The notes under the pieces: model-generated
Database searches by the model: none
The model's input: only the letters and a program-made list of their open reading frames with translations
What the model was told of the DNA's origin: nothing
NCBI GenBank assembly: GCA_030144725.1
Contig: JASKMD010000022.1
Location: forward strand, 1,186,996-1,250,995
Length of the DNA: 64,000 nt
Direction of reading: 5' to 3'
From: Haematococcus lacustris
Lineage: Eukaryota > Chlorophyta > Chlorophyceae > Chlamydomonadales > Haematococcaceae
Translations under genes and position numbers: made by a program
Part shown: piece by piece, positions 1 to 64,000 of the stretch
Layout of the letters: every line of letters starts with the position of its first letter
Position numbering within the stretch: position 1 is the first letter of the stretch

Positions 1-203
1 GGGAGCGTCATGATGCTATGAACTAGTTGCCAGCGGGGTCCAGTTCAGGGTTCACTCTGTATGATGGGTCAGGCATTGCCTGCCCTGTGATGATCTGTGT
101 GATGTGATCTATCTGCTAGCTAGTTTGTCGACCACCGCTGTTTTTCCCCGCCACCCTTGACAGGTGGCAATGTGAGGACCAGAGGTGCCTGAACAGGGCT
201 CAC

Positions 204-3200
204 CAGGTCCAGTTTAGGCAACGCATAGGGCACACCCAATGCGTATGAGAAGGCAGCGAGGGCCGCACAGGCAGCCTCCAGCGCTACCTCCAGTAACTTG
301 GCAGGCCTGCAGCAACACACAGCGAGTTGGACAGAAGCTGGGCAGAAGCTGGGCAAAACCTGGGCAAAAGCTGGGCATGGTACATGGTACCCTAGTATGT
401 CATGGTACGTGGCAGGGTGTGGCTGACCAGCTTCATGACAACCCATGCTTGGCAGTGGCAAAGGGTTTGGGATGAGAGAAGTGGAGGTGGGGATTGGGGA
501 CGTCAAACAGATTGTGTGGGTGTGGGTGTGGGTGTGGGTGTGGGTGTGGGTGTGGGTGAGTGTGGCTGACCCGCTTCATGGCTCACAATGAGTCACAGGG
601 GCTCTGGAAGCAGCAGGTGACGTGACATTACTCACACACGCGTGCAAACAACAAGCATGGCCGGCAACCAGAGGTGCCCTGTTGATCAGTTTGGACTGGG
701 GAAGAACAATATCCATGTGGTCTGTATATCATTGCATTTATTGTCATTTTATTTTGGGTATAGTCAATATTGCATTACATGTGCTGATGACATCACTGCA
801 GACCCAATGCAATGGGCAGGGTTGTGGTATTGTATATGCTGCTCTGTGAGTGATAGCTCTGCTGCTGCCCCCTGGGCCTGGGCTCCGGCCTTAAGCTGAC
901 TCACCTGGAGGGTGTGGCGTACACACTGATAGGTGTGATGCCAAACACAGTGCTGCAGTTGGTGGATAGGCGGGTAAAGGCGCCATGCACAAGGGCCAGT
1001 AGGTAGGTTGACATTGGTGGGGTGACCTGCAGGGTCAGGGTCAGGGTCAGGGTCAGGGTCAGGGTCAGGGTCAGGGTCAGGGTCAGGGTCAGGGTCAGGG
1101 TCAGGGTCAGGGTCAGGGTCAGGGTCAGGGTCAGGGTCAGGGCTAGGGTCCCCGCAGCTGTCCCTATCACACCCCATCACTCCACCTGGAATGTGCGCTT
1201 CACCATGCCATCAGGCAGCGTTGCCCGGCTGGCTTCAGGCATGTTGGCCAGCATGAGCAGAGGCTCTGGCTGTGCAGTCACAGTCAATGCAAACTTAGCC
1301 TGCAAGAGCAGGGCAGCACCAGGGGCAGCAGCTGGAGCAAAGCAGAACTGGCGGTGGGAGGAGGAGGAGAGGAGTGGCACATTAGGGCGCGTGAGGGCAC
1401 ACAAGCAGTAGCACCCGCAGGGGCAGTGGCTGGAGCAGCGGCCATAGCGGGCATTGACATCATGCAAAAGTTTAACAACAGTTCAACAGGTGTTTAGGAC
1501 CCCCAAACACAGGTCCACACGTATCCCGGCCGGCTGCTCTTCAGCTGCCACCCAGCTGCTGTTGTTGAAATACCGCCCCACCACCCTCCAGTGTACTGCG
1601 CCCCCCTGCCCGGCAACCCCCCAATGCTACCCAGCCCCCCGCTGCCCCACCCACCGCGGGTCGGAGTGCCCTTTGCCCTTTGGTCGGAGTGCCCTTTGGG
1701 AGTGTGAGAACGAGTGACATCGCCTCCTGGGTATAATTAGGAGCTCAGCAGGTGTTAGCTGATATGAGCCTAGTGGCGCAATGCCTCCGAGGAAGCGGCC
1801 CAGTGCCGCGGAGCAAGATCCGCTTCCGATCGAAAGCCCGCGAAAACGAGGTTCGTCGTAGTCGCAGTGTGGTCCGCTGCAACTGTCCACTCCGGTGAGC
1901 TCCGCGCTGCTCACATCGCTGCTGTTCCTGCCAGCGCAGGTCCTAGCGTCCCTCCAGCCAAACAACGCGAGGAGCGAAGGGCAGAATGGAAAACCCAGCG
2001 CCGACAGGTGCGCACCCCCGCCTTGTATGCCCCAGCACTGCTCGTGTCCCCGCACTATTGGTGTCCCCGCATTGCCGGCCTGTCAAAATATTGATCGTAA
2101 TTGCCTGCAGGTGATCAAGGTCCCGGGTGGCGCCGTGCTGCGCGGCTGCAAGAAAACGAAGCGAAAGCTACTGGCCCATTTCCAGCTCAGAGCCGGCATC
2201 CATTCGCAGCTGCGCGTTATCGCGTCACTGTATGTGCTCAGGATCTTCCTGACCTGCCTTGTGGGCTACTCCACCCCTGGGTACCCCAGCGCCCCTACAC
2301 CTCCAGCCGTGCAGCCTCCTCGTGCACTGGATGCTGCACCCCTACCTCCACTCCCCGTGCGTGCCCCTGCCCATCCAGCCAGCATGGCTATGGACTGGGC
2401 TCCTGAGGCTGGGCCAGAGCCTGATCCTGAGCCTGAGCCTGAGCCTGAGCCGGAACCTGTCCCAGCACCACCCACCCTGCGCCCACCCAGCGCCCGCATT
2501 GCTGCCCGCCACCCCCCACCAGCAGCTCCCACTGGGCCACCCATGCCCTTGGACAGTGAAGACCCAGTCCTGCTGCAGCAGCTCAAGGTGTTTTGTGAGT
2601 ACTTTGCCAACTCCAATTTCCTCACCCCCTACAACCAGCTGCAGCGGCGACTTGGCCGCCCTGGGCAGAACAAGCACTTTAGCATCAAGCCTGCCTTTGA
2701 CGACCCCAGCAACCAGGAGCTACTAGCCAAGCTGCAGCAGCTGGGCAGCGCCAACTTCACCGGTGACCACAACACCATCAGCCATCACTCCATGCAGCTG
2801 GCGGTCGCCATGCAGCAGCACTACTCCAACCCAGGCAAGTGGTGGTGGTGCATAGACTCTGGACCTGGACCTTGACATAGACTCTGGACCTGGACCTTGA
2901 CATAGACTTGACATAGATCTGATATAGACCTGACCTGACCTGACCTGACCTGACCTGACCTGACCTGACCTGACCTGACCTGACCTGACCTGACCTGACC
3001 TGACCTGACCTGACCTGACCTGACCTGACCTGACCTGACCTGACCTGACCTGACCTGACCTGACCTGACCTGACCTGACCTGACCTGACCTGACCTGACC
3101 TGACCTGACCCGACCTGACCTGACCTGACCCTGACCTGACCCTGACCTGACCCTGACCTGCATGCATGCAGAGCGCTATGTCAAGCTCTACGCCAAGGCA

Positions 3201-6200
3201 GCCAGGGCCATGCTAGGATGGAGCGGGGAGGAGGCTAAGCTATGCGGGGAGGAGGTGCTGCGAGCCTGCCGCAAGGTGGTGTGCAGGCCCAGGGGGACAG
3301 ACCAGCGGCGGGGCAGGGTGGTGCTAGTGGATGAGCACCGCACCACCCGGGTCAGCTCAGCAGTGAATGGCCAGCAGCCTTGTGAGAGGCAGCTGAACAA
3401 GCGCAGGGCCACCAGGCCTGCAGGCTGGAAGCCCCCAGCAGGGCAGGTGGAACCCCGCCTGGTGCGCCCAGCCTGGAGCCAGCAGCGTGACCAGCCAGTG
3501 CGGGGTATGATGTGGTGCCCAGTAGTGCCCCCCCGCAAGCCCCCACAGGCCCCACGCAGCAGCCAAGAAGCCACACAGCCAGCAGCAGCCTCAGAGCCAG
3601 GGCCCAGCACTCCCCCGCCAGCCAAGCGCAGCAAGCGCACCAAGGCTGAGCCAGGGGCAGCTAAGCCCACCAAGGGCAAGAGCAAGGGCAAGGCTGACAA
3701 AGCCAAGCCAGCACCACAGCCAGGCAGGTGGCTGGACAGGGACTGCAATGCAGCGCTGAACATGCAGCGCATTGGGGAGAGCAGGTGGCGCCCGCTGGAG
3801 CTGTGCTACTGGCCAGAGCAGGGAGCTCTGCCAGCCAAGGGCAAGGAGTACCCTGGCCTGGGCTACAAGCGGCTGCGAGACAAGCCACCCAAGGCCCAGC
3901 AGCAGCAGCAGCCTGCTGTGGCACAGTAGTGTGTACCCCCCCCCCCCCACTTAAAGCTGTCATCAGCTTACGCTTAGTGCATGTTTTGTCATGCCAACTC
4001 TATGCATCGCCCTGTCACAGGGGTCAGGCAATGCTGTAGGTGGTAGGCGACCGTGACCATGTGTATGCCATGTCTAGGCCATGGCATACACATGCGATGG
4101 GAACTCCACACAGACAAAAACACCGTTTTGTAGTGGTTCACAATTAGTGTGTTCGACTGCAATGAATGCTCAAGGTTGAGAGCCAAGGTGCTGTTGTTGA
4201 AATACCTTGAGATGGGGCTCGTCGAAGCAGGGCAGAGCCTTGCGAGCCGCGATGGCCTCAAACTGGGTCACGGCCAGGAGGGAGGTCTGTCCAGTCCAGG
4301 GGTCAACCGCCCTGTGTGTGACCCAGCTGTCATGTGTGAGTGCCAGCTGTCATGTGTGAGGTCCAACCATAAAGTGTGAGATCCAGTCATAATGTGTAAC
4401 AAGTAATGTATGAGTAGCAGCAGCCACTACTTACTTGCATACAACGGCTGTGCAAGAGAGGCAAAGAGCAGGGAGTCTGACAGGGCTCCTAATGGCTTGT
4501 GGTTGCGAATGGTGAGCATTAATGGACAGAGACAGCGGCCTGTTGATGCAACAGTGGTTAGCCAAACCATGATGACCACATGCAAGATGACCCACACGTG
4601 GAAACAAAAGGGAAAACAGGGCTGAGCAGCTCAACTTGTACTCTTGCTCTGCAATGGTGTGAGGCCACATGCAGATGGCTGCCGGTGCCGAGTACCCCTG
4701 CTGCTGCTGCTCCACTCCTATGCGAAGCTGCCCAAGGTCAGGTTATGGGCTGGTCAGGGCAAAGTGCTATGCGCACGTAAAGTATTGTAGGGCCAAGGAC
4801 CTTCAGCTGCGTGCCCCATGCACTTTGTGCTGGGAGGGATTAAGAGCTAGGGTGAGGGTGAGGGCCCTGGCTTGCTCCCCCATGCAGCAGCATGAGTCTC
4901 CTCACACTCCCCCACTCTCATCCCCATCACTCTCTCCCACTCTCGCCCCCTTCCCTCTCCCTCTACCTTGCCCTCATTCCCCTCACTCTCACTCTCACTC
5001 TGAAAGGTACAAGCCGTCCAGCGCATGATGCAGGGGGTACTGGAAGCTGAGCAGAAGCTGTGGAAGCTGCTCCTCCCCCTCCGTACTGTTGCCCATCCCA
5101 CTGCCACCATCATTGACATCTTTACTGCTGTTGTCACCATTGCCACTGCTGCTACTGTTGTTGTTGCTGCTGCTGCTGCTACCACTGATGTTTCCACTGC
5201 TTGCTGGTTGCAGTGGCTTGTCAAAAGCCAGGGTCAGCTGCTGGAGGTCCTGGCGAGTAGCCAGGACGCGGCCTGCACGCCCGCATCAGCAGCATGGACG
5301 CATGGTGACAGCATAAATGCATGGTCCATAGCACACCACCACCCACGCAGTGCACAATGCTGGGCTCCTGCTTCCCACCCTCCGTTATCAGCAATCAGCG
5401 GCAACACCAGCAGCAGCGAGCATTACAACCAACGTAACCAACCTACCGGGTACAACCTCCCCGGTCGCCGTCTTGTATGCCACGCTGACGATTTCCATGC
5501 CCACCGCGTGTAGCACCACGCAGGGTGTCGCGCGGCTCACCCGCACCCGGATGCCCACGCTGCCGGTCGCGCGGTTCTCTGGCTTTGCGCCGGTCGTGTT
5601 GCGAGTGGCAGCCGCCATACCCTCGATCGCGAGGAGTAGGTCGAGGTCGTACCGGGCAGGTGTGAGGGTGGTAGGAAGATAGAGTGATGCCCAGTTACAC
5701 TCCGGCACGGAGCTAAGGTTGACCGGGGGTGCTGGGGGACGGGGAGGGGGAGGGCTGTTTGGCTTCGGGGCAGGTATCAATGCGGGACTGCCTGGGCTGG
5801 GTGGGATTGGAGCTGGGGGAGGGGGAGGGGGAGGGGGACTTGTGTTGGTAGGAGGAGGGACTGGCCTGCCTGCGGGGTTCAGGCATGGCCAGAAGGAGGT
5901 GTGGCCATTACCATGCATGGCAGTGCGTACAGGCAGTCACCATGCGTAAACTAATGCATGCCTGGCAGTCACTGACCTACCAAGCTGACGTGTCAGTCAC
6001 TGATCTGCGCAGCAGACCGACAGCTTTGCTGCAAACGCAGGCAGGGTGGGAGGTGGAGGTGGGGAAGGACAATGCCTGCTGCCCCCCGCTGACCTTGTGA
6101 AGACAGCATGGCATCATCCTGCTTTTTGGAGCGTGAGGAGTGTGAGGTCAGCAGCAGAATGAGGAGGATGAGGGCTGCCAGGCTGGTGGTGGCTGCACAG

Positions 6201-6335
6201 CCGCCTTTCCAAACCTGCAGCCAACAATGCGTTGCGTGTGGGCTGCAGACAGTTCCCCTTTTCTGCAAAACCATAAACCGACAATGCTGCTGGTTATGTT
6301 GGTGGTGCTGGTGCTGGTGCTGGTGCTGGTGGTGG

Positions 6336-6366
<31 letters not shown>

Positions 6367-6457
6367 GGTGGTGGTGGTGGTGGAGGTACAGGGGCACTGC
6401 CAACGAGGTGCTGCCCCCTGTGCTCCATGAGCTGCTACTGCTCCCATCCAGGCTCAA
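204..6457 (-). CDS. M1-family metallo-aminopeptidase, N-terminal half (partial, 8 exons, runs off left edge)
   Basis: M1 (gluzincin) aminopeptidases remove N-terminal residues from peptides. Exons on the minus strand are 6457-6094, 5869-5447, 5272-4999, 4447-4435, 4286-4206, 1299-1186, 1026-905 and 306-204; phases agree across all junctions (498 codons). The first exon has a poly-His tract and a hydrophobic segment (TSLAALILLILLL) like a type II membrane anchor. Exon 2 is proline-rich and then reads LPTTLTPARYDLDL, the usual start of the M1 N-domain. Later come AVTQFEAIAARKALPCFDEP, MLANMPEASRATLPDG, PPMSTYLLALVHGAF and FSYALGVPYALPKLDL, in family order. The GAMEN and HEXXH motifs should lie beyond the left edge. 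The 13-base exon and the start codon are inferred; an in-frame Met near 6275 is an alternative start. Confidence 0.85.
512..560. repeat. GTGGGT microsatellite
   Basis: About seven GTGGGT units, inside the aminopeptidase intron between the exons at 204-306 and 905-1026. Confidence 0.9.
1031..1150. repeat. AGGGTC hexanucleotide array
   Basis: About 20 near-perfect AGGGTC units lie in the short aminopeptidase intron between the exons at 905-1026 and 1186-1299, starting a few bases from the 3' splice site of the minus-strand gene. They account for the long RVRV, TLTL and PDPD open frames here. Confidence 0.95.
1731..1738 (+). promoter_or_regulatory. TATA-like box of Fanzor element A
   Basis: TATAATTA lies about 45 bp upstream of the ATG at 1781. 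It follows two direct copies of GGTCGGAGTGCCCTTTG (about 1659-1697). Confidence 0.4.
1781..3929 (+). pseudogene. Fanzor-like (TnpB/OrfB-related) RuvC protein, copy A, one in-frame stop
   Basis: Three exons fit: 1781-1894 (starts MPPRKRPSAAEQDPLP), 2111-2834 and 3172-3929, about 531 codons. Exon 1 has an in-frame TAG at 1859-1861, so this copy is probably broken. The second intron is GC-AG (CAG|GCAAGT donor) and contains the TGACC array. The C-terminal part shows the TnpB/Fanzor signature: VVLVDEHRTT (about 3318-3344), then RGMMWCP, a lysine-rich linker and DRDCNAALNM (3735-3764), the RuvC-III motif with its catalytic Asp. Known Fanzors use an alternative RuvC-II Glu; the Glu of DEHRT is a plausible candidate. 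The TnpB zinc-ribbon cysteine pairs are absent. A long Pro/Glu-rich stretch in exon 2 could hide a further intron. Family: confident; activity: doubtful. Confidence 0.7.
2925..3160. repeat. TGACC pentanucleotide array
   Basis: About 45 TGACC units fill most of the GC-AG intron of Fanzor copy A, ending a few bases before its 3' splice site (AG at 3170-3171). Confidence 0.95.
3930..4188 (+). ncRNA. Conserved 3' region of Fanzor element, candidate guide-RNA segment
   Basis: About 250 bp downstream of the stop are conserved with the same position in copy C (about 18735-18978), far better than expected for a spent 3' UTR. The region contains a perfect 15-bp hairpin at 4058-4094 (CATGTGTATGCCATG, 7-base loop). 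TnpB and Fanzor omega RNAs are encoded at the 3' end of the element and overlap the transposon end. Position and structure fit that role, but no transcription evidence exists here. Confidence 0.35.
6300..6386. repeat. GGTGGT/GGTGCT trinucleotide repeat
   Basis: Read on the minus strand in the aminopeptidase frame this encodes a His/Gln run in the first exon (HHHHHHQHHHH). It may instead belong to a 5' leader if translation starts at the later Met near 6275. Confidence 0.9.
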
Positions 6458-7690
6458 GGTTCATCAGCATCAGGGTGACAGGCTGTGAGGCAGCGGTGAG
6501 CTCCACGTTAGGGTAAGAGTTTAGGCTTCCCCTACCTCCACCCCTGACCCAGCCCTGACTATGACTCTGACCCTAACGTTGACCCCAAACCTGACCCTAA
6601 CCCACTGTAACCCTCACCCTAACCCTAACCTTAACCCTAACCTCCCAGTGATAAGGTCCGGCAGTGCTGCTGAGCAGGCGCAGGCAGCAAGTGGCTACTG
6701 CCCCTGGCTTTTCTACTTAGCCAAAGGGGCTGAGCAAGAAGTCAATGGAGCTGATGGGAGGGGCTGAGCAGGAGGGGTGTGGCAGTGAGGCAGTGAGGCA
6801 GTGGCCACAGGCAGCAGGGATGTGCAGGGTGGACACCAGGGGTATGGCAGCGAGGCAGTGCAGGCAGGGCTCAGCCCTACCTGACGCTGGCGAGGTGTCA
6901 AGCTGTGCCACCAGCCCTCCACCCTTTGGCGCCACTTGCCATGTGGGTGACCTGCATGCAGCCCATGCAACGGACCAGCAACCTTGGAGGCCCACCTACC
7001 TACCTACCACACCCGCAGCCAGGACATAATGGCTACTGACAGTCAAGAGCTACCAGCTGCCTACTGGCCGTTGCTGCCCCATGTCCTTGGGCAGCCTTGA
7101 CGCCCCTGGGCAGTGAACAGCCTGCCAGCTACTCTCAACCATCAGCTTGACCATGAGAGCTATGCCAGGGTTGGGTAAGAAGACCGGGGTAGGCACAGGT
7201 CAGCCCATCTGACCTGTGCCTGGGGCCACAGCATTCTCAGCCCTCCATTCTCACACCATTAGCTCAGTGGGTCTGCCATGAGTAGCAGGTCGCCAGTCTT
7301 TGTGCGCAAGCTGCTAACATCCCAACTTGCTGGAGCTCATGTCTCAACGGGTGCCAGCTCTTGGCACAACCATACATGACAAAGTCATAAGCGCAGCAGA
7401 GAGAGACATGGCCGGCTGTTGCTTACATGTCATGCATGCACAGCCCTTGCTCAGGCTTGGAGCTTGTTAGCCCTTCACTGCCCACAGCCAGCGGTGCCCA
7501 CAGCCAACGTGCCACTGGTGTGTGGTTAACAGTCATCAAGGGTGTGACCGAGGACGCTACAAATGGGTTGCAGCTGAGTGAGATTACCAGCAGACAACAC
7601 GTCTGGTCTGTACTGGTCTGCACTGCCCACTGCCTGCACTATGGCATGTGCCATCTGGCCACCCTCTAGCTGCTGAGTGGGGTGGTGTAC
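6458..7690. other. Gene-poor stretch with TTAGGG-type motifs
   Basis: No supported gene. From 6555 to 6645 the plus strand has scattered CCCTAA, CCCTCA and CCTTAA units, a degenerate interstitial telomere-like patch. The rest is low-complexity intergenic DNA without a convincing open frame. Confidence 0.6.
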
Positions 7691-7805
7691 ACCCATGCTT
7701 GCATGTGCATGCTATGGCCATTTGCTGTGGCTGAGTGTCCCACCCCATCAAGGTTGAAGTACTGCCTTTGGCTTCTTGCTAGCCTTCGGCTGCCAGGCTG
7801 TCCAT
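7690..7805. repeat. Dispersed repeat shared with 23046-23150
   Basis: The segment beginning ATGCTTGCATG and continuing through GCTATGGCCATTTGCTG to GCCAGGCTGTC recurs with moderate divergence at 23046-23150. No coding content; probably a fragment of a dispersed element. Confidence 0.6.
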
Positions 7806-8005
7806 GCTGTCCTTGGCAGTTGGAGGGCAGGGGCAGGTTCCAGCCATCAGCACCTTTTGTCAGCACCTTTTGACCCCAGCACTGTGATGACACACACCCC
7901 GCACTGTTCGCCTCAGTCAAAAGACCAAGAGAGGGACCTCGGCCAGAAACCCTTTCCCCTGTCAACCGAAACCGGAAACCCGAAATCCGGGAGAACCCAG
8001 GTTGC

Positions 8006-8386
8006 TTGAAAAGGCAACAGCCTTGGTCCAGCACTCCCCTGCCAGCCAAGCGCAGCAAGCGCACCAAGGCTGAGCAGGAGGCAGCTGAGCAGGAGGAAGC
8101 TGAGGCAGCTGAGCCCACCCAGCCCACCAAGGGCAAAGGCAAGGCCCAGGGCAAGGCTGACAAAGCCCAGCCAGCCCCACAGCCAGGCAGGTGGCTGTAC
8201 AGGGACTGCGATGCAGCGCTGAACATGCAGCGCATTGGGGAGAGCAGGTGGCTCCCATTAGAGCTGTGCTGGTGGCCAGAGCAGGCAGCTCTGCCAGCCA
8301 AGGGCAAGGAGTACCCTGGCCTGGGCTACAAGCGGCTACGAGACAAACCACCCAAGGCCCAGCAGCAGCCTGCAGAGGCACAGTAG
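8006..8386 (+). pseudogene. Truncated Fanzor-like C-terminus, copy B
   Basis: Only the C-terminal 120 or so residues are present, from the Lys/Ala/Glu-rich linker (PAKRSKRTKAEQ) to PPKAQQQPAEAQ and the stop. The RuvC-III signature has decayed: DRDCNAALNM of copies A and C reads YRDCDAALNM. The DEHRT segment and everything upstream are missing. Upstream sequence from about 7867 (ACCCCAGCACTGTG to AGAGAGGGAC) recurs at 12880-12946, so this is an internally deleted element. Confidence 0.7.
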
Positions 8387-9165
8387 TGTGTGCCCCCCTT
8401 TGTTGAGCTGTCATCTTCTCACAATCAGCGCATGCTCTTCATGACAACTCTACACCATAGCCCTCGCGGTCATGCAATGGTGTAGGTGGTAGGCATTCAT
8501 GCACCATGTCCATGTGTATTGGGTATACCGTACTGATACGCCCTGTTGGTGATTTCACCAAATCAAATCGTCACCAAATTGTATCACCATTTGTTTGAGA
8601 TGCGGCTGTCACCAAATTTGTAGCAGCACCCTCAAGTTCACCATGACTCTATGCTATATGGCGCCAAAGCTGAAACAGAGCTTGCTGACCTCGATCCTTC
8701 AGCCCATAGATGCTGCCCATAGATTCTGATAGCGGTGAGGGCGAGAGTGATAGTGAGGATGATGAGGCTGTGACGGAAGCAGCCACACGCTTCAGTGCTC
8801 GAAGGCGGCTGCCCCACTAGTGAACAAATACATATGTGGACAATGTGCTATTGCTAGGTGTTGCACTTGGCAGCCTCTGGCTTTGTTGTATCTATCAAGA
8901 ATAGGGAGTCACCAAACATGGATCACTTCAATGTTTGAGCCAGGCGCTGTCACCAAATATGTGCCAATAGGGCCTTTGGGACCGTTTTTTCGAGTTTCAC
9001 CAAATCAGCATATCACCAACAGGGCGTATCAGTACGGTACTCTACACAGCCCCTTAACACCATGAGTCGGGCCACTATTGCTCACTAGTGGTCCCTAGTA
9101 TTCCCGCTAGTGGCCACTAGTGGTCCGGCTCAAATGGAGGCCCTAGTGGGGGACGTGGGGGCTGT
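8387..9165 (+). repeat. 3' region of Fanzor copy B (interrupted by a MITE)
   Basis: Similar sequence occurs at 12947-13150 and, for its last 130 bp, at 14818-14940. Its last part is full of CTAGTGG and CCACTAG motifs, including the palindrome CTAGTGGCCACTAG. Comparison with 12947-13150 shows where the 510-bp transposon entered. Confidence 0.7.
8528..9037. mobile_element. TA-target (Tc1/mariner-like) non-autonomous element, 510 bp
   Basis: Both ends carry a 26-bp perfect terminal inverted repeat (CCGTACTGATACGCCCTGTT...). It is flanked by TA on both sides (8526-8527, 9038-9039). The related empty site near 13028-13036 reads straight through with a single TA, which proves the boundaries. Inside, 8730-8819 reads DSDSGEGESDSEDDEAV... 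to a stop, an acidic tail that may be the remnant of a transposase C-terminus. A TA target duplication fits Tc1/mariner; the superfamily is otherwise unproven. Confidence 0.85.
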
Positions 9166-9253
9166 CCATGCTGATCATCTATCTTGCTGCTCCCACAGAT
9201 TAGCGGAGAGCCTGTTAGCTGCAGTTTAATGGTTTCAATACATTATCTGAGTA

Positions 9254-9412
9254 TCAACCAAAGAGCCTGCTGATGGGGTAGGAGAAGTGATAGGGGCAGG
9301 CAAGAAGGGGCTTGCCTTCATCAAAGCGATCATCTGGTGGCCAGTCGCTGGTAAAGCGCTGGTAAGAAGGGCCACCAGGGCTGCCCAGCTGGGCATACTT
9401 ACCACCTTCCAC
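9254..9412 (-). CDS. Terminal exon of an unrecognised protein
   Basis: After a good 3' splice site (CGCTGCAG) an open exon runs 52 codons to TGA: it begins VEGGKYAQLGSPGG and ends with PLLACPYHFSYPISRLFG. Composition looks like conserved protein and not repeat read-through. Upstream exons on the minus strand (above 9412) were not found. I do not recognise the family. Confidence 0.45.
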   Translation of the reverse strand: MEGGKYAQLGSPGGPSYQRFTSDWPPDDRFDEGKPLLACPYHFSYPISRLFG

Positions 9413-10504
9413 CTGCAGCGTGTGGTGCAACAATGCTGTGGTACTGCGAGCACCAGGTCATATGTTGAGATTTGGGTGTTTGGGCATAGCCTGGTTTGCA
9501 AACAGGCAGCGAAGCAGCCAGGCCAAGCTCATAGGGTGCTGAGCACAAGCCTCACTGAACCGCTGCCAGCAAAGCTGTTTCAAGCAGAGCTATGGAAGAC
9601 CCCAACAGCCCGTCATATCTACAGCCCAGTCTGGTATCCCAGCAGGAGGTCCACACATTAGCCCAGCTGCAGCCCAGCTGCAATGTCGCCATGTTGCAAT
9701 GCTGTGATGTAACAGCGAAATGCGAAGACTGCGGAATTATAACTTCGAATAGTAAACCGGTGTACACAGTAGGCACTAGCCCCGGACAGCTGAAGGACGG
9801 CTGTGGGTTTCATACATCGCCGTCTCGTTGACGAGACCATGCAAGGTGAGGGCTACCTGAAATGGCTGCATCCTGTTTAATTGAGCTGTCGTTCGGAGCA
9901 CAAGTCTCGCGCCACCGACATTGCGTAGTCAGCTCGCACAGGCAGGAAAGGGGAGGCACAGCACCCGATTACGCACTCGCGATGCTGTTGTGATGTAATA
10001 GCGCAATGCGAAGACTGCAGATCAATAACTTATGATAGTACATAGTAGTACAAAGTAGTGCCCGACAAGGCCCGGTTGCGCAAGTGGCGGCGCAAATGGC
10101 GACAATAGCCAGCCACAGCGAGTCAACCCCACCACTAAACCCTTCACCTGTCACAAGGGGATGTGTGTGAGCAAAAGCTAAAGGAGCTTACCTAATAATG
10201 GAGGCATACACACCAGATGGGCGGAGCTGGAGGGGGCGGTAAGCACACTAGCAGTAGCCTTTACAATGATGAGCTCGCTGCCTGTGTACAAGTAAAACTC
10301 TTGCTGTACTTTGGAGTAGCATGAGGGCTGTAGGGATCATAAGTTGAATAGTGCATGTCTCTGGCGTCTCTGGCGTTGGAAGTGACATGATCTGCGTGTT
10401 GCGGCATGGCATTTGAGCCTTGGGAAGCTAGGCGTGTGGGCTGAGGGAGCGGGGAGGGCGCCACCTTGTGCCTCGCATACTTCACATGAGATATCACTGA
10501 TTAC
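9413..10504. other. Intergenic stretch with a short dispersed repeat
   Basis: No gene supported. Two related segments, 9697-9760 and 9981-10045, share TGTGATGTAA.AGCG.AATGCGAAGACTGC and flanking bases, likely pieces of a dispersed element. Confidence 0.5.
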
Positions 10505-13500
10505 TCATGGTTCCGCAGCAGGGTCTTCAATTAGGAAGTGCCCGATCTCATTGCCGTAGTTGTGACTGTTGTGGTCCACGACGTTGGTGTCGGACAACTC
10601 CAGGTTGTAGAAATCCATGGACTGCGGTCGGCAGTGAACGCAACGGCTTGGGGCTCACTGGGCGCACATGACCTGGACCCGTCACCCTGAGCACCCCTAA
10701 ACTCCTCTAATCCCACCATGAGCCCCTCAATACCATCGTCACTGCCATCATCATCGTCGTCATGACATGGCATTTGTCAAGCATGACAACGATGCATACC
10801 CAGTGACAGCAGCAGCAGCAGCAGAAGCAGTAGCAGCACAAGCATCATGTGCTTGGCATGGCGCTGCTCATGGAAGCAGGCACATTTCATCAGGAGCACG
10901 TGTTTCTAGCCAAGGGCAGCAGGACTGGCCGCCCTGGCCCTTGCTGCGTGCAGCACCCTGCAGCGTGTGCCGGTGAAGTGAACATGGCATGGCTAGCAAC
11001 AGGGCAGGGTGCATGTGGTGAGAGTTGTGTCGCAGTGAACACCCCAACCTCTCTGTAACCCAGGCGCACTGTTGATATGGCCCAAATCTCACTGCAAGTC
11101 CTCTCTCATGATGGGAGTTGTGTCCAGTGATGGGAGCAGTGTCGTGGTCAGCCGAAGTGCCCCAGCCTCACTGTCCTTCAGGCACGCTGTCCCTATGGCC
11201 CAAGGTCCCTATGGCCCAAGGTTACATCCTCACTGCACTCCAATGATCCCAGCCCCACTGAGCTCTGAAGGCCGGCTGATACTGTTAATTTGCGCCACCA
11301 CCCACCTCATGGCTGTCGAACAGTGGCCCGGCATGCCAAGTACCCTGCAGCCAGGACCAGGACATGGTGATGTGGTAGCAGGCAAGCAGTTGGGTAGGTG
11401 GATAATGTGTTGGGTGGGGCAGGGGCAGGGGCAGGGGCAGGGGCAGGGGCAGGGGCAGGGGCAGGGGCAGGGGCAGGGGCAGGGGCAGGGGCAGGGGCAG
11501 GGGCAGGGGCAGGGGCAGGGGCAGGGGCAGGGGCAGGGGCAGGGGCAGGGGCAGGGGCAGGGGCAGGGGCAGGGGCAGGGGCAGGGGCAAGCTGTCACCA
11601 CCTTCTGCGGAAACCATCTACAAATTCAGCATCAACAACAAGACCTGCACTGTAAGACTCCACACTTGCAATACCCCCTGAGAGGTGTACCTCCATGCGC
11701 CTCTTCCCTTTCCCGATTCCCCAACCCGGCTCGTGGCCGAGGTAGGTGTGAGGCACTGGTGCATGACCACAACGTGACCACAACATATCTTGCGCTTTGT
11801 GATTCCTGCCTGGTGCTGTCTCCCGATGCTCCCTGCCAGCCCAGTGCCACCGCTGCCTCCATGTTTGCGGACGTTCAAAGGTGTGGGCCTGTACCTTTTC
11901 CATCTTCACAAACACGCCGTGTGGTATGCGGAAGACAGTGAGGTCCTGGGCAGTTGGGAAGTTGTCCACGCTGCCGGAGGGCCGAGCCACTGCCATGTAC
12001 CAGGGGGCAGGGGGGCTCAGCACGCCAAGGCACTGCGTCACCTGCGGGCAGCAGCAGCAGTAGCAGAGTGGGAGGTAGCAGCAGCAACAGCAGCAGCAGC
12101 AGCAGCCATTGAAGCAGCATCATCATCTTGAGGCAGAGGCAGCAGCAGCGGCGGCGGCAGCAGCAGCAGCAGCAACAGCATTGGAAGGTCACTGAAGGTA
12201 TAGCCAGGCCCCTTTACAGATGGCAGGGCCAGCAGCCAAGGGTCCAGGCACACTGTTGAATTGGCCCAAATCTCACTGCAAGTCCTCTCTCATGATGGGA
12301 GTTGTGTCCAGTGATGGGAGTTGTGTCGTGGTCAGCCTAAGTGCCCCACCAACAGCCAAGGGTCCAGGGCCATACCTTGGCATGGTATGTGATCCTGTTG
12401 AAGTGCAAGCCTCTCTTAGGGATGCGCATCTGCAAAGTGAGGTTCATGCATGTAGGGGGTCACACTTGTGAAAAGCGCTAGCGCTGTAGGGTGATGCTCA
12501 CACAAGCACTGACATTGCCTCTAGCTCTAGGTCATTCGCCCCCAGATCATGACACCATGGCCGACAAGATAACAAAACAGCAGACATGTGCAGCAGCTGC
12601 AGCAGCAGCAGCACGAGCGGCAGCTGCAGGGAGGGTAGCCAGCTCAGGGCCTGCATACGATGACACTGGAGATCAGTGCCTGTGCAGTGCAGGCGCCAGC
12701 TCCTCATCAGCATGACCACCAACCCCACCATCATTCCATGTTGACGACAAGCTTGTCTAGGACACACAAACATACAGGCCCAGGTGTTCTCTGCTCAGGG
12801 GCACCATCTGCACCTTGGCAGTTTGTAGCGTGCAGGTGTGAGAGTGCAGTGAGGCAGGTTGGTTGCTGTCCTGTGCTGACCCCAGCACTGTGGTGATACA
12901 CCCCCCGGCACTGTTGGGGCCTCGGTCAAAGGACCAAGAGAGGGACAACTCTACTCCAAAGCCCTCGCGGTCAGGCAATAGTGTAGGTGGTCAGCACTCA
13001 TGCACCATGTCCATGTGCATTGGGTATACTCCACACAGCCCCTCAACACCATGAGTCGGGCCACTATTGCCCACTAGTGGTCCCTAGTATTCCCGCTAGT
13101 GGCCACTAGTGGTCCGGCTCAAATGGAAGCCCTAGTAGGGGACGGGGGGGCTTGTGGTGACACACGTACTATGTAGAAGCGGGGTGTCCCATCGCTGAAC
13201 CCCTGCAGCTGCGCATCCTCCATGTCAAACGGTTTCCCATCTTCAGATGCCCCGATGACCTACATGCAGCAGCTTGGTGCTGATGGCAGGTTGTGGCTGT
13301 TGATGATGCTGATGGCTTGCACTGCTTTAGCCGTCATCTGACAGGCTGCTTGGCCTGACCAAGCAGGCACGGCAGGCAAGGCAGGCCTTCACGAGCTCGG
13401 TGCTATAATAGGAGTGCATGGATGGGGAGCATGCAGGGATGGTTGCATTGGGCACATCGCCGATGAGAGGTTCATCCACTGCTGCTGCATTGACACTACC

Positions 13501-13658
13501 TGCCCAAACGGCTTGAATGTCTCAGGAGTCAGAGGGATGGCTGTGAGCTTTGTCGTTGATGGCGACGCAACAGCAGCGCTCATAGCCACGAACCTACGCG
13601 TGGGGTGACGCGCGCTTGCGCAAACCCTTTGGCGCACGCCCAATGCGAAGCCCGTCAT
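10505..13658 (-). CDS. Ureidoglycolate hydrolase/lyase family protein (complete, 6 exons)
   Basis: The AllA-type family converts ureidoglycolate, the last ureide of purine breakdown, to glyoxylate with release of urea or ammonia. Exons on the minus strand are 13658-13500, 13259-13170, 12429-12376, 12041-11895, 11344-11306 and 10621-10505, all phase 0, giving 201 residues, the usual size. Recognisable segments in order: [74 protein letters not shown] and [17 protein letters not shown]. The N-terminal 25 residues are Arg/Ala-rich and may be an organelle signal; Met at residue 26 (MSAAVASP) is an alternative start. Every splice site is GT-AG. Introns hold a GGGGCA array, a deleted Fanzor relic and paired direct repeats. 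Confidence 0.92.
11085..11170. repeat. Intronic direct repeat (copy 1; copy 2 at 12262-12350)
   Basis: CCCAAATCTCACTGCAAGTC and about 60 further bases (through the GATGGGAGTTGTGTCCAGTG segment) recur nearly unchanged in another intron of the same gene. Both lie close upstream, in gene direction, of a following exon. Confidence 0.85.
11416..11588. repeat. GGGGCA hexanucleotide array
   Basis: About 29 perfect units inside the ureidoglycolate gene intron 11345-11894. It produces the GAGA and PLPL open frames. Confidence 0.97.
12045..12180. repeat. CAG-rich trinucleotide tract
   Basis: Interrupted CAG/GCA runs directly upstream (gene direction) of the ureidoglycolate exon at 12041, apparently serving as or replacing its pyrimidine tract on the minus strand. 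Confidence 0.85.
12868..13150 (+). mobile_element. Internally deleted Fanzor-element relic in ureidoglycolate gene intron
   Basis: The left 75 bp match sequence upstream of Fanzor copy B (7867-7935) and the right 200 bp match its 3' region (about 8440-8527 plus 9038-9160). The two are joined at AGAGAGGGAC/AACTCTAC with the whole protein-coding part missing. It is a MITE-like derivative, and it is the empty site that defines the 510-bp transposon at 8528. Confidence 0.7.
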
Positions 13659-16170
13659 GCGACAGGAAAGGACGAGGTGGCAGGAGGTGCTGAGTCGACA
13701 ATCAGCAATGGCATCGACGTGAAAAAAGCATAGGGAGCTGTGCACACATGAACACACATAATTGCGGTGGTTGTGCTACAGCAACAGGACTGTAGCTGAA
13801 GCCTACATCGCAGCTAGAAGCCATCATGTGAAGCTCAACCGGGGCAGATATCCTGGCAAGCCGCGCTTGCGAGGCCTGCCGGCTGTCGCCTCGGGTAGGG
13901 AGGGGGAGGGCATCGTCGACTGGGAGGCCATGTTTAGGATTGCCAGAGAAGCTAAAGGAGGCCGCCACCTTGCGCATCGGCGGTGGCAAGAGCCGGGCCG
14001 GGTGCAGCGGCATCGGATACGATGGCGGAAGCCATAGGCAGCAACGAAGGGTAGCGTCAGAACAGGGCTTCCCAGGCAGGAACACGCGGCGTAATCTACA
14101 CCGGGCACCATGACAACCTGCCATGACGATGTGCTACACAAATCAGACAGGGTTGACTAGGACAAGGGGTCACTTGGCACTGATACACGTCCGGACGTGC
14201 ACACACACACCTTGAATAACTTCCATCTGACAGCCAACAACAGTACGACCAATTTCAGCAAGATAGCGGTTCGCTCGATAGAGGTCTGCGGTGATGCGCG
14301 GGTTGCGCTCCCTCCAGCTCCTGTACTCCAGCCGCTCAGCGTTCCGGAGCTGCAGTTCCGGAGCTGCAGCATGGAGAGGATATGCGAGTAGTGCTGCGAG
14401 CAGCGACGTTGAGGGTGCGACAGTTCCGTGGTTGTGATGAAGTACCATTTCGGAGTATTTTTAGTCGTCTTGCCATCGGCCCTTGCGCTCTGACGCAGAA
14501 TTCGTCTTCATCGACCCCAAGCTCGTGCTGGCTCGTGCTGGCTCCAGCCATGGGGACGGCAGTAGCTCTCAATCTGGCTTGGAGGACTTAGTAGCCCAGG
14601 GCAAGGCATGCAGTGTGACTCTTCCCAGCTGCTGGCTCGTGCGCTTAGGCACTGAGGCTCGCCAAGAGCTGGGGGAAATGGACGACCCCCTGAATGCATG
14701 GTAGGCACCCTGTTTTGCCAACCATGGGCATGCAAGCAAGTGGGTGTTGGATAAACAGCTTGCACTATCTCCAATGCATGAGGCTGGTCTTAGCTGTTGT
14801 TTAGCTGGTTATCCTCCACACAGCCCCATAACACCATTTGAGTCGGGCCACTATTGCCCACTAGTTGTCCCTAGTATTCCCACTAGTGGCCACTAGTGGC
14901 CCAGCCCTAGGATGGAGGCCCTAGTGGGGGACGGGGAGGCTAGTCCTGGCACCTGGAGCACCAGGAGCATTCACACTAACCAAGCAGTTAGCAGGCATGC
15001 TCTTCTTAAGCCTTCACCCCGTTTTTAAACTTTCTCTTGACTACTGTATCCCAGCTTCACCCCTAGGCCCCGATCTCACCCTAGCTATGCAAGAATGACT
15101 ACCCCGGCCGTGACCCCCACCCCCTGTATCTCCATGTCATGCCCAAGCCCTGACTTTAGCTCCTTTGTCCATGGCCTTGCATTGCTACATGTCTACGCTC
15201 CCGTGTTGTTGTGATTGTCCTTGCTGTGCAAGCAATGTAGGGTTTGGGGCCGGGCAGCTGAGATGTTCGAGTTCACATTGGTGGGCAGCCACAGCAGCCA
15301 GTCAGGTGGGCCAGCTGGCTGGGCGGGTGGATGTGCAGGCAGGGGGTGGGTGAGTGGGTAAGTGGGCAGTTGGTCGGGTCGGCAGTAGGTCGGGTCGGAA
15401 GGGTGGTGGGTGGGTGGGTGGGCAGTTGGTCGGGTCGGCAGGGTTGGTATGAGCCAGCCGTCTACCAAGAGAGGTAGCATTGTGGCTAGAAGCAATGCTA
15501 CCCAGCTTACATATGGCAACCACTACCATTTTGAGGGCACACCTTTTTGTGACCCTCTCTGCTGTGTGTGCAATGTGGGCTGTGCAAAAATCGACAAGGC
15601 GGCGTACACGGGGATGGTGCAGCCCAAGGCCCTCTGCAGCTGTCACTGAAGACAGCTCCTGATGTGCAAGTGACTGACGTGGCCATAGGCCTTGCTCCAT
15701 TGCATCATGGCGTATCTCACAGGCCACCCACTGGTTGTGTCTGACTTGCCTTGTTTTGAGCACTCATCTTTGTGCCCCAACACCTGCCCGCACCCCTGCC
15801 TGCCCCAACACCTGCCCACACCCCTGCCTGCCCCAACACCTGCCCACACCCCTGCCTGCCCCAACACCTGCCCACACCCCTGCCTGCCCCACCCCACATC
15901 AGTCCGCCATGCGGTGGGCTGCCAGTGTAAAGCACATGTTGACAATGACCAAGGCCCTGCAACCATACCAGACTAGGGGTGATCATGGTGTCATGCTTAT
16001 TATCATCATCACTATCATCAGCAGAGGCAGCAGCACCACCAGCAGCAGCAGCAGCGGGAGTATCGTCACCTGGCCTTGCTGTATGACATCATAACCATCA
16101 CGATCATCATCGCCAACGTCAGGTCGCCTTGCTTTGCCTTGCCTTGCCTTGTGACATGTTGTGCGGTGCC
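13659..16170. other. Gene-poor stretch with repeat relics
   Basis: No confident gene. An open segment on the minus strand (about 14185-14390; NPRITADLYRANRYLAEIG) ends in a plausible donor and shares about 30 bases with 27530-27560; it may be a transposon fragment. At 14818-14940 there is a third copy of the CTAGTGG-rich 3' repeat. Confidence 0.45.
15775..15893. repeat. 28-bp minisatellite
   Basis: About four units of CCTGCCCCAACACCTGCCCA plus CACCCCTG. Confidence 0.9.
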
Positions 16171-16497
16171 AGGCTTCACCAGTGTCCTGCGCCGTGCTGA
16201 CCTGGAGGCTGCCTTTGCTACACACCAGCCCCCTGCCAGCCCCTCACACCCTCCCCCAACCACCACCATCAACAACAGCGTTAGCGCCAAAAGCAGCGGC
16301 CCGAGTGATGTCAGTGCCAGCAAGGGCAGCAGGGCTGGTGTCTCCCCCGCCTCCCCCAGTGGCCTGCCAGCCCCCTCATCAGGGCTGAGCGCCCCAGTGG
16401 CGTTGCCTAGCTGGGAGGACTTTTGCGCGGCTGTGGCGGGGCGGGAGGCGCTGCGTGGTGGGTCTGCCATGGACATCCGCCCGCTGCTGTTTGCTGG
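16171..16497 (+). CDS. Possible exon of an unrecognised gene
   Basis: Between a splice-acceptor-like GGTGCCAG and a donor-like GCTG|GTGAGA lies an open segment starting FTSVLRRADLEAAFATHQ, followed by a Ser/Pro-rich linker and ending PSWEDFCAAVAGREALRG through MDIRPLLFAG. The ends look like folded protein. No flanking exons were identified and no family is recognised. Confidence 0.3.
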
Positions 16498-16499
16498 TG

Positions 16500-16680
16500 A
16501 GACAGTCTGGGGGTGGAGGGGAAGGGGAGGGAGGGGAGAGGAGAGGAGGGGGAGGCTCAGGGCCTGCTTCAGGCAGGGGGTGGGTAGAGGAGGAGGAGGA
16601 GGAGGGGGAGGGGCAAGCTCAAGGGGCCGCTGAAGGCAGGGGAGGAGGAGGAGGAGGAGGGGTGAGCCCAGCGGCTGCTT
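16500..16680. repeat. GGA/GGGGA purine-rich tract
   Basis: Low-complexity G/A strand bias immediately after the possible exon; its open frames are artefacts. Confidence 0.8.
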
Positions 16681-17059
16681 CAGGCTTCATGCTGGCAGTG
16701 GTAGGCAAGGCAGCAGACCAGGAGGGTAGCAGATAGCAGGCAAGGCGGGACAGCAGGCATGGTGAGGTGTGTCGGCAGTGGCCTGATGAGGTTTGTATTC
16801 AGAATTCGCAACTGGTTGCGTCAATGCGGCGTGGTTGCGTGCGCAGGACGTATCGTCGAGTCGAATGCCGCAGCAGTATACGTACTCCGCGGCAGTGCTC
16901 CGGGCGATGGGGTGGAGGGTCTCTTGGTGTCGTCGGAGTCCGCGAGCAATGAGCCGGAGGAGTGAGGAAGATGAGTGAGGGTTCCTTGTTCATGTTCGTT
17001 TTCATGATCATGAGGGGACCACCTACCGTGTGTTCCCTTGCAGCATGATTAGGCATAAA

Positions 17060-17360
17060 TGCAGCTGCCGCTTGTTGGTGGGTGCAAGCTTGGTATACTT
17101 GTTGTACGAATCAACTTGAGTGGGGCCAGGTCATTGATAGACAGGAGGGGGGCTTTCGAGTACCTGTTGCTGTTGCCGTTGGTGGTGGGGGTCGTGGTGA
17201 CTTGTATAGATTGCATGGTACAGGCTTGGTATGCCGGCTGCGGGAGTTGAACCAGGCCCACCTGTTCTACTTACGACACACCTGTTCTACACACGCCCCC
17301 TCCACAACCCTCCTTCTACTCCTGTTCTACTCAAGACAACCAAGTGATGTAAAGCGACAA
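17060..17360 (-). repeat. tRNA-like (SINE-type) repeat, copy 1; copy 2 at 23180-23350
   Basis: On the minus strand both copies contain GGCCTGGTTCAAATCCCGCA (copy 2) or the ACT variant (copy 1), resembling an RNA polymerase III B box, followed by GCCGGCATACCAAGC and a run resembling an A box upstream in copy 2. The T-stem does not pair well, so it is not a working tRNA. A tRNA-derived SINE is the likely source. Confidence 0.4.
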
Positions 17361-17469
17361 GCTGGCCAAGCGGGGTTGTTTCTGACAAGGCGCTGGAGAC
17401 AAATGGTGCCAGCGTGTGTGTGCACTACACACGCCCTCTCCACAACCCTCCTCCACCCTCAGCAGCAAC

Positions 17470-18739
17470 AGCTTCAAGAGGTTGTGGGATGAGAAGTCAG
17501 GGCAGCTGGTAGCAGACAAGCTGGCTCAGTGAAAGCTGAATAAGTGCCAGGTGCGGCAGGCCAGTGGCCTAAGCAACACTCGCCGCAACATCGTGCAGGG
17601 AGATAACACCTATTCAGCCCTACCTCCAGCACCTGGCAGCAGTCAGCTCAACCAGCACCGCCCTGAAGGCCAATCTGAAGCACATCACCGTCACCCTGGG
17701 CACATGGGATGCGATGAGGAATGTGTACCTGGACTCCAAGTGGGCATGGCAGCAATTGAGGCTGTTTGGAGCCCAGGAGTGGGCGCTGGAGAAGTTTGGG
17801 TCCAATAGGTGCGGGTGGGTGGGTGGGTGGGTGAGTTATGTATTGGGAGGTGGTGGGATGTCGTGAAGTGAGGCAGCAGGATTGTGTCGTGCCCAACATG
17901 GTGCTACCATATCAGCCACAATGTGTGCCTTGTGTGCATGGCTGCAGTTGGAGGAGGGCATGGCTGAGGTGTCATGGGAGCGCTATGGGTGGTTGCCTAC
18001 ATAACAGCTAGTGGTCTTCTTTGGTGCAGCTGGCATTGGCACTGGGGGAGGCTGGGGTGCTGATGCGGTGTTGCGTGCCTGCTGCAAGGTGGTGTGCAGG
18101 ACCAGGGGGACAAACCAGCGGCGGGGCAGGGTGGTGCTAGTGGATGAGCACCGCACCAGCCGGGTCAGCTCAGCAGTGAATGGCCAGCAGCCTTGTGAAA
18201 GGCAGCTGAACAAGCGCAGGGCCACCAGGCCTGCAGGCTGGAAGCCCCCAGCAGGGCAGGTGGAACCCCGCCTAGTGCGGCCAGCCTGGAGCCAGCAGCG
18301 TGACCAGCCAGTGCGGGGCATGATGTGGTGCCCTGTAGTGGCCCCCCGCAAGCCCCCACAGGCCCCACGCAGCAGCCAGGCAGCCTCACAGCCAGCAGCC
18401 TCAGAGCCAGGGCCCAGCACTCCCCAGCCAGCCAAGCGCAGCAAGCGCACCAAGGCTGAGCCAGAGGCAGCTGAGCCCACCAAGGGCAAAGGCAAGGCCC
18501 AGGGCAAGGCTGACAAAGCCAAGCCAGCACCACAGCCAGGCAGGTGGCTGGACAGGGACTGCAATGCGGCCCTGAACATGCAGCGCATTGGGGAGAGCAG
18601 GTGGCGTCCACTGGAGCTGTGCTACTGGCCAGACCAGGGAGCGCTGCCAGCCAAGGGCAAGGAGTACCCTGGCTTGGGCTACAAGCGGCTGCGAGACAAG
18701 CCACCCAAGGCCCAGCAGCAGCAAGCCCCCCCCATTTGA
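17470..18739 (+). pseudogene. Fanzor-like protein, copy C (degenerate, longest C-terminal portion)
   Basis: Separate exons can be read: about 17540-17605 (KLNKCQVRQASGLSNTRRN), 17606-17808 (IQPYLQHLAAVSSTSTALK and ITVTLGTWDAMRNVYLDSK) and 17946-18739. The last exon contains VVFFGAAGIGTGGGWGADAV, VVLVDEHRTSR, RGMMWCP and DRDCNAALNM (about 18550-18580), the order expected for RuvC-II to RuvC-III of TnpB/Fanzor proteins. A stop at 18002-18004 interrupts the frame before VVFFGAAG, and the junction at 17808 is out of phase with the next exon, so this copy is probably dead. It preserves middle sequence that copy A lacks. Zinc-ribbon cysteines are again absent. Confidence 0.75.
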
Positions 18740-18978
18740 AGCTGTCATCAGCTTACGCTCAGTGCATGTTTTGTCATGCCAACTCTATGCATCGCCCTGT
18801 CACAGGGGTTAGGCAATGCTGTAGGTGGTAGGCGACCGTGACCATGCGTATGCCATGTATAGGCCATGTGCATGCCATGCGATGGGAACTCCACACAGAC
18901 AAAAACACCGTTTTGTAGTGGTTCACAATTAGTGTGTTCGACTGCAATGAATGCTCAAGGTTGAGAGCCAAGGTGCTG
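18740..18978 (+). repeat. Conserved 3' region of Fanzor copy C
   Basis: Aligns over about 240 bp with 3945-4192, with only scattered substitutions. The 15-bp hairpin of copy A is partly degraded here. It ends at the same base (GAGAGCCAAGG) as element A. Confidence 0.8.
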
Positions 18979-19140
18979 AGCCCACCTAGCACCCTTGGCA
19001 AAACCAAGGCTGCCAAAGCCAAATTACACAGCACCACCAACTGGCAGGTGGGTAGACAGGGACAACTGCAATGCAGTGCTGAACATGCATTGGGGAAAGC
19101 AAGTGGCGCCCGCTAAAACTGTGCTGGTGGTGGTGCAACC
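18975..19140 (+). pseudogene. Fanzor C-terminal fragment, copy D
   Basis: Directly abutting the end of copy C. GKTKAAKAK, then GRWVDRDN.CNAVLNM with an extra base inside the RuvC-III motif, corresponds to GRWLDRDCNAALNM of the other copies. Frameshifted and truncated on both sides. Confidence 0.65.
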
Positions 19141-19216
19141 TGCCAGCTCTCGCAGCCATTGCGTCAGTGGTGTGGATGGAGGATGATTGTTGAAGTGAGA
19201 CGACTGTCAGTGACTG

Positions 19217-19243
19217 TACTGTCAGACAGACTGTCTGACAGTA
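19217..19243. repeat. Perfect 13-bp inverted repeat
   Basis: TACTGTCAGACAG, one base, then its exact reverse complement. No gene is attached. Confidence 0.85.
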
Positions 19244-20699
19244 TAGCATGGAGTGGCATGGAGCATGAAGTGGCAGTGGTGGAAGTACATTGTGTTGCTG
19301 GTGACACCTCGTGACACGCAGAAATGTGCTCTGGGGTGAAGGGGCGAACTCGTGAGACTTTTTCGTTCTTTGTGTAGCTAGAAGTAGCTGGCTAGTAGCA
19401 GCTGGTCTGGCAGCTAGCCTGTCTTGCGCTTCTGCTGGTGGCTGCGTCCGTGGGAGCACAGGCTACCTCCACGGTGGTCACGACAGGACCTTGAAAAGAC
19501 CTAAGGGGCAGCCAATGGCGTACAGCGGTGGGTGGTCCGCACAATATCTGGCTGCTGCTGGGCGGATTCGAGCCCCTACTCCCACATGCTCATTCTTTCG
19601 TGCTCGGAGAGCATCCACACTCACCCATGTGTTGCAGGCAGCAGGCTACCTAGCGTGCTACTTCCCTTCTCCTAATGTCTAACCTCCTATTGCGTGACCT
19701 GGTGTCAAGCACCAGTTGGGGTGAAGGGTGGAGGGTGGGGTGGTGGTGGTGGAGGGCAGGGGCTGGTGGGGTTTGGATGACGACATCCGGAGCTGGCCGT
19801 AGGGGGTGGGGCTGGGGCTTGCGCATAGAAATGGGCAGGCTCTGGCTGTATGAGGTTGGTGAGTGCAAGCTGGAGGCAGAGGTGTAGGTGGCCTATTCCC
19901 GTGACTCTCTAGTGTGTGACATTCCAGGGGCCTTGCCATGTTTGACGACCTTGGCAGAGGCCTAGCCCTCACAGGCAGCAGCTGCTGCACCCTCACCCGG
20001 GCCTGATCCTAACCCGGGCCGAATCCTAACCCTAACCCTAACCCTAACCCTAGCCCTCACAGGCTGCAGCTGCACCTTGGCAGTGGCCTAGCCCTCACCC
20101 GGGCCTGATCACCTGGCAGGGTTGTGCTGTGGTAGCGGTGGTAGCGGTGGCAGCAGCAGCTGTAAAGGTGTAAAGTTGTAAAGGCTGTAAAGGTTGTAAA
20201 GGCTGTGGCAGGGCCTTCAGAGAAGCTCAGCTGGCTGGTCTGTTGGCGCCCCAGAGCCTACAACTTCACAGCTCACCCGCTCATGTTTACATGTTTCGCC
20301 TGCCCTCTTACAGCACAGTTGTTCCCCTACAATTACTACAGGGCAGGGGCTGTGTTATCTGTTGTCCGAACTGTTTGCATGCAGCAAGCATCCGGTACCA
20401 CTACCGGATTCACTGCCCCAACCCACTTGCGAAGGCTGGGCAATCTATTATGGCATGAACACATGCTGTGCTGGCCTAGGGTGCTCGGTCTCGCAGCCTC
20501 GTGGAGCTTCTTGGGTACTCCTAGCTTTGGACTCCGACAGCACGGCTTCAGCACGGCCTGACCCATCGACCTCCGCATCCTGCGAGCACACGGGACAGCG
20601 GTGCTGGACGTCCGGTGAGGCGAGTGAGGACCGCCCACATGTGGACACCCTGGGCGACCAGTCAGTGGGTTGTAGTGGAGGGAGGCGGCCGAGTAAGCG

Positions 20700-20865
20700 T
20701 GGCTGCAGCTGCCGCCGCTGCCGCCGCTGCTGCTGCTGCTGCTGCTGCAGCCGCTGCTGCCGCTACTGCTGCTGCTGCAGCAGCTGCCACTGCCGCTGCC
20801 GCCGCTGCTGCCGCTGCTGCCGCTGCTGCCGCTGCTGCCGCTGCTGCTGCCCCTGTCCCTGCTGC
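20700..20865. repeat. CTG/CCG compound trinucleotide tract
   Basis: Mixed CTG and CCG units, readable as poly-Ala, poly-Cys/Arg or Ser/Gly in different frames. No evidence that any is translated. Confidence 0.9.
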
Positions 20866-21489
20866 AGAGGGCGTGCTGTGCTGCGGGGAAGGGGTTGGAC
20901 AATGACTCCCTGGTCCTAGAGGCATCAGGAGTGGCCAGACTGGGGGGGTTGCAGCTGGGTGGGGCTATGGTAACCAGTGGCTGGTGTTGGTGTTGGGGGT
21001 CTAGCTTGGCCCTCTGCTCCTGTCCCTGACCTGCTGGGTGGCAGATGACCTGCTGGGCTACCTGCTGGGCTATTGACCTGCTGGGCTGCCTACTGTGTCT
21101 TGCTGGCACTGCCTGCCAACTGGCCCACACCCTCCCCCTTAGGTGGTACTGGGTAGAAGTGGTAGAAGTGGACACCTGCCGCCCCAACTGCACGTGAGCG
21201 CTGGCCATGCTTGCTGGGCTTGTAGGCAGGTCTGGCGGTAAGGTACTAGGAAGGTAAGTACTAGGAAGGTAAGTAGCTGCATGGTAGCCGGGCCATTGTG
21301 ACCCTGCTTAGCACACAAGCAGCTGAGTGGCATGCTGGCAAAGCTGCTGCTGCTACTACTGCTGCTACTGCTGATACCGCTGCCTGGGCTGCGGTATCAG
21401 CAGGACCTCTAGGGTTCATGTCAATGCCAGGGTTCACAATTGCATGACTCAGCCTGGTCGTTGCAGTTGAAGCTCTTAACCCACCCAGC

Positions 21490-22393
<904 letters not shown>

Positions 22394-22399
22394 TTACAG

Positions 22400-22455
22400 C
22401 CCCCAAGAGGTCGTTGCTGGAGCTGCTGGCAGCTGCGGTGCTTGGCAGGGCCTGA
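22400..22455 (+). pseudogene. Orphan terminal exon of the sequon-repeat family
   Basis: After TTTACAG the exon reads (A)PKRSLLELLAAAVLGRA and TGA, the same 56-bp terminal exon as G1-G7. Similarity also extends into the intron upstream (about 21439-21490). No signal or sequon exons are found upstream, so this is either a dispersed exon or the tail of a lost gene. Confidence 0.7.
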
Positions 22456-22558
22456 TGCTAGAGCTGGCTAGTCTTGAGTTCTGCTCTGGTGGGGTTGCAG
22501 CAAAATGCTAACGCAGCTGAGAAAGGTGGGGGCAGCTGAGGGGATGACGGATGCTTCC

Positions 22559-23038
22559 CAGGCTTGTGAATCTTCAGATTTTCAGATTTTCAATTTTCAG
22601 ATTTTCAATGAAATGAAATGAAATTCATTGAAAAACTGAAAGAGTTTCATCGTCAGTGAAATTGAGCGGATGCCGCTATTTCTCAGCCTATCCTTTTAGA
22701 CGCGGCTTGTTTGTAGGCCTGCACTGGTTGAAATGCAGAAACACGTAGTTTGCCAAAGGTCAGACATGCAAGCCATTCTTAAAGATGCAAGCCGTCCATG
22801 CTGTCCGTGGATCCGCCATCTGTGGCGTTTTCTGGCTTGCGCTTCTTCCGCTGTGGCTGTAGCGCGCTGGCGCTAGCCAAGCCAATCGCAGCACAGCCAA
22901 TCACTCTGCACGACCCGATCTGCGATCTGACCGGGGGCAGCACCCGGCACTTTCAGATGTGCAGTGAAAACGTTCAGATTTTCAGATGAAAATTTTCATT
23001 GAAAATCTGAATGAAAATCTGAAATTTTCACAAGCCTG
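22559..23038. mobile_element. hAT-type MITE, 480 bp
   Basis: Terminal inverted repeats begin CAGGCTTGTGAA and continue with TTCAGATTTTCA-like units. An exact 8-bp direct repeat (ATGCTTCC) flanks it at 22551-22558 and 23039-23046. An 8-bp duplication plus a CA(G)-starting TIR is the hAT pattern. No coding capacity. Confidence 0.85.
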
Positions 23039-23895
23039 ATGCTTCCATGCTTGCATGCTATGGCCATTTGCTGCGACTCAGTGATCCACCCCAGGATGGT
23101 TAAAGTACAGCCTTCGGCTCCTTGCTAAATCTTTACCTGACAGGCTGTCTATGCAAGAATAGGGAGCTGGACGTTCATGGTACTGGTGACATGTAAAGCC
23201 CGGCTGCGGGAGTTGGAAAAAAAACATGTAGTATTGCATGGTACATGCTTGGTATGCCGGCTGCGGGATTTGAACCAGGCCCACCTGTTCTAGTTCCGTC
23301 AGCCAAGCGATGCAAAGCAATGAGCGTGTCTTCGGCTGGCCAGCATGTCTTCGGCTGGCCAGCATGGCGGAGGTTGTAATAGGCCACGCAGGGTAGCCGG
23401 GCATTGATCGGTGTGTGTGCCTCTTCTACTCCTGGGTCTCCTGAATGTCTCCTGAATGTGAACGGCGAGTTACACTGACTGCCGGTTTTAACTGCCGGTT
23501 TATATCCTAGGAAAATTGCGTTGTGCGTGTACACTTCAACATTTTCATTGACGAGCTATGGGACCCAGGCAAAGCTGTCATAAATACAATGGCGCACGAG
23601 GCGCAGTCGGAAGGGATGTGTGTGACCGGGACTTAACTGGGGGTGACCGGTTGTGTGTGTGTCTCTTCTACTCCTGTGACTACCCAAACTTTGGGGCATT
23701 GGCCACGCTGCATGTGGATGGTTGTGGGGCAATGAAGCGACTCAATAGCTCCCGTAATCGTCAAAGGGGTGCTCACATTTACCGCCGGTCAAAGTGGGCA
23801 TCACACTTCGGTCATCAACAAAAAGGCCAGTCAGACCAGCCGCACTCAAGTACCCTCGGCAGTCGGTGGCCGAACGCACGCCCCTGTACGGCACG

Positions 23896-26800
23896 ATGGC
23901 TAACCCCTGCACTACAATCGCCGCGCTTTGCCTGCTCGCATTCGTATTGGCGACTAGCCTGCCGGCGGCCTGCGCCAATGTTGGTGAGCGCGGGCTAGCT
24001 GCACACGCCGCACAGCTCACAGCATCAAGCCTGCGCTGATGCAGCCAAAGGGACAGCGACCCTAGAGCAGCTCACGCACCACGCACGATCGCCACGCGCT
24101 CACCACGCCGCCGCACTGATGCTGCGATGCGCTGCTGCTGCTGCTGCTGCTGTTCTTCCAGATAAGCTTATGCCGCAGCCACCCTGCTCTGCAACCCCGC
24201 TGGCCATCCGCTGCCATAAGTCACAGCTGCCCTCCCATACCTGTCACCTTGGCAGCAGCGAGCCTGACTGCCCCCACCCCTTGCTGTCCTGTGCAGACGC
24301 CCGGCGCCATGTGCTGGCCACCAGGACTTTGATGCAAGGGTATGCCTCGCTGACCAACTTGACCAAGGCAGTCAACACGCCCACGCCAGCCAACGTGACC
24401 AGGGCTGTCGACATGACCATGGGAGGCAACATGACCAGGATGAACAGCATCATGAGGACAGGTGTGTGCGTCATGTTCAGCCTGACCACCTAAAACACCA
24501 GCTGCACCTCGTGACCCTGACGCCTGTGATGAATGCAAGGGCAAGGGACATGAACACCAGCGGTAGCCTTCGCCTGACAAGCGTAGTCTAGAGCCCTTAT
24601 ATGGGAGCATTCTGGCACTGATGCCTGCACACCTGCTGCTTCCTCTTGCTGCCATGTGCAGGGGCTGGGCGGCACCTGCTGGCCACCAGGACGTTGATGC
24701 AAGGGTATGCCTCACTGACTAACCTGACCAAGGCAGGCAACATGACCAGGAAAGGTGTGTGGGTCACGTTCAGCCTGACGACCGGCTAAAACACCAGCTG
24801 CACCTGACGACCCTGACGCCTGTGATGCATGATGGCAAGGGACATGAACACCAGCGGTGGGCATAGCATAGTCAGCGCAGTTCAGACCCCATGCATGAGG
24901 GCCTCCTGGCACTGCTGCCTTCACCTGCTTCCTCTTGCTGTCGTGTGCAGACGCTGGGAGAAACCTGCTGGCTACCAGGACCTTGATGCAAGGGTATGCC
25001 TCGCTGACCAACCTGACCAAGACAGGCAGCACGCCCACACCAGTCAACAAGACCATGGGAGGCAACATGACCAGGATGAGCAGCATCATGAGGACAGGTG
25101 TGTGCCTCATGTTCAGCCTGACCACCAGCTGAACCACCAGGTGCATCGGATGACCCTGACGCCTGTGAATGCATGGGCAAGGGGCATGAACACCAGCGGT
25201 TGCCTTGGCCTTACAAGCGTAGTCTAGACTCCTTATGTGTGAGGGCCTTCTGAAACTGCTGCCTTCACACCTGCTTCCTCTTGCTGCCAAGTGCAGGGCC
25301 TGGGCGACACCTGCTGGCCACCAGGACTTTGATGCAAGGGTATGCCTCGCTGACTAACCTGACCAAGGCAGGCAACATGACCAGGAAAGGTGTGTGGGTC
25401 ATGTTCAGCTTGACGACCGGCTAAAACACGAGCTGCACCTGACGACCCTGACGCCTGTGATGCATGATGGCAAGGGGCATGCACGCCAGTGGTGAGCATA
25501 GCATAGTCAGCGCAGTTCAGACCCCATGCAGGGGGGCCTCCTGGCACTGCTGCCTTCACCTGCTTCCTCTTGCTGTCGTGCGCAGACGCTGGGCGGAACC
25601 TGCTGGCCACCAGGACTTTGATGCAAGGGTATGCATCGCTGACCAACCTGACCAAGGCAGGCAACACGCCCACGCCAGCCAACGTGACCAGGGCTGTCGA
25701 CATGACCATGGGAGGCAACATGACCAGGATGAGCAGCATCATGAGGACAGGTGTGTACCTTATGTTCAGCCTGACCACCTAAACCACCAGCTGCACCTCA
25801 TGACCCTGACGCCTGTGATGAATGCAAGGGCAAGGGACATGAACACCAGCAGTAGCCTTTGCCTGACTAGCGTAGTCTAGAACCCTTGTGTGAGGGCCTT
25901 CTGGCACTGCTGCCTTCCCACACTGCTGCTCCCTCTTGCTGTCCTGTGCAGGGGCTGGGCGACACCTGCTGGCCACTAGGACTTTGATGCAAGGGTATGC
26001 CTCGCTGACCAACCTGACCAAGACAGGCAGCACGCCCACACCAGTCAACAAGACCATGGGAGGCAACATGACAAGGATGAGCAGCATCATGAGGACAGGT
26101 GTGTGCCTCATGTGCAGCCTGACCACCAGCTGAACCACCAGATGCAGCGGATGACCCTGACGCCTGTGAATGCATGGGCAAGGGGCATGAACACCAGCGG
26201 TTGCCTTGGCATCACAAGCGTAGTCTAGACCACTTATGTGTGAGGGCCTTCTGAAATTACTGCCTTCACACCTGCTTCCTCTTGCTGCCAAGTGCAGGGC
26301 CTGGGCGACACCTGCTGGCTACCAGGACTTTGATGCAAGGGTATGCCTCGCTGACCAACCTGACCAAGGCAGGCAACATGACCAAGACCGGGAACATGAC
26401 CAGGAAAGGTGTGTGGGTCATGTTCAGCTTGACGACCGGCTAAAACACGAGCTGCACCTGACGACCCTGACGCCTGTGATGCATGATGGCAAGGGGCATG
26501 CACGCCAGTGGTGAGCATAGCATAGTCAGCGCAGTTCAGACCCCATGCAGGGGGGCCTCCTGGCACTGCTGCCTTCACCTGCTTCCTCTTGCTGTCGTGC
26601 GCAGACGCTGGGCGGAACCTGCTGGCTACCAGGACTTTGATGCAAGGGTATGCCTCGCTGACCAACTTGACCAAGGCAGGCAACATGACCAAGGCAGGCA
26701 ACATGACGAGGACAGGTGTGTTCTGCAGGTCGTGAGGGTGCTGTGTGTTTAAAGTCAAACAGTGCCTGGAATGAGAATGCTCTGCATGCCGTTGTTGTAT

Positions 26801-26912
26801 GCTGGTATCCTGATCCTGCCAGTGCTGCCCCAACCTGCCTGCCTGCTTGTTCGCAGCCCCAAAGAGGTCGCTGCTGGAGCTGTTGGCAGCTGCGGTGGTT
26901 GGGAGAGCTTGA
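23896..26912 (+). CDS. G1: secreted sequon-repeat protein, 10 exons with eight tandem modules
   Basis: Exons: 23896-23983, 24297-24461, 24662-24754, 24951-25097, 25297-25389, 25586-25750, 25952-26098, 26298-26408, 26605-26715, 26857-26912; all introns phase 1, no stop, 391 residues. Exon 1 is a signal peptide (MANPCTTIAALCLLAFVLA, cleavage probably after ACA). Eight modules follow, each starting [DG].[GR]R..LATRTLMQGYASL and continuing TNLTK, with about 22 N-x-T sequons in total, so the mature protein should be heavily N-glycosylated in the secretory route. The last exon ends APKRSLLELLAAAVVGRA. The exon 2 equivalent (DKNGT in paralogues) survives only as a stub near 24162; because that intron is open and in frame, a retained form 45 residues longer is possible. 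Family not recognised. Confidence 0.75.
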
Positions 26913-28026
26913 TGCTTGGAGCTGGCTATCTATGGTAGTACTCTAGTTGAAGGGTGCTGCAACAGGGGTAATGCAGGCGGAATAAATGGCACCAGCTGAA
27001 TGGCTGAAAGCTGCCAAGGGTTGAGCGGCCAGATTGGGATGGTACATCTTTGTGGCATGGCTGTCAGTGGGCAATAGGCGGCGATACAGCACGGAGCGGG
27101 GGGGCAGCTTGCCCACACTTGCAAACCATTGTTTCAGTGGGCGATTGTCACTGGCCGTGGTGCAAGGAGTTGTCATCAAATGTTGCAAGGAGTTGTTATA
27201 GGGGTTTGACACCGCATTACTGCAACACATACCATATAGGGTCCGTGTCGTATCTTGCTCCATGCCACACCAACTATGCGGTAACCTGTGTTTTTTAACT
27301 ACGTCTGACGGCTTGCTTCGTGGCTGGTGATGATAGGTTGTGCACTGTAACCTTGTTGTTTAACCTGCGTCTCACCTCCGTAACATAGTCCCTGGCTTCG
27401 TGTTCCGAGTAGTCATAAGTCAGGCGTGCAAGTCGAAGACGGATCAGACAATAACGCTCACGACATTACCAGCACTATATCGCCACCCTGTCGCAATCCT
27501 GCGACAACACTGTAGCTCATGGCAAAAGAGCGATTCGCTCGATAGAGGTCGCGTGATGTGCTCACCAATGGATGGTGCAGCAGCAGGTAGGCAGTGGCAA
27601 TTGAGTGATCTGTTGTCGCGCTTTTTGGCGCTTTGGTTCTGCCAACCATGTACTTTCGAACTATATCCACCCTGTAAACCGAACAATTGCAGATTGCTTG
27701 AGTAAGTCAGCGAGCCATGCCATGTGCCTATGGTCATAACTTCGTACTCCTAGTGAGGGGACCTGATCCTCCCTTTGCATTGTTCTAGGCCACTGCTGGT
27801 GACAGAGTAGCCATTTGATAGTGACAGAGTAGGCGCCCCAGAGCCTACAACTTCACAGCTCACCCGCTCATGTTTACATGTTTTTTTCATCGCAAAGCTG
27901 TACAGCAGGCACCGACTAAAGGAGCATGTGAAGTCGAGGGTGTGTGATTCACACTGTGATAGGGGAGCCTTGCACACTGTGATAGGGGAGCCTTGCAGTG
28001 CATGAGGGTGGTGTCAGCTTTGTATG
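26913..28026. other. Intergenic stretch
   Basis: No supported gene. The segment 27832-27883 repeats 20245-20296, and a 23-bp tandem pair (CACTGTGATAGGGGAGCCTT) lies at about 27952-27998. Confidence 0.5.
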
Positions 28027-28458
28027 CTACTCAGGCACCACACAGGAGTACCAGCAGCATAGTACGGTGTTTGCCTTGGCTTCTGGTTGCCAGCGCTGTG
28101 GCAGAGGCTCGGTCAACCGGACGGAAATGGTCTGCCTGCTGATGAGCGCCCTGATGTATTCGCTCTTGGTCAGCAGGGCTAACTGCAGGGGAGCACACAG
28201 CATGGTCAATGATCCCAGCGTCTCACAATGGTATTGTGTTGAGTTGCTCAGGAGCCTACCACATGTAGAAGTGCTAGTTGTGCCCCATGCAAAAGGGCGG
28301 GTAAGTAGATTGTCCCCGACAAGTCAAAAGGCCGTCGCATCGGTCTGTAGTTGCACGCGATACACGGCGATGCGTTCCCTGCAAAGGTCCTCCCAGCTGA
28401 TCGGTGCATTGGAGCGATGTAGCTTAGCGCTGTCCAGTAGCACGGCCGCAAATGACAT
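28027..28458 (-). CDS. Possible small two-exon gene divergent from the aminotransferase
   Basis: The first exon would start at ATG 28458 (MSFAAVLLDSAKLHRSNAP, then ISWEDLCRERIAVYR). The second, 28182-28027, follows CTCCCCTGCAG and reads LALLTKSEYIRALISRQ to VVPE and stop, phase 0. The donor between them is uncertain (GTGCAA or GTGTAT). Start codons of this and the aminotransferase would be only 110 bp apart, so a shared promoter region is possible. Family not recognised; a transposon remnant is an alternative. Confidence 0.3.
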
Positions 28459-28568
28459 TAGCCAGGTATGGATCGTTCAATTTGACTGGATGAGTTTACC
28501 AGCCTCACGTACGTTGAACGCTGCGCTCCGATGCACACTACGACGGACCTGCTGTAGCGCAGGCATCG

Positions 28569-30816
28569 ATGTCCACATCAGCGCCAGCGCAATCCACCGC
28601 AGCTCCTTTCTCTTACACCCCTCCGGGCAGGAACCATCTCTTCGTGCCAGGTACGGCACAATGACGCCCCGTCGTGCTGTGCGTGTGTGTGAGACCAACA
28701 AGGGTTAACCCTGCACCCTCCCGGCCACGAAACCAGGTCCGGTCAACATCCACGAGCGCGTGTTGCGGGCCATGAACGTGCCCGGCCAGAACCACCGTGA
28801 CCCATGGTTCGCTGATTTCTATAAGAGCGTCCTGGAAGACACTAAGTTCCTCTACCAGGTCGGCCGCAGCGACCTTGCCGATATGCTGCCAGGCTTGTGA
28901 TGGCTGTGTCCGTGCGGGCCTGGTTGTTTTTGCAGACCAAAGAGGCTACCCCCTTCATCTTCCCCGGCACCGGGACTGGCGGATGGGAGGCAGCGCTGAC
29001 CAACACGCTGTCGCCTGGCGACAAGGTGGTGTGCTTCCGCTACGGTGTGTTTTCACACCTGTGGATCGACATGATGACACGGCTTGGACTGGATGTGCAC
29101 GTGGTAGAGCGGCCCTGGGGCGAGGGCGCAGACGAGGGCGCGCTGGAGGAGATCCTCCGCGCTGATACAGAAAAGAAGATCAAGGCGGTGGCGGTGGTAC
29201 ACAACGAAACGACTACCGGCGTGACGTCCGACATTGCGGGCTGCCGGGCTGTTATGGACGCGGCGAACCATCCGGCGCTTCTCTTGGTCGACGGTGTGTC
29301 GTCTATTGGCGCGCTGAACTTTCAGATGGACGAGTGGCGCGTGGATGTGGCAGTGACAGGCAGCCAGAAGGCTTTGTCTCTCCCTACCGGCCTGGCATTT
29401 GTTGCAGCATCCAAGAAGGTGGGATGGCAAGCATGTTGCAAGGGTGTGTGTGCTGGGTGGCCATTCTGGCAACTCCTATTTGCACCTATGGGCTGGTGGC
29501 TAATTAGTCGCCCCAACTATGGGAGTGGGTTTGCAGCCCGTTAAGCAGTGTCGACAGGTCATTGTGGTGCATGCCACTCTCATTCTTCACGCCAGCAAGA
29601 TAGGATGCCTGCAATGTCGGTGCCGTACAGGCACTGGAGGCCATGAAGGACGCTAAGCTGAAGCGCTGCTACTACGACTTTGCTGACTATCTGCGCACCA
29701 ATCCCAAGGGCATGGTGCCGTACACCCCTGCACTTGCCCTCCTGCATGGCACCCAGTGAGTACCTACCCCCATGTGTCCCATTACACACCTTTTTAGCTC
29801 CGTTCACGCATGGCTGCACGGTCACATGGCCGCATGGCTACATGGCCAGATTGTGTGCATGAAATGGGGCAGTGGCAGGAGAGGAGGGGTGGCACACTGG
29901 CTGAAAAGTGAATTTCCTGGCTGGGTGGTGGCAGCGGCAGCTATGGCGGCCTTGGTGATGGTGGCAGCAGCAACAGCAGAAGCCGAGGCGACAGCAATTG
30001 GAGGGCGGCAGCAGCTGTTGCAGCGGCAGCAGCAGCAGCAGTGACCGCAGTGTCGGTGTGCTGTGGTTGTATGGCAGGGTGAGCCTGCCCCAGGCAATCC
30101 CATGTGTTAAGACAGGCGACAGGGCATGGGTAAACAAGCTTGTTGGCAAAGGCCGTGACATACTTACCAGCATCACAACATGCCTGCCAGCCAGCTGGGG
30201 TAGTACCTACCCATCTGACACTGCCAAGTGAAACCCACCCTGCCCTCTACTCTACTCCACCTGCCCCTATCATTGAAACATCTCATACCATTGATGAATA
30301 CCGCAGTGATGCGCCTTGTTGGTGGTTTCACCTAATCAACTCGTCACCAAATTGTATCACCAGTTGTTTTAGCATGAGATTGGGGTTTTCACCAAATCAG
30401 CGTATCATCAACAAGGCATATCACTACGGTATTCATTTGTTGGCAATAGCTTGGAACCCATGTCATGTGCCAACCAAGCAAGGCCAGAAAGGGAAACAGC
30501 AGGCCATGCCCCATGCAGGAGCTTCTCCCTCCATGCCATGCCAATGATAGCTGGAGTGATCTCACCCCTTCATCTGTATTGTGCCACCCAGAATGGCTGC
30601 ACCACTGGCTGCTTACAGGGAGTCCATAGCGCTGCTCAGGGCGGAGGGGTTCCAGAACGTAGTGGCCCGGCATCATCGCCTGGCTGAGGGTGCCAGGGCG
30701 GCAGTGGCAGGCTGGGGTCTTCAGGTACTCACAGCAGGGGCAATCCAGCAGCAGCAGCAATAGAATCAGCAGCAGCAGCAAGGAATCAGCAGCAGCAGCA
30801 GCAGCAGCAGCAAGAT

Positions 30817-30858
<42 letters not shown>

Positions 30859-30921
30859 CAAAGTGAGCAGCAGCAGCAGTAGCAAGATGAGCAGGAGCAG
30901 CAGCAGCAGCAGCAGCAAAGT

Positions 30922-30954
<33 letters not shown>

Positions 30955-32215
30955 GATGAGCAGGAGCAGCAGCAGCAGCAGCAGCAGCCTAGTCAGTGCC
31001 ACAAGCAATAGAGGCAGCAGTAGGTCGCCATGTCTCAATGTACAGCCGCTCACAGGGGCAGGGGGCAGAAACAGTATTGAGCACTGGTAGCAGCAGAAAC
31101 AGCTTCAGCAGTGGCTTCAATGTCCACCACAGCTTGGACACCCATTAGGGCTCATATTGCCGTCAGTGTGTGTCAATAAGGTGACTGCTGCTCCTGCTGC
31201 TGCTCCACCTGCTCCTGCTCCTCCTGCTCCTGCCGTCACCACTGGCGACTTGTCTCAGACTTTGTGCAAGAACCCTAGATGGAAGAGTGACTCACTGACA
31301 GTGGTGGAGACGCCACCAGGGATTGACAGCAACAAGGTGAGAGCCTGGGGTTGGAGCTAGTATGCCTGATCAGGCAGTGATGGTAGAGGTGCAGAAGGTC
31401 TCGAGATGCTTGCCCTCATCACGTGCCCCTTCCAACAGATGTGGCTCAGCGTGTGGCTATCTTGCTGTCCCTGCATCTGATGCCAATCAAATTGGCTCTG
31501 ACTTCCTTGTGAGTGTGCAGATTGTGAATGCGGCTTATGCCAAGTACGACCTGTCCATCGGCATTGGCCTGGCGCACATCAATGGCAAAGTCTTCCGCAT
31601 TGGTGGGTGCTGTGGGTGGCTTGGTTAGGCCTTGTGCATGCTGGCAGCAACCGATAGCATTGCTGGCTGTGCGGTGCGCCTGCTCTGCCACTATTGGGAG
31701 CTCTTTTCACCATCTGCAAACTACCACCCTCATGCCCCTGTCCTTCACCACTGCCCCTGCCCCTCACTGCTAGATCCCAGGCTGCTGACTACTGGCTCCT
31801 TGGCTGTGGGCTGTTGGCCCCTTCACTGCAGCCTGTGGACTGTGGCTTGTAGGCTGAAGGTTCCTTCACTGTAGGCTGTAGGTTCCTTCACTGTGGGCTG
31901 TGGTCTCCTTCACTGTCTCCTTCACTGTGGGCTGTGGGCTGTAGGCTGTGGTCTCCTTCACTGTCTCCTTCGCTGTGGGTTGTGGCCTCCTTTGTTGCTG
32001 GCTGGCCATCATGGTCTCAGGGGTGTGTTGTGTGCCCCGCAGGTCACCTGGGCAACATGAACGAGGTGATGCTGCTGGGGGCTTTGTGTGGAGTTGAAAT
32101 GGCCATGCGTGACGCTGGCATCGACATCACACCTGGTTCTGGAGTGGGTAAGGCTGTGGCCTACTTCCACCAGACATCAAAGGTTATCCCCACACGGGAG
32201 AGCTTGCTGGCATGA
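28569..32215 (+). CDS. AGT1: Serine/alanine-glyoxylate aminotransferase (complete, 8 exons)
   Basis: PLP-dependent class V aminotransferase of photorespiration, converting glyoxylate to glycine with serine or alanine as donor. Exons 28569-28650, 28737-28858, 28936-29418, 29631-29755, 30592-30724, 31259-31336, 31521-31602 and 32043-32215 join in phase to 425 residues (plant enzymes about 400). Signatures: GRNHLFVPGPVNIHERVLRA, TPFIFPGTGTGGWEAALTNT, HNETTTGVTSDI, LLLVDGVSSIGALNFQMDEW, VAVTGSQKALSLPTG with the PLP lysine near residue 213, and FRIGHLGNMNEVMLLG. An upstream in-frame TGA (28515) and no other ATG fix the start. The C-terminus is PTRESLLA, not a peroxisomal SRI/SKL-type signal. Introns carry a MITE, an AGC array and a minisatellite. 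The Arabidopsis name is used by homology. Confidence 0.95.
30301..30429. mobile_element. TA-target MITE, 129 bp, in aminotransferase intron
   Basis: Same family as the 510-bp element at 8528: ends CCGCAGTGATGCGCCTTGTTG and its near-complement, the same internal CACCAAAT motifs, TA on each side (30299-30300, 30430-30431). It lies inside intron 29756-30591 and is a deeply deleted copy. Confidence 0.8.
30765..31012. repeat. Interrupted AGC array
   Basis: About 250 bp of AGC units with AAG, ATG and GTG interruptions in aminotransferase intron 30725-31258. Confidence 0.93.
31790..31995. repeat. Minisatellite in aminotransferase intron
   Basis: Irregular repeats of TCCTTCACTGTGGGCTGTGG and shortened versions, inside intron 31603-32042. 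Confidence 0.85.
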
Positions 32216-32428
32216 TCCAGGCATGCAATGAAGACCAGCGTGCCCTGGCCTGATGCGCGCGCGTGCTGGTCAAGCCTTGACCTTGACCCACCCCACCCCA
32301 CCCCACCCCGCCCTGAGCAACCCAGTGGAGCTGCCACACCTCACCCCCTGGTGTTTTTACCACCAGCACCAGGTAGCCTGATGCCCATTCTCTGGTGCGG
32401 CCGCCATGCCCAGCTGTCTTGCCCTCAC

Positions 32429-32955
32429 CATCAGCTCCATGGCAGCGGTGGCAGTGGCACTCAGCAGAACCTCCACCAGCTCTGCGTCATGCCCACGCGC
32501 CAGTGCTGTCAGAAGCTGAGCAGGAGCACCTGAGGAGCTGGCATGCAGTTGTGTTTTAGGCCTGCTGGTTGGGTGGGGTGGTTCATTGAACACAGCAAAC
32601 CTAGCTAGGGGGTGAACCTTACCACATGAACAGCACTTGGCCAAGCTGGCCTGTGCAAGCCAGGCCAGCAATTGACAAGAGGACAGGCGCCTGCTGGCCT
32701 GGCTCACAGCTGCTGGCCTCCATGTCTCCTGCTCCCAAATGCTAGCGGCACAGCCCCACCTTGGCTGAACGAAGGCACGCCATGGGACGGTGCATACGAG
32801 GTGGAGTGAAAACCAAGGAAGGGGGGTACCCCTGGGCTTTGCCCCTGGGTCGCCCCATGCCCCTGCTGAGTACCCATGTTGGCAGGCTGTGTTGATGGAG
32901 AGCTGGGCTGTGATTGTGCTGGGCTGGGCATGGCCTGTTGAGCCACATGCTGCAA
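32429..32955 (-). CDS. Possible exons of a Gln/Pro-rich gene convergent with the aminotransferase
   Basis: An exon 32529-32429 (after CTCCTCAG) reads APAQLLTALARGHDAELVEV through ATAAMELM to a GTGAGG donor. Upstream, around 32780-32950, an open segment reads MPSPAQSQPSSPSTQPANMG and GATQGQSPGVPPF. Helix-like and Q/P-rich composition suggests coding, but phase between the two is not established and the family is not recognised. Confidence 0.3.
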
Positions 32956-33824
32956 TCCAGCCTAGGTGACTCCTGACACTTGAGGAGCCAGGTGGTAAGC
33001 CATTGCAGGCAGAAGCAGCAGGAGCAGGCTAGGTGGTCAGCCATTGCAGGCAGCAGCAGCAGCAGCAGCAGCAGGCTAGGTGGTCAGCAGCGGTCGCAGG
33101 AGCAGCAAGGGTGGGCAAGGGTGCTGCTGCTAGGCGGGTGGGCGGGTGGGCGGGCGCTTCAGGGAGTGCTTGGCAATGTGGCATGCCAGCATGGTAAGGA
33201 GCAGGGCCTTGAGGGCCGGCGGGAGAAGAATGTACGGCCAGGGACGGGGCCAGGGCCTGCAATCGTGGGCACAAGGGGGTTAGGTTAAGAGGCTCGTATC
33301 TGGGGTAGTCACTCAAACCTTGGTCTCACATTTTTTGTGCAAGTGCGGTCACATGATGATATGCCGGGCGCTGGATTTCGGGGTTTTGTGCTTGCCTGAC
33401 TCTTGTGACGCCCTGGTGACTAGTTTGTTGCGATGCTGTCGGCAGTGGAGCGAAGATGCAGTCCATACTACCCAAGCTTGCAGGCCTGGATGGTCGCTGC
33501 CTGCGTATACCATGGCAGGCTCCGCATCGACCTCCATGAAAATCCACGATGAGCACATCCCACACTTTCCAATATTTGAAGCCGCCGGGTAACACTTGGG
33601 GTTTGGGTTGCTTCTTCGATCCTTGCCGGCGTGTAGCAATCTAGAAAGGCGACATACAAGCACATCGATGCTCGAGTGCGTGTTGTTCGCAGCCGAAGCT
33701 AGTCCGAGGCCGGTCGTCACACCGGATGTCACACTCGGGTTCGCAACCCTCAAAACTTGGTGTCAGCCGGCCTCGCCCACATGCTTTCGGCTGTCGGTAA
33801 CCTTCTAAGCACCTGAGAGACACG

Positions 33825-33925
33825 ATGGCCAACCTCTGAACTATCGTCGCAGCGCTCTGCCTGCTCGCGTTCGTGATGGCAAGAAGAACACCGGACTGCC
33901 TGACCTGCAATGCCCAAGCTGTTGG
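33825..33925 (+). pseudogene. Broken signal-peptide exon of the sequon family
   Basis: MANL, stop, TIVAALCLLAFVMA: a copy of the first exon of G1 (MANPCTTIAALCLLAFVLA) with a stop at codon 5, and no GTGAGC donor. The CACGATGGCC start context is preserved. No sequon exons follow. Confidence 0.7.
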
Positions 33926-34534
33926 GCTTGGGGGAACTGAAGATGGTGATGGTGGCTTACACCGCTGAAGCCGTCAGCCGTTGAGGGTTCGGGACTTTCT
34001 GCAACGCACTTCAAATCAGGCGCTCCCAACTGTTTAAAAATGACAGGAAACCGACCCCTGGTAGTAGGACGGCTGTAACTCTGCACTCACTGCGCCAAAT
34101 ATAATGCTAGCTGGCTCAGAATGTAGCCAACCCAGTCAGCTACCTGTCACCCATCCAGAATAATCACCCAGTCAGTAGGCCGTGCAGTGCAAAGCGTCAA
34201 AGTTAGTAATTCAAAGTTGAGCCGGTTCGGGGCATGCAGTCATCGCTGCGACCGCCCGCGTCGCTTAGGTTGCTCTACACGAGCATGCATCGGCAGAAGC
34301 AGTAGGCGAAAACCGGTTGCGGAAATGTGGCACGAAGGCGGTCGGCAGGTGCGGTTGGGAGAGGTGGCCGCTACAGCCCCTGTTGCGCACTTCACAACCT
34401 GAGTTGGCGCTAGGGGGCTGTCTAACTAAGTCTCGTGGATCACCGCTTGCGCTTGGCAGGTGTCTTGGGCATCCCCAACCCAGCAGGTGTGGTACGCTTG
34501 CGTAGCGTGAAGCCAGGAGCCGGCGCTGCTGCAC

Positions 34535-34774
34535 CTAGCTGGGTACTTGAGCCGGAGCAGCCTGCCCTTGGGTGGCGATTGCAGCTAGAGCCAACTGATA
34601 CATGTGCCGTAAATCAGGTGATGCAATAGGCCCCTGAGGCGACGCAACAGGGGGTGCAAGCATCTGCCCCCCTAGGGCTGTGCCCCACGAGCTCCGGCCC
34701 TGCTGCTGGGGTGGCTGCTTGGGGGGGGACTGTTGAGGCAGGGGGGGCTGTGGAGGCGGCACACCTGCTGGCAC
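34535..34774 (-). CDS. Possible terminal exon of a Gln/Pro-rich protein
   Basis: Open segment with QQSPPKQPPQQQGRSSWG, then PDLRHMYQLALAAIATQGQ and APAQVPS before TAG. Similar in character to the Q/P-rich segment at 32.8 kb but not shown to belong to it. Unrecognised. Confidence 0.3.
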   Translation of the reverse strand: MPAGVPPPQPPLPQQSPPKQPPQQQGRSSWGTALGGQMLAPPVASPQGPIASPDLRHMYQLALAAIATQGQAAPAQVPS

Positions 34775-35872
34775 AACTCGGCTGCACCTTGCTGCTGTTG
34801 CTGCTGCTGCAACCCGCTGCTGGCTTCAAAGCAAGTTCAAAGCAAGTTCAAAGCAAGCTGTACAAACAAAGGTGCAAATGGGCTCAAAATGAAGTCATGC
34901 AAGTCCTCATTATTGTTCTGAAAGGCCAAGCCCTTGCCAGCAAGTAGGATGAGGGCAGCCTTGTTTGTCCGGTTGTCATGGCTGTTCAAAAGGCACTGTT
35001 TGAATTGGCTAGCGCAGTTGATGGGAAGTGAGAGGGGGCCGTCACAGTCAGATAGGAAGGGTGTAGCTCTGCCATCGCATACATGACACATGCACAGCCC
35101 CAGCTTACGTGCAATAATGCTTCGACATTCCCATCTTGCCTTACCTTCCCTTCCTGCCACTTGTAGATGTGTCAGAGGAAGCTCACATCCTTGTAGCATT
35201 GCAGTGTTTCTGTCCTGGTGAGGTCCAGCCGCTGCAAAGGCAGGAAAGGTGAGGGTGGGAAAGGAGGCTGGCCAGGCCACTGCAGCTGCTAAAGGAACCA
35301 TCGTTGGACTGCTCATGCAGTCCTGCAAGGCTGCGGAAGGAGGCTCAGACCTGTGCTGTTGGCTTGGAGGGAGGGCGACTGACAAGCTTTGCCATCAAGG
35401 AAGGAAAGCTTTGCCTTAAGGAGAGTGGGGCTAGCGATGCATGCTGCTCAGCCAGCATTGAGGAGTACCAACAATGCAGAGAGCTGGGTGCCTTGGTGCA
35501 TGGGCCAGCTGCGGCAGCGGTTCGGCTGGCCAGACGCAAGCACTGCTCTCGCTGTCAGCTTGGCAGGTCGCACTCTTGCGCCTCAAGTCGTCAAGGCAAG
35601 ACGTCGTATCGCGTTCAAGTCGCCCACCTGCGGACCTCACGTGGGTTGTTGAGGCTGCCGGTAGAGTGCACGTGGGGTTCCCTCGGCCCACCAACTGACA
35701 GTGGACCCGCAGCCAAGGGACCACCCACCCTTCCAAACATCAAGAACAAGCCGCCCGCGTGTAGCAAGGCAGGTACCGAGGCGACCCAAAAGCAATTGAT
35801 CCCACGCTTCCAAGGGTGCATGGACCTGGCCGGAAGCCAGGGACCACCGACCGCATCACACCTGGAATGTCG

Positions 35873-35879
35873 TATAAAA
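35873..35879 (+). promoter_or_regulatory. TATA box of G2
   Basis: TATAAAA, 77 bp before the ATG at 35950, followed by CCAATCAG. The same TATA element sits at 40717-40723 on the minus strand for G3. Confidence 0.65.
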
Positions 35880-35949
35880 GCCAGTCCAATCAGCCTTACC
35901 CGCATACCCTTGGCACTCAGTACCCTCGCGCACACCTCTGCACGACACG

Positions 35950-37458
35950 ATGGCCAGTCCCCGCACCACCATCGCCGCGCTTTGCCTGCTCGCCTTCGTG
36001 TTGGCGACTAGCCTGCCGGCGGCCTGCGCAAAGGATGGTGAGCGCGGGCGAGCTACACACGCCGCACAGCTCACCGCATCCAGCCTGCGCTGATGCAGTC
36101 AAGGCGAGAGCGAGCCTAGAGCAGCTCACTCACCACGCAGCAGCCGCCGCACTGAAGCTGCGATGCGCTGCATTGCGCTTGTCTTTACGCCGATGATGCC
36201 AAGCCGACTCCTGGCAGTAGTTGTATTCACATGTGCATCTACTACACCCTCCGACTGTGTCCCTGCCGGTGTTACGGGCCGATCCATTGCTGCTGCTGCT
36301 GCTGCTGCTGCTGTGCTTGCAGACAAGAACGGCACCAGCTCCAAAGGTCGGCGAATGCCCCAAGCTCTCAGAGCTGCCTATGCTGCAGCCACCCTGCTAG
36401 AAAGCACCCTGCCTGCTCCAGCCCTGCCCTATGAAAGCTCGATTCGTCCCAGGACCACTGTCAGCATTGCTTACTAGAGGCTGCCAGAGATGCCGGTGCT
36501 ATGAGTAGAGTACACGCCATGACAGTTGTGACGACAGATTCACTATTGCCTTCACTTCTATGCAAAGCATGCCATGCTTGAAGATGTCAGCTGGATGATT
36601 GGCTGCGGTGCAGGCATGAGCCTAATGGGAAGTGGCAACAAGACCATGAGCCCAATGTGGAGCGGCAACAAGACCATGAGCAGCAACAAGACCATGAGTG
36701 GTACCAAGAGCAGCGACACCAAGCCTGTGGTGAAGTCGGGTGAGCTAGTTGTCGATGGCCCGCCCTGCGGCTCATGCGCCTTCAGGCACAGCTGCCCTCC
36801 CATACCTGTCAGTCTTAACAGCAGTGTGCCTGACTGCCGCCACCCCTTGCTGTCCTGTGCAGACGCTGGGCGACACCTGCTGGCCACCAGGACGTTGATG
36901 CAAAGGAGTCCTGCAATGAGCAACATGACCAGGACTAGCAACATGACTATGGGAAGCAACATGACCAGGATGAGCAACATGACAAGGACAGGTGTGTGGG
37001 TCAGGTTCAGCCTGACCAGCAGCTAAACCACCAGCATCTGTTGACCCTGACACCTATGATTGGCCCTGTGGCCAGTGCAGTCCAAGCCCCTGGTGCAAGG
37101 GCCTCCCGGTACTGCTGCCTTCACACACTGCCTCTACCTCTTGCTGCCATGTGCAGGGACTGGGCGACACCTGCTGGCCACCAACATGACCATGATGCCA
37201 AAGAACGGCTCCATGGGAAACATGACCAAGCCCGGGAACATGACCAGGACAGGTGTGTACTGCAGGTCATGGTGAGGGTGTTGTGTATCAGATCTTTACA
37301 GAGCCTGGAATCAGTGCTCTGTGTGCCGTGATTGTATGACCTCATCCTGGTCCTGGCAGTGCTTCCCCAACTCTGCCTGCCTGCCTGCCTGCCTGTTCAC
37401 AGCCCCCAAGAGGTCGCTGCTGGAGCTGTTGGCAGCTGCGGTGGTTGGGAGAGCTTGA
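35950..37458 (+). CDS. G2: secreted sequon-repeat protein, 6 exons
   Basis: Exons 35950-36037, 36323-36346, 36614-36739, 36863-36991, 37157-37252, 37403-37458; all introns phase 1; 172 residues. Order: signal peptide (MASPRTTIAALCLLAFVLA), DKNGTSSK, a block with three NKTMS sequons ending SSDTKPVVKS, DAGRHLLATRTLMQ with four NMT, GTGRHLLATNMTMMPKNGS with further NMT, and APKRSLLELLAAAVVGRA. This is the simplest full set of modules and can serve as the reference for the family. Twelve N-x-S/T sites in about 145 mature residues predict a heavily glycosylated cell-surface or wall protein. The family is unknown to me. Confidence 0.8.
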
Positions 37459-37640
37459 TGCTTGGACGTGGCTACCCTTGTGTGATGCTCTGGTACACTT
37501 GCAGCACAGTGGTAATGCAGCTGGGCCAGGGGGCAACATACGAATGGCTGGCAGCTGCATCGCTGAGGCTGGGAGGACATTGGTGGGCATGACTAAATTG
37601 ATGCTGGGTGATGCCACTGCAACACTAATATGGCAGTGCA

Positions 37641-38939
37641 GTTGGCTTGCGCCTTGCTCGTGGCTGCCAATTGTATGCCGGCAAGGTCACTGTTCACTGT
37701 TGCTCTCCACTGACGTGCACGTTGTTGTAATATTTTGCCTGCAATGGTTGGTCAGTCCTTGTTCAGGCCGCGTGCATGGATTTAAGGCTTTCACTACTTT
37801 TTGTCAGAGCGGCTAACTGTGTGCCGCCCAGTTGTCGTGCAGTATTGCCCCTACTGGTTGTGGGTGTTAGACATTTGTAATCCTGACCCTAATCTGAATG
37901 AGGCAGTGTGGATGGTGGCGAAACGTCCCAACATCCAATCCTTCACAAAAAGAAACATGCGCGTCGGGCAGCAGCAGCAAAAGACGCCACCTAACACTAT
38001 CGTCCATCCAGGCCGCGCTTGAGCGCTTGACAGCATGTTACAACGGTTCCCAAGTAGTTTGTAGTATTGATAATGGCATGACATTGACACGACCTAGGGT
38101 TGATAGGCTAAAGATACGCTGCTGGAGAAGGCCGCTGCCCGCGACAGAGCCAACACCTACCACGGCAGACTATGCAAGCTAGCCCATCCCACCCGCAAGA
38201 GTCTCCAGCAATCAGTGCTCCTATGGCCTGGCCAGCCTCATCGCCCCCCTCCCCACAGCAGCTGTGGCTGTACCTAACCAGGTTAAACAATGCAGCCCCA
38301 GCAGCCCGCGCATGGGCCACCAGCACGGGCATGGGCTACTAGCCCTGGCTGACCTGATCCATGACATTTGGCTGCAGCAGTCAGGCTCTAGTATTGAACA
38401 ACTGTTAGCAAACGCCCATCAATGCCTGCGGCTCCTGGAGCAGCACCCATTTTGACCTACAGCAGGCAAGCAGACCTTACTCGACCCTCCCAACCACATC
38501 TTTCAGGACGACATGTGCCAGCTCAACGGCACATGCTGACTGTTTGCACCCTGCGGAGCTGATCACACACCCTAGAGCAGTGTGAGGCTGTGAGGTGGAG
38601 GGTCATGGGAAATGCCGGAGCTGTTGGCACCCACCGTGTAGGGCATGAAATGTTACATTATCTACGGCATGCAAGCTTAGCCATGCTGTGTCGGGGAAGA
38701 GACCAGGCACAATAGATGAAGTGCAAAAAGGTTAAGACCAGCTCGATGGTGTTACAACCCCAGCTGCATTCACCAGCGGTGTTACAACCCCAGCTGCACT
38801 CAGTGAAGCGCTTCACTACACACTAGACATGGCTCCCGAACAACAAACAGCAACCGCCAGCACGTCAGCGAATCACATTAGTGAATGGTGACCTTATGGC
38901 ATGCAATTGGCAGCCACGTGCAAGGCACAAGCCAACTGC
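37641..38939. other. Spacer of the inverted repeat
   Basis: No supported gene. The left part resembles sequence downstream of G4 (about 48230-48480), so some of it is ancestral 3' flank of the family. Confidence 0.5.
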
Positions 38940-41380
38940 AATACCATACCAGGATGCAGTGGCATCACCCAGCATCAATGTAATCATGCCCACCAACGTC
39001 CCTTCATTCGTCTAAGTAATCACCACACTATTGCTACAGCATCCACCACTAAGCGTCAGGCAGCCGTATTATGCGCAAAGACCCAAGCACCAGACTACAT
39101 CACCCATCACCCTCGCACCTATCCCCTAGCAACACCCATACGTAGCCAGCTCCAAGCATCAAGCCCTGCCAACCACCACAGCTGCCAACAGCTCCAGCAG
39201 CGACCTCTTGGGGGCTGCGAACAGGCAGGCAAGCAGGCAGAGTTTGGGTTGCACTGCCAGGACCAGGATGAGGTCATACAATCACGGCACACAGAGCACT
39301 GCTTCCAGGCTCTGTACAAGATCTGATACACAACACCCCCACCATCTCCTGCAGTACACACCTGTCCTGGTCATGTTCCCGGGCTTGGTCATGTTTCCCA
39401 TGGAGCCGTTCTTTGGCATCATGGTCATGTTGGTGGCCAGCAGGTGTCGCCCAGTCCCTGCACATGGCAGCAAGAGGTAGAGGCAGTGTGTGAAGGCAGC
39501 AGTACCGGGAGGCCCTTGCACCAGGGGCTTGGACTGCACTGGCCACAGGGCCAATCATAGGTGTCAGGGTCAACAGATGCTGGTGTTTAGCTGGTGGTCA
39601 GGCTGAACCTGATCCACACACCTGTCCTTGTCATGTTGCTCATCCTGGTCATGTTGCTTCCCATGGTCATGTTGCTAGTCCTGGTCATGTTGCTCATTGC
39701 AGGACTCCTTTGCATCAACGTCCTGGTGGCCAGCAGGTGTCGCCCAGCGTCTGCACAGGACAGCAAGGGGTGGCGGCAGTCAGGCACACTGCTGTTAAGA
39801 CTGACAGGTATGGGAGGGCAGCTGTGCCTGAAGGCGCATGAGCCGCAGGGCGGGCCATCGACAACTAGCTCACCCGACTTCACCACAGGCTTGGTGTCGC
39901 TGCTCTTGGTACCACTCATGGTCTTGTTGCCACTCATGGTCTTGTTGCCGCTCCACATTGGGCTCATGGTCTTGTTGCCACTTCCCATTGGGCTCATGCC
40001 TGCACCGCAGCCAATCATCCAGATGACATCTTGAAGCAAGGCATGCTTTACATAGAAGTGAAGGCAATAGTGAATCTGTCGTCACAACTGTCATGGCGTG
40101 TACTCTACTCATAGCACCGGCATCTCTGACAGCCTCTAGTAAGCAATGCTGACAGTGGTCCTGGGACGAATCGAGCTTTCATAGGGCAGGGCTGGAGCAG
40201 GCAGGGTGCTTTACAGCAGGGTGGCTGCAGCAGAAGCAGCTCTGAGAGCTTGGGGCGTTCACCGACCTTTGGCGCTGGTGCTGTTCTTGTCTGCAAGCAC
40301 AGCAGCAGCAATGGATCGGCCCGTAACACCGGCAGGGCAACAATCGGAGGGTGGATGCTCATCCCGTGAATTTAACTACTGCCAGGAGTCGGCTTGGTAT
40401 CATCGGCGTAAGAACAAGCGCAATGCAGCGCATCGCAGCATCAGTGCGGCGGCTGCTGCGTGGTGAGTGAGCTGCTCTAGGCTCGCTCTCGCCTTGACTG
40501 CATCAGCGCAGGCTGGATGCGGTGAGCTGTGCGGCGTGTGTAGCTCGCCCGCGCTCACCATCCTTTGCGCAGGCCGCCGGCAGGCTAGTCGCCAACACGA
40601 AGGCGAGCAGGCAAAGCGCGGCGATGGTGGTGCGGGGACTGGCCATCGTGTCGTGCAGAGGTGTGCGCGGGGGTACTGAGTGCCAAGGGTATGCGGGTAG
40701 GTCTGATTGAACTGGCTTTTATACGACATTCCAGGTGTGATGCGGTCGGTGGTCCCTGGCTTCCGGCCAGGTCCATGCACCCTTGGAAGCGTGGGGTCAT
40801 TTGCTTTTGGGTCGCCTCGGTACCTGCCTTGCTACACGTGATGTTTGGAAGGGTGGGTGGTCCCTTGGCTGCGGGTCCACTGTCAGTTGGTGGGCCGAGG
40901 GAACCCCACGTGCACTCTACCGGCAGCCTCAACAACCCACGTGAGGTCCGCAGGTGGGCGACTTGAACGCGATACGACGTCTTGCCTTGACGACTTGAGG
41001 CGCAAGAGTGCGACCTGCCAAGCTGACAGCGAGAGCAGTGCCTGCGTCTGGCCAGCCGAACCTCTGCCGCAGCTGGCCCATGCACAAAGGCACCCAGCTG
41101 TCTGCATTGTTCGTGCTTCTCAATGCTGGCTGAGCAGCATGCAGCTCTAGCCCCACTGTCCTGAAGGCAAAGCTTTCCTTTCTTGATGGCAAAGCTTGTC
41201 AGTCGCCCTCCCTCCAAGCCAATAGCACCTGAGCCTCCTTCCGCAGCCTTGCAGGACTGCCTGAGCAGTCCAACGATGGTTCCTTTATCACCCGCAGTGG
41301 CCTGGCCAGCCTCCTTTCCCACCCTCACCTTTCCTGCCTTTGCAGCGGCTGGACCTCACCAGGACAGAAACATTGCAAAC
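38940..41380. repeat. Right arm of large inverted repeat (carries G3)
   Basis: Reverse complement of 35200-37640. Its outer end falls about 45 bp before the CCCCG array begins. Confidence 0.85.
39159..40646 (-). CDS. G3: secreted sequon-repeat protein, 6 exons
   Basis: Exons on the minus strand: 40646-40559, 40290-40267, 39999-39874, 39750-39622, 39457-39362, 39214-39159; exon lengths identical to G2 (88, 24, 126, 129, 96, 56) and phase 1 throughout; 172 residues. Differences from G2 include DKNSTSAK for DKNGTSSK (the sequon is kept) and AAVVVGRA at the C-terminus. It is intact and tail-to-tail with G2 across the inverted repeat. Preserved frame and sequons despite substitutions suggest selection or recent duplication. 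Confidence 0.8.
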
Positions 41381-41425
41381 CTAGCAGCCCGGGCATGGGC
41401 CACTATCTCTGGCTGCTTGTAGGGC

Positions 41426-44070
41426 GCCCCGCCCCGCCCCGCCCCGCCCCGCCCCGCCCCGCCCCGCCCCGCCCCGCCCCGCCCCGCCCCGCCCCGCCCC
41501 GCCCCGCCCCGCCCCGCCCCGCCCCGCCCCGCCCCGCCCCGCCCCGCCCCGCCCCGCCCCGCCCCGCCCCGCCCCGCCCCGCCCCGCCCCGCCCCGCCCC
41601 GCCCCGCCCCGCCCCGCCCCGCCCCGCCCCGCCCCGCCCCGCCCCGCCCCGCCCCGCCCCGCCCCGCCCCGCCCCGCCCCGCCCCGCCCCGCCCCGCCCC
41701 GCCCCGCCCCGCCCCGCCCCGCCCCGCCCCGCCCCGCCCCGCCCCGCCCCGCCCCGCCCCGCCCCGCCCCGCCCCGCCCCGCCCCGCCCCGCCCCGCCCC
41801 GCCCCGCCCCGCCCCGCCCCGCCCCGCCCCGCCCCGCCCCGCCCCGCCCCGCCCCGCCCCGCCCCGCCCCGCCCCGCCCCGCCCCGCCCCGCCCCGCCCC
41901 GCCCCGCCCCGCCCCGCCCCGCCCCGCCCCGCCCCGCCCCGCCCCGCCCCGCCCCGCCCCGCCCCGCCCCGCCCCGCCCCGCCCCGCCCCGCCCCGCCCC
42001 GCCCCGCCCCGCCCCGCCCCGCCCCGCCCCGCCCCGCCCCGCCCCGCCCCGCCCCGCCCCGCCCCGCCCCGCCCCGCCCCGCCCCGCCCCGCCCCGCCCC
42101 GCCCCGCCCCGCCCCGCCCCGCCCCGCCCCGCCCCGCCCCGCCCCGCCCCGCCCCGCCCCGCCCCGCCCCGCCCCGCCCCGCCCCGCCCCGCCCCGCCCC
42201 GCCCCGCCCCGCCCCGCCCCGCCCCGCCCCGCCCCGCCCCGCCCCGCCCCGCCCCGCCCCGCCCCGCCCCGCCCCGCCCCGCCCCGCCCCGCCCCGCCCC
42301 GCCCCGCCCCGCCCCGCCCCGCCCCGCCCCGCCCCGCCCCGCCCCGCCCCGCCCCGCCCCGCCCCGCCCCGCCCCGCCCCGCCCCGCCCCGCCCCGCCCC
42401 GCCCCGCCCCGCCCCGCCCCGCCCCGCCCCGCCCCGCCCCGCCCCGCCCCGCCCCGCCCCGCCCCGCCCCGCCCCGCCCCGCCCCGCCCCGCCCCGCCCC
42501 GCCCCGCCCCGCCCCGCCCCGCCCCGCCCCGCCCCGCCCCGCCCCGCCCCGCCCCGCCCCGCCCCGCCCCGCCCCGCCCCGCCCCGCCCCGCCCCGCCCC
42601 GCCCCGCCCCGCCCCGCCCCGCCCCGCCCCGCCCCGCCCCGCCCCGCCCCGCCCCGCCCCGCCCCGCCCCGCCCCGCCCCGCCCCGCCCCGCCCCGCCCC
42701 GCCCCGCCCCGCCCCGCCCCGCCCCGCCCCGCCCCGCCCCGCCCCGCCCCGCCCCGCCCCGCCCCGCCCCGCCCCGCCCCGCCCCGCCCCGCCCCGCCCC
42801 GCCCCGCCCCGCCCCGCCCCGCCCCGCCCCGCCCCGCCCCGCCCCGCCCCGCCCCGCCCCGCCCCGCCCCGCCCCGCCCCGCCCCGCCCCGCCCCGCCCC
42901 GCCCCGCCCCGCCCCGCCCCGCCCCGCCCCGCCCCGCCCCGCCCCGCCCCGCCCCGCCCCGCCCCGCCCCGCCCCGCCCCGCCCCGCCCCGCCCGCCCCG
43001 CCCCGCCCCGCCCCGCCCCGCCCCGCCCCGCCCCGCCCCGCCCCGCCCCGCCCCGCCCCGCCCCGCCCCGCCCCGCCCCGCCCCGCCCCGCCCCGCCCCG
43101 CCCCGCCCCGCCCCGCCCCGCCCCGCCCCGCCCCGCCCCGCCCCGCCCCGCCCCGCCCCGCCCCGCCCCGCCCCGCCCCGCCCCGCCCCGCCCCGCCCCG
43201 CCCCGCCCCGCCCCGCCCCGCCCCGCCCCGCCCCGCCCCGCCCCGCCCCGCCCCGCCCCGCCCCGCCCCGCCCCGCCCCGCCCCGCCCCGCCCCGCCCCG
43301 CCCCGCCCCGCCCCGCCCCGCCCCGCCCCGCCCCGCCCCGCCCCGCCCCGCCCCGCCCCGCCCCGCCCCGCCCCGCCCCGCCCCGCCCCGCCCCGCCCCG
43401 CCCCGCCCCGCCCCGCCCCGCCCCGCCCCGCCCCGCCCCGCCCCGCCCCGCCCCGCCCCGCCCCGCCCCGCCCCGCCCCGCCCCGCCCCGCCCCGCCCCG
43501 CCCCGCCCCGCCCCGCCCCGCCCCGCCCCGCCCCGCCCCGCCCCGCCCCGCCCCGCCCCGCCCCGCCCCGCCCCGCCCCGCCCCGCCCCGCCCCGCCCCG
43601 CCCCGCCCCGCCCCGCCCCGCCCCGCCCCGCCCCGCCCCGCCCCGCCCCGCCCCGCCCCGCCCCGCCCCGCCCCGCCCCGCCCCGCCCCGCCCCGCCCCG
43701 CCCCGCCCCGCCCCGCCCCGCCCCGCCCCGCCCCGCCCCGCCCCGCCCCGCCCCGCCCCGCCCCGCCCCGCCCCGCCCCGCCCCGCCCCGCCCCGCCCCG
43801 CCCCGCCCCGCCCCGCCCCGCCCCGCCCCGCCCCGCCCCGCCCCGCCCCGCCCCGCCCCGCCCCGCCCCGCCCCGCCCCGCCCCGCCCCGCCCCGCCCCG
43901 CCCCGCCCCGCCCCGCCCCGCCCCGCCCCGCCCCGCCCCGCCCCGCCCGCCCCGCCCCGCCCCGCCCCGCCCCGCCCCGCCCCGCCCCGCCCCGCCCCGC
44001 CCCGCCCCGCCCCGCCCCGCCCCGCCCCGCCCCGCCCCGCCCCGCCCCGCCCCGCCCCGCCCCGCCCCGC
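41426..44070. repeat. CCCCG pentanucleotide array, about 2.65 kb
   Basis: About 529 GCCCC units. Only two irregularities are visible, single-C losses near 42991 and near 43946, splitting it into three perfectly periodic blocks. Five- and three-base periods make every frame open, giving the spurious 913-residue PAPPR frame. Confidence 0.98.
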
Positions 44071-44100
44071 TTATTGCATGTTACCCTGCCCTCATGCAGA

Positions 44101-45835
44101 CCTGCTCACCATGGAGCTGGTGATCAAGCACTGTGAGATCGTCCGTGACATCATCAAGTACTACACACTGTCCTCCAGCCTGCTAGATGTCTTCTAGAAC
44201 CTCCATAACATCCGCAAGGGCCTAGAGCTCAGCGGTGGAGTCCGCATGCACAGCTGCTCATCCATGTTGAGAAGCCTGCAGGTCAGGCTGTGGAGTTTCA
44301 GCTAGTGAATTGTTGTTGCTACTCTTGCTGCCGTCGTGCTGCTGAAGTGTGTTAGTTTAGATGTACAAGAAATGCAAGAGCACTTGATGCCCTTTGCCCT
44401 GCAGGTGAACAAGCCAGCTCTGGGCTCTGCCGTCACTGATGCCAGCTTACTGCGCCCAGGCCTGACAGCAACGCAACAGCTACGGGCGGGGAGCATCAGG
44501 GCTGTTGTCCTCAGCCCAACCTTCTGAACTGAGAACGAGCTCCTGCTTAACACCATGCGCCCTGTTGTCCAGCTGCAGATCGACTTGCAGTCTGACAACG
44601 CGAACAATGCAGACGCGTACTATGGTGTGCGTGCTGTGCAGCAGTGGTACCAGCAGCAAGCCAGCTCAACCGAAGCACTTCACCTGTCACCCGTCAGCTC
44701 ACCAGCTGATTGGGTTGCCAGTGGCCCGCTGCGGTCCCTGCATGCATGCCTAGCCACCCCCACATCCACCCCCTTGCAGCCCACCGTCCTGCCTGGCCCT
44801 ACGCCCACCACCCCCTCCCAGCTCGGCTCACAGCCTGTCCCCGTGCCCTCTGTTGTGCTGTCAGGTCCACCTGGTCCTTTGGCAGCTGCTTTGTCGGCTA
44901 CCATGCCCCTCCAGGTGTTGGGACGCTTCTTGGCATACCTGGCCTGGCGGCAGCACCACAGGCCTGGTGCACCAACAGTCAAGCCACAGTGTTGCCTCGA
45001 CAGTCCTTCAGATGTTCAACAAGCGCATGCAGTACAGTGCAGCCCAGTACAGTGCAGCCCAGTACAGTGCAGCCCAGTACAGTGCAGCCCAGTACAGTGC
45101 CCAGTACAGTGCAGCCCAGTACAGTGCAGCCCAGTACAGCGCATGCAGTACAGTGCAGCCCAGTACTTGGCAGCACTGCTGGCCCCTCGCTACAGGCACC
45201 AATCGCAGCACGCCACACATGAGCAGAGGAAACTAGCCGAGCAGCTCTTCATCAAGCTGGCCACTGACGATGGCAGCGAGGGTGACTTGTCAGCCGTGTA
45301 CTTCGCCCCTCAACTGACTACGGGCCCTTTCGGCTGGTGGCGGCTGCACGGAGACTTTCCCCCGGAACTGCAGACAGTGGCTCAACGGGTGTCCCCGCCA
45401 CAACTGCTACGAATGAGCGGGTCTTCAGTGCTTTCAGCCACGTGTGGAGTGACAAGCGCGCCAGCCTGATCCTGGGACGCTTGTGGATCATGGCCTACAT
45501 CCACTTCAATAAGGAAGCAGTGGCAGCACCGGCACCGGCACTGGCAGATGCACGTTGTTGCTGCTCATTTCCCCCTAGCCAATTTACTTCTGCCGGCTGA
45601 TCCAACACCGCTGCTGCCGCCTTGCTACGTTGCTGCCCTGCTGCTACTGCTGATGCTGCTGTGGCATGCTACATGTGCATGTGTGCTGCATGTGCAAGTG
45701 CTGCATTGTTGCGTTGTTGTTCACTCAGGAGAGTGTTGGAGCGCAAGTCGAAGACCTTGTCGGATGCAGACTGGGAGGAGTACGAGAGGTGGATGCGCAA
45801 GACCCCAAGATCAGAACTAGGACCAAGAGGTGAGC
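44101..45835 (+). pseudogene. hAT-superfamily transposase relic
   Basis: Segments in order: MELVIKHCEIVRDIIKYYTL, LSGGVRMHSCSSMLRSLQ, VNKPALGSAVTD, FIKLATDDGSEGDLSAVYF, then NERVFSAFSHVWSDKRASL and ILGRLWIMAYIHFN, which match the hAT C-terminal dimerisation region, and RVLERKSKTLSDADWEEYER. Stops at about 44197 (TAG) and 44525 (TGA) and a frameshift near 45390 disable it. Introns are likely (donor near 44281, acceptor near 44404). Terminal repeats were not found. Confidence 0.7.
45029..45168. repeat. 15-bp minisatellite within transposase relic
   Basis: About eight units of CCCAGTACAGTGCAG, with shortened variants, expanded inside the hAT reading frame (QYSAAQYSAAQ). Confidence 0.93.
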
Positions 45836-46248
45836 CAAAGAGGCATCCTAGCACACTGTGCCATCCTTCTGCTTGTGCCTACTACTACCTCATGTTATGC
45901 AGGAGGTGGAAGGCATCTGGCGCAACACTCACGTCTGAGATGGGGAGGGGGTTTGGCAGCCTAGCAGCCCAGCAGCTGCTGTCACAGTGCAGACCTGCTT
46001 AGGCACGAGGCTGAAGTTGATGTTGATGGCTGATGGTTAGGCTGGGAGAGGTTGGGATGAGTAAAGGTTGTAAACACACAAAGTAACAAAGTAAACAAGT
46101 ACTCTAGGTTGGCAGAAGGGGAAAGGCGAAAAAGATGCCCCGCATCCTTGCATGGGCCCCTTAGCTTACGGATTGGTTAGGCGGAACCTTACGCGTGTTA
46201 TTACGTATTACTGTAAGTCCGGAAGCGGATCCGCATTCCGCCGCTTTA

Positions 46249-46282
46249 GCTAATGTTAGCTCATACATGAGCTAACATTAGC
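46249..46282. repeat. 16-bp perfect inverted repeat upstream of G4
   Basis: GCTAATGTTAGCTCAT, two bases, and its exact complement. Confidence 0.9.
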
Positions 46283-46318
46283 ACTTGGCCCGAAACTAAT
46301 ATGCGCGGACACACCCAA

Positions 46319-46346
46319 AAGTCCACGCTTGCGCAAGCGTGGACTT
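46319..46346. promoter_or_regulatory. 28-bp perfect palindrome upstream of G4
   Basis: AAGTCCACGCTTGC joined directly to its reverse complement. The half-site AGTCCACGCTT recurs alone at about 46460-46470, 25 bp before the TATATAC element of G4, and CCCACGCTTCC occurs at the comparable place upstream of G2 and G3. It may be a protein-binding site. Confidence 0.4.
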
Positions 46347-46493
46347 GGGTGCTTGTGGGGCGCCTCGGTACCTATTGCCTATTGCCTGACCATGTTCACC
46401 CTAAAGTGACGCTGCCTGCGTGTAGGCAAACACATACCGAGGCGTCCTTCAAGCACTTTAGTCCACGCTTACTCACATGGTGGTATATACTTG

Positions 46494-46500
46494 ATCCGAA
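46494..46500 (+). promoter_or_regulatory. TATA-like element of G4
   Basis: TATATAC, about 116 bp before the G4 start codon; weaker than the G2/G3 TATAAAA. Confidence 0.35.
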
Positions 46501-46615
46501 GCCGCCCGTCACACCGTCAAAAGTAGAAGCACATCACACCTGGGCTGTCAACAAAAGGGGATCGCGCAGCATATCTTGGCAGTTAGCAGCCACCCAACAG
46601 CACTTGCACGACACA

Positions 46616-48072
46616 ATGTCAACCTCACGCGCTTCCATCGCGGCGCTTTGCCTGGTCGCGTTCGTGTCGGCGACCAGCCTCCCAGCGACCTTCGCCAAGG
46701 ATGGTGAGCGCGGGCCAGCTGTGCGCGCGGCACATCCTATCACGCATTGAAGCCATTCGGGCGACAGCAACCCTAGCATCAGCTCAGTCGCCACGCAGCT
46801 GCCGTATCCCCGATACCCCGATGCGCTGCTTGCGCTGCTGGCGCCGACATGTTCGCCCGACGATGTAGTCTACACGAGGCCGCAGTAGTTAGATTCGCAT
46901 CTACAGTACCCCGATTGCCACCCTCCCTGACGGGCTGATTCAAAACTGGTGCTTTCCTTGCAGATAAGAACGGCACCATGAAAGGTCAGTTTATGCCCTT
47001 TGCTCCCAATGCTGTGCTCGGGCAATCATCCTGCTTGCATCCACCATGCTTGCCGACCCCATGTTCATAACGCTTGCAGGCTAGGACACCAGCCCAGTGA
47101 CTATCGTCATCATTTTCTGCTGGAAGCAGGCAGTGGTGTCCCAGTGCCACGAGCACGATGTACTAAGCCCACCCAGCATTGCTGCAGGGCATGTCGGTGC
47201 AATGCAGCTGGATGTCTGGCTGCGTGTGCAGGCATGAGCCCGATGGGAAACAGCAACAAGACCATGAGCCCCATGTGGAGCGGCAACAAGACCATGAGCG
47301 GCACCAAGTCTAGCAACGCCACCAAGCCTGTGGTCAAGTCAGGTGAACGAGCTAGCTGCAATGGCCAGCTCTGTAGCGCATGCCCTGTAGGCCACCCGGC
47401 CTCTTGACACAACTGCCCTCCCATACCTGACTGCTGCCACCCCTTGCTGTCCTGTGCAGACGCTGGGCGACACCTGCTGGCCACCAGAACATTGATGCAA
47501 AGGAACTTCTCAGCGGGTATCATGCCCATTACAAGCAACATGACCAGGACTGGCAACGTGACCAGGGCAGCGAACATGACTATGGGAAGCAACATGACCA
47601 GGATGAGCAACATGACAAGGACAGGTGTGTGGATCAGGTTCAGCCTGACCACCAGCTAAACCACCAGCATCTGTTGACCCTGACACCTATGATTGGCCCT
47701 GTGGCCAGTGCAGTCCATGCCCCTGGTGCAAGGGCCTCCCGACACTGCTGCCTTCACACACTGCCGCTACCTCTTGCTGCCATGTGCAGGGACTGGGCGA
47801 CACCTGCTGGCCACCAACATGACCATGATGCCAAAGAACGGCTCCATGGGAAACATGACCAAGCCCGGGAACATGACCAGGACAGGTGTGTATTGCAGGA
47901 GATGGTGGGAGTGCTGCGTGGTAGCCTGTTGAGTGTTCTGCGTGCCGTCATTGTATGACCTTATCCTGGTCCTGGCAGTGTTGCCCCAACCTGCCTGCCT
48001 GCCTGCCTGTTCACAGCCCCCAAGAGGTCGCTGCTGGAGCTGTTGGCAGCTGCGGTGGTCGGGAGAGCGTGA
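46616..48072 (+). CDS. G4: secreted sequon-repeat protein, 6 exons
   Basis: Exons 46616-46703, 46964-46984, 47232-47342, 47460-47624, 47790-47885, 48017-48072; phase 1 throughout; 178 residues. Signal peptide MSTSRASIAALCLVAFVSA; then DKNGTMK; NKTMS block ending SNATKPVVKS; DAGRHLLATRTLMQ with a longer tail including NFSAG and several NMT; GTGRHLLATNMTMMPKNGS; APKRSLLELLAAAVVGRA. Same architecture as G2 with module length changes in multiples of three. Downstream 400 bp still resemble the 3' flank of G2. Confidence 0.8.
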
Positions 48073-49363
48073 CGCTTGGACGTGGCTACCCTGGTACACT
48101 TGCAGCAACAGTGGTGCGGTCGACAAGTGATGACAGCGGAAAGGCTGTTGCGATGGTCGACATGGCAGAAGCAATTGGTCCGATGTAATCCGGATACATG
48201 ACAGCTGAAACAGCTGCAATTCACTGCCAGCTGCAAAGGTCAGTCCCTGTTTTAGTCCGCGTGAAAGATTGAGCTGAATGTGGACATCGCTGAGGATGTG
48301 AAGGTGGTCATTGTCGACACTTCATTGTATCAATGGCTGTGCTAGTTGGCACTAGGATTGCTTCACGGCTTCCAGCACTATGCCGCAAAGTTGTCATGCA
48401 ATGTTGTTCCAACTGGTTGCGGGTGTCAATCAATTGTTATCTTCGCCCTAATCCGTACCTAGGCATCGACTGCTTTGTACAGCATGGGATGATGACTCGG
48501 CGATACGCAGTGCAAGGGTAGAGGAAGGTGGGTCGGGCGCCCCCAACTGACAGTGAAACAACGAGTGTGCTGATTAGACTACAACCCAGCCTACCTAGTT
48601 ACCGTCTTCACATACGTCTCCATTCTGTAGTGTCCAGGTTTTGCGGGATTTGCTACAACAACACAACCTGCTCCACAACCTAGACAGAGGTTGGTAAATG
48701 TGCAGCCAGGAGTCCCCTAGCGTTCCTTTTCGGGAAAAAATGCACACCTGAGAATGTACACATGCGTTGTGCACGTTATGTAGTAGCATTAAAGCGAGTA
48801 AAGACCACCCCAACAGTGCAGTAAAGACCACCCCAACTTGCAGTGGATAAAAATGTTTAGTGAACAAATTGTGCGATGTGTGTGAGGTGAGGGTGGACTG
48901 TGAGTCTAATACAGTCATATTTGTTGTAACTTGCAGTGGGTAAAATCGTTCAATGAACTGTATTTAATGCATTGATTATCGCAACCTTCCCGATCAGGTA
49001 GGGACCAAAACTGTTGTGATGAACAAGGTCGTGTAGGCTTCCGAGACCTATGGGGTTCGCGTTCGCTACGAAAGACATGGGTTCACTTTGCTGGGTGCAG
49101 ACTCTACTTAAGGACCAATTGCAGGATTTATTCAAGTGTACAGATTTATTCAAGTGTACAGCATCCAGCATTCTAGTATCATTGAAAACAAACCCCATGG
49201 CACCCTACAGTGTTGTACACCATCACCCCACAATGATCCAACACCTTACTCCGAACAGAGCATGCAGCCGTCAGCCTCTCAGCTGTTGCCACCTGCCCCA
49301 GCTGCAACACAATGCTACTGCACCCCCACCAACGCAGCACCCAAGGATAGCCAGGTCCAAGCA
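48073..49363. other. Intergenic stretch between convergent G4 and G5
   Basis: No supported gene. Contains a short direct repeat of AGTAAAGACCACCCCAAC (about 48798-48838) and of TTGCAGTGG..AAAA. Confidence 0.5.
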
Positions 49364-50651
49364 TCAGGTCCGGCCAACCACAGCAGCTGCCAAAACCTCC
49401 AGCAACGACCTCTTGGGGGCTGCGGGCAGGAAGGCAGGCAGGCAGGCAGGCAGGCAGGCAAACTGGTAACATTCCCAGATAGCAATGCCAGGTGCCTACC
49501 ATTGCTGGCTCTCAAGCGACCGGGACCAAGACAACCTCACTGGTCAGTTCATACACTACTCCCACTAAGTTATAGATCCTGGCAGTGAGCATGCTGACCA
49601 CCACCTCCCTACCTCACCACCAGCTACACACCTGTCTTTGTCATGTTCATGGGCTTGGTCATGTTGGCCATGGATCCGTTCTTTGGCATCATGGTCATGC
49701 TGGTGGCCAGCAGGTGTCGCCCAGCGTCTGCACAAATCAGCAAGCGATGGCGTGTATGGCAGTGCAACCGTGCCGCGGCTGCCAGGAGGACAGGTAACCA
49801 GCAGCTACCGAGCTGCAGAGCGAGCTCCCTTACCCGACTTCACCACAGGCTTGGTACTCATGGTCTTGTTGCCACTCATGGTCTTGTCACCGCTCCAGTT
49901 TGGGCTCATGGTCTTGTTGCCACTCATGGTCTTGTCACCGCTCCAGTTTGGGCTCATGGTCTTGTTACCGCTTCCCATTGGGCTCATGCCTGCACGCTCA
50001 GCCAGACATTGCAATCACATTGCAACAGCAGTCCTTAAAGGAGGGTGTTACTATCTGTCATGATCATTGCTTGCACATTCACGCATGCAGCGCATGATGA
50101 AAAGCTGTGATACTATGGGCAAGGTGCCAGCTAGTAGTTTTGTGAGGACACTGGCTGCTGGTGGCAGCTGATGGTGACTATGGTTGTCGCATGGCTGAAG
50201 CTTGCAAGCCTTGCAGGGTGGGACATAGGCAGGTGCAAGCAACACAAGCAGCACCAGCAGGCAGCCCGGCACTAGAGCCCAGTGGCAGCCACTGACCTTT
50301 CATGGTGCCGTTCTTGTCTGCAAGCAGAGCGCCATGCGAGTACGTAAGCACAAGCCAGGCAGGCAGGCAGGCAGGCAGCCAACAACCTCAAAGCTGCTCT
50401 AGGGTTGCTGTCCCTCGGACCGCATCCGCGCTTGCATTCGCGCAGTCGCGCTATTCAACTAGGTGAGGTGAGTGAGCTGCTCTAGGGTCGCTGTCGCCTT
50501 GACTGCATCAGCGCAGAAATGATGCGGCGACCTGCGCGGCATTTGCAGCTGGACCACGCTCACCATCCTTGGCGCAGGCCGCTGGCAGGCCAGTCGCCAA
50601 CACGAATGCGAGCAGGCAAAGCGCGGCGGCAGCAGCGCGAGGAGTGGCCAT
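49364..50651 (-). CDS. G5: secreted sequon-repeat protein, 5 exons, with a fused module
   Basis: Exons: 50651-50564, 50317-50297, 49989-49834, 49727-49632, 49419-49364; phase 1 throughout; 138 residues. Signal peptide MATPRAAAAALCLLAFVLA; DKNGTMK; an enlarged NKTMS block in which the unit SPNWSGDKTMSGNKTM is duplicated; a single hybrid module that begins like the DAGRHLLAT exon and continues like the next one (MTMMPKNGSMANMTKP); terminal exon APKRSLLEVLAAAVVGRT. It has one exon fewer than G2 and G4, consistent with recombination between two homologous exons. Tail-to-tail with G4. Confidence 0.78.
49430..49461. repeat. CAGG tetranucleotide run
   Basis: About seven units immediately before the G5 terminal exon (minus-strand CCTG), the same intron position that is expanded 132-fold at 22 kb. 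Confidence 0.85.
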
Positions 50652-50689
50652 CTTGTTGCGCAAGTGTGTGCGAGTTTAACGACTGCCGA

Positions 50690-51205
50690 GGTGTGCTGGG
50701 CGAATCAGGCAAGTGACCCCTTTTGTTGACAGCCAGTGTGACATGTGGTTAACGGGCAGCTACTGGCCAGCCCCGCCCCTCAGAAGCTGCGTAGCTGCGC
50801 TCCCCAACTTCCCTGGCTTGGGCACCTGAGTGAAACCCGCTTGCGAGCAACTTCGCAACAACTCCTGAGTTTGGTGGTGGGCGTCGCTACGCTCAACGCG
50901 AGGTCCCACGGCAAGGCGGCGATGGTAACATGTCCAAAGGAAAGCACAGTGCCGATATACGCTAAGCCAAGCACTGACGCGCGGCCTTGCGAAGCTTTAC
51001 ACGTCGCAAATGGCAGCCGGAAGCTTCATCCTATGGCTCGGCCAAGCAGCCTGACGGCTAAAGGCTCAAGCGGTGAAACCGCGACTGACCTCCGCATCTA
51101 GGCTGCCGAGCACTGCCCTCTCAGTGCAATGCTTCACCTTCACCAGCACCGTGTCGTCGAACGCGTCCAACAGCTTTCCCCGAAATGAATGTGTTGGGAT
51201 GCTGG
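50690..51205. repeat. Upstream flank shared by G5, G6 and G7
   Basis: Related blocks lie at 50690-51205, 54480-54990 and 62850-63325, each immediately 5' of a minus-strand gene, sharing GTGTGACAT.TGGTT and AACATGTCC.AAA.GAAAGCAC. They mark the tandem duplication units. Confidence 0.75.
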
Positions 51206-52040
51206 GGGGCGGGGGCGGGGGCGGGGGCGGGGGCGGGGGCGGGGGCGGGGGCGGGGGCGGGGGCGGGGGCGGGGGCGGGGGCGGGGGCGGGGGCGGGGGC
51301 GGGGGCGGGGGCGGGGGCGGGGGCGGGGGCGGGGGCGGGGGCGGGGGCGGGGGCGGGGGCGGGGGCGGGGGCGGGGGCGGGGGCGGGGGCGGGGGCGGGG
51401 GCGGGGGCGGGGGCGGGGGCGGGGGCGGGGGCGGGGGCGGGGGCGGGGGCGGGGGCGGGGGCGGGGGCGGGGGCGGGGGCGGGGGCGGGGGCGGGGGCGG
51501 GGGCGGGGGCGGGGGCGGGGGCGGGGGCGGGGGCGGGGGCGGGGGCGGGGGCGGGGGCGGGGGCGGGGGCGGGGGCGGGGGCGGGGGCGGGGGCGGGGGC
51601 GGGGGCGGGGGCGGGGGCGGGGGCGGGGGCGGGGGCGGGGGCGGGGGGCGGGGGCGGGGGCGGGGGCGGGGGCGGGGGCGGGGGCGGGGGGCGGGGGCGG
51701 GGGCGGGGGCGGGGGCGGGGGCGGGGGCGGGGGCGGGGGCGGGGGCGGGGGCGGGGGCGGGGGCGGGGGCGGGGGCGGGGGCGGGGGCGGGGGCGGGGGC
51801 GGGGGCGGGGGCGGGGGCGGGGGCGGGGGCGGGGGGCGGGGGGCGGGGGCGGGGGCGGGGGCGGGGGCGGGGGCGGGGGCGGGGGCGGGGGCGGGGGCGG
51901 GGGCGGGGGCGGGGGCGGGGGCGGGGGCGGGGGCGGGGGCGGGGGCGGGGGCGGGGGCGGGGGCGGGGGCGGGGGCGGGGGCGGGGGCGGGGGCGGGGGC
52001 GGGGGCGGGGGCGGGGGCGGGGGCGGGGGCGGGGGCGGGG
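51206..52040. repeat. GGGGGC hexanucleotide array, about 835 bp
   Basis: About 139 units with a few extra-G interruptions (near 51644, 51686, 51832, 51839). The paralogous site upstream of G6 (54988-55015) holds only about four units with the same flanking bases on both sides. The strand is predicted to favour G-quadruplexes. Confidence 0.98.
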
Positions 52041-52414
52041 AGGCGGGCGGACGACAGTACGCCAGCCAGTCTGTGTTAGCAGTAACTGCGGATTATAGGT
52101 TGCTCAAGCTGCAGTGAAGTATTTTGGTGAACTCCAGATCTGAGCCTTCGTCAATCCGCAGGAAGGTGGGCATTACAAAGTCCAGCGTTCCCCACACATG
52201 TAGGGTTGCATTTGTTAACCCACCTTACCGCAGCCACCAACTGATGCTAGCCATGAGTGTTGTGCATCGCTGAAGGACTGCCTAGCGTACACACCAGCCT
52301 TGCTGCTGTCAAAGCCTTTGCAACAACTAACATCTCGACCACCATCCCGACTGCGATATGACTGCCACTGCAACCCCACCGCTGCAGCACTCTAGGTCAG
52401 TTCAGCTCCAAGCG

Positions 52415-54450
52415 TCAGTGCTCGCCGACCACCACAGCTGCCAACAGCTCCAGCAGCGACCTCTTGGGGGCTGTGAACAGGCAAGCGGGCGGGCAGGCTG
52501 GCTGGGTAGCACTGCCAAGAGCAGGATAACGGCATACAACACAAGGCAGGCAGGCAGGCAGGCGCATGGACGCATCCACATATCCAACCATACCAACCAT
52601 ACCATCTATGTGGGGTCAAAACCACCTCCTCACCATGACAGCTAACCGCATACCCGACCGCACACCCAACCGCACAAACAACCTTTCTAGACACTTAACA
52701 CAGGCCACAAGCAGACTAATCACAATTCTAGCTCACCTGCTTTTGGCGATGGTGTGGTCGTGCTGTTGCTGGTGGCATTCTTGCCGTTGGGCGGGGGTGG
52801 GCTGGTGATGTTGCTGCTGGCCTTGGCCGGAGGTGGGCTGGTGGGGTTGCGGGCGAGCGACAACAGCAGGCTGCGCTTGGGTGCTGCAAAGGTCATGAAA
52901 ATGGGCACAAAAGTAGGTTGGTAAGTTGCTATATGTCATTGCCAAGCTGCTGGGCACTTCTGCATGATGCCCTCACAATTCTAGCTCACCTGCTTTTGGC
53001 GATGGTGAGTGGTTACATTCCATGCCCATCACAGACAACAGCTCAGGGTTCACTAATAGATGGCAGGGACAAACCCCTCCTCCCCTCCTGCCCACCTCCA
53101 GTTACTGGTTTGGTCATGTTGGCTGGCTTGGTCATGTTCCACGTGGAGAGATCCTTTATCGGCATGGTCCTGTTGACCGGCCTGGGCAGGACTTGAGCTG
53201 AGAAGTTCCTGGAAGTTCGTTGCATCAAAGCCCTGGTGGCCAGCAGGTGTCGCCCAGCGTCTGCACGGGACAGCAAGGGGTGGCGGCAGTCAGGCACACT
53301 GATGCTAAGGCTGACAGGTATGGGAGGGCAGCTGTGCCAGCAAGCCGGGTGGCCTACAAGGCATGCACGGCAGAGCTGGCCATTGCACCTAGCTCATTCA
53401 CAGCGTCTGCACAGGACAGCAACATGAAGGTTTACACCGTCATAACCTATAGCCTGGTACGGCTACTTGATGCCTCAGCAAGGTGGGCCATCAGGTGTGG
53501 GGGGCGCGCAAGAACTCTAAAGGGTGAGGGGCCTGCAGCACATGAGTTGCACAGCTGGCCTTTGCATGTAGCTCACTCACCTGACTTGACAACAGGCTTG
53601 GTGGTGTTGCTGCTCTTGGTACCGCTCATGGTCTTGTTGCCGCTCATGGTCTTCTTGCCGCTCCACATGGGACTCATGCCTGCTTATGCAGTCAACACCC
53701 ATCAATCAGCCTCATGCATCATCTGTCGTGTGTTATGTTCAGGAGTCCAGGAGCTGCGGCATCCAGCAACAAGGCCTGACTCAACGTTGGATGGGCAGGT
53801 CGGCACGCTGGTGTCATTGTGACACTGGCTGCTCGCAGCAGGTGATGGTGGCAAGCGTTGCACATGGCAGGACGGATGCTGGCAGGGCGACTTGAAAAGA
53901 GGGTGAACGCAGCACGAGCAGGCAGCGCAGCACTTGGGGTAAGGGCGTGCGTTTACCTTTGGAGCTGGTGGCGTTCTTTGGCATCATAGTCACGTTGGTG
54001 GCCAGCAGGTGTCGCCCAGTCCCTGCACATGCGTTGAAAGGAAGCAGCGTGTGAGGGAAGGCAGCTGTGCCAGGAGGCTGCACACAAGGGGTCCAAGCGG
54101 CGCTGGCTATGTTATGCCAATTGCTGGTGTGCATGCCCCTTGCCATCATGCACAGGAGGCCCTAGCGAGGGACAAGGGGGCTGGTGGCGTTCTAATCAAG
54201 CAAAGCACAGATTTTGCATCAGCCCGTCACATGCAGCAGGGCCAGGGCGATAGCAGTTGCGCGGCGACTGCGCTGCGGTGCGCTAGGTTCACTGTCGTCT
54301 AGACCGGGTCGCCACCTTCATCAAGGATAGCTGTGCGGCGTGTACAGCTGGACCACGCTCACCATCCTCGGCGCAGGCCGCAGGCAGGCTAGTTGCCAAC
54401 ACGAACGCGAGCAGGCAGAGCGCTGCAACGGCAGTGCGGGTAGTGGACAT
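52415..54450 (-). CDS. G6: secreted sequon-repeat protein, 6 exons
   Basis: Exons: 54450-54363, 54022-53957, 53679-53581, 53260-53096, 52883-52737, 52470-52415; phase 1 throughout; 206 residues. Signal peptide MSTTRTAVAALCLLAFVLA; a fused exon GTGRHLLATNVTMMPKNATS; NKTMS block ending SSNTTKPVVKS; DAGRHLLATRALMQ with NFSAQ, NRT and NMT; an exon unique to G6/G7 beginning APKRSLLLSLARNPTSPPP and carrying NIT, NAT and NST in a Pro/Ser/Thr-rich mucin-like stretch; terminal APKRSLLELLAAVVVGEH. The unique exon starts with the same APKRSLL as the terminal exon, so it may be a duplicated and extended copy of it. Confidence 0.78.
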
Positions 54451-54987
54451 CGTGTCGCGCAAATGTGTATGAGGTCGTCGACTGCAAATATCTGCTGGGC
54501 GAAGCAGGCAAGTGGCAATTTCGTCAAGAGGCAGTGTGACATCTGGTTGACGGGCGGCTACCGGCCAGCCCCGGCTCTAGGAACTGCGTAACTGCGCTCC
54601 TCGGTTTCCAGGGCTTGGAACCTGAGTAAAGCTTGGCTACGAGCATCTTAACTATGTTGCTGGGCGTCGCTTCGCTCGACAAGTGCCCCTAAGCGGTCCA
54701 CATGGCAACATGTCCGAAAAGAAAGCACAGTGCCCATTTTCGTCGAGCCAAGCACTGAAGTACGGCACCAAGCCGCTTAACACGCCGCAAATAGCAGTCG
54801 GGAGCGTTTCCCACATTGCTCGGTCAAGAAGCCTGACGGCTGTCGGCAAAAGCGGTGGGAGCGCGACTAACCTCCGCACCTAGGCTGCGGAGAACTGCCC
54901 GCTCAGTGCAGCGCTCCACCCTCGCCAGTACCGCGTCGTCGAACACGTCCAACATCCTTCCCTGAAATGAATGTGTTGGGATGCTGT

Positions 54988-55016
54988 GGGGCGGGGGCGG
55001 GGGCGGGGGGGCGGGC
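54988..55016. repeat. Short GGGGGC run, paralogous site
   Basis: Flanked by GAATGTGTTGGGATGCTG and GACGACAGTACGCCAGCC exactly as the long array at 51206. It shows the probable unexpanded state. Confidence 0.9.
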
Positions 55017-55360
55017 TGACGACAGTACGCCAGCCAGTCTGTGTTAGCAGTAACAGTGGATTATAGGTTGCTCAAGCTGCAGTGAAGTATTTTGGTGAAC
55101 CCCAGATCTGAGCCTTCGTCAATCCGCAGGAAGGTGGGCATTACAAAGTCCAGCGTACCCCACACATGTAGGGTTGCAATTATGAAACCACCTTACAGCA
55201 ACCACCAACTGATGCTAGCCATGAGTGTTGTGCACCGCTAAAGGACTGCCTAGCGTTCACACCAGCCTTGCTGCTGTCAAAGCCTTTGCATCAACTAACA
55301 TCTCAACCACCATCCCGACTGCGATATGACTGCCACTGCAACCCCACCGCTGCAGCACTC

Positions 55361-55615
55361 TGTTGTGGGGAACAGGCCTAGGCCACCCGCAGCCGTCTCT
55401 GACCTAAGTGTGAGACGGTGTGAGACGGTGTACTTAAGCTGTGCCTTGGGCATGCGATGGTGGGCATTGACGTGCCCCCTTCGCAGGTATGGTGGTCGCT
55501 CTTGCAATGGCACATAGGGCATCCGACGTGGCAGCCGTAGTGCACCGCTATGCATTTGTACTTGTTCTTAGATCGTGGACTCTTTTGTAATGGGCATTGA
55601 CGTGCCCCCTTCGCA
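55361..55615 (+). repeat. 5' LTR of copia element
   Basis: 255 bp. Within it a 25-bp string (TGGGCATTGACGTGCCCCCT plus TCGCA) occurs twice, about 55462-55486 and 55591-55615, the second forming the LTR end. Confidence 0.95.
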
Positions 55616-55716
55616 GGTTATGGGCCCACGTCACTTCCGTGTGCAATCCCGACATCGAAAAGTGCAGTCCGTTTAAATCAGTAGCGCTGAGGCGTGCTTC
55701 CGGTGAGCCCGTTCCA

Positions 55717-58700
55717 ATGATGGCGGTGGCTGTGCGGGAGAAGCTAGGCCAGCCCGGGGTTCAGTTCGAAAATTGGGAGTTTGAGATGAAAGCGCTGCTG
55801 AGGCAGCACGGGCTCGGGGCAGTAGTCAAAGCGCCTGTGGGGTTGGAGGGAAATAGTCGGCTAGGGTCGGTCTCAGCTGCGGCTGCGTCACCCGCGCGAC
55901 CGGTCGGGGTTGCGACCCCGGCCATTTCGCCAGCTGCAGCCGTGGCTGCTGCTGCGACTGCTGCTGTGGCAGCATCCCTAACACCTGAGCAAGACGAGAA
56001 AGCCCATGCCATCATCTGCAGCTCTGTTGACCCAAACAAGTACAGGGCTTTGTGCAACAGGCACGAGTCAGCCAGGGCTCTGTGGCAAGCCTTGCATAGC
56101 ATGCACACCCAGCAGGTGCATGCCAGCCGTCAGCAGCTCATCATTAAGGCTGGCAGGCAAAGCATGCAGTCAGGTCAGTCAGTGCAAGAGTACTGGGCTG
56201 AGGCCCAGGACCTGCACGAGCGCATCAACTCGACCGGCGCTTACTCCGACACACTCTGTCAAGCCCTGCTGGGCCTGCCACCTGATTACCAGCAGCTTGT
56301 GCAATCCATCCTTGAGCAGCCCCTTGATGAGCAGCTCACCTTTGAGCAGATCCTCCCTAGGCTGCTCCTAAGGGAGCAGCTGCTGCAGAATAGCCAGCCT
56401 CATGCGGTCGCTCTAGCAGCTCGGTCGGCTGGGGGCAGGGGTAGGCAGGGCAGCAGGGGGCAAGGGGATGGTAGCCAGGGGCGGGGCAGGGGTCAGGCCA
56501 GGGGCGGGCGTGGGTTTCAGGGGGAGTGCTGGCAGTGCCACCAGAGGGGGCACCAAGCGCACCAGTGCCCGAACCGCCCTGTCAGCCCCGTGCCTCGTTC
56601 GCCTTCGCCATCATGGCGTGGGGCTCCCTCGTCCCGTTCCAGCGGGGCTGGCAGGCCTCTCACCCCGGGTCCTGGGGGGGGCACTGCATCTGGTTGGGGT
56701 AGCTCGGCTCGTGGGCGTGACTCAAGCTCTCCCAGCCGGCACCCTGACAGCATGTCACGCAGCAGCATTGCATACTCCGTTGTCTCCAAGCCCCTGCTCT
56801 CTGGGGAGTGGGTGATAGACTCGGGGTGCTCGCGGCACCTCACGCCACACCGCGAGCTGCTGCACGACTACCAGCCTCTGCATGAGCCGCACCACATCAT
56901 TGTGGCCAACGGCGGCAGGATTGAGGCGCAGGGGCAGGGGGTGGTGTGCTTTGAGGGGGCTGGGGGGTCCATGCAGCTGCTGGACGTCCTGCATGTTCCC
57001 GAAGCGGACGGCAGCCTTGTCTCAGTGGGGAAGGCCACCAGGGCGGGGGGGAGTGTACACTTCACTCCGTTTGGCTGCTCCATCAACATGCCCGGGGCTA
57101 AGCACAGCATCAGGGGCACTCAGGTAGAGCAAGACCTGTTCCTGCTCGACAGCAAGCCGGTGCCTGTCGCCGGCGGCTTCAGCCTTGCAGCCCGCACCTG
57201 CAGTGACCCTTTGGTCCTGCACCACCGCCTGGGGCACCCGGGGTATCGCCAGTTGGCTCGGCTGTTGCGGGAGGGCATGGTGCGGGGCACCTCAGTCACC
57301 GCCGCTCAGTGTGAGGCGGCAGCCAGTGAGCTGTGCGAGCCCTGTGTCATGGGCAAGCAGACCAGCCTGGAGGCAAGGCAGCATGCAGGGCTGGGGGTCA
57401 CCGCTACGCGCCCGCTGATGCTGGTGCACAGCGATGTCTGTGACGTCACCGGTCAGTACTCAGCAGCCACGCCTGATGTCATGCGCTACTTTGTCAGTCT
57501 ACTTGACGAGTTCAGCGGGCTGGTGGCTGTCGTGCTCATTAAGCACAAGTCAGACGCGCCGGCAGCCCTCCGTGACATGGTCACGCTCTTGCAGCGTCGG
57601 CTGGGGCACAAGGTTGTGTACCTGCGCACAGACCGGGGGGGGGAGTACATCGGGGCTGAGACACAGCAGTGGTTGCGCAGCGAAGGCATCACGCACCAAC
57701 AGACAGCCCCCCGCACCCCCACCATGAATGGCAGCGCAGAGCGTGTCAACCGCACAATCATGGAGTGCGTCCGTGCTATGATGCTGGCCTCTGGGGTGCC
57801 AGCCTACTTTTGGGGTTTTGGCGTGATGGCAGCAGCGCACGTGCACAACCTGCGCCCAGTGGCAGGCAAGCCCTGCACACCCCATGAGGCCTGCTTTGGC
57901 AGCCCCCCCGACATACATCACTTGCGCGTTTGGGGCTGCCCAGCTTGGGTGCACGACAGCGAGCCGAGCAGCAAGCTGGCCAGCCGGGGCATCAAGGGGG
58001 TCTTTGTGGGCTATGAGGAGGGGGGCAAGGCTTATCAAGTGTGGGCAGAGGGCCGGCTCTATGTGAGCAAAAGCGTGGTCTTTGACGAGCAAGCAGTCCT
58101 GCGCCGCTTCGCTCCCGTGTCGTACGCGCCTGCTCCCAGCGACCTGGTTGCCCCGCCCAGTGCCGTGGCGCCCAGGGGGGGGAATAGTGCAGCTGGGGAG
58201 CAGCCTGGGAAGCAGGGTGGGATGGAGCAGGGTAGGATGGGCAGTGGGGGAGGGACCCCTGCTGTCACCCCCACCGTCACCCCCGCCCGACACAGCGCAA
58301 ACCGTGGCGGGGGAAGCAGCGATAGCAACAGCGGCGGTGGGGGACAAGCGGGCAGTAGGGGTGGACCCCCTGCTGCTCCAGATAGTTCAGGTGGGGATGG
58401 TGTAGGGGCAGGCTGGGCTAGCCTAGGCGGGGCTGGCGGTTTGGGCAGTTCAGGGGGGATGGAGACTGGCACCCCCGACACCGTGCCCGCGTTGCGCCCC
58501 GCCCTTGTGCCACCCGAGCGGCGCCGTTTTGAGCGCGTGCGCAAGCGCGTGGAATTCCCCGACTTCGTCACTTTGTGCTACTCCGCTCGATACGAAAGCA
58601 ACAGCAGCAGTGGCAGTGAGCGGGAGGGTGATGGGAGCAGGGGGAGCAGGGGAAGCTCTGGGGGTGCTGCTAGCCAGCCTGCTGAGCCTCGCTCCTTCAG

Positions 58701-60234
58701 CGAGGCCATGTCCCGGCCCGATGCTGAGGAGTGGGGCCGTGCCATGGATGCCGAGATGGCCAGCCAGCACGCCAATCAGACTTGGGTGCTGGTCAGCAGG
58801 CAGCCTGGCATGTCGGTCCTGCCAGGCCGCTGGGTCCTAAAAGTCAAGTGGGGCTCAGACGGCAGCATTGTCAAGTACAAGGCTCGCTGGGTGGTGAAGG
58901 GGTTTAGGCAGCGGGATGGGGTGGACTACTTTGAGGACGCTGTCTTTGCCCCCGTGGTCATGCACACGACCCAGCGCCTTATCTTTGCCCTGGCAGTGCA
59001 GAAGGGCTGGGGCCTCTGGCAGATTGACTTCAAAACGGCCTTCCTTAACAGCAAGCTCACAGACTCAGACCCGCAGATCTTTGTTGAGCAGCCGGAGGGG
59101 TATGAGGTGGGCAGGGGGCTGGTGTGCCAGCTGCAGCGCACAGTGTATGGCCTAAAGCAGGCCCCCCGGGCCTGGTACATGTGCCTGCGCGAGCAGCTGG
59201 AGCAGATGGGGTTCCGGGCTTCAGCAGCAGACCCCAGCCTGTTCAGCCTGCGCACAAGCAGCGGGAGCGCGGTGCACATGCTCGTCTATGTCGACGATTG
59301 CATCCTTGCCAGCGCAGACGAGGCAGCGGTGCAGGAGGTTAAGCAGCAACTGCAGCAAGCCTTTGACGTGCACGACCTCGGGCAGGCAGCTGACTTTCTG
59401 GGGATGCGCATTGCCTTTGACCGCGCAGCCGGCATCTTGCGCCTAACGCAGCAGCAGTACATCGAGCAGCTGCTGCAGCGCTTTGGTCTGGCAGAGTGCA
59501 ACCCCCGCCAGCTGCCACTCTCCCCTGGCACGCAGCTGGTGAAGGAGGGTGAGCAGCTCAGCGAGCAGCACACACTGCGCTACCGCGAGCTGGTGGGCGG
59601 CCTGCTGTGGCTGTCCACCTGCACGCGCCCCGACATTGCATTCGCAGTGGGGCAGCTTACGCGCTACATGCAGGCGCCCACGCGGGAGCATGAGCAGGCA
59701 GCGCAGGGGGTTCTGCGGTATCTCAGGGGCACAGCGGGGCAAGGGTTGGTCTTCAGGGGCAGCTGCAGCGGGGAGCTGGTGGGGTTCTGCGACAGCGACT
59801 ACGCCAGCTGCAAGCAGTCTCGGCGCAGCACCACAGGCTATGTCTTCATCCTGTCCGGTGCCACTGTGTCGGTGCGCAGCAAGCTGCAAACCACCGTGGC
59901 CACCTCCACCACCGAGGCCGAGTACCAGGCCGCTGCTGACGCCACCAGGGAAGCGTTGTTCTTGCGCAAGCTGCTGCATGAGCTGTGTGCAGTCACTGGC
60001 CCAGTCCCCATCCTGTGCGACAGCCAGGGTGCAGTAGCCCTGGTGAAGAACCCAGTGGAGTCGCAGCGCAGCAAGCACATCTCCGTCATGCACCACATGG
60101 CGCGTGAGCGTGTGTGGCGTGGCGAGGTGGAGTTCTCTTACTGCCCCACGGCGGACATGGTGGCTGATGCGCTTACCAAGGCGCTGCCTGGCCCCAAGTT
60201 CGTGTCGTGCAAGGCTGGCATGGGCGTGGGCTAA
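55717..60234 (+). CDS. Copia Gag-Pol polyprotein (1505 residues, intact)
   Basis: Start chosen at the first ATG (MMAVAVREKLGQPG); the frame is open further upstream into the LTR without an ATG. Gag domain with a zinc knuckle CWQCHQRGHQAHQC (residues about 271-284); aspartic protease WVIDSGCSRHLTP (about 368); pre-integrase HHRLGHPG to CEPCVMGK; integrase with D (HSDVCD, about 573), D (RTDRGGEY, about 638) and E (NGSAERVN, about 675), a D-x35-E spacing; reverse transcriptase with KARWVVKGFRQRDGVDY, TVYGLKQAPRAW and the YVDD centre (about 1191); RNase H with CDSDYA (about 1359), TTEAEY and CDSQGA. The domain order PR-IN-RT-RH is copia. No stop or frameshift, so it may be active. Confidence 0.97.
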   Translation: MMAVAVREKLGQPGVQFENWEFEMKALLRQHGLGAVVKAPVGLEGNSRLGSVSAAAASPARPVGVATPAISPAAAVAAAATAAVAASLTPEQDEKAHAIICSSVDPNKYRALCNRHESARALWQALHSMHTQQVHASRQQLIIKAGRQSMQSGQSVQEYWAEAQDLHERINSTGAYSDTLCQALLGLPPDYQQLVQSILEQPLDEQLTFEQILPRLLLREQLLQNSQPHAVALAARSAGGRGRQGSRGQGDGSQGRGRGQARGGRGFQGECWQCHQRGHQAHQCPNRPVSPVPRSPSPSWRGAPSSRSSGAGRPLTPGPGGGTASGWGSSARGRDSSSPSRHPDSMSRSSIAYSVVSKPLLSGEWVIDSGCSRHLTPHRELLHDYQPLHEPHHIIVANGGRIEAQGQGVVCFEGAGGSMQLLDVLHVPEADGSLVSVGKATRAGGSVHFTPFGCSINMPGAKHSIRGTQVEQDLFLLDSKPVPVAGGFSLAARTCSDPLVLHHRLGHPGYRQLARLLREGMVRGTSVTAAQCEAAASELCEPCVMGKQTSLEARQHAGLGVTATRPLMLVHSDVCDVTGQYSAATPDVMRYFVSLLDEFSGLVAVVLIKHKSDAPAALRDMVTLLQRRLGHKVVYLRTDRGGEYIGAETQQWLRSEGITHQQTAPRTPTMNGSAERVNRTIMECVRAMMLASGVPAYFWGFGVMAAAHVHNLRPVAGKPCTPHEACFGSPPDIHHLRVWGCPAWVHDSEPSSKLASRGIKGVFVGYEEGGKAYQVWAEGRLYVSKSVVFDEQAVLRRFAPVSYAPAPSDLVAPPSAVAPRGGNSAAGEQPGKQGGMEQGRMGSGGGTPAVTPTVTPARHSANRGGGSSDSNSGGGGQAGSRGGPPAAPDSSGGDGVGAGWASLGGAGGLGSSGGMETGTPDTVPALRPALVPPERRRFERVRKRVEFPDFVTLCYSARYESNSSSGSEREGDGSRGSRGSSGGAASQPAEPRSFSEAMSRPDAEEWGRAMDAEMASQHANQTWVLVSRQPGMSVLPGRWVLKVKWGSDGSIVKYKARWVVKGFRQRDGVDYFEDAVFAPVVMHTTQRLIFALAVQKGWGLWQIDFKTAFLNSKLTDSDPQIFVEQPEGYEVGRGLVCQLQRTVYGLKQAPRAWYMCLREQLEQMGFRASAADPSLFSLRTSSGSAVHMLVYVDDCILASADEAAVQEVKQQLQQAFDVHDLGQAADFLGMRIAFDRAAGILRLTQQQYIEQLLQRFGLAECNPRQLPLSPGTQLVKEGEQLSEQHTLRYRELVGGLLWLSTCTRPDIAFAVGQLTRYMQAPTREHEQAAQGVLRYLRGTAGQGLVFRGSCSGELVGFCDSDYASCKQSRRSTTGYVFILSGATVSVRSKLQTTVATSTTEAEYQAAADATREALFLRKLLHELCAVTGPVPILCDSQGAVALVKNPVESQRSKHISVMHHMARERVWRGEVEFSYCPTADMVADALTKALPGPKFVSCKAGMGVG

Positions 60235-60450
60235 GCTAGTTTGAGCTCTGTGCTTTGACCGTGTGGAGTCTGTTCGGTGCTTTCTTGCTTGTGCCTGTCT
60301 TGGCACGTGCCTGCCTGCGTCTGTCTGTCTGCACGCATGAGCTACATGTACACTATGTTTTTCGTTGTCTCCATGCATCTGTACTTGTGCATTTTCTGTT
60401 GACGCTTGGCGCTTTAGCTTCCTGCTTTGTTGGCCTGGCCTGAGGGGGAG

Positions 60451-60705
60451 TGTTGTGGGGAACAGGCCTAGGCCACCCGCAGCCGTCTCTGACCTAAGTG
60501 TGAGACGGTGTGAGACGGTGTACTTAAGCTGTGCCTTGGGCATGCGATGGTGGGCATTGACGTGCCCCCTTCGCAGGTATGGTGGTCGCTCTTGCAATGG
60601 CACATAGGGCATCCGACGTGGCAGCCGTAGTGCACCGCTATGCATTTGTACTTGTTCTTAGATCGTGGACTCTTTTGTAATGGGCATTGACGTGCCCCCT
60701 TCGCA
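60451..60705 (+). repeat. 3' LTR of copia element
   Basis: 255 bp, no difference from the 5' LTR seen by eye. Supplies the end of the element 27 bp before the G7 stop codon (on the minus strand). Confidence 0.95.
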
Positions 60706-60732
60706 CACTCTAGGTCAGTTCAGCTCCAAGCG

Positions 60733-62811
60733 TCAGTGCTCGCCGACCACCACAGCTGCCAACAGCTCCAGCAGCGACCTCTTGGGGGCTGTGAACAGGC
60801 AGGGCAGGCGGGCAGGCTGGCTGGGTAGCACTGCCAAGAGCAGGATAACGTCATACAACACAAGGCAGGCAGGCAGGCAGGCGGATGGACGCATCCACAC
60901 ATCCAACCATACCAACCATACCATCTATGTGGGGTCAAAACCACCTCCTCACCATGACAGCTAACCGCATACCCGACCGCACACCCAACCGCACAAACAA
61001 CCTTTCTAGACACTTAACACAGGCCACAAGCAGATTGATCACAATTCTAGCTCACCTGCTTTTGGCGATGGTGTGGTCGTGCTGTTGCTGGTGGCATTCT
61101 TGCCGTTGGGCGGGGTTGGGCTGGTGATGTTGCTGCTGGCCTTGGCCGGGGGTGGGCTGGTGGGGTTGCGGGCGAGCGACAACAGCAGGCTGCGCTTGGG
61201 TGCTGCGCAGGTCATGAAAATGGGCACAAAAGCAAGTTGGTAAGTTGTTATATGTCATTGCCAAGCTGCTGGGCACTGATGCATGATGCCCTCACAATTC
61301 TAGCTCACCTGCTCTTATCAGGGTGAGTGGTTACATTCCATGCCCATCACAGACAACAGCTCAGGGTTCACTAATAGATGGCAGGGACAGACCCCTCCTT
61401 CCCTCCTGCCCACCTCCAGTTACTGGTTTGGTCATGTTGGCTGGCTTGGTCATGTTCCATGTGGAGAGATTCTTTATCGGCATGGTCCTGTTGACCGGCC
61501 TGGGCAGGACTTGAGCTGAGAAGTTCCTGGAAGTTCGTTGCATCAAAGCCCTGGTGGCCAGCAGGTGTCGCCCAGCGTCTGCACAGGACAGCAAGGGGTG
61601 GCGGCAGTCAGGCACACTGCTGTTAAGGCTGACAGGTATGGGAGGGCAGCTGTGCCAGCAAGCCGGGTGGCCTACAAGGCATGCACGGCAGAGCTGGCCA
61701 TTGCACCTAGCTCATTCACAGCGTCTGCACAGGACAGCAACATGAAGGTTTACACCGTCATAACCTATAGCCTGGTACGGCTACTTGATGCCTCAGCAAG
61801 GTGGGCCATCAGGTGTGGGGAGCGCACAAGAACCCTAAAGGGTGAAGGGCCTGCAGCACATGAGTTGCACAGCTGGCCTTTGCATGTAGCTCACTCACCT
61901 GACTTGATGACAGGCTTGGTGGTGTTGCTGCTCTTGGTACCACTCATGGTGTTGTTGCCGCTCAAAGTTGGGCTCATGGTCTTGTTGCTGCTTCCCATTG
62001 GGCTCATGGTCTTCTTGCCGCTCCACATGGGACTCATGCCTGATCATGCAGTCAACACCCATTAATCAGCCTCATGCATCATCTGTTGTGTGTCATGTTT
62101 ATGAGTCCAGGAGCTGCGGCATCCAGCAACAAGGCCTGACTCAACGTTGGATGAGCAGGTCGGCATGCTGGTATCGTTGTGACACTGGCTGCTCGCAGCA
62201 GGTGATGGTGGCAAGCGTTGCACATGGCAGGACGGATGCTGGCAGGGCGACTTCAAAAGAGGGTGAACGCAACACGAGCAGGCAGCGCAGCAATTGGGGT
62301 AAGGGGCATGCAACTACCTTTGGAGCTGGTGGCGTTCTTTGGCATCATGGTCATGTTGGTGGCCAGCAGGTTTCGCCCAGTCCCTGCACATGCGTTGAAA
62401 GGAAGCAGCGGGTGAGGGAAGGCAGCTGTGCCAGGAGGCTGCACACAAGGGGTCCAAGCGGCGCTGGCTATGTTATGCCAACCGCTGGTGTGCATGCCCC
62501 TTGCCATCATGCACAGGAGGCCCTAGCGAGGGACAAGGGGGCTGGTGGCGTTCTAATCAAGCAAAGCACAGATTTTGCATCAGCCCGTCACATGCAGCAG
62601 GGCTAGGGCGATAGCAGCTGCGCAGCGCCTGCGCTGCGGTGCGCTAGGTTCACTGTCGTCTAGACCGGGTCGCCAACTTCGTCAAGGATAGCTGTGCGGC
62701 GTGTACAGCTGGACCACGCTTACCATCCTCGGCGCAGGCCGCAGGCAAGCTAGCCGCCAACACGAACGCGAGCAGGCAGAGCGCTGCAACGGCAGTACGG
62801 GTAGTGGACAT
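60733..62811 (-). CDS. G7: secreted sequon-repeat protein, 6 exons
   Basis: Exons: 62811-62724, 62383-62318, 62039-61899, 61578-61414, 61202-61056, 60788-60733; phase 1 throughout; 220 residues. Closest to G6, with the same fused second exon (GTGRNLLATNMTMMPKNATS), the same Pro-rich exon with NIT/NAT/NST and the same tail (AAVVVGEH). The NKTMS block is 42 bp longer than in G6 (adds SPMGSSNKTM and SPTLSGNNTM). Signal peptide MSTTRTAVAALCLLAFVLA. The copia element lies in its 3' flank and could supply or disturb the polyadenylation signal. Confidence 0.78.
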
Positions 62812-63268
62812 CGTGTCGCGCAAATGTGGATGAGGTCGTAGACTGCAAGTATCTGCTGGGCGAAGCAGGCAAGTGGCACTTTCGTCGAGAGGCAGTGTGA
62901 CATCTGGTTGACGGGCGGCTACCGGCCAGCCCCGGCAACTGGAACTGCGTAGCTGAGCCCCCGACCTGAGTACGTCGCAGTCACGAGCTTCGTCACAATA
63001 GCTTCTGAGTCTGTTGCTGGGCATCGCTTCGCTTGAGTCATGTTAACACCTTCAACGGCAAGGCGGCCAAGGCAACATGTCCGAAAGGAAAGCACAGTGC
63101 CCATTTTCGTCGAGCCAAGCACTGAAGTACGGCACTGAGCCGCTCCACACGCTGCGAATGTCAGTCGGGAGCTTTTCCCACATTGCTCGGTCAAGAAGCC
63201 TGACGGCTGACGGTAGGAGCGGTGGAAGCGCGACTTATCTCCGCACATAGGCTGCCGAGCACTGCCCG

Positions 63269-63481
63269 CTAAGTGTGGCGCTTCACCCTCGCCAGTATCG
63301 CGTCGTCGAACCTGTCGCGCAGCTCCAGCTCCATGAGGTGACCGCTGAGGAGGCCTTGCTTGCATTTCCTGCCGAGCCAGGTGTTGGCCTTGTCGCCTGT
63401 CCAAAAAGTCCGCTCAATTATCACTTCGCTCAACAAGACCTGTCGAAACATTGAGCCATAAGTCCTACGCACGTTGGACAT
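63269..63481 (-). CDS. Hypothetical 70-residue open frame upstream of G7
   Basis: MSNVRRTYGSMFRQVLLSEV through TFWTGDKANTWLGRKCKQG to FDDAILARVKRHT and stop. The last part has counterparts at the ends of the G5 and G6 upstream blocks (FDDTVLVKV, FDDAVLARV), so a longer gene or element may have been cut by the duplications. The composition looks like a real protein; not recognised. Confidence 0.3.
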   Translation of the reverse strand: MSNVRRTYGSMFRQVLLSEVIIERTFWTGDKANTWLGRKCKQGLLSGHLMELELRDRFDDAILARVKRHT

Positions 63482-64000
63482 GAATTGATGGTTGGATGTC
63501 TACCCAAGTGCAGAAACCAAGCTTCAACCGCACTCTGTGCATAGCCAAGGTTACGTTTTCCTATGCCTAGTCACCAGCACCCGTTGGCACTATGCAAACC
63601 GAGAGCAAAATGAAAGAAACGTCCTACAAACGAAGCCTGATGGCGCCATAGCGTCCAACTCTGACCCATAGCATCCACAGCTGCACGTGCAAGTGAGCCA
63701 ACTAGGCGTGTTTTGCATGCACCAGGATGGAGTCGTGAGCACAGCACTAGGAGTGTGCACATGCCACAAGGGCCGCGTGTCATAGGCTTGCATGCCATCA
63801 CTACCATCTCCGATTCGACAATGTAGTCCAGCCCTTGAGAAAACCTAATGAACACCCCACCATGCTGCCCTACTTCTAACCTCATACCATGCAAGCCACA
63901 TCACAGCAGAAGAGGTGGGGCGGCAGGGGTGCTGAGAAGCGGGGAATGGCTGCCGAGCTCTCATTGAGTCACCCCTCCCAGCCTGTTTGGCACTGTGGAT
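63482..64000. other. Right edge, no gene seen
   Basis: Ordinary intergenic composition; no supported open frame, RNA gene or repeat. Confidence 0.5.

Follow-up and report, generated by a model that had tools for sequence, protein, structure and literature searches.

Short phase-1 exons dense in glycosylation sequons build a clustered family of predicted secreted proteins in Haematococcus

What is encoded by a cluster of Haematococcus genes whose short exons are packed with N-X-S/T sequons, and does the common phase of these exons make them kin to the shuffled exons of animal extracellular proteins? The window, a stretch of 64,000 nucleotides, had been predicted to hold seven intact genes with phase-1 GT-AG junctions, and this was borne out: all seven (G1 to G7) could be modelled exactly on its DNA, their 38 introns, with splicing read from the DNA, are without exception GT-AG and phase 1, and each coding sequence is open, with a single stop at its end. 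The products are, in gene order, 391, 172, 172, 178, 138, 206 and 220 residues long and carry 22, 12, 12, 14, 9, 11 and 13 sequons; the sequences directly upstream of the seven start codons are alike in an alignment judged by eye. By our estimate the family is assembled from about six kinds of module (S, m, K, R, P and T), and because so few kinds are involved, the 38 junctions do not amount to 38 independent events.

G1 (23896-26912, plus strand) has nine introns and carries eight R4 sequon exons (24297-24461, 24662-24754, 24951-25097, 25297-25389, 25586-25750, 25952-26098, 26298-26408 and 26605-26715) between its S exon (23896-23983) and its T exon (26857-26912). The five introns of G2 (35950-37458, plus strand) separate exons S (35950-36037), m (36323-36346), K (36614-36739), R4 (36863-36991), R5 (37157-37252) and T (37403-37458); G3 (39159-40646, minus strand, five introns), an inverted duplicate of G2 over about 2.5 kb at 91.6% identity, consists of S (40559-40646), m (40267-40290), K (39874-39999), R4 (39622-39750), R5 (39362-39457) and T (39159-39214). 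G4 (46616-48072, plus strand, five introns) comprises S (46616-46703), m (46964-46984), K (47232-47342), R4 (47460-47624), R5 (47790-47885) and T (48017-48072), and G5 (49364-50651, minus strand, four introns) comprises S (50564-50651), m (50297-50317), K (49834-49989), a hybrid R exon with an R4-like first codon and an R5 body (49632-49727), and T (49364-49419). G6 (52415-54450, minus strand, five introns) is built of S (54363-54450), a fused R5m exon (53957-54022), K (53581-53679), R4 (53096-53260), a proline/sequon exon designated P (52737-52883) and T (52415-52470), while its duplicate G7 (60733-62811, minus strand, five introns; about 2.6 kb at 92.3%) has S (62724-62811), fused R5m (62318-62383), K (61899-62039), R4 (61414-61578), P (61056-61202) and T (60733-60788). 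Nine further models, outside the window, were located with phase-1 templates on C110, the contig holding the window, and on C118, a syntenic contig with second gene copies; over the resulting 16 intact models all 81 introns are GT-AG and phase 1, and every module is a symmetric 1-1 exon. Internal exons in the family measure 21-174 bases, with m at 21-24 and the other exon types at 56-174.

These genes are protein-coding, in the window and in the copies alike. Pooled over 13 of the 21 possible pairings of window genes, pN/pS was 0.43 in frame against 1.02 and 1.43 in the other frames, and three disjoint gene pairs gave frame-specific constraint at p = 1.5e-7 (Fisher); five gene/copy pairs pooled to 0.43 against 0.92 and 1.00. 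The eight R4 exons of G1, compared among themselves, yielded 0.34 in frame and 1.23 and 1.95 out of frame, and between G1 and G1b the four exons that were matched (of eight in G1b) differ by 12 synonymous and 3 nonsynonymous changes. Selection in window and copy pairs is thus purifying, at a distance from the dN/dS near 1 that the original prediction had named as evidence against itself. That the locus is a minisatellite-rich repeat or pseudogene cluster devoid of protein function is scarcely credible, for all that tandem repeats of 18 bp and about 290-350 bp occur in the window, together with one relic and one orphan exon, and that the genome is described as highly repetitive (PMC7617258): against it stand the 16 intact models and the frame-specific constraint, on which we reject it. 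Constraint at the N and S/T codons of sequons (pN 0.112; pN/pS 1.09) did not exceed that at ordinary mature codons (pN 0.109); sequon codons being no more conserved than others, there is no sign of selection for particular sites.

Phase-1 exons have been gained, lost and fused in frame between gene copies, as had been proposed. There are eight R4 sequon exons in G1 and six in G1b, the P exon of G6 and G7 is absent from G6b, and R4 and R5 are fused into one exon in the array genes A1 and A2; because internal phase-1 exons are gained and lost, sequon number varies without frameshift. One copy, G2b, is possibly not a working gene, because its first two exons lie 9.6 kb apart. Sliding identity and intron comparison also marked a mosaic tract in G4 (47592-47911, plus strand), in which identity to G2 and G3 runs at 92-100% per 80-base step through the end of R4, intron 4 and R5; against the same genes, introns 1 and 2 of G4 reach 46-71%, and introns 3 and 5 are intermediate at 82-85%. 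The tract appears to reflect an exchange of modules, or gene conversion, among paralogues, and the genes would grow and shrink through unequal recombination and gene conversion among their phase-1 internal exons. Kinship of the exon types was gauged in 11 alignments against approximate dinucleotide shuffles: the score was reached by none of 300 shuffles for R4 with R5, m with R5 and m with R5m, by 6 of 300 for P with R4, and by a mixed 0, 6 and 24 of 300 for K with R over three genes, while T aligned with R5, P or R4 exons no better than shuffles in all four tests.

In a search of the 308-Mb genome, the signal-exon pattern occurred at no fewer than 27 places and the K-exon pattern at 47, all on the four contigs C110, C118, C10 and C409; matches on C166 and C475 were rejected as chance-like, no module being found at E 1e-3 within the surrounding 30 and 20 kb. 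Protein searches matched only three proteins, all from Haematococcus and none from outside it, and the matching parts are modules of the sequon-exon family. All three are public models named 'hypothetical', in keeping with the prediction of an unrecognised, apparently secreted, sequon-dense family: QJQ45_017072 (P0001), which spans two genes, G6b and G5b; QJQ45_017064 (P0003); and HaLaN_11643 from strain NIES-144 (P0002), to which 36 of the 37 residues of the G4 K exon align, all identical. The models share modules with the family genes, but are partial, joined to other sequence or partly out of frame. In our reading, P0001 and P0003 probably correspond to the C118 copies, and P0002 and P0003 appear to carry some family exons in another frame, so that for two of three models automatic annotation seems to have misread such exons. 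With the G4 R4 exon as query, viral and prokaryote collections gave 27 and 326 pattern-matching stretches, none encoding a relative, and the family was not found among the titles and abstract openings listed from open-licence literature. Rfam at gathering scores and a tRNA search gave nothing. No Pfam domain held up for single modules; DUF6052 (PF19522) was rejected, since whole G1 scored 33.9 bits against the Pfam cut-off of 25, yet no stretch passed alone and two single modules gave no match, and we therefore take the score for a sum over repeats. P0003 had no match in the PDB at E up to 1.

In animal exon shuffling, folded modules move between unrelated genes, and modular proteins are built of symmetric class 1-1 exons. 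The Haematococcus genes are like such proteins in that their signal-peptide exon is followed by symmetric exons of phase 1, gained and lost in frame, and the 1-1 symmetry of all modules would suit phase-1 modules recruited from, or common to, other extracellular genes. They are unlike them in that the S and K modules are confined to the four contigs of a single family, no folded domain was detected, and variation arises locally, through duplication, fusion and what appears to be gene conversion; the protein searches likewise returned nothing beyond the three Haematococcus proteins. The common phase is itself what tandem exon duplication yields automatically. Shuffling in the animal sense is therefore very improbable, and the kinship first drawn with it finds no support.

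Symmetric exons might alternatively serve regulated skipping, after the manner of schistosome micro-exon genes, to give isoforms differing in glycan number. Each internal exon could be removed without frameshift, the m exon is of micro-exon size, and P0001, as we read it, joins the hybrid R of G5b to R5 beyond the first T, omitting T; P0001 may, however, be mere prediction, and m is the single micro-exon type, so that we regard skipping as unlikely. In micro-exon genes of the schistosome type, most coding sequence lies in micro-exons no longer than about 36 bases, a size that in G1 to G7 only m attains, and the genes are thus not micro-exon genes by definition. A Schistosoma japonicum gene family with a common signal sequence is described in PMC3434034. 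At the level of general features, the resemblance to Schistosoma micro-exon genes lies in short, secreted, lineage-restricted proteins with a common signal sequence, and the difference in the one micro-exon type, the dense sequons, the cationic character and the kingdom.

Signal peptides were judged by simple hydropathy, not SignalP. All seven S exons encode a hydrophobic core whose best 11 residues have a mean KD of 2.8-3.2; behind it stands A-C-A in six proteins and T-F-A in G4, with Ala at -1 in each and, at -3, Ala in the six and Thr in G4. No mature 19-residue window of G1 to G7 exceeds KD 0.8. The mature proteins contain no Cys and 6-21 Pro, carry a net charge of +11 to +42, and have on average one sequon per 11-17 residues, 93 of their 107 Asn lying within sequons; exon T supplies a conserved C-terminal end of 18 residues. 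In all seven, the sequon count surpassed every one of 2,000 residue shuffles of the mature protein (maxima 14, 8, 8, 9, 6, 8 and 10), although the sequons are not mutually independent because of the 18-bp repeat structure. Over the 16 models, sequons number 8-22 per protein. AlphaFold, run without an alignment on the relative P0001, gave a mean pLDDT of 40.5, a weak indication of disorder.

The reading that we favour, and hold to be rather probable, is that of a Haematococcus-restricted, clustered family of secreted, cationic, disordered, N-glycosylated proteins of the extracellular matrix or wall. The S exon would act as a signal peptide directing secretion, and the mature chains, unfolded and covered with N-glycans, would be placed in the matrix or wall, a location suggested by composition and the predicted signal peptide; charge and glycan number would there matter more than exact sequence. 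Splicing in vivo and N-glycosylation are likewise predicted from the DNA. The high positive charge, and modules that differ between gene copies, could also befit antimicrobial or defence peptides of cationic type that have diversified in response to microbes, but selection is on average purifying, not diversifying, Cys is lacking, and dense sequons are unusual in such peptides, so that we think this improbable. Like the pherophorins and hydroxyproline-rich proteins of volvocine algae (PMC9818292), the proteins would form a secreted algal glycoprotein family, and their P exon is proline-rich; they differ in that N-sequons dominate, not proline repeats, in the absence of Cys, and in that no pherophorin domain was matched at E up to 10 in G1, G4 and G7, three of the seven proteins.

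A motif at exon heads suggests a further possibility. In each of the 28 R, P and T exons of the window, residue 4 opens an R-x-[LV]-L motif, which heads none of the ten m and K exons; in our reading, it also heads all 28 R and T exons of the nine additional models. With G1 excluded, its R, L and L codons show no nonsynonymous change over 155.7 sites, against a pN of 0.109 elsewhere. The motif fits the S1P consensus [R/K]-x-x-[L/S/T], of which RRLL is an example (PMC3252376); plant S1P is reported to cut CLEL precursors in the cis-Golgi (PMC7162652), and S1P orthologues, there called SBT7, are reported across Archaeplastida (PMC6713707). Its place at the head of every R, P and T exon thus suggests possible S1P-type processing: the products would be secreted polyprotein precursors that a Golgi subtilase of S1P/SKI-1 type cuts at each R, P and T exon, releasing one peptide per exon: those of R and P would be cationic and bear N-glycans, and that of T would be C-terminal. 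The published consensus is loose, however, and synonymous change at the R, L and L codons is low too (5 over 105.3 sites, 0.047 against 0.279), so that part of the conservation may be owed to biased codon use, to constraint from splicing or to gene conversion; we take cleavage of this kind to be possible, if on the unlikely side. Quite doubtful, too, is the fuller scheme of a one-exon-one-glycopeptide polyprotein in a unicellular alga, in which each phase-1 exon would bring an S1P-type site and a sequon cluster and gene copies on homologous contigs would differ in unit number. With CLEL6, a plant peptide precursor processed by S1P/SBT6.1 (PMC7162652), the comparison is one of general features: a signal peptide and R-x-x-L type sites are common to both, whereas G1 to G7 have many repeated candidate sites and dense N-sequons.

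As a matrix or wall family, G1 to G7 would be a candidate unannotated, species-restricted component in an alga whose cyst wall is reported to be a practical obstacle to astaxanthin extraction (PMC7617258, PMC8618704). Between the two syntenic locus copies of this unicellular green alga, the gain, loss, fusion and exchange of exons in frame can also be followed at good resolution, the trait that varies between copies being the number of predicted N-glycan sites.

Two isolated exons accompany the genes. The family had been taken to begin at 22400, which proved to be the start of an orphan T exon with an AG acceptor (22400-22455, plus strand; 91% to the G3 T exon), outside G1; it immediately follows a (GCCT)n array, stands with no further module detected next to it, and has a counterpart on C118 at 503976-504029. 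The other, at 33825-33893 (plus strand), is a relic signal exon interrupted by an in-frame stop; it matches the S exon of G1 with a tblastn E of 1.2e-5 and, with one mismatch, is counted among the 27 signal-exon places.

Base-exact models were obtained for the seven genes of the window (G1 to G7), in which all 38 introns were bounded by GT-AG and lay in phase 1, and the reading frame was open in every gene; the phase-1 junctions of the original prediction are thereby confirmed to the base. The genes draw on an 88-base S exon encoding the signal peptide; an m exon of 21-24 bases; a K exon (99-156 bases in the window) with N-K-T repeats and a KPV[VI]KS end; R4 and R5 exons (93-165 bases), in which an R-[HN]-[LV]-L head at residue 4 is followed by N-M-T repeats; a 66-base R5m exon, an m-like tail fused to an R5 head; a 147-base P exon with proline and sequons (N-X-S/T N-glycosylation sites); and a 56-base T exon, which encodes APKRSLLELLAAAVVGRA-stop in G1, G2 and G4 and near variants in the rest. 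Position 22400, originally given as the start of the family's stretch, proved to be an orphan T exon, and a relic S exon interrupted by a stop was located at 33825-33893. Inside intron 4 of G6, 18 bases (52990-53007) are identical to part of the P exon. The orphan T exon is directly adjoined by a near-perfect (GCCT)n microsatellite of 0.9 kb (21488-22392; with the exon, 21488-22455); G2 and G4 carry a short CCTGCCTGCCTG tract before the T acceptor at the corresponding place, and the array resembles the pyrimidine tract of the last intron in hugely expanded form.

Substitution among these paralogues was frame-dependent. Thirteen of the 21 gene pairs in the window were pooled (all G1 pairs, G2-G7 and G3-G6 being excluded) and gave a pN/pS of 0.43 in the modelled frame, against 1.02 and 1.43 when the frame was shifted; omega for single pairs ranged from 0.17 to 0.65 over all 21. 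A dN/dS near 1, named originally, together with absent expression, as an outcome that would count against the family, was thus not what was found. When the eight R4 exons of G1 were compared with one another, pN/pS was 0.34 in frame and 1.23 and 1.95 in the shifted frames. Because the pooled pairs have sequences in common, three disjoint pairs (G2-G3, G6-G7 and G4-G5) were analysed separately, yielding a pN of 0.038 and a pS of 0.117 (Fisher p = 1.5e-7, from rounded counts). The seven family members are almost certainly functional coding genes.

A second contig, C118 (1,472,754 bases), runs antiparallel to the window; for example, window 27978-33830 corresponds to C118 455191-449155 at 86-92% identity, 48929-51469 to 387392-384805 at 88.9%, and 16415-18623 to 507319-505295 at 73-82%. 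The C118 region may have arisen by an old segmental duplication or may represent the second haplotype of a diploid; diploid traits are named in the title of PMC7617258. Synteny is broken inside the gene cluster by about 45 kb and 24 kb (C118 ~455-500 kb and ~425-449 kb), and both breaks are devoid of window matches of at least 400 bases, save one of 510 bases. G1b, the C118 copy of G1 (503226-500914), has six R4 exons versus eight, a protein of 287 versus 391 amino acids, and 15 versus 22 sequons. Frames were open in the copies of G2 to G6 (G2b to G6b), G6b being without a P exon; G2b, whose first exon lies 9.6 kb from its second, may therefore not be a working gene. Downstream of its own T exon, G5b is followed by an additional R5 (~0.6 kb) and an additional T (~0.9 kb); the public gene model QJQ45_017072 splices the hybrid R exon of G5b to that additional R5, a junction by which G5b may have an alternative reading. 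Six signal-exon matches spaced ~4.8 kb apart at 314-338 kb of C118 form an array holding genes A1 and A2, both with a 147-base exon that reads as R4-like in front and R5-like at the rear, and another family gene, D1, lies 26 kb beyond the window on the window's contig, C110. In total, 81 of 81 introns in 16 models (window, C118 and D1) were GT-AG and phase 1; the copies were modelled from full matches only and located with phase-1 templates, so that their phase partly reflects the search itself; their splice dinucleotides and lack of stops do not depend on the templates. Four m-type matches, three of which lay off-strand, did not pass the splice check and were discarded as chance matches.

Duplication of exon-plus-intron units of ~290-350 bases and of ~1 kb blocks seems to account for the growth of G1, and whole genes were duplicated in the pairs G2/G3 (inverted) and G6/G7, each at ~92%. 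G4 is a mosaic when compared with G2/G3 (introns 1-2, 61-72%; introns 3 and 5, 82-85%; intron 4, 96-98%; exon R5, 100%), and these sequence identities point to gene conversion or module exchange between paralogues. As a general figure, rather than one for this genome, phase 1 is expected for about a third of introns. Because duplication of an exon together with the introns on either side leaves the phase unchanged, the uniform phase 1 amounts to an estimated six or so ancestral phase-1 module types, and is unusual but by itself not remarkable.

The whole assembly (307,914,905 bases, 597 contigs), in which the window occupies C110 1186996-1250995, was searched for family exons. The signal-exon pattern, with one mismatch tolerated, matched at least 27 places (reversed control, 0): nine on the window's contig C110 (the seven window genes, the relic and D1), 14 on C118, three on C10 and one on C409. 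Sixteen of the 27 were modelled and one is the relic, leaving six on C118, three on C10 and one on C409. The K-exon pattern matched at least 47 places, confined to these four contigs (control, 0). Protein searches of ~5.8 billion sequences for relatives outside the genome returned only QJQ45_017072, HaLaN_11643 (NIES-144) and QJQ45_017064, all labelled Haematococcus lacustris, by a method requiring shared 5-residue words, which distant relatives may escape. On manual reading, these public models fuse family modules with repeat sequence, intron sequence or a neighbouring gene; QJQ45_017072 merges parts of G6b and G5b, and the other two contain part of the family exons read in another frame. The original observation is confirmed and extended, and its interpretation is upheld in part. 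The family is new and well defined, and its in-frame exon turnover is unusually clear, but kinship with animal exon shuffling is not supported, since the S and K patterns were matched on four contigs only and phase is inherited by exon duplication; the mode of gene evolution is one already known.

The mature chains of G1 to G7 contain no cysteine, carry a net charge of +11 to +42, place 93 of their 107 asparagines inside sequons and have no hydrophobic 19-residue segment. No Pfam family assignment was upheld; DUF6052 passed the cut-off for G1 only as a sum over repeats and was rejected. G4 gave a single, chance-level match to solved structures (E 0.66), and folding of QJQ45_017072 without an alignment returned a pLDDT of 40.5, weakly consistent with disorder. 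The signal peptide would direct secretion, which we predict with good confidence; the secreted products could then be glycosylated at many sites and, as flexible and charged chains covered with glycans, be taken up into the extracellular matrix or wall, a putative destination that we hold tentatively. As context rather than evidence for these proteins, PMC8618704 describes a Haematococcus wall in which cellulose predominates in flagellates and gives way to mannose in aplanospores, with N-glycan biosynthesis (9 genes) among the pathways of that study. Sequon N and S/T codons had a pN of 0.112 and the remaining mature codons one of 0.109, an equal pace of change that speaks against a simple account in which sequons are selected. 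An R-x-[LV]-L head was present in 28 of 28 window R, P and T exons and in none of the 10 exons of the m and K types; its R, L and L codons showed no nonsynonymous change over 155.7 sites, synonymous change there being likewise low (0.047 versus 0.279). Cleavage between modules at R-x-L-L by a candidate protease of the S1P/SKI-1 type, as an alternative or addition to the matrix or wall role, is a serious option, because the motif is compatible with the consensus published in PMC3252376 and S1P orthologues occur throughout Archaeplastida according to PMC6713707; we nevertheless consider it rather unlikely, and prefer the matrix or wall destination.

Two other near-perfect microsatellites lie in the window, a 2.6 kb (CGCCC)n array at 41425-44070, where the 42001-44000 step is pure G+C, and a 0.8 kb (GGGGGC)n array at 51205-52040. 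A Copia-type retrotransposon with one long ORF occupies 55597-60234, between G6 and G7, and stretches 96% identical to it were found at C118 ~395400-403121, between G5b and G4b. A dispersed repeat (3254-4193, 8019-8519 and 18067-18978; 78-92% identity) is similar by eye to the N-terminal part of QJQ45_017064; ORFs across the repeat had no Pfam match, and QJQ45_017064 had no PDB match. Between G1 and G2, an ORF at 28897-29544 matched class-V aminotransferases (E 3.5e-16).
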